Assembly (NCBI GenBank): GCA_034440615.1
Contig: JAOTOM010005186.1
Span: forward strand, 434,001-498,000
Length of the DNA: 64,000 bases
Origin: Ashinkailepas kermadecensis
Lineage: Eukaryota > Arthropoda > Thecostraca > Neolepadidae
Reading direction: 5' to 3'
The notes under the pieces were generated by a model. That model saw nothing but the letters and a program-made list of their open reading frames with translations. It was not told the DNA's origin and searched no databases. A program made the translations under genes and the position numbers. How positions within the stretch are numbered: position 1 is the stretch's first letter; each line of letters opens with the position of its first letter. This document shows, in pieces, positions 1 to 64,000 of this stretch.

Positions 1-348
1 GCCCTACCGACTGAACGCCAAGTTCTCCCAGTGTCGGTAGAACGGCCATACACTTGGCATGACCGACGCCCTACCGACTGAACGCCAAGTTCTCCCAGTG
101 TCGGTAGAACGGCCATACACTTGGCATGACCGACGCCCTACCGACTGAACGCCAAGTTCTCCCAGTGTCGGTAGAACGGCCATACACTTGGCATGACCGA
201 CGCCCTACCGACTGAACGCCAAGTTCTCCCAGTGTCGGTAGAGCGGCCATACACTTGGCATGACCGACGCCCTACCGACTGAACGCCAAGTTCTCCCAGT
301 GTCGGTAGAGCGGCCATACACTTGGCATGACCGACGCCCTACCGACTG
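1..348. repeat. 67-bp minisatellite, about 5 copies
   Basis: Near-identical units starting GCCCTACCGACTGAACGCCA, with a single A/G variant (GTAGAAC or GTAGAGC). It begins outside the window. Confidence 0.95.
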
Positions 349-360
349 CAGTTGGTGCTG

Positions 361-626
361 CGCCCATGGACGTGGCGCGCCCACATCCAGCAGCTGGCAG
401 CCGTGCCCGCTGTCAGGCGGGGCACGACCACGGCCGCCCGCGACAGCACCCAAGCACGTCGCGGCCGTAGCCGGATCAGGACGTGCGGGCAGCGCCCATG
501 GACGTGGCGCGCCCACCTCCAGCAGCTGGCAGCCGTGCCCGCTGTCAGGCGGGGCACGACCACGGCCGCCCGCGACAGCACCCAAGCACGTCGCGGCCGT
601 AGCCGAGTGATCAGGACGTGCGGGCA
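361..626. repeat. 132-bp tandem duplication
   Basis: Two copies of a GC-rich unit starting CGCCCATGGACGTGGCGCGC. Open in several frames, but no domain was recognised. Confidence 0.9.
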
Positions 627-1304
627 GCGCGCGAGTTGGGGGCGCCACCTCCGCGGCGACAGACGGCTGCTGTCAGGACACAGCCAACACGGACGGAGAG
701 CACCGACGACCAAGACCTGCTGCACGAGTTTCAGCGCTCGACTTTCATCACTGACGCCGGGGCATTGTCTCGATAGCACACCTCCGCGCCGGAGGTGTGC
801 ATCAGGCTGCTGATCCGATCATGCAGGGTGACGGAACGCGCCGGGGCCGTCCGACAGGAGCCCTCGGCAGCGAATTGCCGATGACTCGCCAGTGCTGGTG
901 ATTGCAGCCAGAAGAGCCGACATGTCAGCCGGGTTATTGTCTGCTGCCGATTTCCAACAGCTACTCGTGCTGGTTCCATTTATTGCACAATGCACGGCCG
1001 CCAGCGCGTGCATTGTTATCGCCTATCGACCAACGTCATCGTTGTCGCGATTTGTTCGCCTGGTGCGAGGAGCGTTGACTCATTCCCTGTGCCATTTGTA
1101 ATTCAGATATCAGCCCCGGTATTTCTTATCAGCGGTGCTGCATTTATCGAGCTGAATTGCACTCGAAAAGATAGCACCGGCAATTGCATACTGATTGTCA
1201 TGGGGTCGAACAGTAAAGCGATTCAGTATTCATTGCCTACTACTATGATTACAGTTGGCACGCAATTTTCGCTCACTCGGTATGTAGCTGATGACTTGCT
1301 TTGG

Positions 1305-1490
1305 CCGCTCGTACACCTGCGCTACCCCGGTGTCTCGTACACCTGCGCTACCCCGGTGTCTCGTCCACCTGCGCTACCCCGGCGTCTCGTCCGCCTGCGC
1401 TACCCAGTGTCTCGTCCACCTGCGCCACCCCGTCGTCTCGTCCGCCTGCGCTACCCCGGTGTCTCGTCCGCCTGCGCCACCCCGGTGTGC
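1305..1490. repeat. 27-bp minisatellite
   Basis: Units of the type TCGTCCACCTGCGCTACCCC plus GGTGTC, about seven, with small length changes. Confidence 0.9.
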
Positions 1491-1809
1491 CCGTCAGAGA
1501 TGGACCGCTTTCCTGAGCTACCAACGGCTGGCAGCTCGTGTCTGGCGCTGTCCAGGACTATCCACGCGGCCCATGCACTGCCCAGACCTGTCCACGCATC
1601 CTCTGTGCTGCCCAGCACTATCTGCGCGGCCCCTGTGCAGCTCCAGAGGGGTGAGCGATGGCGCACGATGTGGGCGCGGTGCGCCATGTTTGCGCGCTGC
1701 GCCATGTTTGCGCAGCTGTCGGCCGGCGACCAGCCCGGCGATAAGTCTCCGTGTCGCTGTGTGGAGCGGCCTTGGCGGCGGCGCGGCCTCGCGGCTCGTG
1801 TGCACAGCT

Positions 1810-1940
1810 TACCTGGCGGGTCTGCTGTGTCGCCTGTCCGTGCACAGCACAGCACAGCACAGCACAGCACACGACAGGGCTGCGCCCGCTGGCGGGTCTG
1901 CTGTGTCGCCTGCCCGTGCACAGCACAGCACACGGCAGGG
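1810..1940. repeat. CAGCACAGC microsatellite and flanking 78-bp duplication
   Basis: GGCGGGTCTGCTGTGTCGCC is present twice, each followed by a CACAGCACAGC run. Confidence 0.8.
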
Positions 1941-2214
1941 CGGCGCCCGCTGGCCGTTCCCGGACCGTGCAGAGCCGTTGGCCGGCCGGCCGTCCGCTCG
2001 AGCTAAGCTATGGACGCGGTTTGGAGGCTGAAGAGCCGAAGCTGAATTGGGGTACCTCCGATGCTGCAAATCTCAGAACATTGCTATACACCAACGCCAA
2101 AATTGACCAGGTAGCGTGCGTGTGTTGTCGGGTAGTCCAGTGACCTAACCAGCCCTCTGGCGGGAGTGATGTTGGAATCGCAAATTCAGATCCACTGGTC
2201 TCAGAGACCATTCT

Positions 2215-2345
2215 CGATGTACGCACACCACAGGGAGGACTCCGACATACGATACACATCACGGGGAGGACTCCGACACACGATGCACACCACGGGGAGG
2301 ACTCCGACATGCGATGCACACCACGGGGGGACTCCAACAAGCATT
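2215..2345. repeat. 31-bp minisatellite
   Basis: Four units of CACACCACGGGGAGGACTCC plus GACATACGATG. Confidence 0.9.
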
Positions 2346-2489
2346 GCTTTGGTGACAATGTGGCTAATAAGCAATCGCCCTAAGCTTCCGGCCTGGTGAG
2401 GTGCAACTTTTTTAAAGTGCGGCGAGTGCCCTGCTCACCTTAGTGGCTTGTGCACGTGCACGGATATTGTCTCCAAGCATGCACGGTGG

Positions 2490-2582
2490 CTGCGCGACAT
2501 ACACTAGCAGTAGCTGTGCGACATACACTAGCAGTAGCTACGCGACATACACTAGCAGTAGCGACATACACTAGCAGTAAGA
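2490..2582. repeat. 22-bp minisatellite
   Basis: Four units of GCGACATACACTAGCAGTAG. Confidence 0.9.
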
Positions 2583-2885
2583 CGTTCGCAGGTGAGCGTT
2601 CGTCCAACCTCAGCGACTCATACACACCATGGGGTACATCCAGGCATGGCTCAGTTCCCGAAGCGGAAGTGATCGAGTGTTCAAACACCCAGCGTGGTGT
2701 GCGGGCAGCAGGTGGGTCTTGATAGCGCCAAGCGCGAGACCTTGGCGTAGTGTCTGGAAGCCGTGTTGCACAATAAGACGGCGGCGTCACCTTGGCATAC
2801 AGGTATAGACGCCGTGCAAGTTAGCACGTGCCCACTTTCGGTCATCCTGATCACGTGGGGTCGAGTGTGGACAGTCGTCAAAGAG

Positions 2886-3050
2886 CAGGTTCGTGAGAGG
2901 AAGAGGAAGTCGTCGTTTGTCATCAGTTCGAGGACAGCTCCCGGCCAGATCGCTGTCCTCTGGTGTGGCGTCGCAGGGCAGGTTTGCGAGAGAAAGCTGC
3001 CGTTTGTCACCAGTTCGAGGACAGTTTCTGGTCAGATCGCTCTCCTCAGG
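2886..3050. repeat. Diverged tandem duplication, about 95 bp
   Basis: TTTGTCATCAGTTCGAGGAC and TTTGTCACCAGTTCGAGGAC mark the two copies, each followed by a CAGATCGCT(G/C)TCCTC end. Confidence 0.75.
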
Positions 3051-3595
3051 CAGTGATGGTCAGTGCCCGCCGAGCTGCAGCCCCGCCAGACGATCCCTCC
3101 TCCCCTGAGCTACAGCTCAAGATCCTGTACCTGTCTGTGGACCGCTCACAGGGTGTCGGTTCGGCTGACCTCGCGCGCACGCCCACCGCACTGGATTCGA
3201 ATGCTATACAGCATAATTGATGCCATGAACGTTGGAAGGCATGCGCCGATCCGCCCTGACCACCAATAGTCATATATATCCGACAGCCCGGGGCGGACAC
3301 ACTTGCAGGAACGATAAAGAGCCGATCAGGGTGTGCAGCAAGGCTGGTTTCGCTGCAGTCGGCCGCCTCGGTGCGACGTTATTGACATTCGCCTCGCGCG
3401 TGGCATGTTTGCAAATCTCTCCACGCGCAGAATAGCAATGAGCGTGGTGGCCGCTCCTGGCCTGGCCGACATCGGATTTAAAGCCACAACGGCCAACGCT
3501 CTAGCTTCAGCGCGGGCTTTAAATTCGACGGTTGCGACAACGAAAACAGGTTTTCCGCTCAGCTTCGGTAGCCGCCTTTTTGAAAGGCGGCGTTG

Positions 3596-3730
3596 GTGAT
3601 TGATTGTGATCGGCACAAATGGCGTGACTACTGCTGGCGTGGTGATGATTGTGATCGGCACGAATGGCGTGACAACTGCTGGTGTGGTGACGATTGTGAT
3701 AGGCACGAATGGCGTGACGACCACAGTCGT
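3596..3730. repeat. 45-bp minisatellite, three copies
   Basis: Units GATTGTGATCGGCACGAATG plus GCGTGACTACTGCTGGCGTG. As 45 is a multiple of three, all frames stay open, but nothing suggests it is coding. Confidence 0.85.
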
Positions 3731-3799
3731 GGGTAGGTATCATTATGCTGGAAGTTGTACATGTGTGATCACTAGATATGCCTACCGTGTCAGGGAAGG

Positions 3800-5330
3800 A
3801 TAGCGGTGGACAGAGGTGGTGGTGCTGATTTAGTCGGATCTGGGCTGGTGAACTAGAATCCTGGTGAACACCAGGCGCATTGAAAACGATCCGGAGGCAA
3901 TCTTTTCATTGCAGGGACTCATATTGTTTCAAGCGTACGTGTGTTGTGTTCTACGTGCATGCAAATGTAGACGGTTCATATTCTGATAGGTCGATTTCGT
4001 AATTACCTTCGCCATGCAAACCGTCATCGAGTATAATGCATTTGAAACTGCAAATGGTTACGGATGTGCCCACTAATCTTTTGTTTATGACCTGGTTCCT
4101 GTATGATCCTTGGTTTAGTTTCTGTTGTCATCGATCATAATTATTTGAAGTAGTTAAACAAACACAGAGGTGTGGTGACCTTGCAATCACCGTGCGGCGC
4201 AGAAGCTGTCGGGAGTTGGGGACAAGACGTTGCACATTTTGCGAGCTGAATGATGCCTCGTTGAAAATTATTTGAAACGTGCCTCGCCGTTCACACACTC
4301 TCCGGGCCGTCCTACACCGGTGGCATACGATTTCTTCCCAGGTAAATAACGTCGGCCTAATATTAAGGCTTAGTACCTCTCATGTGGGACGCGGCACCTG
4401 GTCTTCCACTCCACGGGGGCGGGTTCAGAGGTGTGCAGTGGATACTTTTACCATCAATTATACCATGACGGTCTCCAACATGCATGTGGTCAACTTTCAG
4501 CTGATCTCCGATACGCCTGACGACCTGTATTATGTTCAGTCGTACCCACATCATTGGAAGGATGTCTGCATGCAGGCAGTCTGTCTGCAGGCTGTGATCC
4601 ACAGGGTGACACACAGGGGCGGATTCAGGTATTTTCATGGAGGAAGGCACTCGTCTGAAAGGGAGTTATTCCCTCTCAAGGGGATGACAGATCCTTTGAG
4701 CTGGAGTGCACTCGAGCCGCCCTTGGAGGGCGCCCTTTCCTGATCAGAAGGGCACCACTTTTCCATGGAGAACACATGTCACCAGTGCCCACCCCTCCCC
4801 CTGTATTCGTCTTGCAGGCACATGTATGTGTCTGCTGTCTTACTCATCTACGAGTAACGCAAGCAAGGCCTACTAACCCCTCGCTAATGTTACGAAAGGA
4901 AAGCCGGTGAAAGTATTTGCCAACGTGAAGCGTTTATTGTCTGCAGGGGCAACAAAGAGCCTACCCAGCCAACCGTCGTGCGGGAGATGGGGAGGGGGAA
5001 GCGGTCTTTCGGAGCGATCAAGTGCTTCGAGTAAATGAAAAAGAACTGCTGCCAATTGCGGAAAACAATCCTCGGTTTATGATGATAGGAATGTAAGGTT
5101 TAGAGCATTCCAATCCTGTCCAATAAAAGGTATCTATAAGTGGTGAAAGCCGCAGACATTCGTTTTTCTTTGTTCTAAAATTCTGTCCTCTGTGGGAGGA
5201 ACTACACAGCCCCATTGGATTCTCTTGGATCCCCCTGGGAGCAGTCCCATTTCACGAGGAAATACATTTCTCGTTTGGCGTTTTAAAGCCAAATAACCTA
5301 CCCACGATAAGACTTGCCACGCCATATACA
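3800..5330. other. No gene recognised
   Basis: Mixed-composition sequence. A 154-codon frame at 4279-4743 and a 95-codon antisense frame (with VGDRHGIIDGKSIHC) exist but match no family I can name. It could be a decayed element. Confidence 0.4.
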
Positions 5331-5336
5331 TCGGTA

Positions 5337-5490
5337 CACCAACGGACCACCGGTAGTGGTCACCGACGGACCACTAAGGGACCACCGGTAGTGGTCACCG
5401 ACGGACCACTAAGGGACCACCGGTAGTGGTCACCGACGGACCACCAGCGGACCACCTGTGGTGGTCACCGACGGACCACCGGTGTCGGAC
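5337..5490. repeat. 36-bp minisatellite with internal palindrome
   Basis: Units GGACCACCGGTAGTGGTCAC plus CGACGGACCACTAAG. The word ACCACCGGTAGTGGT is nearly self-complementary, so each unit can form a small hairpin. Confidence 0.9.
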
Positions 5491-5744
5491 AGACCGAGCC
5501 TGCAGTACATCGACAGTGTACATGGTCACTGTGACCGCAGCTTTGCGTTAAGGATCTCACGATAATCGCTCACATCTCCAGAATGTATTGGGCGTATTGC
5601 AGCTGCATTGCTAACTTAGTCAGCTGTCTTCCATCTTTGTTTGCGCCCAAATGCATTATGCACAGTCTTATCACAATTCAGGTTGTAGCAAAGGTTCTCT
5701 ACGCGAAAACGGTGGCAATTATCAGGCGCTACCTCGCCACAGTC

Positions 5745-6060
5745 ACGCATGCAGCAGCCGTGCAGCATCCACCACAGTCACGCATGAAGCAGCCGTGCAG
5801 CATCCACCACAGTCACGCATGAAGCAGTCGTGCAGCATCCACGAGTCACGCATGAAGCAGCCGTGCAGCATTCACCACAGTCACGCATGCAGCAACCGTG
5901 CAACATCCACCACAGTCACGCATGAAGCAGCCGTGCAGCATCCACCACAGTCACGCATGAAGCAGTCGTGCAGCATCCACGAGTCACGCATGAAGCAGCC
6001 GTGTAGCATCCACCACAGTCACGCATGCAGCAACCGTGCAGCGTCCACCACAGCCACGTA
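5745..6060. repeat. 36-bp minisatellite in a 135-bp higher-order unit
   Basis: GCATCCACCACAGTCACGCA plus TGAAGCAGCCGTGCA repeated about nine times. Shortened units (CCACGAGTCACGC) recur in the same order twice. Confidence 0.9.
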
Positions 6061-6308
6061 GGTTCAAATTTGTGTTATAGTGTACCGTGACCATCGTCGG
6101 GCCTTCGACGTTGTGAGGGGTGGAGAAATAACACTTCTTGCCAGATTTATCCCGATGTTACATTTAAAAACCAAAATATCCCCAGATTTCAGTCACAATG
6201 TCTTGAGATTGGAGGTACCGCCTCAGGCACCCCCGTGGCGATGCCTATGAAATTGTGCCTGTGTTGTGAGGCGGTTTGCGTTGCTTATTGCTGTTACCGT
6301 TGTTGCAG

Positions 6309-6408
6309 AGTTGCAGTCTTCCTTGGATCGCTTCGCACCGGAGAACGCGACAAGATTCTCAGAGATCTTGTTCGACATTCAAAAGTACCAAGTCATCGTC
6401 GGCGCCAG
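6309..6408 (+). CDS. Sema5: Semaphorin-5 exon: N-terminal sema domain
   Basis: The frame reads ELQSSLDRFAPENATRF and then SEILFDIQKYQVIVGAR, which is the typical start of a sema domain (the F-x-x-I/L-x-x-D ... L-x-V-G-A-R strand). The acceptor is a T-rich tract ending TTGCAG. The donor is CCAG|GTATGT, leaving a phase-2 codon AG| that is completed by the first G of the exon at 9898 to give arginine (GAR-DHLYRL). The incoming phase is 1. A hydrophobic stretch lies just upstream in the same frame but has no ATG before a stop at 6248, so I treat it as intron. The last 15 exon bases and the donor are repeated once, 46 bp downstream. Confidence 0.82.
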
Positions 6409-6486
6409 GTATGTTGCGGGTGCTGGTGTGAACACTTCACATCGTCGGCGCCAGGTATGTTGCGGGTGCTGGTGTGAACACTTCAC
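6394..6486 (+). repeat. 46-bp tandem duplication of exon end plus 5' splice site
   Basis: CATCGTCGGCGCCAG|GTATGT and the following 26 bp occur twice. The first copy holds the true end of the semaphorin exon at 6408, and the second places an identical donor after 6454. Confidence 0.92.
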
Positions 6487-6519
6487 GTTCAGTCCGCTTT
6501 TCAATTGCTGAAGGTGAGT

Positions 6520-9060
6520 GCGTGAATTGCCAAATATGGGCAGCTCTGCAACCATAGCAGATGTAACTCTATATTATCCACGTCGGCTACGATAACGCAA
6601 GGAATAATTATGTCAGACGCTGCTCATGTATTCCGCCACTGTCCATGCCCTTACATGGGGAAATCACATTGGCTGGCATAGCCAAACGACTGCACCTTCG
6701 CCACTGGTGAAACGCCGATAAGAAGAGCAGCCGGTATTTGGGCTCCTACTTATTCTCACGTAGCCCCGTGATCCGGCTGCTCCAAGGTTGGTTCGGGCAT
6801 GTTTTTGTCAGCTAAGTTCGAGCTCTGCCCAGCCGTGGGATTATTTGCCAGTGCAAGTCCTGCGCAAGTGCCAGACGAGCGACGGCAATTGCTACAACAC
6901 AGTGCAGTCGAGTCTCCGTGTGTGCCAGTCCCAGGTGCACGGCCATCAATGTTCGTACAGCCACGCGCCTTCAAGCATGCGTGCACAGCTGAATTGAGCT
7001 CAAATGAGATACATTGATCAAATTGCATCACTTGCAATTTGAAATTGCAGAAATGAAAAGTAGCATCTCTCCATGGGACTGAACTCTAGATTCCTGAACA
7101 CAAATCAAGCATGTTACCACTTGTACGTACATGCGGGACGACTGTCTAGTGTCTGCTGCGGTGCGAAGTGCTGCCCTGTATCTGCTGCCTTGTAAGCTGA
7201 CACCCCCCCCTCGCGCAACCGCGCCGCCACGAACGTCCTTTTTGCACAAATTGGGAGTACTTCAGGAGAAATACTGTGGTGAAAGTTGAGAGGTCTCAAA
7301 ATGGAAAGAGCAAATCTCAAACTAAAAGATCAGATGAAACCCTTTTGAGAGTTGCCCGTGAGCGGAAATGCGTCGCGAGCCCGGCCTTTGAATACAGATT
7401 AAGAGAACCTCATGGATAATTTTGGGATAAGAACTGGTAAGCATTCAAATTCAAAGAGCATACCTCTGAGACTAATCAAAGAAAGGAGAGCCCGAAACGC
7501 AGTAACGAAGCAGCTATTACGGCTTCGAAAGCGTAACTGTCGAGTCGGGTCGGGTCTGGTCGGGTGTGAATATAGTAGGTGAAAATAAGACCAAGATTTG
7601 GGGACAAGCGAAGACCTAGCAGCATTCCTCAACAGCTATGCCAAACGCAGAACATCCTGCAAGTTATATTTTTATTTCGTTTTGCTTAATGGTGTCACCT
7701 CGGTCCAAGGCGAAGCAACTAGTACCGCTAGAGCGGCCGTCATCACAGCTATCGCTGGGCTGTCCTCTCCGTCGCTGGAGCGACCTGGGCCCTCTCTAGC
7801 GGTCTGGGGTCCTACCGCGGCTACGGGTCCTCTTCGCCGGGGCAGGCACCCTCTTATCGATCCAGGGCCTCCTCTGTCAGGCCGGAGGCCCTCTTTCAAC
7901 ATCTTGAGTCCCTTCCCCCAGGCTAGGGACCTTTGTACGGCTTGGGCCTATTCGTCGTCCCAAGGACCTTTTCTAACAGCCCGAGGTCCTCTACGGCAAC
8001 TAGGGCCCACTCCGTCATCTCAGGGGCCCTCTTTGACGATCTGCGCCTACCTCCTTCCCCCTTGGCTACGGCACTCGGGTGTGAGCATTTCAAATGTAAG
8101 AAAACCTACTTCGACACTTCAACACAGTGTATTCAGGTTGGGATGCTTTCCATATTCGGCGAAGGAGTTCCACTGTGGCTCATTGCACGTGCATACAAAA
8201 CCGATCTGATTGAGCCAAAATTGGCTGCACTGTTTCTCCGACATGGGGCTCATCTGCCGATCATGGAGTGTGTATGCTACCTCAAACGGAATGCACTACG
8301 CCACATTGTCGGACTAGCATCTGGGACGTTCAGGTCACGTGGTGACATGACGTCACAGGCTGTGACGATCCACGGCGCTAAGCGACCGCCATCCATATCT
8401 GCTACAAAACGTTTTTGTGGAACAAAAAATGTTCCACTTGAAGGAGAGTATGTTATTGAAAGCTGCTAACAATCAAACTTAAAAAGCCACGTCCAGTTCT
8501 GTGTGAAGGAAGTAGGAGTTATAACGCTACGACACAAACGTTTCAAGTTCAAGTTTTAAAAAGGTTACAAAAGCGTTACGGTTGTCCCGGCCGGGTCGCC
8601 CGGATGAACTTGTGTTTACCATATGAACGGGAGTAGACTCGCTCGCGCTTCATCCTCGCTCGCGCCTCATCCTCGCTCGTAACCGTATACACGCGAGTAA
8701 TCTCGCTCGCGCTTCATCCTCGTCCGAGAAGAAAGTTATGAGTGCCTACTGAAGTGCCCTGGACCATCCCGACATTCGGCAACGTAATGGGAGTAGGTCG
8801 CTGGTGCTTAAAGTAAAGCCGGGAATCATTAAGCAGTCGTCTGACAGGAGGATTCACACCAGGCTTTCTTCCCTGTAAATCGTGAGTCTGTGTTCACTGA
8901 TATCTGGCTTCCGAAAATGGGTGGGCTTCTCCGTCTAACCGGTTTTAATAACCTTTGAAGCAAGTTCTTAGCCTGGTAACCGACGCAATGTGGGTGTCTC
9001 AGACGTCGTTTTACGCCATCGTTCTGACCACATCAACATAGGTGTAGGTTTCTGAGAATT
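6520..9060. other. Semaphorin intron, no other gene recognised
   Basis: 7790-8045 contains degenerate C/T-rich units of about 33 bp (GGCCCTCT words). 8637-8725 has short repeats of CTCGCTCGCGCTTCATCCTC. Frames of up to 203 codons at 7598-8469 are low-complexity and resemble no protein. Confidence 0.5.
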
Positions 9061-9061
9061 A

Positions 9062-9160
9062 TTGGGAGGGCACAATGCATGAAGGCAATTGGCAGGCCCA
9101 AATGGATTGGCAGGAGGCACACCACATTGGGTCGCATGCTAAAAGTTAAGATTATTAGAT
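9062..9160 (+). repeat. Fragment of the 37.2-39.1 kb arm repeat
   Basis: GCATGAAGGCAATTGGCAGG, CCCAAATGGATTGG and GCATGCTAAAAGTTA match 37683-37755 in the same order and spacing, so this repeat family is dispersed. It ends in a poly-G tract. Confidence 0.65.
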
Positions 9161-9184
9161 GGGGGGGGAGGGGGGGGGGGGGGG
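9160..9184 (+). repeat. Poly-G tract
   Basis: About 24 G with a single A interruption. It could form a G-quadruplex. Length is likely imprecise in any assembly. Confidence 0.85.
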
Positions 9185-9505
9185 ACAGACCGACCCACCA
9201 GGAGGAGGAAGTACCTTAAAAACATACAAAGCTACACCCCTGCACCCCGAGCACTTGCCAGTGAGTCGTTTGAGGCCCATGGCGACCTCAGATCACATCA
9301 ATATTCGCTGCTGAAGCGCATCCAACACTTCGGCGAAAGCGATATGACGATGCACGGAAGGGAACGAATTCGAAACGGATCTTTGCGGCTAACTCTGAGC
9401 GCAATTGCCCCTGCACCCATGTGCGTAGGAGCGGCCCGAACATTGATGGGGTCGAAGCCATTTTTGACGCCAATTCTTTCCAGTTCCAGTTATTTCTTTT
9501 TACTG

Positions 9506-9925
9506 ACCCCCCTAACCCAGGCTGTGCCCCCAGGGACCACCTGTACCGGCTGTGTGTGTCCCTCTGACCCAGGCCGTGCCCCCAGGGACCACCTGTACCG
9601 GCTGAGTTTGTCCCTCTGACCCAGGCCGTGCCCCCAGGGACCACCTGTACCGGCTGAGTGTGTCCCTCTGACCCAGGCCGTGCCCCCAGGGACCACCTGT
9701 ACCGGCTGAGTGTGTCCCTCTGACCCAGGCTGTGCCCCCAGGGACCACTTGTACTGGCTGAGTGTGTCCCTCTGACCCAGGCGGTGCCCCCAGGGACCAC
9801 CTGTACCGGCTGTGTGTGTCCCTCTGACCCAGGCGGTGCCCCCAGGGACCACCTGTACCGGCTGGGTGTGTCCCTCTGACCCAGGCCGTGCCCCCAGGGA
9901 CCACCTGTACCGGCTGAGTGTGCGT
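9506..9925 (+). repeat. 52-bp minisatellite made of 3' splice site plus exon start, 8 copies
   Basis: Each unit contains a polypyrimidine tract, CCCCCAG and the first 22-24 bases of the semaphorin exon (GGACCACCTGTACCGGCTGA). Acceptor AGs end at 9533, 9585, 9637, 9689, 9741, 9793, 9845 and 9897; only the last leads into the exon. The unit length of 52 shifts the frame every time. Confidence 0.96.
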
Positions 9926-10399
9926 GGTCTTCAGGAGCTGGAGGCAGCACACTGGCCGGCCCCGGAGGCCGTCACCACCATGTGCGCCAACAAGGGCCAG
10001 ACACCTGCCGACTGCCACAACTACGTGCGCGTGCTGCACCGGCGCGGCGAGCGGCTGCTAGCCTGCGGCACGGGCGCCTTCCAGCCGCAGTGCTCGTGGC
10101 GGCGGCTGGACGCGCTGCGCACGGTGCTCGCCAACGAGTCGGGCATCGCCGTGGCGCCCTACTCGCCGCACCTGAACGTGACGTCGCTGGTGACGTCGGA
10201 GGGCGCCGTGTTCGCCGCCACGCCGACAGACTTCTCGGGCCTGGACCCGGCGCTGTTCGGCGGCTCGGCGCGCCTCCGCACCAGGAAGTACGACAGCGGC
10301 CTGCTCAGCACGCCCGACTTCGTCGGCTCGTTCGAGACGGCCGACTACGTGTACACCGTGTTCCGCGAGCAGGCCGTCGAGTACATGAGCTGCGGCAAG
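9898..10399 (+). CDS. Sema5: Semaphorin-5 exon: sema domain, blades 1-3
   Basis: The reading runs from DHLYRLSVRGLQELE through CANKGQTPADCHNYVRVL, LLACGTGAFQPQC and DFVGSFETADYVYTVFRE to EYMSCGK. Conserved cysteines, the N-Y/F-I/V-R-V-L strand, the CGTxAFxPxC motif and the F-V-G-S-F/Y-V-Y-F-F-F-R-E block all fit semaphorins. The donor is AAG|GTGGGT, phase 0. The start is the last of eight identical CCCCCAG acceptors in the upstream 52-bp array. It is chosen because it is the only one whose frame stays open into the exon; the others reach TGA about ten codons in. Expected location is extracellular. Confidence 0.93.
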
Positions 10400-10982
10400 G
10401 TGGGTCGGCTGCGCGGCGCCAGCGCGTTCGACGCTCGCCTTCTGTGTTCCGTGTGGAACATTGACGCAAACACGATGGCACGAAATGCATATGAGCTATA
10501 CATGCCAAGTCTATGCGCAACAAAAGTGGACCTATTTCCTGATCGTACTAATTACGACAGAAGGAAAGCAATCGCTTATATTGCTGTTTCGTACACCTAA
10601 AGTAGGTGTTTTCGCAACGCATAACCTCTTTGCGTGCTGTAAAATCCAGAATAATGTCTGTTCCAACACGAGTGGCGCGAGTGGCAGGCCGCGACTGCCG
10701 GCCGGCACCGACCGGCCGGCGAGCGACTCCACGCGCTGGCCGGCGACCGCATGCGTGCGGACGGGTGCGGCGCGTCCTTGCAGGTCGGCGCCACTGTCGG
10801 CTGCAGGCGGGTCCGACCGGTGCTGTTATGGGCGGCTAATTGGCGGACAGCCTTTGACGCTTCTGCTCCGTCACTGTCGCTAACGGGCCTCTGTCACAAC
10901 ACAGCGGCCAGATACGATCGCCGCACGAACCGCCGGCGCCATCCACGCGACAGCCGTCTGGCGCCAGCCACGTGGCGTGATT

Positions 10983-11135
10983 TGACATAGCGTGACGTGA
11001 CGTGATGTGACGCGACGGTGACGTGACGTAACGTGACGTGACGTGACGGTGATGTGACGTGACGTGACGTGACGTGACGTGACGTGACGTGATGTGACGT
11101 GACGTGACGTGACGTGACGTGACGTGACGGTGACG
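10983..11135. repeat. GTGAC pentanucleotide array
   Basis: About 30 units of GTGAC with occasional GTGATGTGAC and GGTGAC changes. It contains many TGACGTGA words, close to the CREB/ATF half-site pattern, in semaphorin intron 1-2. Any regulatory role is speculation. Confidence 0.92.
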
Positions 11136-11604
11136 TTGACACTGACCGTGCAGTGCAGCGACGTGACCGGCCAGAAGCCGATTAATTTGTGCCAGGCTTA
11201 CTTACAACCGGTACATACCTCTGATGCCTCAGCCTTCTTTTAAAAGCTAAACACGTTCGTCTTTTGTTGTCAGTGTAACTGTAATAGTCGCCGAGTTCGA
11301 AAACCCCAACCTCCAGTCAACCAGCCATCAGCTGAGAGCCACTCCTCATCATACAGTCTGTGCGCACCGCGTCGCCGCCCCAAAGTGCCACCTAACTCGT
11401 CACGTTTCCGAGAACGCAAGTGAGAGGCACACCTGCCCTTTGTGCTGCAAGTGTAGCTGCACGCCATGCTGATGCGCCTGTTCTGCATGTCGCCTGTTCT
11501 GCTGATGCGCCTGACGCGCTATCCGGCCGTTTTTGCGCCGTATCCGTGTACGCCGGCGGAGGTGTGCGCGTGCCGACCACGCTGACACCGGCGGTCGTCT
11601 GCAG

Positions 11605-11795
11605 CGCGTGTACTCGCGGATAGCTCGCGTGTGCAAGAACGACCGCGGCAACCGACGGCGCGTGTGGACGACGTTCGTGAAGGCGCGCCTCAACTGCTCC
11701 GTGTCGGGCGAGTACCCGTTCTACCTGGACCAGGTGCAGAGCATGCACTATCTGGAGCGGGAGGAGCTGCTGTACGCCACCTTCACCACGCCAGA
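11605..11795 (+). CDS. Sema5: Semaphorin-5 exon: middle of sema domain
   Basis: It reads [15 protein letters not shown], then [23 protein letters not shown] and [10 protein letters not shown]. The sequence S-R-I/V-A-R-V-C-K-N-D followed by W-T-T-F-x-K-A-R-L-N-C is a hallmark of semaphorin blade 4. The acceptor is GTCTGCAG, phase 0, joining the preceding CGK. The donor is GA|GTGAGT, phase 2, completed by the C that opens the exon at 24196. The two halves form TTPE/D-NSLAGSAVC, a junction expected in the family, so no exon seems to be missing across the 12.4-kb intron. Confidence 0.93.
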
Positions 11796-11924
11796 GTGAG
11801 TCACGCGCGGCGACGTCAGTCGAGTGACGTCACTGGGGGGGGAATGTGTTCGGCCAGTTCCAGCAGTTGTGACGCCACAGTTGGACAAGTGGTGTGACTA
11901 CGAGCCCTCGGCTGCGGGCTCGGA

Positions 11925-12065
11925 CCGCCGCCACCTCGACGGTCTGAGTTACCACCTCGGCGGTCTGAGTTACCACCTCGGCGGTCTGAGTTACCACCTC
12001 GGCGATCTGAGCTACCACCTCGGAGGTCTGAGTTACCACCTCGGCGGTCTGAGTTACCGCCTCGA
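11925..12065. repeat. 21-bp minisatellite, left of the LINE
   Basis: Seven units of CTGAGTTACCACCTCGGCGG T. The last unit abuts the 3' end of the LINE. Confidence 0.93.
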
Positions 12066-12361
12066 CGGTTTATTTATTTATTTCACAATACATGCCCTCC
12101 ACGTATAGTGGCTATTATGGACAGTCTGGGTATAACTCAGATATTTACAAAGAAAGGATAGATTTGTGGTCAATAGTGGGAACACATGCGCAACAAACAT
12201 TCATACACCAACATAATACAATACCCATATCACTCTGCACTACACACACCGTGCTTGCAACACGAGCTGTAAACGAGTAGTTTATGGAAGTGATATGAAA
12301 GCGATGGCCTAAATGTGAGTGCATGGTGTACACAAATATATTTTGTAAGTGTTTTTTGTGA

Positions 12362-13972
12362 CTAGTGTTGCTCGTGGAGATGAGCTCGTACACGCTTCTT
12401 GAAGTTAGACAGCTTCAATGTTTTTGTTTCAGTAGGGAGTTTGTTGTAGTGGAAGACAGACGAGTAGAGAAATCTCCTGCGGCCCGCCTCTCTGTGTATG
12501 GCTGGTAGATGCAGGTGGTCGTCTGCACGCGTATGACGGTTTCGCAGGGTAGAGTTTGCAGAGATTTGACCGGCAATGTGCGTTGGCTCACCCGTCAGAA
12601 TGATCTTGTGGAGCAAAGTAAGGCTGTGAAATAGATGCAGATCAGCTGCGGTGAGAAGACCCAACTCGTTACGGGAATCAGAAATATGATCAAATTTCCG
12701 TAGACCTGACACGACTCTAGTGGCGAAGTTAATGATTTTGTCTAGTCTGTGGATGTTTGCTGCCGACCCGTTCCCATAAACAGATATGCAGTAGCGGATA
12801 TTGGATATAACTAGGCTATTGACTATAGTGAAGAGGGTACTGGTTGGCAGATGGTGACGCAGATGGTTCAGGGCCATAAGGAATCCAGTGCACTTGCGGA
12901 CCACGACAGCTACATGGGAATCCCACGACATGTGGCGATCAAATGTCACCCCAAGGTTCCTACCCGAATGACTTTCATATATCACAGCGTCCCTAAAGCA
13001 CACTCGTATCGGGGTAATATTGCGAAGATTCTGACGCGATCCGAACGTGAGAAGCTGAGTTTTGGTCGGGTTTACCTTCAAACCGTTATCCAGGAAGTAG
13101 TCGTATAGTTGGTTCAGACATGTCTCCATCTGATTTATCAGATTTGGGAGATCAGATTTGCGACCGGAGATGAGGACCTGGGTGTCGTCTGCGAACTGAG
13201 TGACGTGTGCTACCGGGACGTGCAAACTGAGGTCGTTCGAAAAGATGCAATAGAGGAGTGGACCTAGTGATGAGCCTTGAAAAACACCTACGTTGTTAGG
13301 AAGAACGGAGGAGAGATGCCTGTTTCCGCGTTGATCTGAGATACTAACAGCCTGCGTGTGACCTCCCAGATAAGCCTTAAACCAGTCAGTATCAATTCCA
13401 TGGAGTTCTAGTTTAGTGAGCAGTTTGGTGTTATCTATTACGTCGAAGCATTTACTGAGGTCCAGAATGCAAAGGAGAGCTATTTCCGAACGGTCCATTG
13501 CTGCTAGTATTTTGTCCGAGACTGAAATCAGAGCGGTTTCCGTAGAGTGACGTGGTCTGAAGCCGTGCTGAGTTTGGGCCAGTAGGTGGTTTGCGTTCAG
13601 GTAGTGATAGAGTTGCTTCTGCACTACCCTCTCTGTGATTTTGGCGATAACCGGAACCAATGAGATGGGCCTAAAATTAGAGGGATCCGAAGGATCTCCT
13701 GATTTGTGAATGGGAGTTACTATTGACTGTTTCCAAGTGGAGGGGATATCAGCTGTAGTCAGGCATGTGTTTATAATGTCGAGCAGCACTTCTCCGATAC
13801 AAAAGAACAGAAATTTGATGACCTTAATACAGATCCCGTCGGGTCCGCAAGCACTTGTGCTCCTCATATCCATGACAATTTTGGTTAGCTGTTCGAGGGA
13901 TATGGGTGATACTTTATAGGAGCTGGTAGAGACGCGCGATAGCCGGCAACTGGGAGGTGTGTGTTCAGACAT
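12362..13972 (-). CDS. LINE ORF2, C-terminal part: reverse transcriptase
   Basis: About 536 codons in the frame next to the endonuclease. RT motifs in order: PDGICIKVIKF, TPIHKSGDPS and FRPISLVPVIAK, QHGFRPRHSTETAL, LDLSKCFDVIDN (motif A), GSSLGPLLYCIFSNDL (motif B) and QFADDTQVL (motif C, with the catalytic F-A-D-D). The region after the palm ends in the short Cys-free tail usual for CR1-like elements. The Met at 13972 is not the true start: the residues before it are also element-like, up to the frameshift near 14017. Confidence 0.93.
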   Translation of the reverse strand: MSEHTPPSCRLSRVSTSSYKVSPISLEQLTKIVMDMRSTSACGPDGICIKVIKFLFFCIGEVLLDIINTCLTTADIPSTWKQSIVTPIHKSGDPSDPSNFRPISLVPVIAKITERVVQKQLYHYLNANHLLAQTQHGFRPRHSTETALISVSDKILAAMDRSEIALLCILDLSKCFDVIDNTKLLTKLELHGIDTDWFKAYLGGHTQAVSISDQRGNRHLSSVLPNNVGVFQGSSLGPLLYCIFSNDLSLHVPVAHVTQFADDTQVLISGRKSDLPNLINQMETCLNQLYDYFLDNGLKVNPTKTQLLTFGSRQNLRNITPIRVCFRDAVIYESHSGRNLGVTFDRHMSWDSHVAVVVRKCTGFLMALNHLRHHLPTSTLFTIVNSLVISNIRYCISVYGNGSAANIHRLDKIINFATRVVSGLRKFDHISDSRNELGLLTAADLHLFHSLTLLHKIILTGEPTHIAGQISANSTLRNRHTRADDHLHLPAIHREAGRRRFLYSSVFHYNKLPTETKTLKLSNFKKRVRAHLHEQH

Positions 13973-14015
13973 GTTTGCCTGGCGTTTGACCTCTGCTGAT
14001 ACCTTAGGTCCGACA

Positions 14016-15476
14016 CTAAAAGTATTGATTTAGATGCTCAGGTAGGACCTGGGGTTGAACTCTATGAGAGCCTTTTTTGGTGTCGATAATGGGCTTAATA
14101 GCACGCCACGCAGCTGATGGGCCTTTCTGTGATATCATTCTGCTAATATCGTCCCTACAGTCAGCTCTAATAGCTGAGCGAACTTGTCTGTTAAGTATTT
14201 TGTACGTGCTTCTATCTTGCAAATGGAGAGCTACATTTCGCCGGTGCATGAGCTGTTTGGTAGCTTCTCTGACATATGGTGCTGTTGGGTTCCTAAGTTT
14301 GATGTTTCTGAGGGGCAGGTGCTCGTCGAGAATAGGTGTCAGCAATTTCAGCAGGGTGTCCCATTTGTCCGTTACTGAGATGCGCCCAGTGACCTGTACC
14401 CAGTCGATCTCACCAAGGTCAAGAGTCAGTTCCGAGGTATCTACTCGTCCGTAAGAACGTGACTTTATTACGGTGTTAGCTGAGGCAGGCCTGTTTACTT
14501 TAATGGAACATATGATAAATTTATGTGGGCTGTAGTGGCAGAAACTCACTCTGGTTCTGCCGACGGAAATAGGCGAGTTTGTTAGGATGACATCCAATAG
14601 AGAGCCTGTGGCGAATGTAGGGCGCTGCACTGTCATAGTAAGTGAATAGTTGCTGATGAATTCAAGCAGGTGTGTTTTGCTGGGGCTATTTGCCGTGTCG
14701 AGAAGGTTACAGTTTAGATCACCTGCGAGGTAGAAAGTGCCGGTAAAGTTCAGTGTCGCCAATTGTACCTGTCTTTCGAGCTCAGTGAAGTCATCATTTA
14801 AAGCAGGAAGAGTGTTGCGAGGTGGCCGATAGATTGCCGCTAGAATGAAATACTTTCCGCTCTTCACTTTTACTTTGGCCCAGAGTGATTCTAGTTTGGA
14901 GCTAGAGTTCGGAGGCGTAGAAATTTTCAAGACGGTAATAGTTAGAGCTGACTTGGCGATAATCGCCACCCCACCGTAACTACTAGAGTCGGGCCGGTCC
15001 GCGCGTTTCACTTGGTAACCGGGGAAGTTAATGAGACGCGTGCTTGGGCGCAGCCAGGTCTCAGTCACCACAGCTAGGTCTAGAGAGTAAGTATGAAGGT
15101 CGTTGTGTAGTTCGAGTAGCTTGGGTTTTATGGATTGTGCATTGATGAGTCCCAGGTGGAGCTGTCCTTTGTGCTGTTGAGCGGTCACATGGCTTGTTCC
15201 GCCCCGCGATCCGCGCCTTCTGCCGCCCCTGGCGCCGCGCCTGCCCCGGCGTGTTGTCTTGGGCGTTGCGATAACGGTGACGCACCCCTCCGTCCGGTTG
15301 GCCGAGGGGTGGGCCAGCTGGTGACTGCCGGAGGCGGCGGCCGCGGCGGCGGTGATGACGTCACGGACGGGACGGCTGCGTGCCCGTGGCGAGCCCGGGT
15401 GACCGGGGGACGTGAAGGCGGTTAAGATTTGAACGAGGGCGATGGATAGCAGCAGCCTGATGATGTCCGTGTGCAT
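14016..15476 (-). CDS. LINE ORF2, N-terminal part: APE-like endonuclease
   Basis: 486 codons. A low-complexity N-terminus (about 1-100, rich in Arg/Gly) is followed by an exonuclease-endonuclease-phosphatase fold: GLINAQSIKPK, VVTETWLRP (catalytic Glu), GGVAIIAKS, AIYRPPRN, LAGDLNCNL (the G-D-x-N motif) and the closing HYSPHKFI. In the last motif the common S-D-H is S-P-H; the His is kept but the Asp is not. The frame ends at 14016 because of a one-base change in a run of four A (plus strand, about 14017-14020), and the RT part carries on in the next frame. This is either a recent inactivating indel or a homopolymer sequencing error. Confidence 0.88.
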   Translation of the reverse strand: MHTDIIRLLLSIALVQILTAFTSPGHPGSPRARSRPVRDVITAAAAAASGSHQLAHPSANRTEGCVTVIATPKTTRRGRRGARGGRRRGSRGGTSHVTAQQHKGQLHLGLINAQSIKPKLLELHNDLHTYSLDLAVVTETWLRPSTRLINFPGYQVKRADRPDSSSYGGVAIIAKSALTITVLKISTPPNSSSKLESLWAKVKVKSGKYFILAAIYRPPRNTLPALNDDFTELERQVQLATLNFTGTFYLAGDLNCNLLDTANSPSKTHLLEFISNYSLTMTVQRPTFATGSLLDVILTNSPISVGRTRVSFCHYSPHKFIICSIKVNRPASANTVIKSRSYGRVDTSELTLDLGEIDWVQVTGRISVTDKWDTLLKLLTPILDEHLPLRNIKLRNPTAPYVREATKQLMHRRNVALHLQDRSTYKILNRQVRSAIRADCRDDISRMISQKGPSAAWRAIKPIIDTKKGSHRVQPQVLPEHLNQYF

Positions 15477-15893
15477 GATGAAAACTGGTAGAGCTGTAGA
15501 AAGACGATGAAGAATACTATTGCTGGAGACACAGGAATTCCGAGCGGCACCAAGGCGTCAGTCCGTCAGCCTTCTCCGCTGCAGTGTCGGAAAGAAGACT
15601 ACCACGGGCAGTAGCTGATGATTTAAGCAAGGAAAGTCAATATAGAGAAAGGCGCTGTCACTTCTCCACTCACGCAGTTAAGAAAATACAATCGCTGTGC
15701 AATCACTGTCCGATCACTGCACAATTTCCGTCAGGAATAGCCAGAAGAATTTTCCCTAAGTAGTTCAGCCACTCCGCCGATATCTCACTTCTTCTTCTTT
15801 TTTTCCTGGTACACTACACTTTTCCTGCTTCACTTCTCACTCACTCTCTCTGATTTCACACACTCTCTGAGTTTCACACACCCTATACGGTCT

Positions 15894-16112
15894 GAGTTAC
15901 CATCTCGGCGGTCTGAGCTACCACTTCGGCGGTCTGAGTTACCACCTCGGCGGTCTGAGCTACCACCTCGGAGGTCTGAGTTACCACCTCGGCGGTCTGA
16001 GCTACCACCTCGGAGGTCTGAGTTACCACCTCGGCGGTCTGAGTTACCACCTCGAAGGTCTGAGTTACCACCTCGGAGGTCTGAGTTACCACCTCGGAGG
16101 TCTGAGTTATCA
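15894..16112. repeat. 21-bp minisatellite, right of the LINE
   Basis: Ten units of the same CTGAGTTACCACCTCGGCGG sequence as at 11925-12065, in the same orientation. The LINE therefore split one array. Confidence 0.93.
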
Positions 16113-16769
16113 CCGCCATAGATCTCCCGAGAACCCGCGGCCAAAAGACTTATACACTCGCCAGTGTGTGAACACTCGAACCGTGATTTTCTTTTTAAAG
16201 CTAATCATCTTATTGGAAATCTGTGGCGATTTTGTGTTCCTTTATGTGTGTACGTTGATGTCCCAGCGCCATGATAATGTAGACTAAAGAGCACGGACCG
16301 AAGAGGAGCTTTGCAACCAGTCTCGGAAGAACTAAAACGTGAATCACCATGTCCAGCCGTTCTTAGTGGAACGACATTCTGCATCGGAATTCGGAGCATG
16401 CAACTTATTTACTCAACGGTCTTTCAAATACCTGATTTTGGTGCTAACAAACACACGAGAAAAGTTCGCATTTTCTGAATCGGTTTTTAGTGACCATGTT
16501 GCTGAAAAATAAATGTACTTGTGTGTGCTAAAAAGTCACTATTTTGTTTTCACAATCTCCCACGAAATCGATGTGAACAGCTTTCATCCAATTAGAGTGG
16601 TGTTGGAAGTTGAGGGTTTGTCAAAATCACACGACCTTGCTCTGGCGGTGACACAAATGTTCGGCGTAACGGTGCGTATATAAGAGGACATGTATAGCAG
16701 AAAATTAGTATACACCGCAAGTGGCTATTTGGATGCAGCTAAGCATCACTATATACAATTTTACCTTAT

Positions 16770-16972
16770 GATCATCGTATCTCAAATATATGAATGCAAA
16801 ATTCTAACAAAATGACTGGATATATTTAGACTTTGGGTCATTATCAACAGTCAAACAACGAAACAGTATCAACAATCCAGTCAACAAATCAACAAACTGT
16901 TGATTATGACACACGGTCGAAATACATCCAGTCATTTTGTTCGAGTTCGCATTCATATATCTGAGATGTCAT
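16770..16972. repeat. 200-bp foldback (MITE-like)
   Basis: The arm around ATATATGAATGCAAAATTC and ACAAAATGACTGGAT (16790-16822) is repeated inverted at 16923-16972, and the inner sequence CATTATCAACAGT also pairs with ACTGTTGATTATG. The result is one nearly continuous hairpin. No ORF inside. Confidence 0.8.
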
Positions 16973-17544
16973 GGTCAATGCTTCATATAATCATCATTTT
17001 GAACATGCTCCAAACAGCGCTGAACCATGCATCTGAGGATAGCGTTCTTTTTACTTGGACTGCGCAGCCTCATCCATGGGTGTCACCTCGTGAAATTGTT
17101 GCGGGGAGGGGCGAGTGACCTTTGTGATGGCCAAAGCTGCTCCCAGAAACCATGTGTATCTAGTGCATGCCCGTAGGCCCAATGATTAAACTTCGGCCTG
17201 ATTGGGGGGGGAGGGGTGACCAGGTCCATGATTGAGGGAACCAGTGGCCCCCATTAGCGTCTGCAAAGCGACACCCTTGGCCTCATCCCAGCGACGTGTG
17301 GGTCCGCTCACATCGGTTGACATGCGTTTGTATGACAACTCCTCAACTCCCGACCGAGAAGTGCTCGGCCATGGCCATATCATCCCCAAATACAACAATG
17401 TTTGCCTGCTTGCTGATCTGGCACGTGTGTGTCACGAGGAGGGAGAAAAGACAAACACTGGCTGTGGTGTCCGCGTTGCGTAGTGAGTCAGCGGTCAGCG
17501 GCCCTGTCAATATGGACGCGTGACCTCAGACTTTGTACCAGGGA

Positions 17545-17685
17545 CTGTCCGAGAGCACAGTCACCAACACGTCCTGTCACGGCACCGTCCTGACAGTCAC
17601 CTGACGTCACCAACACGTCCCGCCACAGCACCGTCCTGACAGTCACCTGACGTCACCAAACAGTCAGCTGACGTCACCAACACGT
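17545..17685. repeat. Short repeats of CACCGTCCTGACAGTCACCT
   Basis: Three partial units with ACGTCACCAACACGTCC between them. 16973-17545 holds no recognised feature. Confidence 0.7.
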
Positions 17686-18159
17686 GCCAACAGCTGCAGC
17701 TGCCGCTCTCACGCAGATAGCCCGACAGTCCCAAGCAGAGCTGGTATCAGACCAGCCACACTGTGGCCGTGCTCGCGTGGTGATTGTCGCCGCGGCGTAC
17801 TATAGCGTCCACGTATCACGGTCTCCATTGCTCACAACCACCACGTCTCAAAACCCGCGCAACGTCAGCGCTTCGTGGCGTGTTGCGAACGGATACACAG
17901 TAATCGAAACTTCGTTGATTCGATTCCCGCGGCGGGAAGCTTGTGCATGCCAGCGCGAGAGGCCGCAGCGCTGAGCACACCGCCGTCACGGCGCCTGCCG
18001 CCCCGCCGCAGCGGTCCCAGCGACCTCGGCAGCCTTGGTACGTCCAGTGGCCCCGCCGACCTCAGTGACCCCAGTGTCTGATTAGGCAGCCGTCCGCTAC
18101 TGGTCATCCCGCGGCCGCCATTATCGATGTCTGTGCGGACACCCCAGCACCGATGGCCT

Positions 18160-18915
18160 GGCCGGTCGCCTGCCCACTGGCAGTCGGGTGGCCACCACAC
18201 GGCGTCCGGTCGCCTGCCCACTGGCAGTCGGGTGGCCACCATACGGCACCCGGTCGCCTGCCCACTGGCAGTCGGGTGGCCACCATACGGCACCCGGTCG
18301 CCTGCCCACTGGCAGTCGGGTGGCCACCACACGGCACCCGGTCGCCTGCCCACTGGCAGTCTGGTGGCCACCACACGGCGTCCGGTCGCCTGCCCACTGG
18401 CAGTCGGGTGGCCACCACACGGCGTCCGGTCGCCTGCCCACTGGCAGTCGGGTGGCCACCACACGGCGTCCGGTCGCCTGCCCACTGGCAGTCGGGTGGC
18501 CACCACACGGCGTCCGGTCGCCTGCCCACTGGCAGTCGGGTGGCCACCATACGGCACCCGGTCGCCTGCCCACTGGCAGTCGGGTGGCCCCATACGGCAC
18601 CCGGTCGCCTGCCCACTGGCAGTCGGGTGGCCACCACACGGCGTCCGGTCGCCTGCCCACTGGCAGTCGGGTGGCCACCACACGGCGTCCGGTCGCCTGC
18701 CCACTGGCAGTCGGGTGGCCACCACACGGCGTCCGGTCGCCTGCCCACTGGCAGTCGGGTGGCCACCACACGGCGTCCGGTCGCCTGCCCACTGGCAGTC
18801 GGGTGGCCACCACACGGTGCCCGGTCGCCTGCCCACTGGCAGTCGGGTGGCCGGCGCATGGCGTCCGGTCGCCTGCCCACTGGCAGTCGGGTGGCCGGCG
18901 CATGGCGTCCGGTGG
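18160..18915. repeat. 44-bp minisatellite, 17 copies
   Basis: Units GGTCGCCTGCCCACTGGCAG plus TCGGGTGGCCACCACACGGC GTCC, with the variants ACGGCACCC and ATACGG arranged in blocks. No stop codon in any frame of the unit, which produces false long ORFs on both strands. Confidence 0.96.
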
Positions 18916-19029
18916 CCCGCTGAGCGGGTCGCCGGTGCCGGAGGTCAGACAGACGACTTTCATCGTGACGTGGCGGCCGCTGGTCGGTAGCCGGTATGTC
19001 TCACTCTCCACACGGCGGCAACTCGGCGC

Positions 19030-19330
19030 TCCTCAGGTGACCACCGCCTGACGTGCTGCCTCCTCAGGCGGACCACAGCCTGGCGTGCTGCCTCCTCAGG
19101 CGGGCCACAGCCTGACGTGCTGCCTCCTCAGGCGGACCACAGCCTGGTGTGCTGCCTCCTCAGACGGACCACAGCCTGACGTGCTGCCTCCTCAGGCGGA
19201 CCACAGCCTGACGTGCTGCCTCCTCAGGCGGACCACAGCCTGACGTGCTGCCTCCGCAGGCGGACCACCGCCTGACGTGCTGCCTCCGCAGGCGGACCAC
19301 AGCCTGGCGTGCTGCCTCCTCAGGCCGACC
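19030..19330. repeat. 32-bp minisatellite, about 9 copies
   Basis: Units CTGACGTGCTGCCTCCTCAG plus GCGGACCACAGC. Each contains a 3'-splice-like CTCCTCAG/G, but no exon lies beside it. Confidence 0.93.
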
Positions 19331-19460
19331 TGCAGTGGACCAGGTGTGCAGGGTGACTCAGATTGGCCGGACGGCCTTCAAGACCTCGTCCACGCCGGAG
19401 TCACCGGCACCGGAAGCTGGCGTCGCGAGAGATGCGAGAACACGTGGGCTCGGGACAAAG

Positions 19461-19496
19461 GGTAGGGCAGAGCATGTATACATGCTCTGCCCTACC
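19461..19496. repeat. 36-bp perfect palindrome
   Basis: GGTAGGGCAGAGCATGTA followed directly by its reverse complement, with no spacer. It marks the border between GC-rich repeats on the left and AT-rich sequence on the right. Confidence 0.95.
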
Positions 19497-19499
19497 TTT

Positions 19500-21540
19500 T
19501 CTTTATAGCATAACCGTTGTCGAATAACTACCCCGTTATATTCGCATTATCTAGGTCATCCATTTAAGGGTAGTAAAATATGTTTTAGTCATCCAATAAC
19601 CATATCTTTACACTCGTTTTATATTGATTACTCGCTTAAAGTTAGTCAATTTTTTTCAGTGTATCAGTCGTAAGCTAAATCATGAATCCCAGGACTGGCA
19701 CGAAATGAGTCAACTTGAAAAGCGACTTTCCCATAAATATATTGGACACTCCTACGTCCTTGTGTGAGGGTGTGGTAGATATCGCGAAAGTATGAACATT
19801 GTCCGGACTAGCACACCAAAATCTACTCATTATGTGCCACACAAAAGTGATAACATTCCCGATGGGTACCAAAGGAACTCTATGTACCCAAACTGTGTGG
19901 GTATGCAGCTCTATTTCTGTGCTGAGAGTATACGCTGTAAGTGTGAGGCTTGGTGTTTATCCATCGTAATGCTCACTTGTGTATGTGTGGTTACGTCCAG
20001 AATCCGGATGACTGCATCCAGAGGAGGTATTTTACGCTGTGGTGTGATGAACGAGGGTTTTATGCGTGCATATATCAGCGGTAGGCTATTTCCATTCAGA
20101 TTGTGGTGAAATATGTCTTGCCGGTGAGTGAAAGTGAGCAACACTATCTGGGATGCTTCCCTGGATATGGCGTGGGTACACATCCACGTGATATGTCATG
20201 AAATGCAGTGAAATCGCATGCAGAATGGCTTAAGCATGGGGATGCGCATTCAGCTGGGAGACTCAGGCACACGTGCCGTTTTTGCGCGATGTTTCTCCAT
20301 GGTCTCGTTGATTCTGGCTTTACGACATGACATTTTATGAGGCAGTTTAATTCAACAGTGTTATTATTCAGAATTACTATTCAACGACTCCTTATGTCAT
20401 AGTCCGTGTTTTCAACTGGGCAAGAGATGTATGCAGAGCCAGGAGGGCAGTTATGCTAATAAGGCTGTTTGCCATTCGTTCAGGCAGTGTATTTATTCAG
20501 AACAGCCGCTTCCCCGTGATGTAATTCTGCTCGTGCATTCTCTTCAAGTGTTGTGAAACGTCATTTTACCAAGACATCTTGGAAGCAATAGACCAGTCAG
20601 ACAATGGGACCAATATGTTATCTCGGCTCGGGCACGTGACCAGGGCTCACTCCGTCCACACTGCGTCCACACTGGCCACACTGATGGTGCGTCCACACTG
20701 GCCAGAGTGTCACTGGCGTCGCCGAGCTATCGAGGTTAGGGAAGGCAGCAGGAAGGTTAGGGAAATCAAGGCTTTTGCCCCGCTCTGCCATTTTGTGGCA
20801 CCAAAACCGAAAATTTATGGATGCAAGCCACACGATCTTGCGACCAGGGAAACTAACGCCTCGTGTTCCCTCGTGGCGACGTCTCGTGTGTTCGTGCACG
20901 TGATGGCCGGCCCCGCGGACGGGGCACGTGGTCGGACCGGACCTCACTGGCACGTGGTCATGCCGAGCCTGGTAGCCGGGCCTGGCGATCTGGCAAGATT
21001 TCCTGGCCGCGAATGATCAAAGACTGGTCGAAGCGCCCTAAAGCCTAAATAACTAACTAACTGACTCTGGCTAGACTCCCGTCGCTCCAGACGGCATGCT
21101 CCGGGCGCACGTGGCATGGACTAGAAATCTCGTCTATGGCGCCCATGCAGCGAGTTTGCAGAAGTGCCTATGAATGGCGCTTTTCCTCGAACACCCACCT
21201 GTGGCGATGATGCTTCCTGCGATCTCGGTCGGTCGGGATCATCCGCAACCGCAGACGTCCTTTCCCGGCGCTGCCCTCCCCTCCCTCACGGACCGCAGGC
21301 TAATTTCCTATACGAGCGAACCGGCCTGTACCAACCGTAAAGATATCCGACCACGGACACACGCGCACGAACGCTACTCTGAGACATGCCATTATTCCTA
21401 TCGGTATATTGGAATGGCTGACACGACAGCCCTCTGTCATCATGTCCGATTGATATCGATAGACAGAGTGAAGTGCAGTTCTGTGTAGTTCGGATGACCC
21501 TTGGCGGACCATGGGGAAGCGTCAGCTGATGTATCCCCAT
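19500..21540. other. Semaphorin intron 2, no gene recognised
   Basis: AT-richer sequence with a few GTCCACACTG repeats (20655-20700) and one retroelement tail at 21016. Frames up to 145 codons show no known domain. Confidence 0.5.
21016..21061 (+). mobile_element. Retroelement tail fragment
   Basis: CTGGTCGAAGCGCCCTAAAG followed by CCTAAATAACTAACTAACT matches the 3' tail of the 42600 and 58553 inserts with a few changes. No clear target duplication was found. Confidence 0.6.
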
Positions 21541-21915
21541 CCTTCACCTTTTGTGGAGATCGGTGCCAGACTGTTGCCGACGAACTGGCACGTGGGAGGT
21601 GGTATCCTCTCCTGTCGGTCACCCTTCGGCTGAGCGGACGGCCGACCTGACCTGACCTGACCTGAACCGCCACCTCTCGTGGAGATCGGCGTCAGACTGT
21701 AGCCGAATTACTGGCGTGTGGGAGGTGGTTTCATCTCCTGTCGGTCACCCTTTAGCTGAGCAGACGGCTGACCTGACCTGACCTGACCTGACCCGACCCG
21801 CCACCTCTCGTGGAGATTGGTGCCAGGCTGCAGCCGACCGATTGACGTGTGCGAAGTGGCGCCCTCTCCTGTCGGTCACCCTTCGGCAGAGCGGATGGCT
21901 GACCTGACCTGACCT
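21541..21915. repeat. 130-bp tandem repeat with GACCT runs, three copies
   Basis: Each unit has CTCTCGTGGAGATCGG(C/T), a CTCCTGTCGGTCACCCTT block and a run of TGACC/GACCT pentamers. Confidence 0.88.
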
Positions 21916-21919
21916 GGCC

Positions 21920-23570
21920 CAACCGTATTGGACTGTTGGCCGTCTGCAGTGGCGTGCCACTGCAGGAGAGTACCAGTCGGCGCTGTTCCTCAGTCGGTGT
22001 GTGGTGCTGAACTGGAGGTGGTGGGTACCCGCCCGGCAGCGTGTGCTAGCCTTGAGTAAGTGTCTTCGAATGTTTGCCCATCTAAGGCTGGGTTCTGTGA
22101 AGCTTCGTCGTCTGTGATCAGATCCCTTGAGTTTCAATGTTAAGGCCGAGTCTATGACTGGGCTTCTCTGGCAGCAGCCTCTGAATTTGAGATCTCCAAC
22201 GCTGAGTCTAAAACTGGCTGCTCTGAAGCCAAGAGTCCGAGTACTTAACAAAATGTGTGTAGGCCCGAGTCTTTTGAGCGGTGCGCATCTGAGGTGGGCT
22301 GTCTTTTTGCCAAGTCGTGTGACATGTATTGCTATGGGATGGATCTGAGACTGAGACTGAGGAAGGCCTGGTCAGAGATCTGGAGGTCCAGAGCGGGCGG
22401 CTTAGTTAATGTGACTAATTTACATTTTGTTAACATATTTGGAATACGTCGCAGCCAAAACCGCTGCAACATCAAACCCTGAGAGTACAGACCAATACCA
22501 CCATAGATAACATCGGCTCTTGACGTTTTCCTTTCACCTACGGATGCTTCGACGACAACCAGTGGCACTTGGCTTCCAACAATAGCTCAAGGTTGTAGAT
22601 GGTAATGACGCACGCAGACAAAGCGTTCTTGAGTCACAGACCACCAGACCACCACAAAGACCAATGGTTTTCGAATGGCCCAATGGCGGACTCATGACTC
22701 ATGGACTTATATATCTATCTCTCTTTCTATCTATCATTGCTTCGGAGTTTCGAATGGGACACTGGTCAGGTTACCGGATCGTGGTGCCTATCTACGTACT
22801 TTAAATTCCATGATTTTTTAGAATTTCATGGATGTGCCAGCAGTTAAGATGCGTCACCACCGCCACCCACTACCGATTACAAACTATAATCACACTTCGC
22901 CGCACTCGCAGGTTAGGAAGTTGTGTTTTGGGGTATTTTCGGAGCCGGACGTTGTATTTCAGCCGCCATTAACCATTGGGAGATCACGGCAGTCGGTGTC
23001 GTTCCATGGAAAGCATGGACCTGGGGACACGACCTGGGGCTGTAATGCTGATAGCATTAAGCCTCTGCGCTGGAGATTCCACGGCCGGGATCCGGCTCTG
23101 CACCTCCAAGGGTGCCCAGCGAGGCGAAACAGATATAAATGCCACGGCTACGATATTCGTGGGGAGCGGCACCGCCTCCAGCATTCATCAGCTGGACATG
23201 ACGTCACGTGATGGAACATCACATGCAATGTCTGCCATCGAGCAGGCTCTGATAGTGGGAATCACATATGCATCCGCTCGTGCCAGATGAAACGGCGGAC
23301 AATTTTCAGCTGTTGTGATGCCGCATCAGTCGGGGGGGGGGGGAGTCCTCTCCCCCATAGGAGACGCCTGTAGTAGACCCCATAAGAGCGAGCAGCGTCC
23401 GCATGTGCCTTCAAGCTGTTGTAGCCGTGCTCCCCGCTCCTCAACACCTGCTCCGTCGCACTCTCGTAGCTTTCTCAACGAGGTAGTCTGGGGACAGGGC
23501 ACTCGGCTCTCGGCCTGGAGTTTGTGTGTTATTACAGTCTCGCGTGTCTCGTCTCGGCTCCAATGCCGGC
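21920..23570. other. Semaphorin intron 2, no gene recognised
   Basis: Unique-looking sequence with a G run at 23331-23344. No frame shows a domain. Confidence 0.45.
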
Positions 23571-23790
23571 GATCAACCGGCGTGAGAGCTCGGCGCCGCC
23601 CAGAGGGAGGGGTGGGGGGGGACGCTGCTGGCGTGAGTGCTTGGCGCCGCCCAGAGGGCCGCTGCCGTTGTGAGAGCTCAGCGTGAGAGCTCGGCGCCGC
23701 CCAGAGGGAGGGGGGGCGCTGCTGGCGTGAGTGCTTGGCGCCGCCCAGAGGGCCGCTGCCGGCGTGAGAGCTCAGCGTGAGAGGTCCCTC
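23570..23790. repeat. GGCGTGAGAGCTCGGCGCCG minisatellite
   Basis: About six units of alternating GTGAGAGCTC(A/G)GCG and GTGAGTGCTTGGCGCCGCC, joined by CCAGAGGG and short G runs. Confidence 0.88.
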
Positions 23791-24195
23791 TGACACAGTG
23801 TCCAAATTCTGCAGTAAGGGTACAAAATAGCACCCAAGGAGACAAATACCTACATCTTGATTTACAGTTTTCTGCTTTTATCTACATTTTCGAAGGTCGA
23901 TAGCGATGTTTTCCTATTTGCCCTACACACTAGATGGACATGAGCTGAATCCCATTGCTTCCATGTCCTTTTTAGTTCTTCCGGATTACTTACTCATCTC
24001 TGCAAATATACTTGCGTGCTTTATTAACGTATACGTGTAAAATTTGCAGTTCTATCATCTTGCATGATACAATTTCAATAAATTTATTGGCATCTGACAC
24101 CCGCTTGAAAATGAACTTGAACGCAGTAGTCTGACGAGGCGGCCGTGACCGTGATAGCCGTGGTAACCATGGTAACCGTGCTTTGCGTCCCGCAG

Positions 24196-24453
24196 CAACA
24201 GTCTGGCCGGCTCGGCCGTGTGCGCCTTCAACATGTCGTCGATCCGCGCCGCGTTCGCCGGCCCGTTCCGCCACCGGCCGCCGCCGCACGCCACCTGGCG
24301 GCGCCGCCACGACGTCGACCACACCCACTTCGAGTGCCGTTCCCCCGACCTGACCTCGGGTCACGCGCTGGCCGACCTGTCGCAGTACTCGCTCATGTAC
24401 GAGGCGGTGCGGTCCAGCACGGTCGACCCGCTCTACATGCTGGACGGAGTCAG
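24196..24453 (+). CDS. Sema5: Semaphorin-5 exon: sema domain, blades 5-6
   Basis: It starts NSLAGSAVCAFNMSSIRAAF, matching the S-A-V-C-A-F/Y-x-M/L-x-x-I-x-x-x-F block of all semaphorins. It continues through FRHRPPPHATWRRR and FECRSPDLTSG to VDPLYMLDGVR. The acceptor is CGTCCCGCAG and the donor CAG|GTGAGT, with phase 2 on both sides. The exon is far more GC-rich than the intron around it. Confidence 0.93.
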
Positions 24454-24603
24454 GTGAGTCGCCGCTGGTTTGAACTGAGAGGTCAGCCAGATCGGCACCG
24501 CGACCGACCGGTCCATGGTTGTTCAGATTAGCAAGTGTAATGGAGCAATTATGTGATATGGGGAGGGGGTTGACGCACCCTAACACCCGCTCTGCCCCGC
24601 CAG

Positions 24604-24799
24604 ACTGACGGCCGTCGCCACGGACGTGGTCACCACCAAGCACCACGTGTCGGTGCACGTGGTGTACGTGGCCGACACGAGCGGCACGTTGCGCAAGCTG
24701 AGCGTGGTGCCGCGCACCCGGGAGACGTGTCTTCTGGAGGTGCTGCAGCCGTTCCCCCAGCCGACCACGGTGCTCACCATGCGGTTGTTGCCGGAGGCG
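24604..24799 (+). CDS. Sema5: Semaphorin-5 exon: last blade of sema propeller
   Basis: It reads LTAVATDVVTTKHHVSVH, VVYVADTSGTLRKLSVV and LEVLQPFPQPTTVLTMRLL. The V-x-F/Y-x-G/A-T-x-x-G-x-x-x-K strand pattern is that of the seventh blade. The acceptor is CCCGCCAG and the donor GCG|GTACGT, phase 0. Only 150 bp of intron separates it from the exon before. Confidence 0.92.
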
Positions 24800-25267
24800 G
24801 TACGTGAGGCGGCGGGGCGGGGACGGGGGCAGGGGGAGAGATGCTCTGGGTAGGTGCGTGCCTGTTTGGTATGTGCTGATGAAGACCAACGACGTGGCAT
24901 CAATTAAGAGGTGCCGTGTGTTTGCGATATTTTGATGATGACGTGCAGTGTTATGCGCACTGATACTGCAAATTACTGTTAACGTTTGGTGTTTTCATTG
25001 CTTGCCATCGAGTACTCCTGAATTTTGAGCAGGAGACGACGCAACTCACCTATCATGCCAATGTGCTATATCTGTCGCGAACAAATCGTAGCTGTGTGTA
25101 TACGTTCGAGCCCGCCGGCCGGTGTCTGCCGCGTCACGGTGTCTGGCACGACACGCTGAGCTGCTGAGCCAGCGTCTATGTGCCGGTGGCTGGCTGGCCG
25201 CCATGGTGACATCCGCTGGGTGTGACGGGCGGCCGCCGGCATATATGGTACGGCCGCCGGTACTGAT

Positions 25268-25345
25268 GTGCGGAAGTCCCCGGCGTCCAGGAAGCCCCGG
25301 CGTCCAGGAAGCCCCCGGCGTCCAGGAAGCCCCCGGCGTCCAGGA
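25268..25345. repeat. 18-bp minisatellite
   Basis: Four units of CCCGGCGTCCAGGAAGCC in the intron before the PSI/TSP1 exon. Confidence 0.92.
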
Positions 25346-25705
25346 AGCCGCTGAGGAGTTGTTGAAGAGGGCGAGCTGTCACGCTGCTCTGAGCAGAGTC
25401 AGTGACATTACGTCGGCGACTGGACACGCGCCCGGCTGCCACCCGCTGCCGTTTGAATGTTCATTTAACAGAGAGCAGTTGGCGGCAGTTCCTTGGAGCC
25501 CAGTATGCGCGGTTCAGACGAGGTTTCGCTCGGTATCACACGCCACGTAATTCTGACGCTCCCAGCCGGAGGTCAACTTCTCTACACACGTCGACTATCG
25601 GAAGACTTAAGCAGAACAGGCGCAAACCTGCTCGGATCCAATTGGTACGGAAATCATGAAAAAAGGAGTGCATGTTTGAGTCAAACTTGGAAAAAGCCGA
25701 CCCAT

Positions 25706-25943
25706 GTCAGCGGTTGACGTGTGCTCCGTCTCCGCAGGGCTCTCTGTACCTGGGCACGGACTCGGGCCTGGTGCGGGAGCTGACCCCATGTCAGTGGCTG
25801 ACGTGTACCCCATCTCCGCAGGGCTCCCTGTACCTGGGCACGGACTCGGGCCTGGTGCGGGAGCTGACCCCATGTCAGTGGCTGACGTGACCCCATCTCC
25901 GCAGGGCTCCCTGTACCTGGGCACGGACTCGGGCCTGGTGCGG
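25706..25943 (+). repeat. 84-bp tandem repeat of 3' splice site plus exon start, three copies
   Basis: Each copy has TGTCAGTGGCTGACGTG, CTCCGCAG and the first 39 bases of the semaphorin exon (GGCTCCCTGTACCTGGGCAC onward). Spacing is 84 then 83 bp, so the last copy is in a different frame. Upstream copies end at TGA (25887). Confidence 0.96.
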
Positions 25944-26835
25944 GTGCCGGTGCAGCGGTGTGAGCGGTACGGCAGCGAGTCCAGCTGTCTGGACGCCGTT
26001 GAGCCGTACTGCGGCTGGGACGCGGCGCGCGACGTGTGCGGCCCGCCGCCCGGCCGCAACCCGGACGTGGCGTCGTGGCGGCAGCGGGTGACGCAGTGTG
26101 CCGATCTGAGCCGGGCCGTGGACGGCGCCTGGGGCGGCTGGGCCGACTGGCAGCCGTGCCAGCAGGTGGCCGACGGCGCCGCCGACGGCGCCGACGGCGA
26201 GCCGTGCCGGTGCCGGCGGCGCACGTGCTCGGCGCCGGCACCGGCCAACGGCGGCGCCGACTGCCGCGGCCTGGCCATCCAGCTGACCAACTGCACACGC
26301 CACGGCCGCTGGACCAGCTGGTCGGCCTGGTCGGCGTGCTCGCACCCGTGCGGCGTGGCCGTCAAGTCGCGCCGCCGCTCGTGCGCCAACCCGGCGCCGG
26401 CGCACGGCGGCCGGCTGTGCGCCGGCGCCGACGCGCAGGAGATCATGTGCCACTCGAACCCGCCGTGCCCCACCGAGACCAGCCTGCCGGTGGACGGCGG
26501 CTGGGGCGACTGGGGCGGCTGGGGCCGCTGCTCGGCGCGCTGCGGCGGCGGCTTCCGGCGGCGGCGGCGCGCCTGCGACAGTCCGCGCCCGGTGAACAGC
26601 GGCCGGCCGTGCCTCGGCTGCCAGCTGGAGTACGCCGCGTGCGGCGGCCAGCAGTGTCCCGAGCTGCGCCGACACACGCCCTGGACGCCATGGCTGCCGG
26701 CCAACGGCACGGACGGCCTGCAGCAGCGGTTCCGGTTCGAGTGCGCCGCGCCCGTGCCGGAGCCGCGCATGATCCGCCTGGGCGTTGCCACGGTGGACGA
26801 GAGGCACTGCTCCAGGGAGGGCGTCTGCTCGCCAG
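25905..26835 (+). CDS. Sema5: Semaphorin-5 exon: end of sema, PSI, TSP1 repeats 1-4
   Basis: The first 20 residues (SLYLGTDSGLVRVPVQRC) finish the propeller. Next comes a PSI domain with cysteines in CERYGS, SSCLDAVEPYCGWD and DVCG. Then come WGGWADWQPC, WTSWSAWSAC, WGDWGGWGRC and a degenerate TPWTPW unit, which are TSP1 repeats 1-4 with their W-x-x-W motifs and cysteine pairs. The fourth repeat has lost most cysteines, as it has in class-5 relatives. The donor is CCAG|GTGAGT, phase 1. The start is the third of three near-identical CTCCGCAG acceptors (after 25737, 25821 and 25904). The first two open a frame that ends at TGA at 25887, so the third is the productive one. Confidence 0.93.
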
Positions 26836-27257
26836 GTGAGTTGGATCGTCAGCTGGTGGGATGGGCTGGCGCTTGTTCGTCAGCTGGCTATTTCCGCCAG
26901 ATGGCGACTCAGCATCGATGATTGGCTTCAATTTTGAATGCTTTCGACATGTTTCCTACTGCTTTTTCGTTTCCTATCAGTTCCAATCAGTCAGTCCGCT
27001 AGAATTTCTTGCAGATGTGAGATGTGCTGCGTTTGTGTTGCCAGTTGGAGTGTTACCAGATGATGTGAGACGTGCTTGCCCACCCCTGCCCACTCCTCTC
27101 TATTATCTCTTCTGGCGCCAGGTTGGCCGAGGTCTATCTCCCAGTATCGACCAGGCCCCGTGCAATTGACACGCACCGAGATGTGCACTAAATATGAGCA
27201 TGTCTACAACGCGTCCTGAAACACTACTCCACCAACGCTATCTCGAATTCCCTAGTC

Positions 27258-27600
27258 TTGGCGTGCACTGCTGTACAGTTGATCTGTACTGCTGTACAGT
27301 TGACTAGTCCTTATGTACAGTTGACCAGTCCTGCTGTACAGTTGATCAGTCCTGCTGTACAGTTGATAAGTACTGCTGTACAGTTGATCAGTACTGCTGC
27401 ACAGTTGACCAGTCCTGATGTACAGTTGACCAGTCCTGCTATACAGTCGACCACTACTGCTGTACAGTTGATCACTACTGCTGTACAGTTGATCACTACT
27501 GCTGTACAGTTGACCAGTCCTGCTGTACAGTTGATCACTACTGCTGTACAGTTGATCAGTACTGCTGTACAACTGATCAGCTGTACAGCTGTACTGCGTG
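27258..27600. repeat. 21-bp minisatellite, about 16 copies
   Basis: Units CTGCTGTACAGTTGATCAGT A in the intron just before TSP1 repeat 5. The units do not copy the exon edge. Confidence 0.93.
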
Positions 27601-27669
27601 TTGTTGACCAGTACTGTTGTACGGTTGACTGGTACTGCTGCGCATTTTACCTGTGTTGCCGTGTTGCAG

Positions 27670-27834
27670 CCAACTGGAGTGGAGTCGGCTGGGGAGACTG
27701 GAGTCCGTGGCTGCAGTGTTCAGCACTGTGCGGCGGAGGTGTTCAGACCAAGTCTCGCACTTGCGATGGCGACGGCGCCTCCTGTCTGGGGCCAAGTCGC
27801 GTCGAACAGGAGTGCAACACGCGCAAGTGCAAAG
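27670..27834 (+). CDS. Sema5: Semaphorin-5 exon: TSP1 repeat 5
   Basis: It reads WGDWSPWLQCSALCGGGVQT, then TCDGDGASCLGPS and QECNTRKC, a full TSP1 repeat with the W-x-x-W-x-x-C, C-G-G-G and closing C-x-x-x-x-C elements. The acceptor is GTGTTGCAG and the donor AAAG|GTGACC (weak at +4 and +6), with phase 1 in and out. A 21-bp minisatellite of about 16 units lies just upstream in the intron. Confidence 0.9.
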
Positions 27835-29296
27835 GTGACCAACTATGTTCCTCTATGTATCAGGTTCACTTCCATGGGTGGAGCTTTTGTGTTAATGGGT
27901 GATACTTGAGCACCACCTAACAGTGGCTGAGCACTACCTGGCTATTATAAATTTAACTGCAAGACATGCAAAGCCATCATCTGAAGTTCTCGGAAGACTT
28001 TGGAACACCCCACCAGTGTTCACATTTACATCCTACACTCGTTTTCCTTGTTTTTACGTTTGATTTCGTTTTCTTTGTAAATCGAGAGTCGGCGATATAA
28101 TACGGGCGCAACGTGCATTCGCTACATGCCGTGGTGGCTAAGCGTATGGTCATTATCAGGCGAAATCCTTGGCATGATCTTTTCCTGGTGGAAGGTCTCT
28201 TCTTAGGAATGGTGATATGAAGATCTCTTCTTGGTAACAGTGATGATTTGCGGCATTTCGTGCAGCTATCAATCCTTTGCACCGTAAATCAGTCAAGTGA
28301 TGCAACTTCTGGACTGCAACGGGTTCACGTGGGGCGGAGTCCAACTAGCGGAACTGATCATTTCATGGGTAGGGCTTCGCCAGGATGTCAATGCGCTGTG
28401 AAATCAAACCGGCCACTAGGTTTAACACAAAGAGCCCAACTGAAAATGGAAGCATGCTGAATGGAATTGAAACAGTAGCATTTGAAGTTCATTCGTGACC
28501 CTTGCTCACCGTACAGTATGCGTCTTGATTATCAAGTGTCTTACATCTCGAAATCCAGTGTGTTGTGTGTGTGTTTGTTTGTGCGTGTTTATGTTCGCCC
28601 ACACACTAGTGACACCGCGGTACTGCTGAAGACAGAATAGCTAACTGCAAGGATAAATTGCGCGCCATATTGGGTGACAAGTTCACAGGCCGATTCAAAG
28701 GACTTCAACGGACATAGCCACTGAAGTACCCGGCTGAATATTAAGTACCCGGCTTTGTCCGCATTGCCTAATATGGCCAACCGCGATTTCTGAGCCCACG
28801 ATGATCAAATTGATCAGTAAATCGTTGCTCGTCCGGGTCATGGTGCAGGAATGTTAGTATCGTAGTTATTTGGACAGTAGGGTACTTTGATGGTGCGCAG
28901 AAATGTATTGTGTTCAAAACCCTGATGGATGGAATAGAAATTTGTGACGTATAAGGACTTCGCAAATGTCTAGCCAATAAGCCCAAAGCCCAATTTGATC
29001 ATACCTGGGAGTGCGTCCCGGGTGCCCCCATGTAGCTACAAATCTGTTTTGGTGATGTGTTTATTGAAAGATCGTATCCATCCTTCCCGAAACGATGGTT
29101 TCGATCTCACAACTCCAACGTCGCCGCCGCCCAAGGTTAGGCCATTCCACGACTCAGTCGGTCATATGACGAATGGCTGATCGGTGCTGAAGCGCGTGGT
29201 TCGAGGGCTGGAGTATGTGGTCATGTGGTCATGCTGCGTCTGAACTGGGGCATGACTGTGACGCAACGGCTCAACTATAACGTCATTCCACCACAG
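27835..29296. other. Semaphorin intron, no other gene recognised
   Basis: A weak 40-bp duplication around GATATGAAGATCTCTTCTTG (28160-28245) and a GT-rich microsatellite at 28560-28590. Nothing coding. Confidence 0.5.
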
Positions 29297-29486
29297 GCAA
29301 TTGGTCCTGCTGGTCGGAGTGGTCGGCCTGCTCTGCTACCTGCGGCATCGGTCGCCGAAGACGAGACCGCGAGTGTCTCCGTGCCAAAGGTGCCGGCTCG
29401 GACGATGTCACGTGCGACGGTGCTGCCAGCTCGGAGGAGCCGTGTGAAATGTCGAGCTGCACCAGCCTCGAAGGATGGAACGAGTG
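29297..29486 (+). CDS. Sema5: Semaphorin-5 exon: TSP1 repeat 6
   Basis: It reads NWSCWSEWSACSATCGIGRR, then RECLRAKGAGSDDVTC and EEPCEMSSC, and runs on into GWNEW, the start of repeat 7. The acceptor is TCCACCACAG, phase 1. The donor is TG|GTGAGA, phase 2, and the split tryptophan codon TG/G is restored by the exon at 30319. The frame-conserving join GWNEWSVWSLC matches class-5 repeat 7. Confidence 0.9.
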
Positions 29487-30318
29487 GTGAGATATTTCAG
29501 TCATGTGCTTACTGTGCTGTCACACCTGTGTCCGATGTCTGTCGGAAAACGGTGGGAAATCTGCCCGATCATTTCCGTTGCAATGCTTACCCGGACAAGC
29601 GTCACCGAAAAATCTAACGAACAATGGGAAAAATGTACAATCACTTATTCAAAGATGAATGTAGTGTGATGTTGGATTAATAAAATATATGCGTCGTATC
29701 ATGCACGTACAAGATGACATTCCAATTTATCAACAAACGTCATTGAAAATAAAGCAATTATATTTCAGGGAGGGGTCGGACGGACATGGCTCTTTCATTG
29801 CCTTGGAAATGAGGATGGATTATGCTTTTCAGTGGCAGATTCTGCATGCACACCAAAAATGCAGTTTTCCAAAGGTTCTCGGAAATTGCGGGTCCTTTTG
29901 CAGTGATGGTGTTATGTTGGTTTTCCATGTATCGGTATCGGTTAAAGTTCAGTGAAAGTTCAACCCGAAATTCAGCTGGCGCTTCACCGCCAACTGGTAC
30001 ATTTGTGAAGCAATTAAATCGCATAGCTTATCATTCCTCATTCGTTTCCTTGAACATCGCTAGGTGTTTTCCTTGTGGTTACCAGTACTGGCCAGTACAC
30101 GCTTTGAAGGGGTCATTGAACCATTCGAAGCATTCCAATATCATTCAATGGCAATATTGTTTACATGGTGTGCGAACTTTTGCATTGTTATTTGTCAAAG
30201 TGGTGACTGAAGTCATCATGTATATACATATATACCCCATCTCCTTCCAGGCTCTTGCTGCCCCGCCAACCCCCGCCCCTGTCGCCCCGCCCCTGACCCG
30301 CTCCCTGACCGTCCACAG

Positions 30319-30449
30319 GTCTGTTTGGAGCCTGTGTGATGTGAATGCCGAGCAGCACCGCGCGCGCCAGTGTATGGTGTCGGAGCCGGGACCTGACCTG
30401 TGTCAGGGCACCGACCGACAGAGCAGACTCTGTGTGGACTCCGCCGACG
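30319..30449 (+). CDS. Sema5: Semaphorin-5 exon: TSP1 repeat 7
   Basis: It reads SVWSLCDVNAEQHRARQC, then PDLCQGTDRQSRLC. The SLCD-x-N...QHR-x-R-x-C pattern, in which the usual CGGG is replaced, is a class-5 feature of the last repeat. The acceptor is a C-rich tract ending CCACAG and the donor is GACG|GTAAGA, phase 1. Confidence 0.88.
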
Positions 30450-30903
30450 GTAAGACGCGGCCGCCGTCCCGCCTCTGTAGGCAGGACGGCGGCCATTCTT
30501 CAATGTATCTAACTTAAACTCACTTCATAATTTGTGATTGGTCGTCATCTGTCCCTTATCTTCGACATGGCAGGCAATAATGTGTTTGAAGTGGTCACAG
30601 GCCGATGTTTCCGTATTCGAACTTGAGGGCACAAGTAAAAGTTAAGTGTGAAAATAGTTATTTTGTGTGCCCTTCAGGCCCAAAAACTAATGAATCAAAA
30701 CAGCTGTCAGGTATGCTGTGTAATATATCGGCCGTGTACCATATAGCGACACGGCGCATGCAGTTGCTGCACTGGATGTGTCTGTCGCGGGGAGGACGTC
30801 CTGGATGTGTCTGCCGGGGGCCATTTCGCTGTCATGCTGGCTGACGGTGTCTGCCGCGGGTCGTTCGCACGTGAGCAGAGCAGTGACGTGTCGACATTTT
30901 CAG

Positions 30904-31298
30904 AGACGATCGTCCTGGCGTCGGCCGCCGCCAGTCCGGGCGTCGGCGCCGGCCGCATGGTCGCCGCCTGCCTCGGCTGCTTCTGCGCCGGCGCCACCCT
31001 GGCGGCCGCCATCACCTACTACTACCTGACCAGGCGGCGCCACGGTCGCGCGCGCGCGTCCAAATACTACGACACGCTCTCGCTGCCGAAAGCGTCCAGT
31101 CCCAACGCGTACGTGACGGTGCGCGGCGTGCACGAGCTGGCCGAACTGAAGAACGGCCGCCGCAGGAGCAGCCTGCTCAAGAGCGGCGAACTGAGCCCCG
31201 AGAAGACGGCCACCATTCGCCGCAGCGGCAGCAACAGGTACAACCCGGTGGCGGCGGCGGAGCTGCGCCTCAACCTCAACTCGGACGCCATCTACTGA
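30904..31298 (+). CDS. Sema5: Semaphorin-5 last exon: membrane segment and cytoplasmic tail
   Basis: The acceptor is CATTTTCAG, phase 1. After a short alanine-rich stalk comes a hydrophobic segment of about 22 residues (from MVAACLGCFC to AAAITYYYL), then a stop-transfer cluster TRRRHGRARASKYYD. The roughly 85-residue tail is rich in Ser, Arg and Lys (GRRRSSLLKSGELSPEKTA, TIRRSGSNRYNP) and ends NLNSDAIY before TGA at 31296-31298. The polar SS/SP sites could be phosphorylated; that is an inference. No AATAAA was seen close downstream. The frame is also open upstream to 30807 but holds only low-complexity sequence. Confidence 0.88.
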
Positions 31299-33777
31299 GC
31301 GGTGGCGGCGGCCGCCAGAGCACGAGACAAGTACAAAGTGTGCGCGAGGACGATGCGGTGCGCCTGAGGTCTGCATCATGATCATACGACGAAGCGGAAG
31401 CGTACGACTGGATGACTGGCTGTGGAGTGGTGTGCTTGGATGATGGACCGAGGTGTGATGCGATTGGTCGATAGCTGACTGAGGTGTGATGTGATTGGTC
31501 GACAGCTGTCTGAGGTGTGATGTGATTGGCTGGCTGGTGCTTTCGTGCGCCTTGAGCAGCGGCGCTCAGCTCACTGATCAGTGTTCTCGATGTGATATCA
31601 CTATCGCCGACCGCGGCGAGTTTTGTACGTCATTTTCATCGTTGTTGCCCGCGTGAAGCCCCTAACAATGTGTGGGTGAAGTGCTTTGTGCGAAATATGT
31701 CCGAGTATCGACCCATGTGGATGGTCGCGAACAAAGCGGTATGTACAATGTTCGCCATGGTGTTGGCACGTGGGCCGATGGCCGACCATAACTCCAATCG
31801 TATTCTGTGCTGTTCGCTCCGTGGAAACCGCGCCAACGACCCAGATTGCTACCCTGTGGCATCGCAGGTGGCGCGAACACCGCCATCACGGTCGCCGGGG
31901 TATCCCACTCCTGGAGCGTAACATGCACGCCGGCTCTCGGCGGCCACGCGCCGCCAACTCTCGTCCGACAGGAACAATACCACCGACAATACCGGCCGAC
32001 CGACCACGCGCCGGCCGGCGCCGGCTCCAGCCGGGAACGCGTCCGCTGTCCTGCCCACAGGCATTGTTAATACATTAACAGAGGGTGAGGACGGCCGGCG
32101 TCTGCCTTCCCGACCCCTCGACCTGCTGCGCCGCCGCCGCCAGTGGCAACTATTGTTTGCTGTTGCGGTCACGGTTCCACCGCTTCGAGCACACTGCTAC
32201 GGAGCTACACAGTTTTGTGTTGTCCGTTCACGCTGGCGGTCCAGATCAGCTGTAAGGCGAACACGTCAGAACTCGAACGGACGCTTTCTCGACGTTTAGG
32301 ATGCACACCAACGCCTAGGATCTAGACCTACTGATTTCTAGGGCGTTCAGGGCCTCCACCAGTCGGCCACACACTGATCGAGGGGCCCGTGTGACAGACA
32401 TTGGCTGGTGGCGCGGCACCACCCAGTCTGGGAACTTCTCATGGGCCTCTCGTGCCGCCACAAACACCAAGGGTACTCGGACCTCAACCTCACGATGGGA
32501 AGATATTTATATAGATCATCGACTTGCCACAGGAAGTGCCGTGCCCATCATGCTATGCATTTGCACTACATGTTAAGAGATGAATTGCTGAAACCATTGA
32601 TGCTTGTTGCATTGGCAAAATCATGAAACACAGGGACCTCCAACTGCGCCAAAAGTTTCCTCCAGACAATTTCACTTTTTGTTGCAGTATTGTATTCATG
32701 CAGACAAGACACTGCGCTGACGTTCCAGTACTACTCCAAGGTGCAGCTCGTTGGCGTCGTCCGCCCAGCGCACAGCAGTACTATCACGGCTGGGCACACG
32801 TGCCGGCTTGATCGATTGTACGTGATTAATGAGGCGAGCAATCGTCCACTGTGAATTCGTTCCGGAGCGCAGCAACACGCAGCACCCCAAGCAGGATAAT
32901 AGTCAAAACAAAACATCAACAATTAGCCGGAGCATCGCGTCCGCTGGCGGGTGCTGAGCAGGACGGCGTGTCGCGGCCGTGCGCACCACGCAGCCGTACC
33001 CTCCTGCAAAACTCGCCGCCTGCCGGCCGAGCCGTCTGACGGTGACGGTTCCCTCCAAACGGGAACACCGAGGCGGCCTCGTCACCGAACCAAGACCGCG
33101 CCGACACCCTCTCACCGGCGCGCCGATTATCGCCGCACCTCGACAGTGTTACCAGATCCATCGGTTTTGGTGAAAACAGACATCAAACAATGCCTTTCTT
33201 GCATCCCTAATGATGTTCTTAAGTCATCCACAAAGCAGACAAACTGAAGGAATGGTGCAGACCCATTACTAAAAAATATTCCTTTTGAATGTAGTTCAAA
33301 CAGACATGCGTACATTTCGGATATTCCCGAATTTTCGCCAACTTCTATTTGCATGTGACACCTGTCAAAACTAATTTGAGAGCATTGCATCTCAACCAAC
33401 CAGACACTGACGTTAGTCGCTCGGTGACGTCAATCGCTCATTCTGACGTCACGTGCCCGGAAGTGACGCAACCCGCCCGGAGCGGCTGTACCCTGTCCCG
33501 AGCACGGAGTCCACATGTTCTTTGTGCACACGGTTTATCACACCTGGCAGTGTCACAAAGGCCCTCACTGTTTGTGGCAGTTGGCTCACCGCTGTCTGCC
33601 ACGGGAGGTCTGATTAGATCGGTCGAATGTTGGGCGATCCGACGCGTGACGAGATCACACACGCTCGCGCTGCCTGGAACCGATCACCGTCGTCCCGACC
33701 GGTGCACGGGCGTCGCTGGTCGGCAGATGCTCGGCACACCCTCTGTCTTTCAGAGATGATCAGTCGCACTCGGGCGT
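31299..33777. other. Intergenic stretch between semaphorin and FNTA
   Basis: Three copies of a 30-bp TGAGGTGTGATGTGATTGGT unit at 31445-31530. The rest is unique. It must hold the 3' UTRs of both convergent genes, but no AATAAA close to either stop was found. Confidence 0.5.
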
Positions 33778-34917
33778 TCATTTGTCGCCGTGGCTCCCTG
33801 CCACCGATTCCCAGCCCACCTCCGCTGGCTCCAGCTCGCTGTCTACAGGCTCCAGCTCCACCTCGTCGTCGCCGAGCGCCAGCAGGTGGCCGTGCCTGTC
33901 GGCGAGCACGCGCCGCTGGTACAGCCAGTACTGGGCGCGCACCGTGTCGTGCCGCTCGGCCAGCTCGGCACACAGCCGCAGCGCGCGCGCCAGCGCCGCC
34001 GCGCTGCCGGCGTCGGCGCGCGCGCCGCTCAAGTCCACCATGAACGACAGCAGCTGCGGCGCCCGGCAGCCGGCCTCCAGCAGACCGTCGCAGAACTCCG
34101 CCACGCCGAGGCCGGCGGCGGCCAGGCCGAGCGGCGCGTGGTGCAGCACACCGCGCAGGTAGCTCCACGCCGACTCGTTGCGCTTCACCTTGCGGATGGC
34201 GTCCAGGCAGAAGGCCACCTCGCGCGCCACCGCCTCGGGCGTGAAGCCGCCGGTGCCGGCCACCACGAAGTAGCGCTGGTTCCACGCCGAGTTGTTCCGC
34301 ACGTCGTCGGCGATCAGCCGCTCGGCGAACGCCAGCTCGCCGTCGAACAGGCCGAATTTGGTGACGCACCACTGCCGGTACTGCCAGGCGTGGAAGTTCT
34401 TGGCGTCCTGGTTGAGCGCGAGCTCGGTGAGTCGCAGCTCCTGGTCGGACTGGCCGAGCCACTCCACCAGCATGCGTCGGTGGTGCCACACCTGGTAGTT
34501 CTTCGGGTGGTCCTCGATCATCTGGCGGGTGAAGTCGAGCTCCCGCTGGAGCGGACAGCCGAGCCGGCGCAGCAGACAGCGCCGGTGGTGCCACACGGTG
34601 TAGTTGGCCGGGTTCAGCTCGAGCGCGGCGGCCGTCAGCTGGAGCGCGCGCGCCGACACCTCGCCCGAGCGCAGCACGGCGCGGAAGTAGTCGTACACGT
34701 CGCGGAAGCGGCGCGTGTAGGCAATGCGCACCACCGGCTGGTCGCCATCGTCCTGCGGCACAGGCGTCACGTCGGCCCAGTCGGGCCGCGCCGCGTACTC
34801 CACCCAGTCCGCGTCCTCCACGCTGAACGGCTCGAACATGTTGCTGCCGTTGGCGAACATGGTGGCAGAGGTGGGATCGGTCGGCGAGTCGTCCTTAGGC
34901 TCCTCCGGCTGAGACAT
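33778..34917 (-). CDS. FNTA: Protein farnesyl/geranylgeranyltransferase type-1 subunit alpha, single exon
   Basis: 379 codons, the same length as the human alpha subunit. After an acidic N-terminus (1-60), PPTA-type helix-pair repeats carry NYTVWHHRR (106-114), NYQVWHHRRML (140-150), NFHAWQYRQW (174-183), NNSAWNQRYF (208-217) and NESAWSYLRG (247-256). Lys173 in AKNFHAW sits where the mammalian enzyme has catalytic Lys164. The protein is the shared alpha subunit of the FTase and GGTase-I heterodimers, which attach farnesyl or geranylgeranyl to CaaX cysteines in the cytosol. The ATG at 34917 gives MSQPEEPK; a GTG six bases upstream is not a plausible start. The whole frame is open without an intron, although the vertebrate gene has several. 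This could be intron loss or a retrocopy; the intact frame and GC-rich codons favour a working gene. It converges with the semaphorin gene. Confidence 0.95.
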   Translation of the reverse strand: MSQPEEPKDDSPTDPTSATMFANGSNMFEPFSVEDADWVEYAARPDWADVTPVPQDDGDQPVVRIAYTRRFRDVYDYFRAVLRSGEVSARALQLTAAALELNPANYTVWHHRRCLLRRLGCPLQRELDFTRQMIEDHPKNYQVWHHRRMLVEWLGQSDQELRLTELALNQDAKNFHAWQYRQWCVTKFGLFDGELAFAERLIADDVRNNSAWNQRYFVVAGTGGFTPEAVAREVAFCLDAIRKVKRNESAWSYLRGVLHHAPLGLAAAGLGVAEFCDGLLEAGCRAPQLLSFMVDLSGARADAGSAAALARALRLCAELAERHDTVRAQYWLYQRRVLADRHGHLLALGDDEVELEPVDSELEPAEVGWESVAGSHGDK

Positions 34918-36140
34918 GATCACAGCGGTCGGAGAAGGAAGTCACACCGTTCAGCAGCAGCTTGCTAATTCCCCAGCAGCAACAGGTTCTTGCACTGCAG
35001 CAGGCATGTGGAAAATTCCAGTCAGCAGAGTTCTGACTCAAAAGTCAGATACTTCTTGATCGGATCAGTATACTACCTTCACACTGTTCCTATACATAAT
35101 AGCCATACATCTACCATTCAGTCATAGCAATAATCACATGCTATCATAACTTTGTTTAACAGCTGAATGCCCCCAGTGCCCTCTTTGGTACACAGCTGAC
35201 ATCAATACCGTGAACTGGTGATTGGGAAACTTCCCCGTGATGCCAATGCTGGTTTTATTCACATGCTTGGGCATACATTCCAGGAGTGCATTTGGATCCT
35301 CTGAGGCATATAATTAACATCTCTCAGGCATGCATCGGAAGTGCAGCTGCCATGTTTTGCATACTGTAATACTATTGCCTATCTACCTATTACTACCTAC
35401 CACCTACATTTGATCTATTACCACCAGGTGCAGTGTAGGATCCAGAGCTTATTACAACAGTGTAGCAGCACAGAGAAGAGGGTATATTAAGGCACAACCA
35501 TGCTGAATGCACTATAAGCCACCCCAGCACTACCCAGTGTGTTCAGATTTTCAGTCAGGCATCAGGATACAAATAAACATAGCCCTGGAAATTTGTGATA
35601 GATGCTAGAAATCAAACTACATTCAGCTTATTCCACACCTCAAAATAGGCTGCAATTCCAATTTTATGACTGTACACCTCAGGATTTGCAAATCCATCTC
35701 AATTTCAAACTGTATTTAGGTACATATTGTCCTTAATACCTAGCTAATATCATGAATTTGGACATTAGGTATGACACCACCATGCCACCCACCACTGAGC
35801 CAAGCCTTGTACATTGTTCTTGGAAATTATATGCTGGGGATGATAATCTACTGCATGCAGGCATACTTGTGAGGATTGCTAGCACATTTCATGTTTAATT
35901 TGTAACACTTAAAAAAGTGCAAATTGATATGCTGTTTGGGAGAAACCTTTCAGTATTCCTTGGGTTAAGTCATCAAGTGTTAAGGCTTAATAATAGCCAC
36001 AGGGGCCCATCTGGGTTAAGCCTATCTAGAAAAGATACTAGAGAAGTGCATGCTCACACCCAATCAATCCATTATCTCAAGTTCCTAGGGAACTATATAT
36101 CCCAGCCTATCTGGCACCATTCATCTGATATTGCATAACA
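34918..36140. other. Upstream region of FNTA and start of AT-rich block
   Basis: The FNTA promoter should lie at about 34920-35100 on the minus strand; no TATA box was identified. Beyond 35 kb the sequence is AT-rich with no recognised gene. Confidence 0.45.
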
Positions 36141-36144
36141 CATG

Positions 36145-36260
36145 GCAGTTTTACAGCTGCAATTTCTCTCCCATCTAGTCGCTTTCCTCTCAGGTCATGC
36201 CTGGCTTCAACTAAAACATTCCAGACATGAACTAAAAAAGTAAATCAGAGAACATTTAAT
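36145..36260 (+). repeat. Dispersed repeat related to 40360-40445
   Basis: CTGGCTTCAACTAAAACATT and nearby words match TTGGCTTCAACTAAAAGATT at 40410, including the same order of ATCTxGTxGCTTT before it. A short diverged copy. Confidence 0.55.
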
Positions 36261-36339
36261 ATTAATAAGAATCGGTTTCAATTAATTTTCTCAGCTTTTT
36301 CCTTCACAAAAATGATTGCTTAGTGGTGGGAATAAAAAT

Positions 36340-37010
36340 ATTTTAGACAGATTGTTTTTAGTATAATTTTTATTAAACCATGTTATATTCCAAAACCCAT
36401 ATCCCAATAGACAGCAGGTAACAAATCAGTTGGTGCACGAGCATCCTACCCATGGGGTGTGTTGTGAATATTTATTAGTTGTGCAGTGTGAGCATGTCGG
36501 GAGTATCAGGTATGGATTTATAAACTTGATTGACATATATTAATTATACTTTTGTTATCATTTTCTCTACTGTTGCTAAGGTTGGTTGCATATTGGTTTT
36601 ACGATACGTCGACCGTTGAGTCATGTAGCGTCGCCAATCTCTCACGCGATTGGTCGCGGGCGAAGAGTAGCGACAGGTGAGACACAAACCTACAACCTTT
36701 CGATTGTGAGACGAGCATCCTACCACTAGACCACTCGTACCCTTACTGTTGCTCAGGAAGTTGGCTTATAACCATAGCACCAATTTGTCATCTGGCAGTC
36801 ATTTGTCTGCTGCCAGATACAGTAGAGCTGAGTGCAGTCTGCACATAAATCAGAAAGCATATTGCAATATGCTGATGTTAGTACGTTTAATTTTACCTAT
36901 TTCAGCAGTGTCGATAGTAAAACCTATTTCATTATTAAAACTGATTTGATAATTATACTTAGTGGTTGCTTTTAATTTATGCGGATCATTATGCCAGGTC
37001 TTCTCCCTCT
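36340..37010. repeat. Dispersed repeat, copy 1 (split by a SINE)
   Basis: 36340-36535 matches 42700-42880 directly (GTGTGAGCATGTCGGGAGTA then TCAGGTATGGAT). 36805-37005 matches 42950-43135 in inverted order (GCTTTTAATTTATGCGGATC against its complement). A family-A SINE lies between the two parts here. Confidence 0.75.
36578..36743 (-). mobile_element. tRNA-derived SINE, family A
   Basis: Read on the minus strand it has an A box (TGGTCTAGTGGTAGGATG) and a degenerate B box followed by the body CGACCAATCGCGTGAGAGAT and a tail in AACCAATATGCAACCAACC. It is flanked by a perfect 10-bp duplication, TACTGTTGCT, at 36568-36577 and 36744-36753. Confidence 0.93.
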
Positions 37011-37465
37011 ATCTTGTTCATCAGACCATGTGACCTGAGAGCAAAAAGCCCCTGTAAAACTGCATACACTCCTGAACAATTCCAAACTCATCCAATCGTG
37101 CCCCATTTTGCTACTATAGCCAATCTCATCAGTATCACATCTCGAAGGAAGGTGCTTAATCCACTGCAAGGTACACCCTATATAGTATAATATAATACTA
37201 GTAGTATAATATCATGGATCATGTATGCCTGGATTGAAAAACCAGCAGCTGTTTGTGTATCAGCCCACCTAGCAGAGGGTAAGTAAAAACACTGAAATGT
37301 GGCCGGTTTTAGGCTGTGCACCTATGGGAGTTCAGGGTACACATTTCGTATTGGCATTTTTTTCCCAATTGATTCAGCCATCTCAGGAGGATTGCATCAG
37401 CTTTTCATGATAAAGATTTGATCAAGGAACCTTACCATTCTTTCCTTATTGATTTATTACTCTCC

Positions 37466-37523
37466 AGTCATGGGTGCTAAATGTTCTACCATGGTTGATG
37501 CACCATAAAACCCTAATCACACA
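37466..37523 (+). mobile_element. 58-bp retroelement tail insertion with visible empty site
   Basis: ATGGGTGCTAAATG ... CATAAAACCCTA is inserted between two copies of TACTCTCC (37458-37465, 37524-37531). The opposite arm of the surrounding inverted repeat (near 38806-38820) reads straight through without it. Confidence 0.8.
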
Positions 37524-38182
37524 TACTCTCCGTTCAGATGTTGTCGTGGTGCGAAGTGAAGACATCTGTGAGAGGGAGCCCACCTCACCCCAAGGGTCTA
37601 CCCACTGATGTCTTCATCTTTATCTTGAATCTTTATCTCGTATTTCTCTATCTTTATCTTGAAATGATTGGACAGGGCAAAGTACATGAAGGCAATGGGC
37701 AGACCAAAATCAATTGGGGGCACATTCCATTGGCTCCCATGTTAGAAGTTGAAATAGTTGCAAGGGTGGGTGAAGCAAATATTGAGGTGGCAGTTCACCA
37801 TCAAAGGTATGCAAAACAACATCCCTGAGTCAAATGACTGGCAAGTGGTAGCGAATCGGCAAGAGTTAGTGGCATTGCCAACTAGGGTATGTTGCAAGGG
37901 CTGATCCAGGAGGGAGGAAGCAAGTGGTACCCCTTATGACCTGAAGGATGCCTCTCTTGGAGGTTCCAGTGTATCCCCTTCCTCGAATTTCTCAGTGCAT
38001 CACGCTCCTCAGCCTGGGAACAGCAGTCCTCATCTGTTTGTGGCATGGTGTAGGGGGAGGGGGCTTGGGCTTTCTTTACCTTTCGGCCGACACATACTGC
38101 CAATGTTAGTGATTTGTAAAGAGGTATACAGTGACATCACAGGAGTCTGGGAAGTGACGTCACAGGAGTTGGGTCTCAATGT

Positions 38183-38276
38183 GTTAGGTTAGGTTAGGTT
38201 GGGTTAGGTTAGGTTGGGTTAGGATGGGTTAGGTTAGGTTAGGTTAGGTTAGGTTAGGTTAATTTAGGTTATGTTA
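38183..38276 (+). repeat. Interstitial TTAGG telomere-type array
   Basis: About 18 units of TTAGG with a few TTGGG/ATGGG variants, at the exact centre of the large inverted repeat. TTAGG is the usual arthropod telomere unit. The flanking sequence shows this is not a chromosome end. Confidence 0.92.
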
Positions 38277-39781
38277 GTGCCCATCATCAACACCCGACTC
38301 CTGTGACATCACTTCCCTGACTCCTGTGACGTCACTGTACACCTCTTTACAAATCACTAACCTTGGCAGTATATGTCGGCCGAAAGGTAAAGATTACCGG
38401 GGCTTGTACCCTCCATGGAACTTCTGCTCAATCCTCTTTGTGGATTGGTGGGTATGCCAAAGTCTGTACTCTCCCATTGTTGTGTAAACCACTCCACCAG
38501 AAAATATCAGCCACATATCTAGAGAGCATGGAGGGTGGGTGTGAAAACAGAACCGCCCATTCTTATCTTTGATGGTGAACTGCCTCCTCAATGCTTGCTT
38601 CCCCCACCCAAAATAACTTCAACTTCCAACATGGAGGCCCATGGAATGCGACCCCCCATATTCATTTTGGTCTGCCTAATGCCTTCATGTACTTTGCCCC
38701 CTCTGATCACTTTAAGAAATCAACATCGGTGGGCCGACCCATTCGGCGAAATGGGCTCCCTCTCACAGATGCCTTCACTCCGCACCACAACATCTGAACG
38801 GAACGTAATAAATCCATAAGGAAAGAACGGTAAGGTTCATTGACCAATTCTGTATCATGAAAGGCAGATGCAATCCTCCTGGGGTGGCTGAATCAATTTG
38901 AAAAAAATGCAAATTCGAAATGCATACCCCCAACTCCAATAGGCGCACGGCGTTTCCGTGTTTTACTTACCCTCCGCTAGGTGGAATGTTGGTGCCGCTG
39001 ATACGCGCGGATCAAAGGCGCCGACGCGGAGTTTTCAATCCAGGCGTACATCATCCATGATAATATACCCTATATGGCTAGTATAATACTTACTCAGTTT
39101 ATTAGCATGACCATGAACATAAGTGTTCAAGCTTCAACAATAACACAGGGACCAACCCCCTCTAGGCGTCGCATCACTCATAAATATTATAATTTAAGTG
39201 CTGCGAACCTATAAATGGTAACAAAGAGTAAAGAAAACACGAAGAATGAAAAAATCAAAGAATATTTCAAGTATCTCGTTGCCTTACTTCATTCACCCTA
39301 CCAATCACCTCCCACCAACGTAACTCCAACGCACGGTTGTTTACATTCCTTCAAAAGTGTGGCAAATGCGACACAAATGTGACAAAAGCAGCACATGAGG
39401 CTTGCTCCCCATACAATTGTGTAAAATGACTTCATTTGAAATTTAAGAAAGCATTTTTGGATTGAAACCTAGCATAGATTGACTTAACGGAATTTGCCTA
39501 CACTAGGAGTGTTTGCCTGCCCTGACAGAATTTCCATATCCTAGCATAATTATCCACTAATCTTACATCTTCTAACAACCTGTTGTGTTTGCATGCAAAA
39601 TTGAACCTTGAAGCAGTGCGACACATTTCTGGAAGATTACCGTCAAATTATATTAAGGTACGCCTATTCTGTTAGGGTAAGCAAACTTAGTTAGGGAAAG
39701 CAAATTCTGCTGGGTTAGGTTGGAATATCATTTTTTAGACATTGCATGTGAAGAAAATATACGACCTTCAATATACCAGGA

Positions 39782-39935
39782 GGTGCTGAGTTGACATCAG
39801 AAGTAACGATAAAGGTTATATTTTATTACGTTTCGGTCGCGGGCCATCGTCAGGAGTCCTGACGATGGCCCCTGGCCGAAACGTTGAGTAATAAAATACA
39901 TACTTTATCGTTACTTCTGATGTCAACTCAGCACG
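39782..39935. mobile_element. Foldback repeat with hammerhead-ribozyme-like core
   Basis: The 75-bp arms are inverted copies (GCTGAGTTGACATCAGAAGT left, complement right). On the plus strand CTGACGA (39859-39865) is followed by a GGCC-CCT-GGCC hairpin and GAAAC (39878-39882), the order of hammerhead core parts. One unpaired T between CTGACGA and the hairpin departs from the strict consensus. The minus strand of the left arm has a second, weaker core. AATAAAAT follows each. Penelope-like elements are known to carry hammerheads. Confidence 0.6.
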
Positions 39936-40439
39936 TCAACTCAGCACTTCTGATGTCAACACAATTTTTTTTTTTATTTCACCTGACGTCATTTCTACAA
40001 CGCTACATTACATGGGGAGCATACCTCATGTCCTGCCTTTGTCACATTTGCGTCACATTTGCCACACTTTGTAAGAAACGTGAATAATTGTGCGCCGAAG
40101 GTACGTTAGTGGGATATGAGGGTAGGGATAAGTGTTGCGAGAAAGTGGGATGCTTGAAATATTGTTTCATTTTCCAATTATTTGTTTTCTTTACCAAATG
40201 CAACCATTTTTAGGTTCGCAGCACTACACATATAGTATTTATGACTACTATGCTCATTAATAAGATGATGTGGCCATTCATCTCAATATCTACCACAAAA
40301 TGCTTACTTTTCAGTTCGAGCACGGTCTTGGTTGAACCGAACAATAGACGGCTTTGCAGCGGCAATTCGCTACCTATCTGGTTGCTTTAGATCCTTCCAA
40401 GTCATTCTTGGCTTCAACTAAAAGATTCCAGAGCTGAAA

Positions 40440-41190
40440 AGCATCCGGTAAATTTTTGATAAAAGGTGTTTGGGGATTTTTTGGAATTGTTTTTCAGAAT
40501 ATGATGTTTATGACTGTGACTAAGGAGATGCAACCACTCATTTTCGGTGCTGATGCTTACTTTTCAATTTGAACGATGACGTCACATCAGTATGGTGTGA
40601 TGATGTCATAGGTATGGCACTGAGGCTTGGACTGACTAATGCTACAAATGCCAGTCTGGCTAATGCTACAAATGCAGTAGCTTAACCTAGCCTAACCTCA
40701 TGGTGCATTATATAAATTATAGCTATGATAAACCGAGAGGTAAGCAAGTTAGGTTAGGTTAAGGTACTTTGACCATCTCATTAAGGTATGTGAGCCATTT
40801 GTAGCATTAGCCAGTGAGCCTAACCTCATGGCACATTATATAAATTATAGCTATGATAAACAAGGAGGTAAGGTTAGGTTATGTTATGTTAGGCTAGGTT
40901 GGGTTAGGTTAGGCTAGGTTGGGTTAGTTCAGTTTAGGTTAAACTACTTTGACCATCTCATTAAGGTATGTGAACCATTTGTAGCATTAGCCAGTCAAAG
41001 CCTCGGTACCATACTTATTACATCATTACACCATACCAATATGACGCCATCATCCAAAATGAAAAGTAGGCATCAGTGTTGAAAATGAGTGGTTGCATCT
41101 TCTTAGTCATGTTCATAAACATCATATTCCGAAAAAGTATTCCCAAAATTCCCAAAGCACCTTTTAGCAAAAATTTACCAAACATCCTAC
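40440..41190. repeat. Second inverted repeat with TTAGG-like core
   Basis: The left arm 40450-40650 (TAAATTTTTGATAAAAGGTG, GACTAAGGAGATGCAACCAC) pairs with the right arm 40985-41190. Between them are two direct copies of CCTAACCTCATGG plus an AT-rich 60-mer (40690, 40808) and imperfect TTAGG/TTAGGC runs (40745-40770, 40870-40940). Confidence 0.85.
40870..40940 (+). repeat. Degenerate TTAGG array
   Basis: Runs of GGTTAGGTTA with GTTATG, GGCTA and GGGTTA variants, in the core of the second inverted repeat. Same unit as the array at 38.2 kb but more decayed. Confidence 0.8.
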
Positions 41191-41332
41191 CTACAGCATT
41201 TAATATTAATGAGAACGCTGGCCGTAATGATTGCACAATGGGTCCGTACTACAGACTAACAATCACGCACTGTGCACCAGTGTACATAGCGAGCGTACGT
41301 ACGAATGGTCTCTACCTACTGTTCGGCAGTGG

Positions 41333-41497
41333 TTGGTTGGTTGGTTATTGGTTTTCACAACACGTCGACTGTTGAGTCATAGCGTCGCCAATCTCTCACT
41401 CCGATTGGTCGCGGGCGAAGAGTAGCGACAGGTGAGATTCGAACCCACAATCTTTTGCTTGCGAGACGAGCATCTTACCCCTAGACCACTCGTCCCC
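41333..41497 (-). mobile_element. tRNA-derived SINE, family A
   Basis: Minus-strand copy with a clear A box (GGTCTAGGGGTAAGATG), B box (GGGTTCGAATCTC), body and (CCAA)n tail. A perfect 14-bp duplication CTGTTCGGCAGTGG lies at 41319-41332 and 41498-41511, which proves retroposition. Confidence 0.96.
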
Positions 41498-42304
41498 CTG
41501 TTCGGCAGTGGAACATGCATACTTTCTGTATGTACGGGCGGTGCCAGCTGGGATGGAGTGGAGGCGATTGTGACCTCATTTGACCCTGAATACCTGGGGT
41601 TGACTTGGGGTCATGAAATGCATGCTGCAGCGAGTTCACTACAGCTGTTATTCCTCCAAATGTGCTTCTAGTTTCAGATCTCAGGTGGCCGAACTCCCCC
41701 CGGTGAATGTTATGAATGTTATGTGAGAGGCATGTTGACCGGGTATCTGCACTTCCTACGGTAACATTGCTTGCACTAAAAATGTAACGGAATGTGGTGC
41801 GTGCAGAACCGGGCTGTTGAAATAAACAACTTGAACTGGATATGGATGCAATGTTTCATGGGGTCACAAACCCTCACTGAGGTAGGTGTATGACTACTTT
41901 GGTTCAAAGATACCAAAAGTTGAATGCCTGCAAAAAGTTAGGGGTCTTACCACAGGGCAATGTGAAGCTGTCATGGAACCATCTCAGTGGCTCCAGTTCA
42001 TCAGAATCCCTGTCAATTGTTTCTGGGATAGGGGTGGATACAAGGGGCACTGGGGACATGTGTCCCCAGTGTCCCCTCAGGTTTTCAGCCAGAATTGCAT
42101 ATTGAAAGAAGTCTGACCCACAGTGTGCCCGAATGCCCCCTAAAATTTTCAGCCAGAAGCAACCTTCCAGAGACAAAGTTCCACGATGACAATTCCGAGT
42201 CATCCAATTGGACATCCATTGCATGAGTAGGCTTTAATTGAGTATTTCTGTCTTTACTTTCATGGACAAATATTATTAAATCAAGCAACTCATGTTAGTG
42301 TAAA

Positions 42305-42440
42305 GTAATCTAAAGTGCAATATTAACCAAAGGCCCTGACTGCCAACGACTGTGTGATCGGGTTAAAAGGTTACTGCCAAGATTCGAACCCACCACCACC
42401 TGTACAGAAAGCGGACGCCCTAACCAACAGCGCCAAACGT
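42305..42440 (-). mobile_element. tRNA-derived SINE, second family (fragment)
   Basis: On the minus strand: GCGCTGTTGGTTAGGGCG (A box), then GGGTTCGAATCTTGGCAG (B box), then a body starting TAACCTTTTAACCCGATCAC. It differs from family A in both head and body. No target duplication was identified. Confidence 0.7.
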
Positions 42441-42599
42441 CAACATAGCGCAGTTCGAATACGCGATGTAGGGCATGCTGACTGAGGAGATGTTTATTTC
42501 CTCAACGATCTCCCATGAAGTGTCGCATGTTCTTTACACACCACCTAATGAGAATTGGTTTCCAGCTTTGAATGAGTTATTTTCCCACTAACAACAATT

Positions 42600-42656
42600 T
42601 GGGTGCTAAATGACCAAACCTGGTCGATGCTCCCTAAAACCCAAATAACCAACCAA
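42600..42656 (+). mobile_element. 57-bp retroelement tail insertion with 14-bp duplication
   Basis: The insert GGGTGCTAAATGACCAAACC ... CCTAAAACCCAAATAACC plus AACCAA is bracketed by CACTAACAACAATT at 42586-42599 and 42657-42670. It is an extremely 5'-truncated copy of a LINE or SINE, keeping only the 3' end. Confidence 0.88.
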
Positions 42657-42699
42657 CACTAACAACAATTGTTGTTGGATAGTGGGAAGAAAACAATGC

Positions 42700-43135
42700 T
42701 AAGTGGAGTGTTTTTTTTAAAGTATAATTTTAGTTAAGTCATTTCATGTTCCTCAAATGCAGCAATGGAACAAGTGAGCATGTGAGTGTCCTACTCCTGA
42801 GTTGTGGTGTGAATATGTATTGTTTGTGTGGTGTGAGCATATCGGAGTATCAGGTATGGATGCATAAAGCTGGTTGACATGAGGTGGCTTTACAGTAGCA
42901 TTTTGCTTTCATGTCACATGGGCATAGAAATATGATGGAGCAAGTACCTAGACCCTGCATAATGAACAGCATAAATTAGAAGCGATCACTATTTCTAATT
43001 CTATTACAAGATAGTTTTTGTTTTGCTGGCAATGCTGCTGAACTAAGTAGAAATAAACCTATGAATATAGGAATTAACAATATGCTTACTGCTTTACATG
43101 GAGACTGCACTTGACTCTACTGCATATAGATAGGA
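42700..43135. repeat. Dispersed repeat, copy 2 (second half inverted)
   Basis: The same two segments as 36340-37010, with the second one in the opposite orientation. AT-rich, no coding potential. Confidence 0.75.
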
Positions 43136-43552
43136 CATGAGTAGGGGAAGAGGGGGGTATCCGAACATCCTCCGTTTCCCGAACACCTACCTTTAGACGT
43201 CTCCCGAATCACATTCAGCGCGTAAATAACAAAAAGGTGGCGGTATTCATAAAGAATGAGCCTTGCTCTACCAAAATACGAAGATCTGATAGCATAGTTC
43301 TACCGATTCTTTGTGTACGGAGCTAGCGAACACCACAGGCACCATTTCAGACTCCCGAGAACAGTCGGCTTAAGAAAATCGTAAGGAAGTGACCTCCAAA
43401 TTGTTTTGCCAATTACACTGGTATTTCTTAGCAGATACTAATAACTTGTACCAAAACAGCTACAGTGAAGTCTTGTGATTGTGTGGAACCATGTTTCATT
43501 TGGCTGAACTATATTAAACACCATCTTTATCGGGTTAGAAAGGCGTTCAGCA

Positions 43553-43708
43553 GGGGACGAGTGGTCTAGGGGTAAGATGCTCGTCTCACAATCGAGAGGT
43601 TGTGGGTTCGAGTCTCACCTGTCGCTACTCTTCGCCCGCGACCAATCGGCGTGAGAGATTGGCGACGCGACATGACTCAACGGTCGACGTGTCGTAAAAC
43701 CAATAACC
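43553..43708 (+). mobile_element. tRNA-derived SINE, family A
   Basis: Starts GGGACGAGTGGTCTAGGGG, with B box GGGTTCGAGTCTC, body and tail GTAAAACCAATAACC. A perfect 14-bp duplication AAAGGCGTTCAGCA lies at 43539-43552 and 43709-43722. It sits inside the DNA element at 43144-45586. Confidence 0.96.
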
Positions 43709-43883
43709 AAAGGCGTTCAGCAAACAGTACAGGCGAATTTCCGTGTGTTCCCAGAACCGAACAGCAGTGTTCGTAATACGGCACATGTATTTGCGCCTGC
43801 TAAAACGAGTGCGCTGAATTCCGAACACGGACTTAATTATCATTTTAATCCCAGGATGTAAGCATTTTTAAGGTTAAACTTGG

Positions 43884-44831
43884 CAGGGGCTGATCCAGTG
43901 ATTATCATTGGGGAGGGGGCACATTTCTTTTGAGAGGCCTTCGGCGGAAAACTTCGCTAATTGGGGGAGGGGTACACTGGAGCATACTTAAGGGGCACTT
44001 TTCGTCCCCAAGGAGAGCATTTTTATCTGAGAGATGCGCTTGTGGCTAACAAATCTGTTGAGCATAGAGTGGGGAGGATGCACACTGGTCTTCCTGGATG
44101 GGTGCTTTCCCCGACCGGTGGGGCACCACCTTTTCATAAGGGGAAGGGGATGGGCTACAGCTCGCCGCTTGCAGCAGACGGAGCTCGAACGAAGACTGGC
44201 GACCAGCCGGCGACGCCCGACGCTATTAGCCACGAGACAGGTCACATAGATGTCATTCATACTCTGTCATCAGCATCCTGCACGGCTCAAACAGTAGGAC
44301 AAAATGGAGGAAGCCTCTGTCTCACACTTGTTCATGCCAGCAAAACAGTGTACGAGTTAGATAAAAAGGTGCCCCTGTGAGATGATCAGGCGCTAGAGTA
44401 CACCCCCTTCCCACTGAACGGATTTTCAGCCGAAAGCACTCAGAGCAAACGTGTCCCCCATATGGTGAATCCTCGATCCGCGCCTGAAATATACGATGTT
44501 TGTTCGACTTGGGTGTTTGGTTCAATTGCAAGCATTTAAGAAACTGGTTCGTGCCAAGGCTCTGCGGGTAAGTTATGACGGGACAGCTAGGTCCATTGGC
44601 GATGAGAAGCCAACAGGGTAAGCGTAATGTCGATCAAACTCCCACCCCTGGTAATACGGCGGTAATGTGTAATGTCCGATGTCAGGGGCGGTCCCCCTTC
44701 CCCAAATATAGATCGATACACGATTTTCACCCCCGAAGACACCCCTTCAGGGACATTCGCAGCGGCGCCCCAAAGATAAATTAGTGCCCCTTCAGGCGAA
44801 TATTCCGACGATATTACTGGATCCGCCCCTG
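43884..44831. mobile_element. Non-autonomous DNA element with CAGGGGCxGATCCAG ends
   Basis: The left end CAGGGGCTGATCCAGTG and right end CTGGATCCGCCCCTG are inverted repeats of about 16 bp. Such CAGGGGC termini are common on hAT-like elements, but no 8-bp target duplication was seen, so the class is uncertain. Internal ORFs up to 139 codons show no transposase motif. Related ends occur near 37895 and 45168. Confidence 0.6.
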
Positions 44832-44849
44832 CCCCCACTAGATAATTCC

Positions 44850-45005
44850 GAGTGGTCTAGGGGTAAGATGCTCGTCTCACAATCGAAAGGTTGTTGGTTC
44901 AAGTCTCACCTGTCGCTACTCTTCGCCCGCGACCAATCGGCGTGAGAGATTGGCGACGCTACATGACCCAACGGTCGACGTGTCGTAAAACCAATAACCA
45001 ACCAA
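44850..45005 (+). mobile_element. tRNA-derived SINE, family A
   Basis: Same head, body and tail as the copy at 43553. A perfect 15-bp duplication CCACTAGATAATTCC lies at 44835-44849 and 45006-45020. It landed at the right edge of the 43.9-44.8 kb element. Confidence 0.96.
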
Positions 45006-45019
45006 CCACTAGATAATTC

Positions 45020-45940
45020 CCACTGGGGGGCCTGTTTCAAGTATTGCCTGAGTGACAGGTAGATATTAAGCCATCATCCTCACTATTTGGTCAAATCAGG
45101 TGCATCTTCTTCAATAAAAAAGCTGAAAATAAAATAAACACTATCGGTCGTCTAATGCACTTTCTATATCCGCCCCTGCCCAGCCCATATAGAGCCGTTC
45201 ATTAGTAAATTTGTGATGGATTATGATCGGAAAATTCCATAGAAACCTAAAAAGAGACTCGTCATGAAATAAAACATTTCTTGTAGGAGATATATTCCAT
45301 TCATTAAAGTGTTCGTGAAACTAGACATATGGTATTGATAATCATACACAACCATATTTTCGTGTTCGGAATACGGCACCCCACCACGAAATAGTTATCT
45401 GTTTTAAAGTTGCTCTTTGTGAGTGGTTAGAGGATTTTAATCGAAAGGAACTGTATGAATATGCATCACTTGTTCATTTCTGCATTCGGTAACACCTTAC
45501 AATTACTGGTTCGGCCGTGCAGAAGCAGCAGTAGAACTATTTGTTGCATGATGTCTTAAGTGTTTGGCACCCCCCCCCTCTTCCCGTATTTCAGGGGCAA
45601 TTGTGATTTATATCAATCATCCTAGGTTTCTTATTGTTGGGTCATGTTTGAATAGCATGATGCTAAGTAAGATAGATATAGTATGTTCAGATCAATATGG
45701 ACTTTATTGTTATAGGAACCAAAAATGGCAGCCAGGCAGTGTACATGGGCGGTATGCAAGGCTAGAAAAACAGGCTGTTGGCTGTATGATTAAGATAGCA
45801 TTGTGATGCATTTGAATGTGGTTCTGTATTACTTCCTGTGTTACATTTTAAATTGTCAAATTATTTTCAGGTATCTTCACTTGCTCTGTTTTATTCTCCA
45901 ATCAATGTTGCTGAAGTGGATGCTGTAAGAGTCACATTGG
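45020..45940. other. Region upstream of the RRM-MYND-Tudor gene
   Basis: The right part of the TA-flanked DNA element up to 45586, then AT-rich sequence. A possible 3' splice site TTATTTTCAG at 45861-45870 hints at a 5' UTR exon ahead of the start codon, but none was located. Confidence 0.4.
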
Positions 45941-45967
45941 TTAATGGTCTACTTGAGAGCACACAAG

Positions 45968-46060
45968 ATGGATCAAGCCTGGCAGATGGAAGAAAATGAT
46001 GATGAGATGGACAATAATACTCTTCTTCTGGTGCATGGTGTTCATCCAGCATTGTCAAAG
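45968..46060 (+). CDS. RRM-MYND-Tudor gene exon 1: start and RRM strand 1
   Basis: It reads MDQAWQMEENDDEMDNNT and then LLLVHGVHPALSK, an acidic leader followed by RRM strand beta-1 (RNP2-like LLLVHGV) and the start of helix 1. The ATG at 45968 has a good context (AAG ATG G). Another in-frame ATG at 45944 would add eight residues; the frame closes upstream at a TAA at 45926. The donor is AAG|GTGAGG, phase 0, joining EALKNQF in the next exon. It lies in AT-rich surroundings. Confidence 0.75.
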
Positions 46061-47284
46061 GTGAGGTGATGAGATGTGTAATGAATTTTGACCATATATA
46101 TGACTAGGTTTGTGTCAGAAATATTATATTGGATCTGCATTGTGTGGAAGATTTCATCAGGCTTTTTCGTATCATACTTCAAGAAAAAATATTGGCGAAC
46201 TTTCACATTTTTTTTACAGGATATGGCACCTAACTCCAGTGGGAAGTAATATTTTCTCTGAAGGTAGTCCGAGAAGCTAAAGGAATATTTTCATTCATTT
46301 GGAACTAGGGTTAGAAACATGGCTATGTCTTGAATGTTTGCTATCCAGAACGTTTTCCTCTCCAAGCAATTGTCCTCTAATTTGTTGCCAAAGGATGTAT
46401 TGAGTTGTTTGAAAATGACTATGAACTCATTTATGTTTCATAAGCCGGCAAAAAACTGACCCAGAAGTACAAAAATGAGTTGTGGATGTCAGAAGCAGAA
46501 ACAAAATTATCCTTCAACCTGGAATGACACAATTTTCTCTCACAATCCATGATCTCAAAACAAATCCACCTTGCCCAAATCCAACCTTCTTGAGACGGAA
46601 ATTCTGTTTCTCCTGCATTGCCAGTCCCACCACTAGCAATAAATTTGTGTGGGAGACTCCCAACACTAAGGCACTCCCTCAGCTATATTTCTCATAAATG
46701 AACCCATGTCTTCTCCTGTACTCTTCTGCCTGTTCATTGGATGATTTGCCCTTCTTTGCTATATGACTGCATGGTCCAATGCTAATTTCATGTACAGTGA
46801 CTCCGTTCATATGATGACTTCGTCCCCCTTATTTTCACGGTGACTGCTTCTTGTGCTGCAATTGCATAACCTCGTTTGGGTACGTCACAGGAACATCTGT
46901 GGGGGAAATGTGGATTACGTGAATAGTTGATGGTAAACTATGTTGCATTTGTGCAGTGTTTGTCTCGAATGGAAGAGGCAGTGTTGGGCGAAGAGCACAA
47001 AGATATTACTAAGTACATCAAAGCATAAAGCCTTTGTTTGTCTTATCTCTCAATATTAATTTTTATTGCATTATTTTTCAACTTAATGACGTGGAGGAAA
47101 TTGTTCTCACATGTGGGGATTGGATTTAGGCTTTATGACGCACTCAGTAGCTGAGGCCCTTTGGCTTCTTACATGTGGAATGTGGATTCACCAGTAAGCA
47201 AACCATTAATTCCCATTAAATGGCTAATGTTGCCCATCATCGTAATGATGGTCTGGCCTGAAGTTGGGATCCCTTGCTTCACAG

Positions 47285-47391
47285 GAGGCTCTCAAGAACC
47301 AGTTCATCCGCTTTGGAGATGTAGTCTCTGCAAATGTCACTATCAACAGTCGCGGAAGTCCGATGGGGTTCGTGCAAATGAAGTCGAGAAG
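47285..47391 (+). CDS. RRM-MYND-Tudor gene exon 2: RRM core
   Basis: It reads EALKNQFIRFGDVVSANVTI, then NSRGSPMGFVQMKSR. This is RRM helix 1 (F-x-x-F-G), strand 2 (V-x-x-A-x-V) and strand 3 with an RNP1-like GSPMGFVQM. The acceptor is TGCTTCACAG, phase 0, and the donor is AG|GTAAGA, phase 2. The exon is short and was found through the join: LSK/EALKNQF upstream and SR/R-DCTAAIAGLNG downstream both read as a continuous RRM. Confidence 0.8.
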
Positions 47392-47627
47392 GTAAGATGC
47401 AGGGATATATGTCAGGAGGATGGCAGGGGGCTCTGTGGAATAAAGTCCAGCTCAGGACAATATGTTACAAGCAGAAGATGATTTTTTTTTAAAGGATTTG
47501 GAAGAGTGAAGATGTTTCGTTCTGTTAATTTTCTAATGCAGTGTAATAAGTTCCTATGTCATAGGGCAATTTGCATTAGGTGTGCATGTGATAGGATATG
47601 CTGCCAGTATGTAAGCTATCTTGACCT

Positions 47628-48120
47628 GTGATGGTGAGCTCCGACCATGCCCTGACCTGTGTGATGGTGACCTCTGATGGTGATCTCCGATCATGACCTG
47701 ACTTGTAACTGTAAGCTCCGACAGTGTCCTGACCTGTGACGGTGACCTCCGACAGTGCCCTGACCTGTGTGACGGTGACCTCTGACGGTGATCTCCGATC
47801 ATGACCTGACTTGTAACCGTGAGCTCCGACAGTGTCCTGACCTGTGACAGTGACCTCAGACCGTGTCCTGATCTGTGAAAGTGACCTCAGACCGTGCCCT
47901 GACCTGTGTGACGGTGACCTCTGGCGGTGATCGCCGATCGTGACCTGACCTGTAATGATGAGGTCCGACAGTTTCCTGACCTGTGACGGTGACCTCGGAC
48001 CGTGTCCTGTCCTGTGTGACGGTGACCTCCGATCGTGACCTGACCTGTAACGGTGAGGTCCGACCGTTTCCTGGCCTGTGACGGTGACCTCGGACCGTGT
48101 CCTGCCCTGTGTGACGGCGA
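47628..48120 (+). repeat. 31-bp minisatellite resembling the next exon's 3' splice site
   Basis: About 15 units such as TGTGACGGTGACCTCCGACA G, some 46 bp long. The real acceptor of exon 3 reads TGTGACGGCGACCGTCGCCG ACAG, so the array looks derived from, or blended into, the splice site. Confidence 0.85.
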
Positions 48121-48133
48121 CCGTCGCCGACAG

Positions 48134-48266
48134 GGACTGCACGGCAGCTATCGCCGGTCTGAACGGCCACGCGCCGCTCCACTGGACAGTGCAGCTGAGC
48201 CGCCCCGCCGTCGAGATGGCGCGCCGGCGCAAGCTGCGCCAGGAGGCGCGCCAGTTCGAGGAGGAG
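48134..48266 (+). CDS. RRM-MYND-Tudor gene exon 3: end of RRM and basic helix
   Basis: It reads DCTAAIAGLNGHAPLHW, then TVQLSRPAVEMARRRKL and RQEARQFEEE. The first part is RRM helix 2 (A-I-x-x-L-N-G) and strand 4. The second is a strongly charged, probably coiled-coil segment. The acceptor is CCGTCGCCGACAG, phase 2, and the donor is GAG|GTGAGT, phase 0. The upstream intron ends in a 31-bp array whose units also contain CTCCGACAG, resembling this acceptor. Confidence 0.85.
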
Positions 48267-50012
48267 GTGAGTGGGACGCCACGTGGCGGACAGGTGTGTC
48301 GGCTCGGCGCGGCTGGCCGTCAGCCGTGGGCGCCCGCTCCGGCGCCGGCCGGCCGTGCTGGCGGATGTTGTGTATCGAAACACTGTGTCAATACAGCTGG
48401 TGTGGCAGGTGGGTGTCTCGAACATGTCGCGTATCTCGTGCCTCGAAATAGCGACTCGAAGCGGAGGTATTGGCCTTCAGGGAAGCAGGCCTCGTGAGTA
48501 GTAGCGGTAGTTTGTGCACAGGCTGGCGACGCCAGGTCAGTGACATGGCCGAGGCTGCTCAATGTGTCGCCTGGGTCGTCTGACTGGGGTTCAGTGCGTT
48601 CTGACGTGCCCTGGCTGATGGCGGCGGCGCTCTGTGTCGCTCACCATCCGGCAGGAAAGCAAATAGACCGTTAGGATCGTTAGGAGTTGTACAGTGTGAT
48701 AACCCCCACTCATGTTCCACGCGGGTTTACCCTGTGTATTTCTGGCATAGCTTGAGTCTTGGTCGTCCGTGCCTTCCTTCCGGGGGGCAGATGCTGTTCT
48801 TTCTTAGAAAATATAAAATGTGAAAATGTTGCAGGAATTTTGGGCCGAAATAATTAAACCCAAAGAACTGGGGACTTCTACAGCCCAAAGCCAGGCGGAC
48901 ATGGTGGCTTTCGGGACGGGAAGCTGTCTGTATCGGGCGAAGCTCTCGGTGTAGTATTCAGACGGGCACCAGTTTAACCGCTGGTGTCGCGGATTAGCGG
49001 TTTATTCATGTCATGATTGATGGTTATGCTGAGCCAAGCTGTGGCTGCAGGACTGTCCCGTAGCGGAAATATTCCGTCGTGACTTTGGGCGATTATTGTA
49101 AGCTTGAGGTGTACCGAGGTAACATAGCATACTACCTAAGCTACGACCATACCTACACCTGCAGTTGTTGGATCATGTCTGCCTTCGCATATGGACTTTC
49201 CCTTCCCTGTTCATATCGGTATTGTCCTTCCCCTGTTGATAATTGATTATGTTGGCCTCTACCCATGAATATCCTGGTGATGATGTTTGTGGCCATAAGC
49301 AGCTCATTGGACAATGCACACAGCGTCGAAATAATCCGTCGTGACTTGCGGCGACAATTGTTGTAGTGATCGATCGTTGTTCCATGCACCATACTACGGT
49401 GGGCTCCAGGGTTAAACAATGAGTTTTCGCTAGGTGTGCGATGTCAAGAAAGAGTACAGGGGATGTCAAGAAGGAATATGTGAGGAAATAGAAATTCGCC
49501 ATGATCTAGGTCATTCACAATGCTTTGTTGGACTTCTGTAAGCTCCATCAGAAAACTAGGGGTAATTGTATTGCAGATCGCACCGTAGATAAGTCGCAGT
49601 ATCTGGAATTGCATCCCGAGGTGTGGATGTTGCACAATGTTGCATTAATGTTGCATAATTGCGCAATGTTGCGTAATAGTGAGCATGCACATGATAGTTC
49701 TGAAGTTACAAACACAATGCCGCTTTGACACGAAAAGCATACTGCCTAAGCATCCATCTGTAAACAGGATACTACAATTTAGTGGGAAAGGATGTCGATT
49801 CAGTATTCGATAAGTGGTCTGTTCCATCCATTTCTTCCTGAAAAAGCATCACTGCCGTGCTCAGTACGCCAAGGTACAATGATAAATCGTCGCAACAAGA
49901 GCGGCCACCGGCGCGCCGACGGCCGAGCCCAGCGGACGGCACGCGGCGCCACCAGGTCGGCGTGACGCTGGCCGTGACGGTGGCCGTGACGAGCTCGGGG
50001 TCTGCTCGGCAG
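48267..50012. other. Tudor-gene intron 3, nothing recognised
   Basis: Unique sequence, with a short GTTGCATAATGTTGC-type repeat at 49628-49672. Confidence 0.5.
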
Positions 50013-50080
50013 ATGCGCCCGATCCGAGAGGCCAAGCAGCGTGAGTTCGCCGAGCACCAGCAGAACATGCTCCGGCTGAC
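50013..50080 (+). CDS. RRM-MYND-Tudor gene exon 4: charged helix
   Basis: It reads MRPIREAKQREFAEHQQN and then MLRLT, continuing the Glu/Arg-rich helix of exon 3. The acceptor is TGCTCGGCAG, phase 0. The donor is CTGAC|GTAAGT, a near-perfect match, phase 2. The composition fits its neighbours, but the peptide is too short to be diagnostic alone. Confidence 0.65.
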
Positions 50081-50467
50081 GTAAGTCAACAGCTGGCGCG
50101 CCTTTCAACAACACCAGCCGTGTTTAAACAGCCGTCAGCTGCCTTTCGGCCGGGGAGGCTCGTCCGCCAGCCTGTGGCGTCAGTCGAGTGAACCGGGCGG
50201 CGTTATAGCAGCTGGGTCAGACACGCTATCCGTGGATATTTGCGATGGTGGCTTGTCCAGGTGGGGCACGATTTGGTGGTAGGCTGGTGGCAGGCTGGTG
50301 GCTTAGACGGGGCGCCGGCAACTAAGCTGGCAGCAGCACCAGATGGCTGCCGTTTTGAGGGGTGTCAATGATGAGGTGGGTGTGAGGTGTGCTGTCACTG
50401 TTGGCTCAGTGCCGGTCACCACTCGGCTGCCAGTGACGTCGCACAGTGACCCGCTCGGCTGCCGCAG

Positions 50468-50546
50468 GCGGGAGTTCACTGCCGGCCTGGCGCTCGACCC
50501 AGAGTCGGCCGCCGGTGACGGGGACGCGCCTACACACACGCCACTG
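50468..50546 (+). CDS. RRM-MYND-Tudor gene exon 5: linker (probable)
   Basis: It reads REFTAGLALDPESAAGDGDA, then PTHTPL, a loose acidic linker. The acceptor is GGCTGCCGCAG, phase 2 (codon AC/G), and the donor is CTG|GTGGGT, phase 0. It is supported by phase matching with exon 4 and exon 6 and by GC-rich codons. There is no domain, so it could be mis-bounded. Confidence 0.5.
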
Positions 50547-53235
50547 GTGGGTGTGCGTGCTCAGAGCGCCGGCGCAACGCCACGTGCAGGCTGCTCATAC
50601 ACAGGCGATGCTACCGAGGCTGTTTTGTCGCTCAGGCGAAATGTGGAGCGGGTGGCGTCCCAGCTCCGTTTTGACTCGGCTGCCCGTGGGTATGGACTGC
50701 GAAGATGGTAACATGTGTGAAAATGTTCCCTTCATTGATGCACACGTGCCTACGGTGTGATCAGTTTCATAGCGGATTCACTTCGCTCTTGCATATTTAC
50801 TTTATCAAGTGCGGAGGAGAAAATTCTGTCGATGACAGGCAGTGTGTGGGTGGGGGGGTCAGTGATACATTATTCGCGATATAGGGTGGAATATACCAGT
50901 TACTGAGCACTGAATCGACATCTTTTCCATGGAGTATCGACATCGTGCTTCTTGGGGCGTGTTTGTAAAGTCATCATGCCTCGTTTCTAACTATCCCGTT
51001 TATAAGCGTTATGCTAATGCTCACCATAACGGATTCGGGATCGTAATAACGAACATCCCGAAGCGCAATTCCAGGTTAATGAATGACCTATGATGTGCTA
51101 TGTTATACAATCCAGTTTATAGCATAGGTGTTTCTATAGTCGTCGTTAATATCGGTGTCCCCAAATTAGGAGTATCTCAAAACATGCAAAGTTTGAACAG
51201 TGATATGTACGCAATTGTCCCAAACTGAGTTTGCAGGACTTAACAATGCTTTAAGTAGCATTATTTCCATGGCGATTTTGACGTCCTGCTGTACTCGTTT
51301 CGATATCTCACACCTGACAAGAAATCATTATTTTAACACTGGTGGTGTTGAGAGGGCGGGGGGATTTCGCCAGCTTGACATCTCGGGAACTGAAGGGGGT
51401 GACAAAACCTTCAGTGTAGATCCTTCAGGTTCAAGGGAACTCTCTAACCTGGAGAATGAGGCATGTGACGGTCGCGACAGAGCAGTGGCTGAAATACCTG
51501 CCCCTGCTGGCCCGAACCGCGAGCATTTCTCCCGTTCAGCATTAGGTCGATAACCGCCACGGGGTCGAACCGCGTTTTGGGTGCCGACTTAGCTGACTTG
51601 GCTGTTTGACCACTTCACGGAGACCCTATGCTAAGGTCACTCCGCGCCAATCGAGCCGATTTTCACAAATTGGGTGCTGACGACTTGAACTATGGCACTG
51701 GTGTTGGGACCACCAAAAAAATGTCATCGCTGTGAATTTTGTGTCGCTGTCATCGCATCGTAACGGCGCCAAGAAATGCCATCCTCATCGAGTTCGATCG
51801 GGATCGGCACCGACTTTAAATTCAGGAGTTTCTGCCGGTTTTCAATAGCATTACACCACGTGACGTGCAAGACCTTCTTGCTTTGAAAGGCAAATAAATC
51901 AGCATTCCTTTGGAGTATTCCCTACTCCCACATGTAACGAATTTTTTGGGAGGTGAGATTCTGTTCCTAACGCTGCGCGTGCTAGAGTTCAGAAGTGTAT
52001 GTCCAACAGAGGGGTGTAAATTCCGTCACAGTCGTCATAATGTACTCTCATAGAAGTTATCGGTGATGGTTACGTAATTTGTCGCATGAAATAAAATAAA
52101 AGCTTGTGTACGTGTTCGTAGAGTTATACGATAAAATGTGCTGGAGTAGCGTGTCCATGTATATATATATATATATGCATATACACTAACAAAAACCAGT
52201 AATAAGAACAAATATGTGTTTGATTTGGTATAACTATAATCTGACGTGGACATCAACTTTAAGTTCAGGGTTAAGATAGTGTTTTTTTTCATTAAGTGTG
52301 AAATGGCGAAACAATTACAGTGGGATGTCGAAATTCGCAATGGAAGCAATTTCGCTTAAACTATCGTGTAAGTCCTTCTAGTTACATTTTAAACGCATAG
52401 CGCACACATAGTGAACATTTTTGGTTTATGTTGGGGAACACCTAACACAGGGATACCTATATTAACGAAAGCGATAACATTACCATATTATGAACAAATA
52501 GTTTGGTAAAACAGACCACACCATATGTAATCTCTTCACATGTAATTTTGCTATAAGATGTTATATGCTATAAGATGTATCACAACCCGCAATGGTAAGC
52601 ATACACAGGATATTTATACACGAGATACTGTTCGAAACGAACCATCGAGTCATAAAGAGATCAAGAAGCACCATGTCGATACTTCTTTGGGAAGCATGTC
52701 CATTCATTGTTCGAAAAGTACTATATTCCACCCTATTTCACGAATCAGTTATCACTGTTTAAGTTTAGTTTATCACATTAATAAATGACCATTATCCTAC
52801 CTCATCCGAGGTCAACCTGCCGAGAAGTCAGTAATATGGGATATTTACTTGACAAAAGGGTTTTTTTTTCCAGATTGGGGGCTACGTCTCCACATGCACT
52901 TAGACACTACGTCGGCTACCTCTCTGTTGGCCAGGCTCCAAAAGCTAATCTTGATTTAGAGTGGTGATGCCTCGACGAATTGCTTGCTGCCCCAAGACAA
53001 CCCTGTTCCATGCGACGTGCATTTCGATTCGTAAGGATGGACCATAGAAAGTCGGGTTGAGTGACCGCCATCCACTGCTCGTTCTACCTTGTCCTTGGCG
53101 TGTGAGTGGTGATAATGGCAAGTGTGTTCATGCACCGCTATTTTTCGGATCTGCTCCGAAGTTTATGGATGCCTTGTTGGGCAGGGATGTAGCTTCCTAG
53201 ATAGCATGTGTAGATACGGCGTGCGTATGACGACT
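50547..53235. other. Tudor-gene intron 5, nothing recognised
   Basis: AT-rich in its second half with a (TA)n run at 52158-52176. A 117-codon frame at 51200-51553 has no known domain. Confidence 0.5.
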
Positions 53236-53244
53236 AGTGGCGAT

Positions 53245-53447
53245 GCTGACCCTCAGACAGATGACTGGGACAGCAGCCCTGCTCTATATGTACCCTGTGG
53301 TGACTGGTGCTGACCCTCAGACAGAGGACCAGGTGTGGTGACTGGTGCTGACCCTCAGACAGAGGACCAGGTGTGGTGACTGATACTGACCCTCAGACAG
53401 AGGACCAGGTGTGGTGACTGATACTGACCCTCAGGCAGAGGACCAGG
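53245..53447 (+). repeat. 38-bp minisatellite of 3' splice site plus exon start, 5 copies
   Basis: Units CTGATACTGACCCTCAG/ACAGAGGACCAGG. AGs end at 53256, 53320, 53358, 53396 and 53434. The decoys at 53320, 53358 and 53396 run ACA GAG GAC CAG GTG TGG TGA, a stop at codon seven. Only the last, with GAC in place of GTG, enters the MYND exon. Confidence 0.93.
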
Positions 53448-53601
53448 ACAGCGGTGGTGGCGGATGGCCACTGGAGCCGGGACAACAGCCCTGCTCCGTC
53501 TGCACGCTGCCTACGTCCGGCTACTGCCCGCGCTGTCGAACCCCCTACTGCTGCCGCCAGTGTCAGACGGTCGACTGGGACAAGCACCAGCACACCTGCC
53601 A
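53435..53601 (+). CDS. RRM-MYND-Tudor gene exon 6: MYND zinc finger
   Basis: After an acidic, glycine-rich lead (AEDQDSGGGG) comes QPCSVCTLPTSGYCPRC and then CCRQCQTVDWDKHQHTC. This is the complete MYND pattern: C-x2-C, C-x2-C, C-x3-C and the closing W-x2-H-x3-C, eight zinc ligands in all. MYND fingers bind proline-rich partners. The acceptor after CCCTCAG at 53434 is the last of five similar ones. The donor CA|GTACGT, phase 2, is the first of about eight, because the DWxKHQHTC half of the finger and its donor are repeated downstream in 75-bp units. Splicing at a later donor would add extra half-fingers in frame. Confidence 0.88.
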
Positions 53602-54200
53602 GTACGTGACCCACCCCAACCCCACACACACGCGGTGTCAGACGGTCGACTGGGAGAAGCACCAGCACACCTGCTCGTACGTGACCCACCCCCACCCCAC
53701 ACACACGCAGTGTCAGACGGTCGACTGGGACAAGCACCAGCACACCTACGAGTACCCCCACCCCCACCCCACCACGTGTGTGTGGGGTGGGGTGGGTCAC
53801 GTATACGTGACCCACCCCCACCCCACACACACGCAGTGTCAGACGGTCGATTGGGACAAGCACCAGCACACCTGCCAGTACGTGACCCACCCCCACCCCA
53901 CACACGCAGTGTCAGACGGTCGACTGGGAGAAGCACTAGCACACCTGCGAGTACGTGACCCACCCCCACCCCCACCCCCACCCCACACACACGCAGTGTC
54001 AGACGGTCGACTGGGAGAAGCACCAGCACACCTGCTCGTACGTGACCCACCCCCACCCCACACACACGCAGTGTCAGACGGTCGACTGGGAGAAGCACCA
54101 GCACACCTGCCAGTACGTGACCCACCCCCACCCCACACACACGCAGTGTCAGACGGTCGACTGGGAGAAGCACCAGCACACCTGCGAGTACGTGACCCAC
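53561..54200 (+). repeat. 75-bp minisatellite of MYND exon end plus 5' splice site, 8 copies
   Basis: Each unit has TGTCAGACGGTCGACTGGGA, AAGCACCAGCACACCTGC, a GTACGTGACC donor and a C/A-rich spacer. As 75 is a multiple of three, several copies stay in frame and would encode CQTVDWEKHQHTC half-fingers if exonised. The third unit's spacer is expanded and contains a palindrome. Confidence 0.95.
53776..53832. repeat. 57-bp palindrome inside the MYND array
   Basis: GTGTGTGTGGGGTGGGGTGG, GTCAC, GTATAC and then the complement of the arm, with one extra C. An inverted partial unit has been joined to a direct one. Confidence 0.85.
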
Positions 54201-54762
54201 CACGCTCATCCATCACGCTACATCCATCACGCTAAGCTGACAAATCACCGGCAATACGGGCGCAGAGGTGTGCTTTTTTTTGCTGCCATTCTGCGTTGGT
54301 TGCCCATATTTAAACGTGCTGCAAATCCTTCCCCATGCGTCATAGCATATTGGGCCAGTTGCCGGCTGACCATCTCAGTCCGAGGCAAAAGCTCTCACGT
54401 TTAGTGACATGTTGATGCCTTACTAAGACAAGGGAGGTAAAGATGTCAGAAGTGTACCAACTGAGCCATCGGGATGGCGGTCCCGGTGAGGTTATGTCTG
54501 GATAAACTTACCGCATACACGACAATGCGTTGTTGAGTTAGCTTGAATGCCTGAACTGACGTTCACGTGTTTCTATGTTTGAATGAAGAACTAGCTAACG
54601 GAAGGGATCTCATTCAACAACCGGCCTGCTAGCTTCGAAAAGCGATTGGGATGCGAGTCGTCCAAGTTCACGTTGTCCGATCTGGAAATGTGACGCGCAA
54701 TGATGTGTTGGCGACATGTGACCTGATGTCGTGACCCTGAACCTGTGACCATGTCCCGGCAG

Positions 54763-55195
54763 GCGGGCGCCGTCGCTGGTGGTGTCGGTGGAGCGGGGCA
54801 ACGACCCCGTTGCGGGGCGATCAGTTCAGTACGGCCGTGCGGACGCCGCGCGACTCTCCTCGACCCCGGTCCAGGCCCCGACCTCGACCCCGGCCCCGGC
54901 CCCGCTCAGACGGCCACGCAGTGTGTCGGGTGGCGGTGACTGTGCGGCCGCCAGGGGTCCGTCGCCCAAGAAGGCGCCCACAGCCGCTAACGGACTGCGC
55001 TCTCCGAACGCCTCGCGGGCGCCGCATGTCGGACAGTCGCCGCAGGCTGGACTGTCGCCACGAGCTGGACAGTCGCCGCAGGCTGTGCGGACGCCGCAGG
55101 CTGGACGGTCGCCACAGGCTGGGCAGTCGCCGCAGGCTGTGCGGACGCCGGACCCCCTGGGCCGAGTACTTCTGCAGCCGGGACAGCGGTACGAG
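54763..55195 (+). CDS. RRM-MYND-Tudor gene exon 7: proline/serine linker with short repeats
   Basis: It reads RAPSLVVSVERGNDPVAG, then runs of STP and PAP, then tandem 9-14 residue units such as GQSPQAVRTPQAG, ending LGRVLLQPGQRYE. The acceptor is TGTCCCGGCAG, phase 2, and the donor is GAG|GTAGGT, phase 0. It is probably a disordered linker leading into the Tudor domain. The coding minisatellite (about 55030-55155) and the downstream intronic one are different units. Its last bases are GACAGCGGTACGAG. Together with the donor they found a long array. Confidence 0.6.
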
Positions 55196-55805
55196 GTAGG
55201 TCTCCTCCGGATAGACAGCGGTACAATGTAGGTCTGCTCCGGAGAGACAGCGGTACGAGGTAGGTATCCTCCGGATAGACAGCGGTACGAGGTTGGTCTC
55301 CCCGGATAGACAGCGGTACGAGATAGGTCTGCTCCAGAGAGACAGTGGTACAAGGTAGGTCTGCTCCGGAGAGACAGCGGTACAAGGTAGGTCTCCGGGG
55401 AGACAGCGGTACGAGGTAGGTCTCCTCCAGAGAGACAGTGGTACAAGGTAGGTCTGCTCCGGAGAGACAGCGGTACAAGGTAGGTCTCCGGAGAGACAGC
55501 GGTACGAGGTAGGTATCCTCCGGATAGACAGCGGTACGAGGTAGGTCTCCCCGGATAGACAGCGGTACGAGATAGGTCTGCTCCGGAGACAGCGGTACGA
55601 GGTAGGTCCCCCCGGAGAGACAGCGGTACGAGGTAGGTATCCTCCGGAGTGACAGCGGTACGACATAGGTCTGCTCCGGAGAGACAGCGGTACGAGGTAG
55701 GTATCCTCCGGAGAGACAGCGGTACGAGGTAGGTCTCCCCGGATAGACAGCGGTACGAGATAGGTCTGCTCCGGAGACAGCGGTACGAGGTAGGTCCCCC
55801 CGCAG
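55182..55805 (+). repeat. 30-38 bp minisatellite of exon end plus 5' splice site, about 20 copies
   Basis: Units GACAGCGGTACGAG|GTAGGT plus CTCCTCCGGAGA. The first copy is the true end of exon 7 at 55195. Units alternate CTCC and CTGCTCC spacers, with ATAG and ATCC variants. Confidence 0.95.
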
Positions 55806-56924
55806 AGACAGCGCCGCGTGGCCCCTCGGCCTGGTGCGGTGCCATGCCGACGTATGCCGCTTTGGCCAAGGAGCGTTGTCTGCTGTTCAAGTGGTGATCA
55901 GGGTGACCGGACGTTCTGGTCAGTGCGATTGTCTCTGTGCAGTCGACCGTTCCCAATGCATGCATGTGCACATTGACATATTGTGTGAATGAAGCGTCTA
56001 CCACTATCAGGGTCCACCGATATGGAGGCATTACGTTTGTATATTGGTACATCTTTGTGCCCCTGTTCCAAACTGTAAACAATGATAGTTTGCGGTGAAT
56101 ACATATACATGATATGCAATTATACATGATATAATTGCATCGTCTGTCCTTGAACGGCAGTGGTGATCACGTTCATGTAGTCCACAGCTCTTCAGTGTGG
56201 GCCCTGCTGCCCTTGGCTATCCCGGTTTCTTGGTGGTACGTGCCTGAGCCGGTGGTGAGATTTCTCGTTGTGTTGGCTATTGGCTGTATCATCATGTGTT
56301 GGTTATTGGCTGTGTTGGCTATTATCACCACGTCGTCATTGACGGTTCGCTGCATTCACACGTTCGGCGTGTTGTGCCTTCGGGTGCTTTCACTGAAGTA
56401 AATTCCTGGCGGCGACGTGTTTGCGGTACACATTATTGTGAGTGCCCAGCGTTGCATTCGCAAGTAATGCATCCTTCACGAGTTAGACCAATGTGATGGT
56501 TGTTACTCAAAAGCCGCAAATGAATTGGTATGAAATCGAAGCATGGGCCAAGCTAGCAGCAAACAATGGGGTCCGTGTTATCAGCACTACCCAATGACCT
56601 GCCTGGTCACGTCGTCGACCCCACCGCCAACCACTAGTCCAGCCTGACATGTTCCCTGCGACCTCATCCATCCCTACCGGCAGCATATCTCCCCCCCTCC
56701 TTGCGAGTACCACAGTTGGGCGTTGTCACCTCCGCGATGAACCGTACGTGCCGCTGCGGCGTTCCACTGTGACCCGACATCCCGTTTGGTAGGGCGTCGA
56801 TATCTTCTGTTGTCTGTTGGGCTCGTTCACTCTCGGGCCCAGCTCCCCTGTGGCACCCAGGACCTTATTCGGCAAGGAACCCTTTCCGAGCTATGCATAT
56901 CAACTGACCACCGCCCTGCCCATC
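55806..56924. other. Tudor-gene intron 7, nothing recognised
   Basis: Unique sequence with a small inverted repeat around ATACATGATATGCAATTATA (56100-56135). Confidence 0.45.
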
Positions 56925-57200
56925 GAGTCAGTTGACCCGTCCTGTCGGGTCGGTCCACACCTCCGGTGTGTAGTAGCTGACCCTCGCCCTGCCCGGTGTC
57001 AGTTGACCCGTCCTGTCGGGTCGGTCCCCTCCTCCGGTGTGTAGTAGCTGACCCTCGCCCTGCCCGGTGTCAGTTGACCCCGTCCTGTCGGGTCGGTCCC
57101 CACCTCCGGTGTGTAGTAGCTGACCCTCGCCCTGTCCGGGGGAGTCTGTTGAACCCCGCCCTGTCCGGCCCACTCCCGGTGTGTAGCAGCTCACCCCCGT
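56925..57200 (+). repeat. 63-bp minisatellite ahead of exon 8
   Basis: About four units with GTCAGTTGACCCGTCCTGTC, GGGTCGGTCC and GTGTGTAGTAGCTGACCCTC. CTGCCCGGTG plus CAG/TTGACCC resembles the exon-8 start (CTGCCCGGTGAGCGCCAGCT), so it may be another exon-edge array. Confidence 0.85.
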
Positions 57201-57260
57201 CCTGTCTGGTAAGAGTCAGTTAACCCTATCACGTCCAGTGAGGAGCCCCTGCCCGGTGAG

Positions 57261-57457
57261 CGCCAGCTGAGCCCGACCCACCGCCAGGTGGTGGTGGTGT
57301 ACGCGGCCGACCCAAGCGCCGTCTACCTGCGGCTGCGCCACCAGATGCCGCTGGTGGAGGCGCTCGAGCAGCAGGTGCGGCGCCAGGTGGAGACGCAGCC
57401 GGCCGCGCCGCTGCCCGCCGTCGGCCAGGTGTGCGCCGCCCGCTTCGAGGGCGCCTG
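57261..57457 (+). CDS. RRM-MYND-Tudor gene exon 8: first half of extended Tudor
   Basis: It reads RQLSPTHRQVVVVYAADPSA, then VYLRLRHQMPLVEALEQQV, then AVGQVCAARFEGA. This is the SN-like strand and helix that precede a Tudor barrel, followed by the G-x-x-C-A-A-R-F motif. The donor TG|GTGAGT splits the tryptophan codon and is completed at 59610 to give GAW-YRGSVLAV, a classic Tudor junction. The start is less certain: the acceptor at 57260 fits phase 0, but an acceptor at 57215 would add about 15 residues in the same frame. Confidence 0.85.
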
Positions 57458-57620
57458 GTGAGTGCTACGGCGGGGGGGGGGGCGCCCTGGACCCGGGGGA
57501 GGAATCGCCTGGTGGGTGCTACGGTCGGGAGGGGGGGGCGCCCTGGACCCGGGAGGTGCCTGGTGAGTGAGACGGTCGGGGCGCCCTGGACCCGGGAGGT
57601 GCCTGGTGGGTGAGACTGTC
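57446..57620 (+). repeat. 43-54 bp minisatellite of exon end plus 5' splice site, 4 copies
   Basis: GCCTG|GTGAGTG or GCCTG|GTGGGTG donors occur after 57457 (real), 57511, 57562 and 57605, joined by CGGTCGGG and GCGCCCTGGACCCGGGAGG blocks. Read-through from the exon meets TGA at once. Confidence 0.9.
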
Positions 57621-57635
57621 GGGGGCGCCCTGGAG

Positions 57636-57797
57636 CCGCGGTAGCTCAGTTGGTAGAGCGTCGGACTCTTAATCGCAAGATTGTGGGTTCGAATCTCACA
57701 ACCGACGGCAATACCGAGTCCACCCGCGACCAATCGGCTTGAGAGGTTGGCGACGCTATATGACCTAGCGGTTGAATGCGTCGTAGAAGAACCCAAG
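57636..57797 (+). mobile_element. SINE with a tRNA-Lys-like head and the family-A body
   Basis: The head GCGGTAGCTCAGTTGGTAG to GGGTTCGAATCTCAC resembles tRNA-Lys with anticodon CTT in a CTCTTAA loop, but the anticodon stem has two mismatches. It then runs into CGACCAATCGGCTTGAGAGG and TTGGCGACGCTATATGAC, the same body as family A. GCGCCCTGGAG flanks both sides (57625-57635, 57798-57808), although that word also occurs in the local array. Confidence 0.82.
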
Positions 57798-57808
57798 GCG
57801 CCCTGGAG

Positions 57809-59480
57809 CTGGGGGGCTCCGGCTTATTCCTGACATGCGGCTGTGTGCGGTTTCAGCTATGTTAGCCCGTGTTGCAGCCGGGTGCTAGGTGACTCGCTGT
57901 TAAGCGCCGAGCTTATTTTTATAGACAACTCCGATTGTTTTGCTCACATAGTTAACAGCCATCACAGCTACCCGCGCTGTGCAGCCAATAGCTGTGCTAT
58001 GTCGGGAAAACTAACCGTGTTGCCATTTGAAGTTTTAAGCGTGCTCGGCATGACCGGGTAGGAGATTGAACTGAGCGGGAGGGCCCTGATTCACCAGACC
58101 TGACGGGCCCTGATCGTCTCTCGCCAGCTGAAGAAATTGCTCCGGGAGGATGATGCTGTGTGCAGCCCCAGCGGTGAGCGTGGCACTTGCTGCTGTGCTT
58201 TTTTGTAGACTGTTTGTTTTAACGGATGGAAGGTTATGATGTTCTTAATATTTGTGATTTTCAGACCAGCTGAAATGTGGCCTTGAGAATTGTTCCGCTG
58301 AAAAGTTGTGACTGGCTCAATTTAGATGCAGAAGTGGCAGATTATACAGTTGCTCACTAGCCAACTTTGGATGTTATAGTGGAAATACATTTTCCGTTTC
58401 AGTCATTATTCCTTGACAAAAATGAGATAATCGATCATTTGGATGGCGATAAATATGCTCGCTATCTTATCCGGAACTTTATGAGCTTGGTGGTTCATCA
58501 ACCTCGAAAATTGGGGGGGAAAACCTTAAACCTTTATCACATGTAAATGTATGCTGTATGACCAACGCAGTCGATGCGCCCCTAAGCCCAAATAACCAAC
58601 CAACATGTAAATGTATCGTACGTTGCTCAAGTTTTTTGGTACATGCTGGCATAGTTCATTCCATTTACCCAATGGTTACTTGCTGGTCCGAAGTTGCTCC
58701 TGCGCCATTGGAGGAACATGAAGACATCTGTTCCCTGGGGGAGGGGGGAAGTGATTCTTTTGGGCGTGCCGGACCATAAACTGTTCCCTAGAGATAGAGC
58801 AATTAAATAATCAATTGAAGCGCACCAACAACCGCGCAATGTTCGTCTCACATGAAAGTGGTAGTGATGGCTGTTGGCTAAGATATTATGTTGCTTAGGA
58901 ATAGTGCCATGTATATTTGGAATGTTACATTTCATTCTTTTCGCCTAACTTCCTATTATCTGTATTCAAGATTTATGTCTATTGTTACGTGATCAAATTT
59001 AGAAAATCGCTGTTCTCGGCTACATTAACCAAGCGAAACCGTTCATTTCCTTTGAAGTGACCTTTTGACGTTCTTACTCTTGTCTGGGAATATTCGAAGC
59101 CTTTATAGCGCTGTTTTGGACCTTTCCTTGTTGCATTGAACTCGTTGCGGGTTCCTTTGTGTGTATTATCTTGTATTCTGCCCAAATGGGAACAACTTGT
59201 CTCGGAACATCCGTCCGCATCCAGTGGGTGCCAGTCCCTTCGCGGAGTATTTTCCCGAAAAAGCACGCTCAAGGCCAAGTATCTCCTAAGAGGAAGAGGG
59301 TTTAGCCGTATGTGCCATATGCCGGTACATGTTCTGTCAACACAAGTATCTGCAGATAGGTGCATACCGTGACTATGTTCAGAGCATGTAGCTGCCGTAG
59401 ATTTTGGCTCTTGCCGGGAGGTGCCTGTCCGGGCGTGTAACTTGCGGCACGTGCATGTCCCCACAGTGTAAGTGTACCCA
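57809..59480. other. Tudor-gene intron 8, mostly unique
   Basis: Holds the 50-bp tail insertion at 58553. A 168-codon antisense frame at 58985-59491 has no recognised domain. Confidence 0.45.
58553..58602 (+). mobile_element. 50-bp retroelement tail insertion with 14-bp duplication
   Basis: The insert has the same 3' tail (TCGATGCGCCCCTAAGCCC, then AAATAACCAACCA), bracketed by ACATGTAAATGTAT at 58539-58552 and 58603-58616. It is in the intron between Tudor-gene exons 8 and 9. Confidence 0.88.
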
Positions 59481-59483
59481 GCG

Positions 59484-59640
59484 TGTACCACTGTGCAGTA
59501 CAGATGGCTCAGTGTGCCGTATCCGGGCAGGTACAGACGGCTCTGTATGCCGTGCCCAGGCAGGTACCGGGGCTCGGTACGGACAGTTCAGTGTTCTGTG
59601 CTCGGGCAGGTACCGCGGCTCGGTGCTGGCGGTGCAGGCC
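59484..59640 (+). repeat. Degenerate repeat of 3' splice site plus Tudor exon start, 3-4 copies
   Basis: CTGTGCAG/TACAGATGGCT, CCGGGCAG/GTACAGACGG, CCAGGCAG/GTACCGGGGC and the real TCGGGCAG/GTACCGCGGC, with AGs ending at 59498, 59530, 59563 and 59609. Confidence 0.85.
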
Positions 59641-60003
59641 GGCCAGTACCAGGTCCACTTCCTCGACTGGGGCAACACGGCGGAGCTGTGCGCGGCCGAC
59701 GTCACGGCGCTGTGCGCGGCCGACGTCGCGGCGCTGCCGTCGCCGGCGGCCGCCGTGCCGGCGCAGGCGGTGCGCGCCGCGCTGCCGTGGCGGCCGGCGG
59801 GCGCGGCCGGCGCCTGGAGCTGCCGCCAGCGGCGCGGCCTGGCCGCCCTGGACGGCCGCCCGCTGACGGCCAGCGTGCTCACCGCCGGCCCGCCCGTCAC
59901 CGTGGCGCTCTTCAACGAGGACGGCAAGAGCGTGCTGGACGTGATCGGCGAGGGCGCGCCCGTCGACGCCGCCGACGACGCCCAACTGCCGCTGCAGGCG
60001 CAG
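59610..60003 (+). CDS. RRM-MYND-Tudor gene exon 9: Tudor barrel
   Basis: It reads YRGSVLAVQAGQYQVHFLDW, then GNTAELCAADV. The W-Y-R ... V-x-F-x-D-W/Y-G-N block supplies the aromatic cage that binds methylated arginine in PIWI-interacting Tudor proteins. A second part (ALPWRPAGAAGAWSC, then PPVTVALFNEDGKSVLDVI) looks like the SN-like half that follows. The donor is CAG|GTGGGA, phase 0. The acceptor at 59609 is the last of three or four similar GGGCAG/GTACCG sites. Confidence 0.88.
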
Positions 60004-60469
60004 GTGGGAGTCGCGGGGTGCTGGCGCAGTGCCGGCGGACGCTCGGGTTTGGTGCTGTTCGCTCGTGCTGGGCGACAGTGCGGTGGTGTTGGTTAGTGAT
60101 GAGTTTTGGACGCGGATGTTCAACTGCAGTCCATGGGGTAGGAAGCATGACAATTACATGGCCAGTGTGTACGAACGAGTTTATCCTCGCTGTTTTCACC
60201 AACCCCGTGCACTCCTCGCTCGCTTTTCCGTTGTTCGATCTGCTCCTGTGCCCGATGTCCGGCGGCGGTCCTGTCCGTTCTCCGCCTTTTGTAGCTGAAG
60301 CCCAATCTCCCGAAATACACAGCTTAGTCCGCTGTGCAGCACACACCTTTGTAGCTAAAACCCTGTTTCCTGAATCACACAGCGTGGGCCGCGTTGTAGC
60401 ACCAGCTTTCCCTCATAGCATCATCAACGCGGCAAGTTGCGACGTAAGCGTTACTGGCGACCTTCCACC

Positions 60470-61470
60470 AACACCCCCGCTGTCCGGTAGTGCCGTCTGC
60501 CCGTCAGGTCCCCGCCCCGCTGTCCGGTAGTGCCGTCTGCCCGTCAGGTCCCCGCCCCGCTGTCCGGTAGTGCCGTCTGCCCGTCAGGTCCCCGCCCCGC
60601 TGTCCGGTAGTGCCGTCTGCCCGTCAGGTCCCCGCCCCGCTGTCCGGTAGTGCCGTCTGCCCGTCAGGTCCCACCCCCGCTGTCCGGTGGTGCCGTCTGC
60701 CGGTCAGGTCCCCGCCCCGCTGTCCGGTGGTGCCGTCTGCCCGTCAGGTCCCCGCCCCGCTGTCCGGTAGTGCCGTCTGCCCGTCAGGTCCCCGCCCCGC
60801 TGTCCGGTGGTGCCGTCTGCCGGTCAGGTCCCCGCCCCGCTGTCCGGTGGTGCCGTCTGCCCGTCAGGTCCCCGCCCCGCTGTCCGGTAGTGCCGTCTGC
60901 CCGTCAGGTCCCCGCCCCGCTGTCCGGTGGTGCCGTCTGCCGGTCAGGTCCCCGCCCCGCTGTCCGGTGGTGCCGTCTGCCGGTCAGGTCCCCGCCCGCT
61001 GTCCGGTGGTGCCGTCTGCCGTGGTCCCCGCTGTCCGGTGGTGCGTCTGCCGTCAGGTCCCGCCCCGCTGTCGGTGGTGCCGTGCGGTCAGGTCCCCCCC
61101 GCTGTCGGTGGTGCCGTTGCGTCAGGTCCCCGCCCCGCTGTCCGGTGGTGCCGTCTGCCGGTCAGGTCCCCGCCCCGCTGTGGTGCTTGCCGTCCTGTCC
61201 GGTGGTGCCGTCTGCCCGGTCAGGTCCCCGCCCCGCTGTCCGGTGGTGCCGTCTGCCCGTCAGGTCCCCGCCCCGCTGTCCGGTAGTGCCGTCTGCCCGT
61301 CAGGTCCCCGCCCCGCTGTCCGGTGGTGCCGTCTGCCCGTCAGGTCCCCGCCCCGCTGTCCGGTGGTGCCGTCTGCCCGTCAGGTCCCCGCCCCGCTGTC
61401 CGGTGGTGCCGTCTGCCCGTCAGGTCCCCGCCCCGCTGTCCGGTGGTGCCGTCTGCCCGTCAGGTCCCCG
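60470..61470. repeat. 40-bp minisatellite, about 25 copies
   Basis: Units TGTCCGGTGGTGCCGTCTGC plus CCGTCAGGTCCCCGCCCCGC, in the intron before exon 10. Units between 61010 and 61200 have many single-base losses. Confidence 0.95.
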
Positions 61471-61507
61471 ATGTGGGGCCGCCGGTGATGCTCGCCTCCG
61501 CCCACAG

Positions 61508-61684
61508 CTGCTGGCCGACAGGATGCACCTGGTGGTGCCCACCTCGATGGAGCGCCTGCAACGCGTGACGGCCCAGCTGCGTGACGTCACACTGTACCGA
61601 CCGTACCTCGCCATGGCCCGGCGACTGCAGACGTCCGCCGCCGCCGGTGCGTTACTTGACGTGACGTCACGTCGGTATGGGTGA
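61508..61684 (+). CDS. RRM-MYND-Tudor gene exon 10: C-terminal part (end uncertain)
   Basis: It reads LLADRMHLVVPTSMERLQRV, then TAQLRDVTLYRPYLAMARRL. The acceptor is CCGCCCACAG, phase 0, in frame with exon 9. The frame closes at TGA at 61682-61684, which would make this the last exon. A possible donor GCCG|GTGCGT after 61646 would instead continue the gene, perhaps beyond the window. The peptide is compositionally normal coding sequence but I do not recognise a domain. Confidence 0.6.
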   Translation: MLADRMHLVVPTSMERLQRVTAQLRDVTLYRPYLAMARRLQTSAAAGALLDVTSRRYG

Positions 61685-61689
61685 TGGTG

Positions 61690-62150
61690 TCGTTAGCAGA
61701 CAGGGGCGGTCCGGGTCTCGAGTGGGGCGTGTCTGGGGTGGCGGTGGTTTCGCCGGCGGCAGGTCGGCTGACCCTCGACGGCAGCTGCTGGCAGAGGCGG
61801 TCCGGGTCCCGAGTGGGGCGTGTCTGGGGTGGTGGTGGTGGTGTGGCCGGCGGCAGGTCGGCCGACCCTCGACGGCAGCTGCTGGCAGAGGCGGTCCGGG
61901 TCCCGAGTGGGGCGTGTCTGGGGTGGTGGTGGTGGTGTGGCCGGCGGCAGGTCGACCGACCCTCGACGGCAGCTGCTGGCAGAGGCGGTCCGGGTCCCGA
62001 GTGGGGCGTGTCTGGGGTGGTGGTGGTGGTGTGGCCGACGGCAGCTGCTGGCAGAGGCGGTCCGGGTCCCGAGTGGGGCGTGTCTGGGGTGGTGGTGGTG
62101 GTGGTGTGGCCGGCGGCAGGTCGACCGACCCTCGACGGCAGCTGCCGACG
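61690..62150. repeat. 94-bp minisatellite, about 5 copies
   Basis: Units GGTCCGGGTCCCGAGTGGGG, CGTGTCTGGGGTGG(TGG)n and CGACGGCAGCTGCTGGCAGA. The word CAGCTGCTGGC equals the exon-10 acceptor and first bases (CAG/CTGCTGGC). Confidence 0.93.
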
Positions 62151-62394
62151 TTTAGCCATCCAGAGCGTGATGTTCTCGTGCAGTTTACAGTTTCGGAGTT
62201 GACCGCCTTGCAGTGTATTGGAATTCATGATTTCCGGCGTAAATGCACATAAATAATAGTAATGTTAATATTTGTTCCGCTGGAACCGGCTTTGCAGTAC
62301 CTAAATTTGTACGCGGAAATGCGAGACTTCGGCACATGTACGAGCTCAGTATTGAATATCAATGCCATCAGGACGTCTGCCATTTTCTACGGAC

Positions 62395-63815
62395 GGTGCC
62401 ATTGCCTCACATAGCGTGCAGAACTCCAATAGCGTGTTGTTATCACACTTGTATGCAGTGTGCTACAGTGGTGACTCCAATAACGAGGGGACGAGTAGTC
62501 TAGGGATAAGTTTCCCGCCTCACAATCGAGAGATTGTGGGTTCGAGTCTCACCTGTCGCTACTCTTCACCCGCGGCCAATCGGCGTGAGAGATTGGCGGC
62601 GCTATATGACTCAACAGTCTTAGTGTTGTAAAACCAACAACAAACCGGCTGCGATAGCGTGTTGTTCTCACACCTGTGTGTAGTATGATACAGTGGTGAC
62701 TCCAATAGCGTGTTGTTCTCACACCTGTGTGTAGTGTGATACAGTGGTGACCCCAATAGCGTGTTGTTCTCACACCTGTGTGTAGTGTGATACAGTGGTG
62801 ACTCCAATATCATGTTCTCACACCTGTGTGTAGTGTGATACATAGGTGACTCCAATAGCGTGTTGTTCTCACACCTGTGTGTAGTGTGATACAGTGGTGA
62901 CTCCAATAGCGTGTTGTTCTCACACCTGTGTGTAGTATGATACAGTGGTGACTCCAATAGCGTGTTGTTCTCACAACTGTGTGTAGTGTGATACAGTGGT
63001 GACTCCAATAGCGTGTTGTTCTCACACCTGTGTGTAGTGTGATACAGTGGTGACTCCAATAGCGTGTTGTTCTCACACCTGTATGTAGTGTGATACAGAG
63101 GATGACTCCAATAGCGTGTTGTTCTCACACCTGTGTGTAGTGTGATGCAGTGGTAACTCCAATAGCGTGTTGTTCTCACACCTGTGTGTAGTGTGATACA
63201 GTGGTGACTCCAATAGCGTGTTGTTCTCACACCTGTATGTAGTGTGATACAGTGGTGACTCCAATAGCGTGTTGTTCTCACACCTGTGTGTAGTGTGATA
63301 CAGTGGTGACTCCAATAGCGTGTTGTTCTCACACCTGTGTGTAGTATGATACAGTAGTGACTCCAATAGCGTGTTGTTCTCACACCTGTGTGTAGTGTGA
63401 TACAGAGGTGACTCCAATAGCGTGTTGTTCTCACACCTGTGTGTAGTGTGATACAGTGGTGACTCCAATAGCGTGTTGTTCTCACACCTGTGTGTAGTGT
63501 GATACAGAGGTGACTCCAATAGCGTGTTGTTCTCACACCTGTGTGTAGTGTGATACAGTGGTGACTCCAATAGCGTGTTGTTCTCACACCTGTGTGTAGT
63601 GTGATACAGTGGTGACTCCAATAGCGTGTTGTTCTCACACCTGTGTGTAGTGTGATACAGTGGTGACTCCAATAGCGTGTTGTTCTCACACCTGTGTGTA
63701 GTGTGATACAGTGGTGACTCCAATAGCGTGTTGTTCTCACACCTGTGTGTAGTATGATACAGTTGTGACTCCAATAGCGTGTTGTTCTCACACCTGTGTG
63801 CAGTGTGATACAGTG
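62395..63815. repeat. 51-bp satellite, about 24 copies, interrupted by a SINE
   Basis: Units GACTCCAATAGCGTGTTGTT plus CTCACACCTGTGTGTAGTGT GATACAGTGGT. As 51 is a multiple of three, a 410-codon false frame runs on the minus strand. The diverged first units (62395-62480) precede the SINE at 62484. Confidence 0.95.
62484..62643 (+). mobile_element. tRNA-derived SINE, family A, diverged
   Basis: GGGGACGAGTAGTCTAGGG head, intact B box GGGTTCGAGTCTCAC, the family body with several changes, tail GTAAAACCAACAACAAACC. It is inserted inside the 51-bp satellite: satellite units lie on both sides. Confidence 0.92.
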
Positions 63816-63860
63816 GTGACACTAGTTGACTTCCATGTGCTTCTGCGAAATGGCCTCACA

Positions 63861-64000
63861 GGGGACGAGTGGTCTAGGGGTAAGATGCTCGTCTAACAAT
63901 CGAAGATTGTGGGTTCGGGTCTCACCTGTCGCTACTCTTCGCCCGTGACCGATCGGCGTGAGAGATTGGCGACGCTATATGACTCAACGGTCGACGTGTC
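63861..64000 (+). mobile_element. tRNA-derived SINE, family A, cut by the window end
   Basis: GGGGACGAGTGGTCTAGGGG head, B box GGGTTCGGGTCTCAC, body up to CGGTCGACGTGTC. The 3' tail lies outside the window. Confidence 0.93.

Follow-up and report, generated by a model that had tools for sequence, protein, structure and literature searches.

Tandem arrays carrying exon edges and splice sites recur at exon-intron junctions in Ashinkailepas kermadecensis

Two genes and the arrays at their exon borders

The window (the whole stretch of 64,000 nucleotides that was analysed) contains parts of two genes. Their models rest on the reading frame, on GT/AG sites and on Pfam domains, and repeats played no part in them.

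6311..31298, + strand: Sema5-like gene, frame-continuous model with Pfam support; 10 exons in the window, stop codon included (6311-6408, 9898-10399, 11605-11795, 24196-24453, 24604-24799, 25905-26835, 27670-27834, 29297-29486, 30319-30449 and 30904-31298)
47285..61646, + strand: gene with RRM, MYND and Tudor domains, frame-continuous model with Pfam support; 9 exons in the window (47285-47391, 48134-48266, 50013-50080, 50468-50546, 53435-53601, 54763-55195, 57261-57457, 59610-60003 and 61508-61646)

Together the two genes have 19 exons and 37 junctions, and the frame is open at every join. (The last exon of the Sema5-like gene ends at 31298 in the model and at 31299 in the junction scripts.) The Sema5-like gene matches the Pfam domains Sema (2e-31) and TSP_1 (8e-33), with PSI on the 25680-26918 ORF, and its first exon likely lies outside the window, at C4689:419893-420020. 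The second gene matches TUDOR (5e-13) and RRM_1 (2e-5), while its zf-MYND match (2e-4, 21.7 bits) is just under the cut-off of 22.7. Of the 7,993 candidates scored in a search of proteins that used the Tudor model, none reached E 0.001. This gene probably extends past the window, and there are candidate exons downstream.

A junction was scored as crossed when an array found by TRF, with a period of at least 15, extended at least 5 bp beyond it on both sides. By this measure seven of the 37 window junctions are crossed (6408, 9898, 25905, 53435, 53601, 55195 and 57457). The arrays concerned, and an eighth that is more diverged, are as follows.

6394..6486, + strand: 46-bp unit, two copies, at the Sema5 donor between 6408 and 6409; the unit joins 15 bp of exon to 31 bp of intron and the copies are identical (TRF match 100%)
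9508..9922, + strand: 52-bp unit, eight copies, at the Sema5 acceptor 9898, sharing 25 bp with the exon (TRF and copy search); AG is intact in 7/7 intronic copies found
25701..25944, + strand: 84-bp unit, 2.9 copies, at the Sema5 acceptor 25905, sharing about 49 bp with the exon (TRF)
53296..53447, + strand: 38-bp unit, four copies, at the Tudor-gene acceptor 53435 (TRF)
53558..54201, + strand: arrays of a 75-bp unit (TRF rows 53558-53755 and 53804-54201) that carry the end of the MYND-finger exon, about 44-48 bp, across the donor between 53601 and 53602
55182..55813, + strand: 32-bp unit, 20 copies, at the Tudor-gene donor between 55195 and 55196 (TRF and copy search); GT is intact in 15/19 intronic copies found
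57447..57638, + strand: unit of 43 to 54 bp (43 bp, 4.5 copies by TRF), at the Tudor-gene donor between 57457 and 57458
59498..59625, + strand: diverged 33-bp repeats that reach up to and into the Tudor-gene acceptor 59610; end drawn by eye

The acceptor at 53435 could also be placed at 53441 or 53447, and with 53447 the array merely abuts the exon. At 59610 the TRF row (59498-59567) is not joined to the exon, and there is one copy of the junction at 59552 with 3/22 mismatches. By eye, a stretch at about 53770-53800, between the two rows of the 75-bp arrays, looks like an inverted piece.

The first-pass annotation had described arrays at eight clear exon borders, and these are borne out as seven strict crossings plus the diverged eighth. 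It had also listed two or three weaker borders (48134, 57261 and 61508), and these do not hold: the nearby arrays end about 10, 38 and 120 bp before the junction, and the junction 22-mer has no copy within five mismatches at 48134 or 61508, nor within six at 57261, 57267 or 57288. Most non-exonic arrays in these genes lie elsewhere: 19 of the 26 cross no annotated junction. Of the 50 arrays in the window, 5 sit wholly within exons.

Recurrence in other genes and the chance expectation

Expansion of a tandem array contributes nothing unique to the sequence, and for this reason arrays were collapsed to a single unit each before chance was estimated; should arrays take up sequence from their flanks, the excess over chance would be lower than stated here. 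A null based on total coverage was rejected for the same reason: TRF arrays make up 22.5% of the 264-kb region, so that about one random position in five would lie in an array and 8% of junctions would be unremarkable, but this counts the growth of arrays as if it were unique sequence. When the single unit of each array was placed randomly in both window genes, about 1.1-1.2 crossings were expected against the seven seen (P between 5e-5 and 1e-4 for margins of 4-6 bp). Matching for local GC raised the expectation at the 37 junctions to 1.3-3.9 (P 0.0005-0.1). The window was chosen for its junction arrays, so it is the sample from outside it that carries weight.

That sample was drawn from the CCT, myosin and kinesin genes of the 908-Mb genome. 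It covered 47/52 CCT, 54/78 myosin and 10/125 kinesin matches, and sites were chosen from the match tables with the sequence unseen. The sampled stretches extend roughly 200-400 bp past most exons, so that arrays lying farther into introns are truncated there or absent from the sample. Exon ends lacking an acceptable splice site were excluded before the strict counts (CCT 11/94, myosin 30/108, kinesin 4/20); two of the excluded CCT ends, the acceptors of L039 and L058, resemble crossings.

Arrays cross 15 of the 177 outside junctions, about one in twelve (CCT 6/83, myosin 5/78, kinesin 4/16), in comparison with 4.7 expected under even scatter of the collapsed units (P 1e-4). At junctions fixed by both neighbours, 10/120 are crossed against 3.2 expected under even scatter, and the even-scatter P stays at or below 0.005 when any one family is dropped. 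A relaxed splice matrix gives 8/90 for CCT and 7/93 for myosin, but admits doubtful acceptors (L039 at 311, L083 and L091), and the strict counts are therefore preferred. With the window, there are 22 strict cases. The units of the crossing arrays are 27-101 bp long and both donors and acceptors are affected. Additionally, a coding-potential search of the 264-kb region pointed to five further neighbouring Sema/Tudor exons; judged by eye, 3 of about nine of their ends are crossed, and these are excluded from the counts. Arrays that join exon edges to splice sites, at donors and acceptors of unrelated genes, are thus a recurrent feature, as the first-pass annotation had described for two genes, and they overlap junctions more often than evenly scattered duplications would.

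GC content and the origin of the arrays

The density of units rises with GC content: between 1.2 and 2.3% of collapsed positions lie inside a unit below GC 0.55 and between 4.1 and 8.4% above it. Exon edges are GC-rich. GC-matched expectations at the 177 outside junctions range from 6.7 to 13.2 against the 15 observed, with P 0.004 on a gene-poor background and P 0.35 when the introns of the two window genes, which give the figure of 13.2, are the background. The share due to GC is imprecise because the expectation shifts in this way, and the arrays of the window are themselves part of every background that includes it. Among the 120 best-placed junctions, 10 crossings compare with 4.6-8.7 expected (P 0.019 to 0.37), and without kinesin 11 compare with 8.2 (P 0.21). 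Taken together, the rise of unit density with GC and the GC-richness of exon edges limit any junction-specific excess to about two-fold at most, and a hotspot of that kind is unproven. Earlier it had been proposed that duplications start preferentially at junctions; the excess over even scatter stands, but a preference for junctions as such is not established.

The position of the units relative to the junction was also profiled. A unit is present at 2/177 positions 40 bp inside the exon, at 14/177 junctions (15/177 in the junction counts, which handle edges slightly differently), at 18/177 positions 12 bp into the intron, at 16/174 at +25, at 7/161 at +60 and at 2/145 at +160. Density is therefore highest between the junction and about +25 in the intron, has dropped by +60 and is very low at 40 bp into the exon, where 1.1% is seen and local GC alone predicts 3.8-8.6%. 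At +12 the GC-matched P is 0.005 on the 264-kb background and 0.0001 to 0.08 on the others, uncorrected for the several offsets, and from +12 to +25 the excess after GC matching is about two-fold on the 264-kb background. This residue in the first 25 bp of the intron suggests that GC may not be the whole cause. The motif CAGGT occurs in 38/167 array units compared with 21.8 in dinucleotide shuffles (outside the window, 24/118 compared with 14.7), which hints at a role for splice-like sequence or at unannotated junctions. G4 motifs at arrays are not enriched beyond GC (4.2% of 167 compared with 2.5% of GC-matched controls, P 0.3).

We consider it probable that the arrays reflect GC-driven tandem duplication that is tolerated at exon edges, likely purged within exons, and lengthens introns. 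Arrays would then be frequent at junctions most likely because GC-rich DNA is prone to tandem duplication, exon edges have a high GC content and copies made at the edge are predicted to be harmless. The minisatellites are likely to have grown from short tandem duplications spanning the exon-intron edge. The first duplication may have arisen by gap filling at a staggered break, as the two identical 46-bp copies at 6408 have just 1 bp in common at their ends, and later expansion could have been by unequal exchange or slippage. Duplications within exons would be purged, though incompletely, given the wholly exonic arrays of the window. A duplication at the edge is predicted to do no harm for as long as splicing continues to use the copy adjoining the exon. 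If the exon-proximal site is used through exon definition, the surplus copies would become intron and the intron would grow.

It is possible, though we think it doubtful, that exon-intron junctions are themselves places where duplication starts, beyond any effect of GC, for example through breaks linked to initiation of transcription or replication. The three-fold excess over even scatter, the residue at +12 to +25, the P value on the gene-poor background and the enrichment of CAGGT speak in favour of this. Additionally, short duplications in human cancers, with a median length of about 100 bp, occur in excess at constitutive replication origins, which in turn are reportedly over-represented at promoters and exon/intron junctions (PMC11685606). 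The duplications described there are somatic and human, however, and the arrays here have no G4 signal. Against a hotspot, the excess is nearly gone when junctions are compared with window-gene introns of equal GC, and it weakens for the best-placed junctions and without kinesin. It is equally doubtful that the junction is a germline hotspot in this lineage, at which splice sites seed intron-lengthening minisatellites genome-wide, leaving thousands of junctions with arrays of near-identical competing sites; were this so, it would be a natural experiment in how the spliceosome selects one site.

An origin in intron gain, in which tandem duplication of an exon segment containing AG/GT creates the intron and the arrays are its remnants, follows a described model (PMC3443670 and PMC2891723), and had been mentioned in the first-pass annotation as part of a possible explanation. 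We regard it as highly improbable here. The model expects a shared segment at both ends of the intron, and this is absent: across 77 introns, 80-bp donor and acceptor flanks of the same intron are no more alike (mean 8.2) than cross pairs (mean 8.3), and none exceeds the 99th percentile of cross pairs, although one equals it. With no intron above background likeness, intron gain by duplication is not supported. Where both ends of an intron carry arrays (6408 and 9898, and a kinesin intron in L109), their units are different. Duplications of this type, if old, could have decayed.

An artefact of assembly or of the gene models is very unlikely, even though the two 46-bp copies at 6408 are identical. 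The copies in the six other crossing arrays of the window are diverged (TRF match 83-97%), arrays recur on other contigs in the CCT, myosin and kinesin genes, and the window exons join in an open frame throughout. One 30-bp array, which lies about 40 bp inside an intron and crosses no junction, is common to two contigs that are 98.2% alike. The concern about assembly errors is accordingly weakened.

Splice-site copies and related systems

GT or AG is intact in 127 of 142 intronic copies, and with a simple matrix 103/142 score no more than 1 bit below the true site. As most copies keep the dinucleotide, the exon-proximal site is probably selected by position. It could instead be argued that the arrays are under selection and that surplus copies aid splicing or yield regulated isoforms, which we think unlikely. 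Array by array, GT/AG is retained above the mean of the other dinucleotides (Wilcoxon P 0.001), and the reading frame of the exon at 25905 is open upstream throughout the 84-bp array, so that alternative acceptors there would add amino acids. However, the neighbouring columns are about as conserved as the splice dinucleotide, and we read the retention above the mean as central columns aligning better, with selection on the copies as the less favoured reading. In the two largest donor arrays GT is lost from 5/20 and 4/19 of the copies located, the unit length is a multiple of three in 12/28 with no clear bias, and the many arrays in both genes that cross no junction also argue against selection.

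Individual genes whose splice sites lie within a minisatellite are already known. The IFI6-type minisatellite, reportedly described in a 1995 paper, is said to involve a single donor of one gene, where the edge of one exon holds tandem copies that each include a 5' splice site. The arrays reported here are like it in that the repeated unit combines a splice site with exon sequence (all 22 strict cases). They are unlike it in affecting donors and acceptors, in some genes of all five families examined and at about 8% of the outside junctions. Like ordinary VNTRs or minisatellites, they match in head-to-tail units of roughly 10-100 bp.

In human segmental duplications, variable internal tandem repeats at exon-intron boundaries alter intron structure, with 27 curated intron modifications (PMC2812944). 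Those repeats are linked to new introns and to alternative transcripts of recently arisen human paralogues, whereas the introns here look lengthened rather than newly gained. In C. elegans there are minisatellites near alternatively spliced regions, and copies of junctions are not among the features described in the available text of PMC4039745. The human ATP11A variant c.3322_3327+2dup, which is linked to hearing loss, is an 8-bp duplication of the junction that doubles the donor; the outer copy is used and the exon gains 8 bp (PMC9035003), in contrast with the gene models here, which keep the inner copy. Among open-licence papers we found no genome with splice-junction arrays at a frequency of about 8%. 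If that frequency applies genome-wide, intron lengthening becomes a countable question, as does the choice of the spliceosome among 2 to 20 near-identical sites, some 30-100 bp apart. Repeat masking and gene prediction may also misplace exon edges in such genomes.

Tandem arrays at exon edges

Gene models in the window rest on reading frame, GT/AG sites and Pfam domains, and repeats were not used in building them. In both genes the frame is open across every junction:

Window, C4689:434001-498000 of the assembly
6311..31298 (+), Sema5-like gene, 10 exons within the window
47285..61646 (+), RRM + MYND + Tudor gene, 9 exons within the window, two acceptors ambiguous (53435/53441/53447 and 57261/57267/57288)

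Seven of the 37 window junctions are crossed by arrays detected with TRF (at least 5 bp on each side), and the unit repeated there combines the splice site with 8-49 bp of exonic sequence. The first-pass annotation had listed eight clear borders of this kind; seven are crossed by TRF arrays and the eighth, 59610, is a diverged case. At the three borders it had called weaker, 48134, 57261 and 61508, a search for copies of the junction sequence gave nothing, and the nearest arrays stop about 10, 120 and 38 bp short, respectively. Array expansion adds no unique sequence and each array was therefore treated as one unit in collapsed sequence. When the two genes' 26 non-exonic arrays were placed at random, with two rows that belong to a single 75-bp array counted as one, they hit a mean of 1.1-1.2 junctions, compared with 7 observed (P 5e-5 to 1e-4 with margins of 4-6 bp).

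Because the window had been selected for the pattern, junctions were sampled elsewhere in the same genome (4,689 contigs, 907.7 Mb in total), which its genes suggest to be that of an animal. Exons of CCT chaperonins, myosin heads and kinesins, families with long conserved domains, were found by Pfam search; stretches around part of the located exons were taken, and a splice matrix, the reading frame and the profile length served to position the junctions. Of these 177 junctions, 15 carry a crossing array (CCT, 6/83; myosin, 5/78; kinesin, 4/16), with acceptors (8/97) and donors (7/80) both affected; among the 120 junctions fixed by both neighbours the number is 10. The observation is confirmed and recurrent in the genome. 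CCT genes on contigs C2923, C1603, C3813 and C4391 have no strict crossing array. Clear cases among the retrieved stretches are:

L039, CCT donor array, 68-bp unit, six copies
L042, CCT acceptor array, 76-bp unit, six copies
L109, kinesin arrays at both ends of one intron

Inspection by eye of neighbouring Sema/Tudor exons adds 3 crossed ends (498870, 510591 and 512867 on C4689, the contig of the window) out of about 9; these are outside the counts. Two contigs (stretches L022 and L023) are 98.2% alike over 3.2 kb and share one CCT exon with its array; they may represent both haplotypes of a single locus. Among the kinesin matches, some with identical profile ranges lie on different contigs, suggesting more haplotype pairs or paralogues.

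Local GC and position across the exon edge

The background was the 264 kb that contain the window and its surroundings, with 167 arrays making up 22.5% of the sequence; 2.66% of collapsed positions lie inside a unit at the same margin. With even scatter 4.7 crossed junctions are expected among the 177 (15 observed, P 1.2e-4) and 3.2 among the 120 best placed (10 observed, P 0.0017). Unit density, however, is 1.2-2.3% up to a local GC of 0.55 and 4.1-8.4% above it, and mean junction GC is 0.58-0.61 for the outside sample and 0.63 for the window.

GC-matched expectation for 177 junctions (15 observed), with P for these and for the 120 best placed
Background; expected; P (177); P (120)
Whole 264 kb; 9.2; 0.05; 0.10
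264 kb minus annotated exons and flanks; 8.5; 0.03; 0.067
Gene-poor; 6.7; 0.004; 0.019
Deep introns of the two window genes; 13.2; 0.35; 0.37

When kinesin is left out, 11 are observed and 8.2 expected (whole 264 kb, GC-matched, P 0.21). Much of the junction excess is explained by exon edges being GC-rich in a genome where tandem duplications abound. The proposal that repeats overlap junctions more often than random positions holds against even scatter, but a preference is not established once GC is matched: with 6.7-13.2 expected against 15, the effect beyond GC is between about 1.1- and 2.2-fold. A junction-specific origin of the arrays is possible.

The outside sample gives this profile of positions that fall within a unit: 2/177 at -40 bp and 8/177 at -12 bp on the exon side, 14/177 at the junction itself, and 18/177, 16/174, 7/161 and 2/145 at +12, +25, +60 and +160 bp in the intron. 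At -40 bp 1.1% is seen where GC predicts 3.8-8.6%, so we read the scarcity of duplications inside exons as selection. Five of the 50 window arrays sit wholly inside exons. At +12 bp 10.2% is seen against a GC prediction of 3.7-7.0% (P 0.0001 to 0.08 depending on background, uncorrected for offsets tried), and some excess over GC may therefore remain at the intron edge. Arrays at 48123 in the window and in L036, L038, L041, L084, L085, L087 and L075 outside it end 6-16 bp upstream of the acceptor without including it, as though arrays might fill the intron as far as the splice signal.

Origin of the arrays and intronic copies of splice sites

The 46-bp pair at 6408 consists of identical copies sharing 1 bp at their ends, and the TRF overhang, a rough measure, is at most 1 bp in 23 of the 42 two-copy arrays listed. 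Short shared ends would fit a first duplication made when a staggered break was filled in and its ends were joined. Beyond what GC accounts for, arrays show no enrichment of G4 motifs. CAGGT is present in 38 of 167 units, compared with 21.8 in dinucleotide shuffles (24/118 and 14.7 outside the window), which hints either at a role for splice-like sequence as such or at some arrays lying on junctions absent from the annotation. The data give no support to intron gain by duplication, which had been offered as a possible explanation: in none of 77 introns does the similarity between donor and acceptor flanks rise above the 99th percentile of cross pairs.

Copies were compared in 28 arrays (8 in the window, 3 at neighbouring exons, 15 strict outside and 2 by eye) with 142 intronic copies. 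GT or AG is retained in 127 of these, and 103 have scores no more than one bit below that of the real site. In an array-by-array comparison, retention of GT/AG exceeds that of the average dinucleotide (P 0.001); adjacent columns are about equally conserved, and we therefore make no claim of selection for or against the copies. Because the exon models use the exon-proximal copy, splice-site choice is probably positional. Unit length is a multiple of three in 12 of the 28 arrays.

In human IFI6, one donor is reportedly located inside a minisatellite. Our literature searches found no genome-wide account of junction-spanning minisatellites. Published work describes tandem repeats located where exons meet introns in human segmental duplications (PMC2812944), tandem duplication as a route of intron gain (PMC3443670, PMC2891723), a disease duplication over a donor site (PMC9035003), short duplications in human cancers at replication origins, the origins being said to be enriched at exon/intron junctions (PMC11685606), and, in Daphnia pulex, repeats with units >8 bp that are far less frequent in introns than in other regions (PMC3152781).

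Other elements in the window

A non-LTR-like retroelement with endonuclease-like and reverse-transcriptase ORFs lies in a Sema5 intron (12362-15557, -). It is flanked by arrays at 11931-12069 and 15888-16114 with a 21-bp unit in common, as if inserted within a minisatellite. Between the two intron-rich genes is a prenyltransferase alpha subunit gene (33781-34941, -; PPTA repeats, E 4e-48) in a single open frame. The tRNA-like genes at 41422-41497, 43553-43628 and 62487-62562 appear by eye to be heads of a dispersed SINE-like repeat, also present near 44855, 57645 and 63870. Finally, a GTTAG-rich array at 38130-38330 has flanks that by eye are inverted copies of a short segment.
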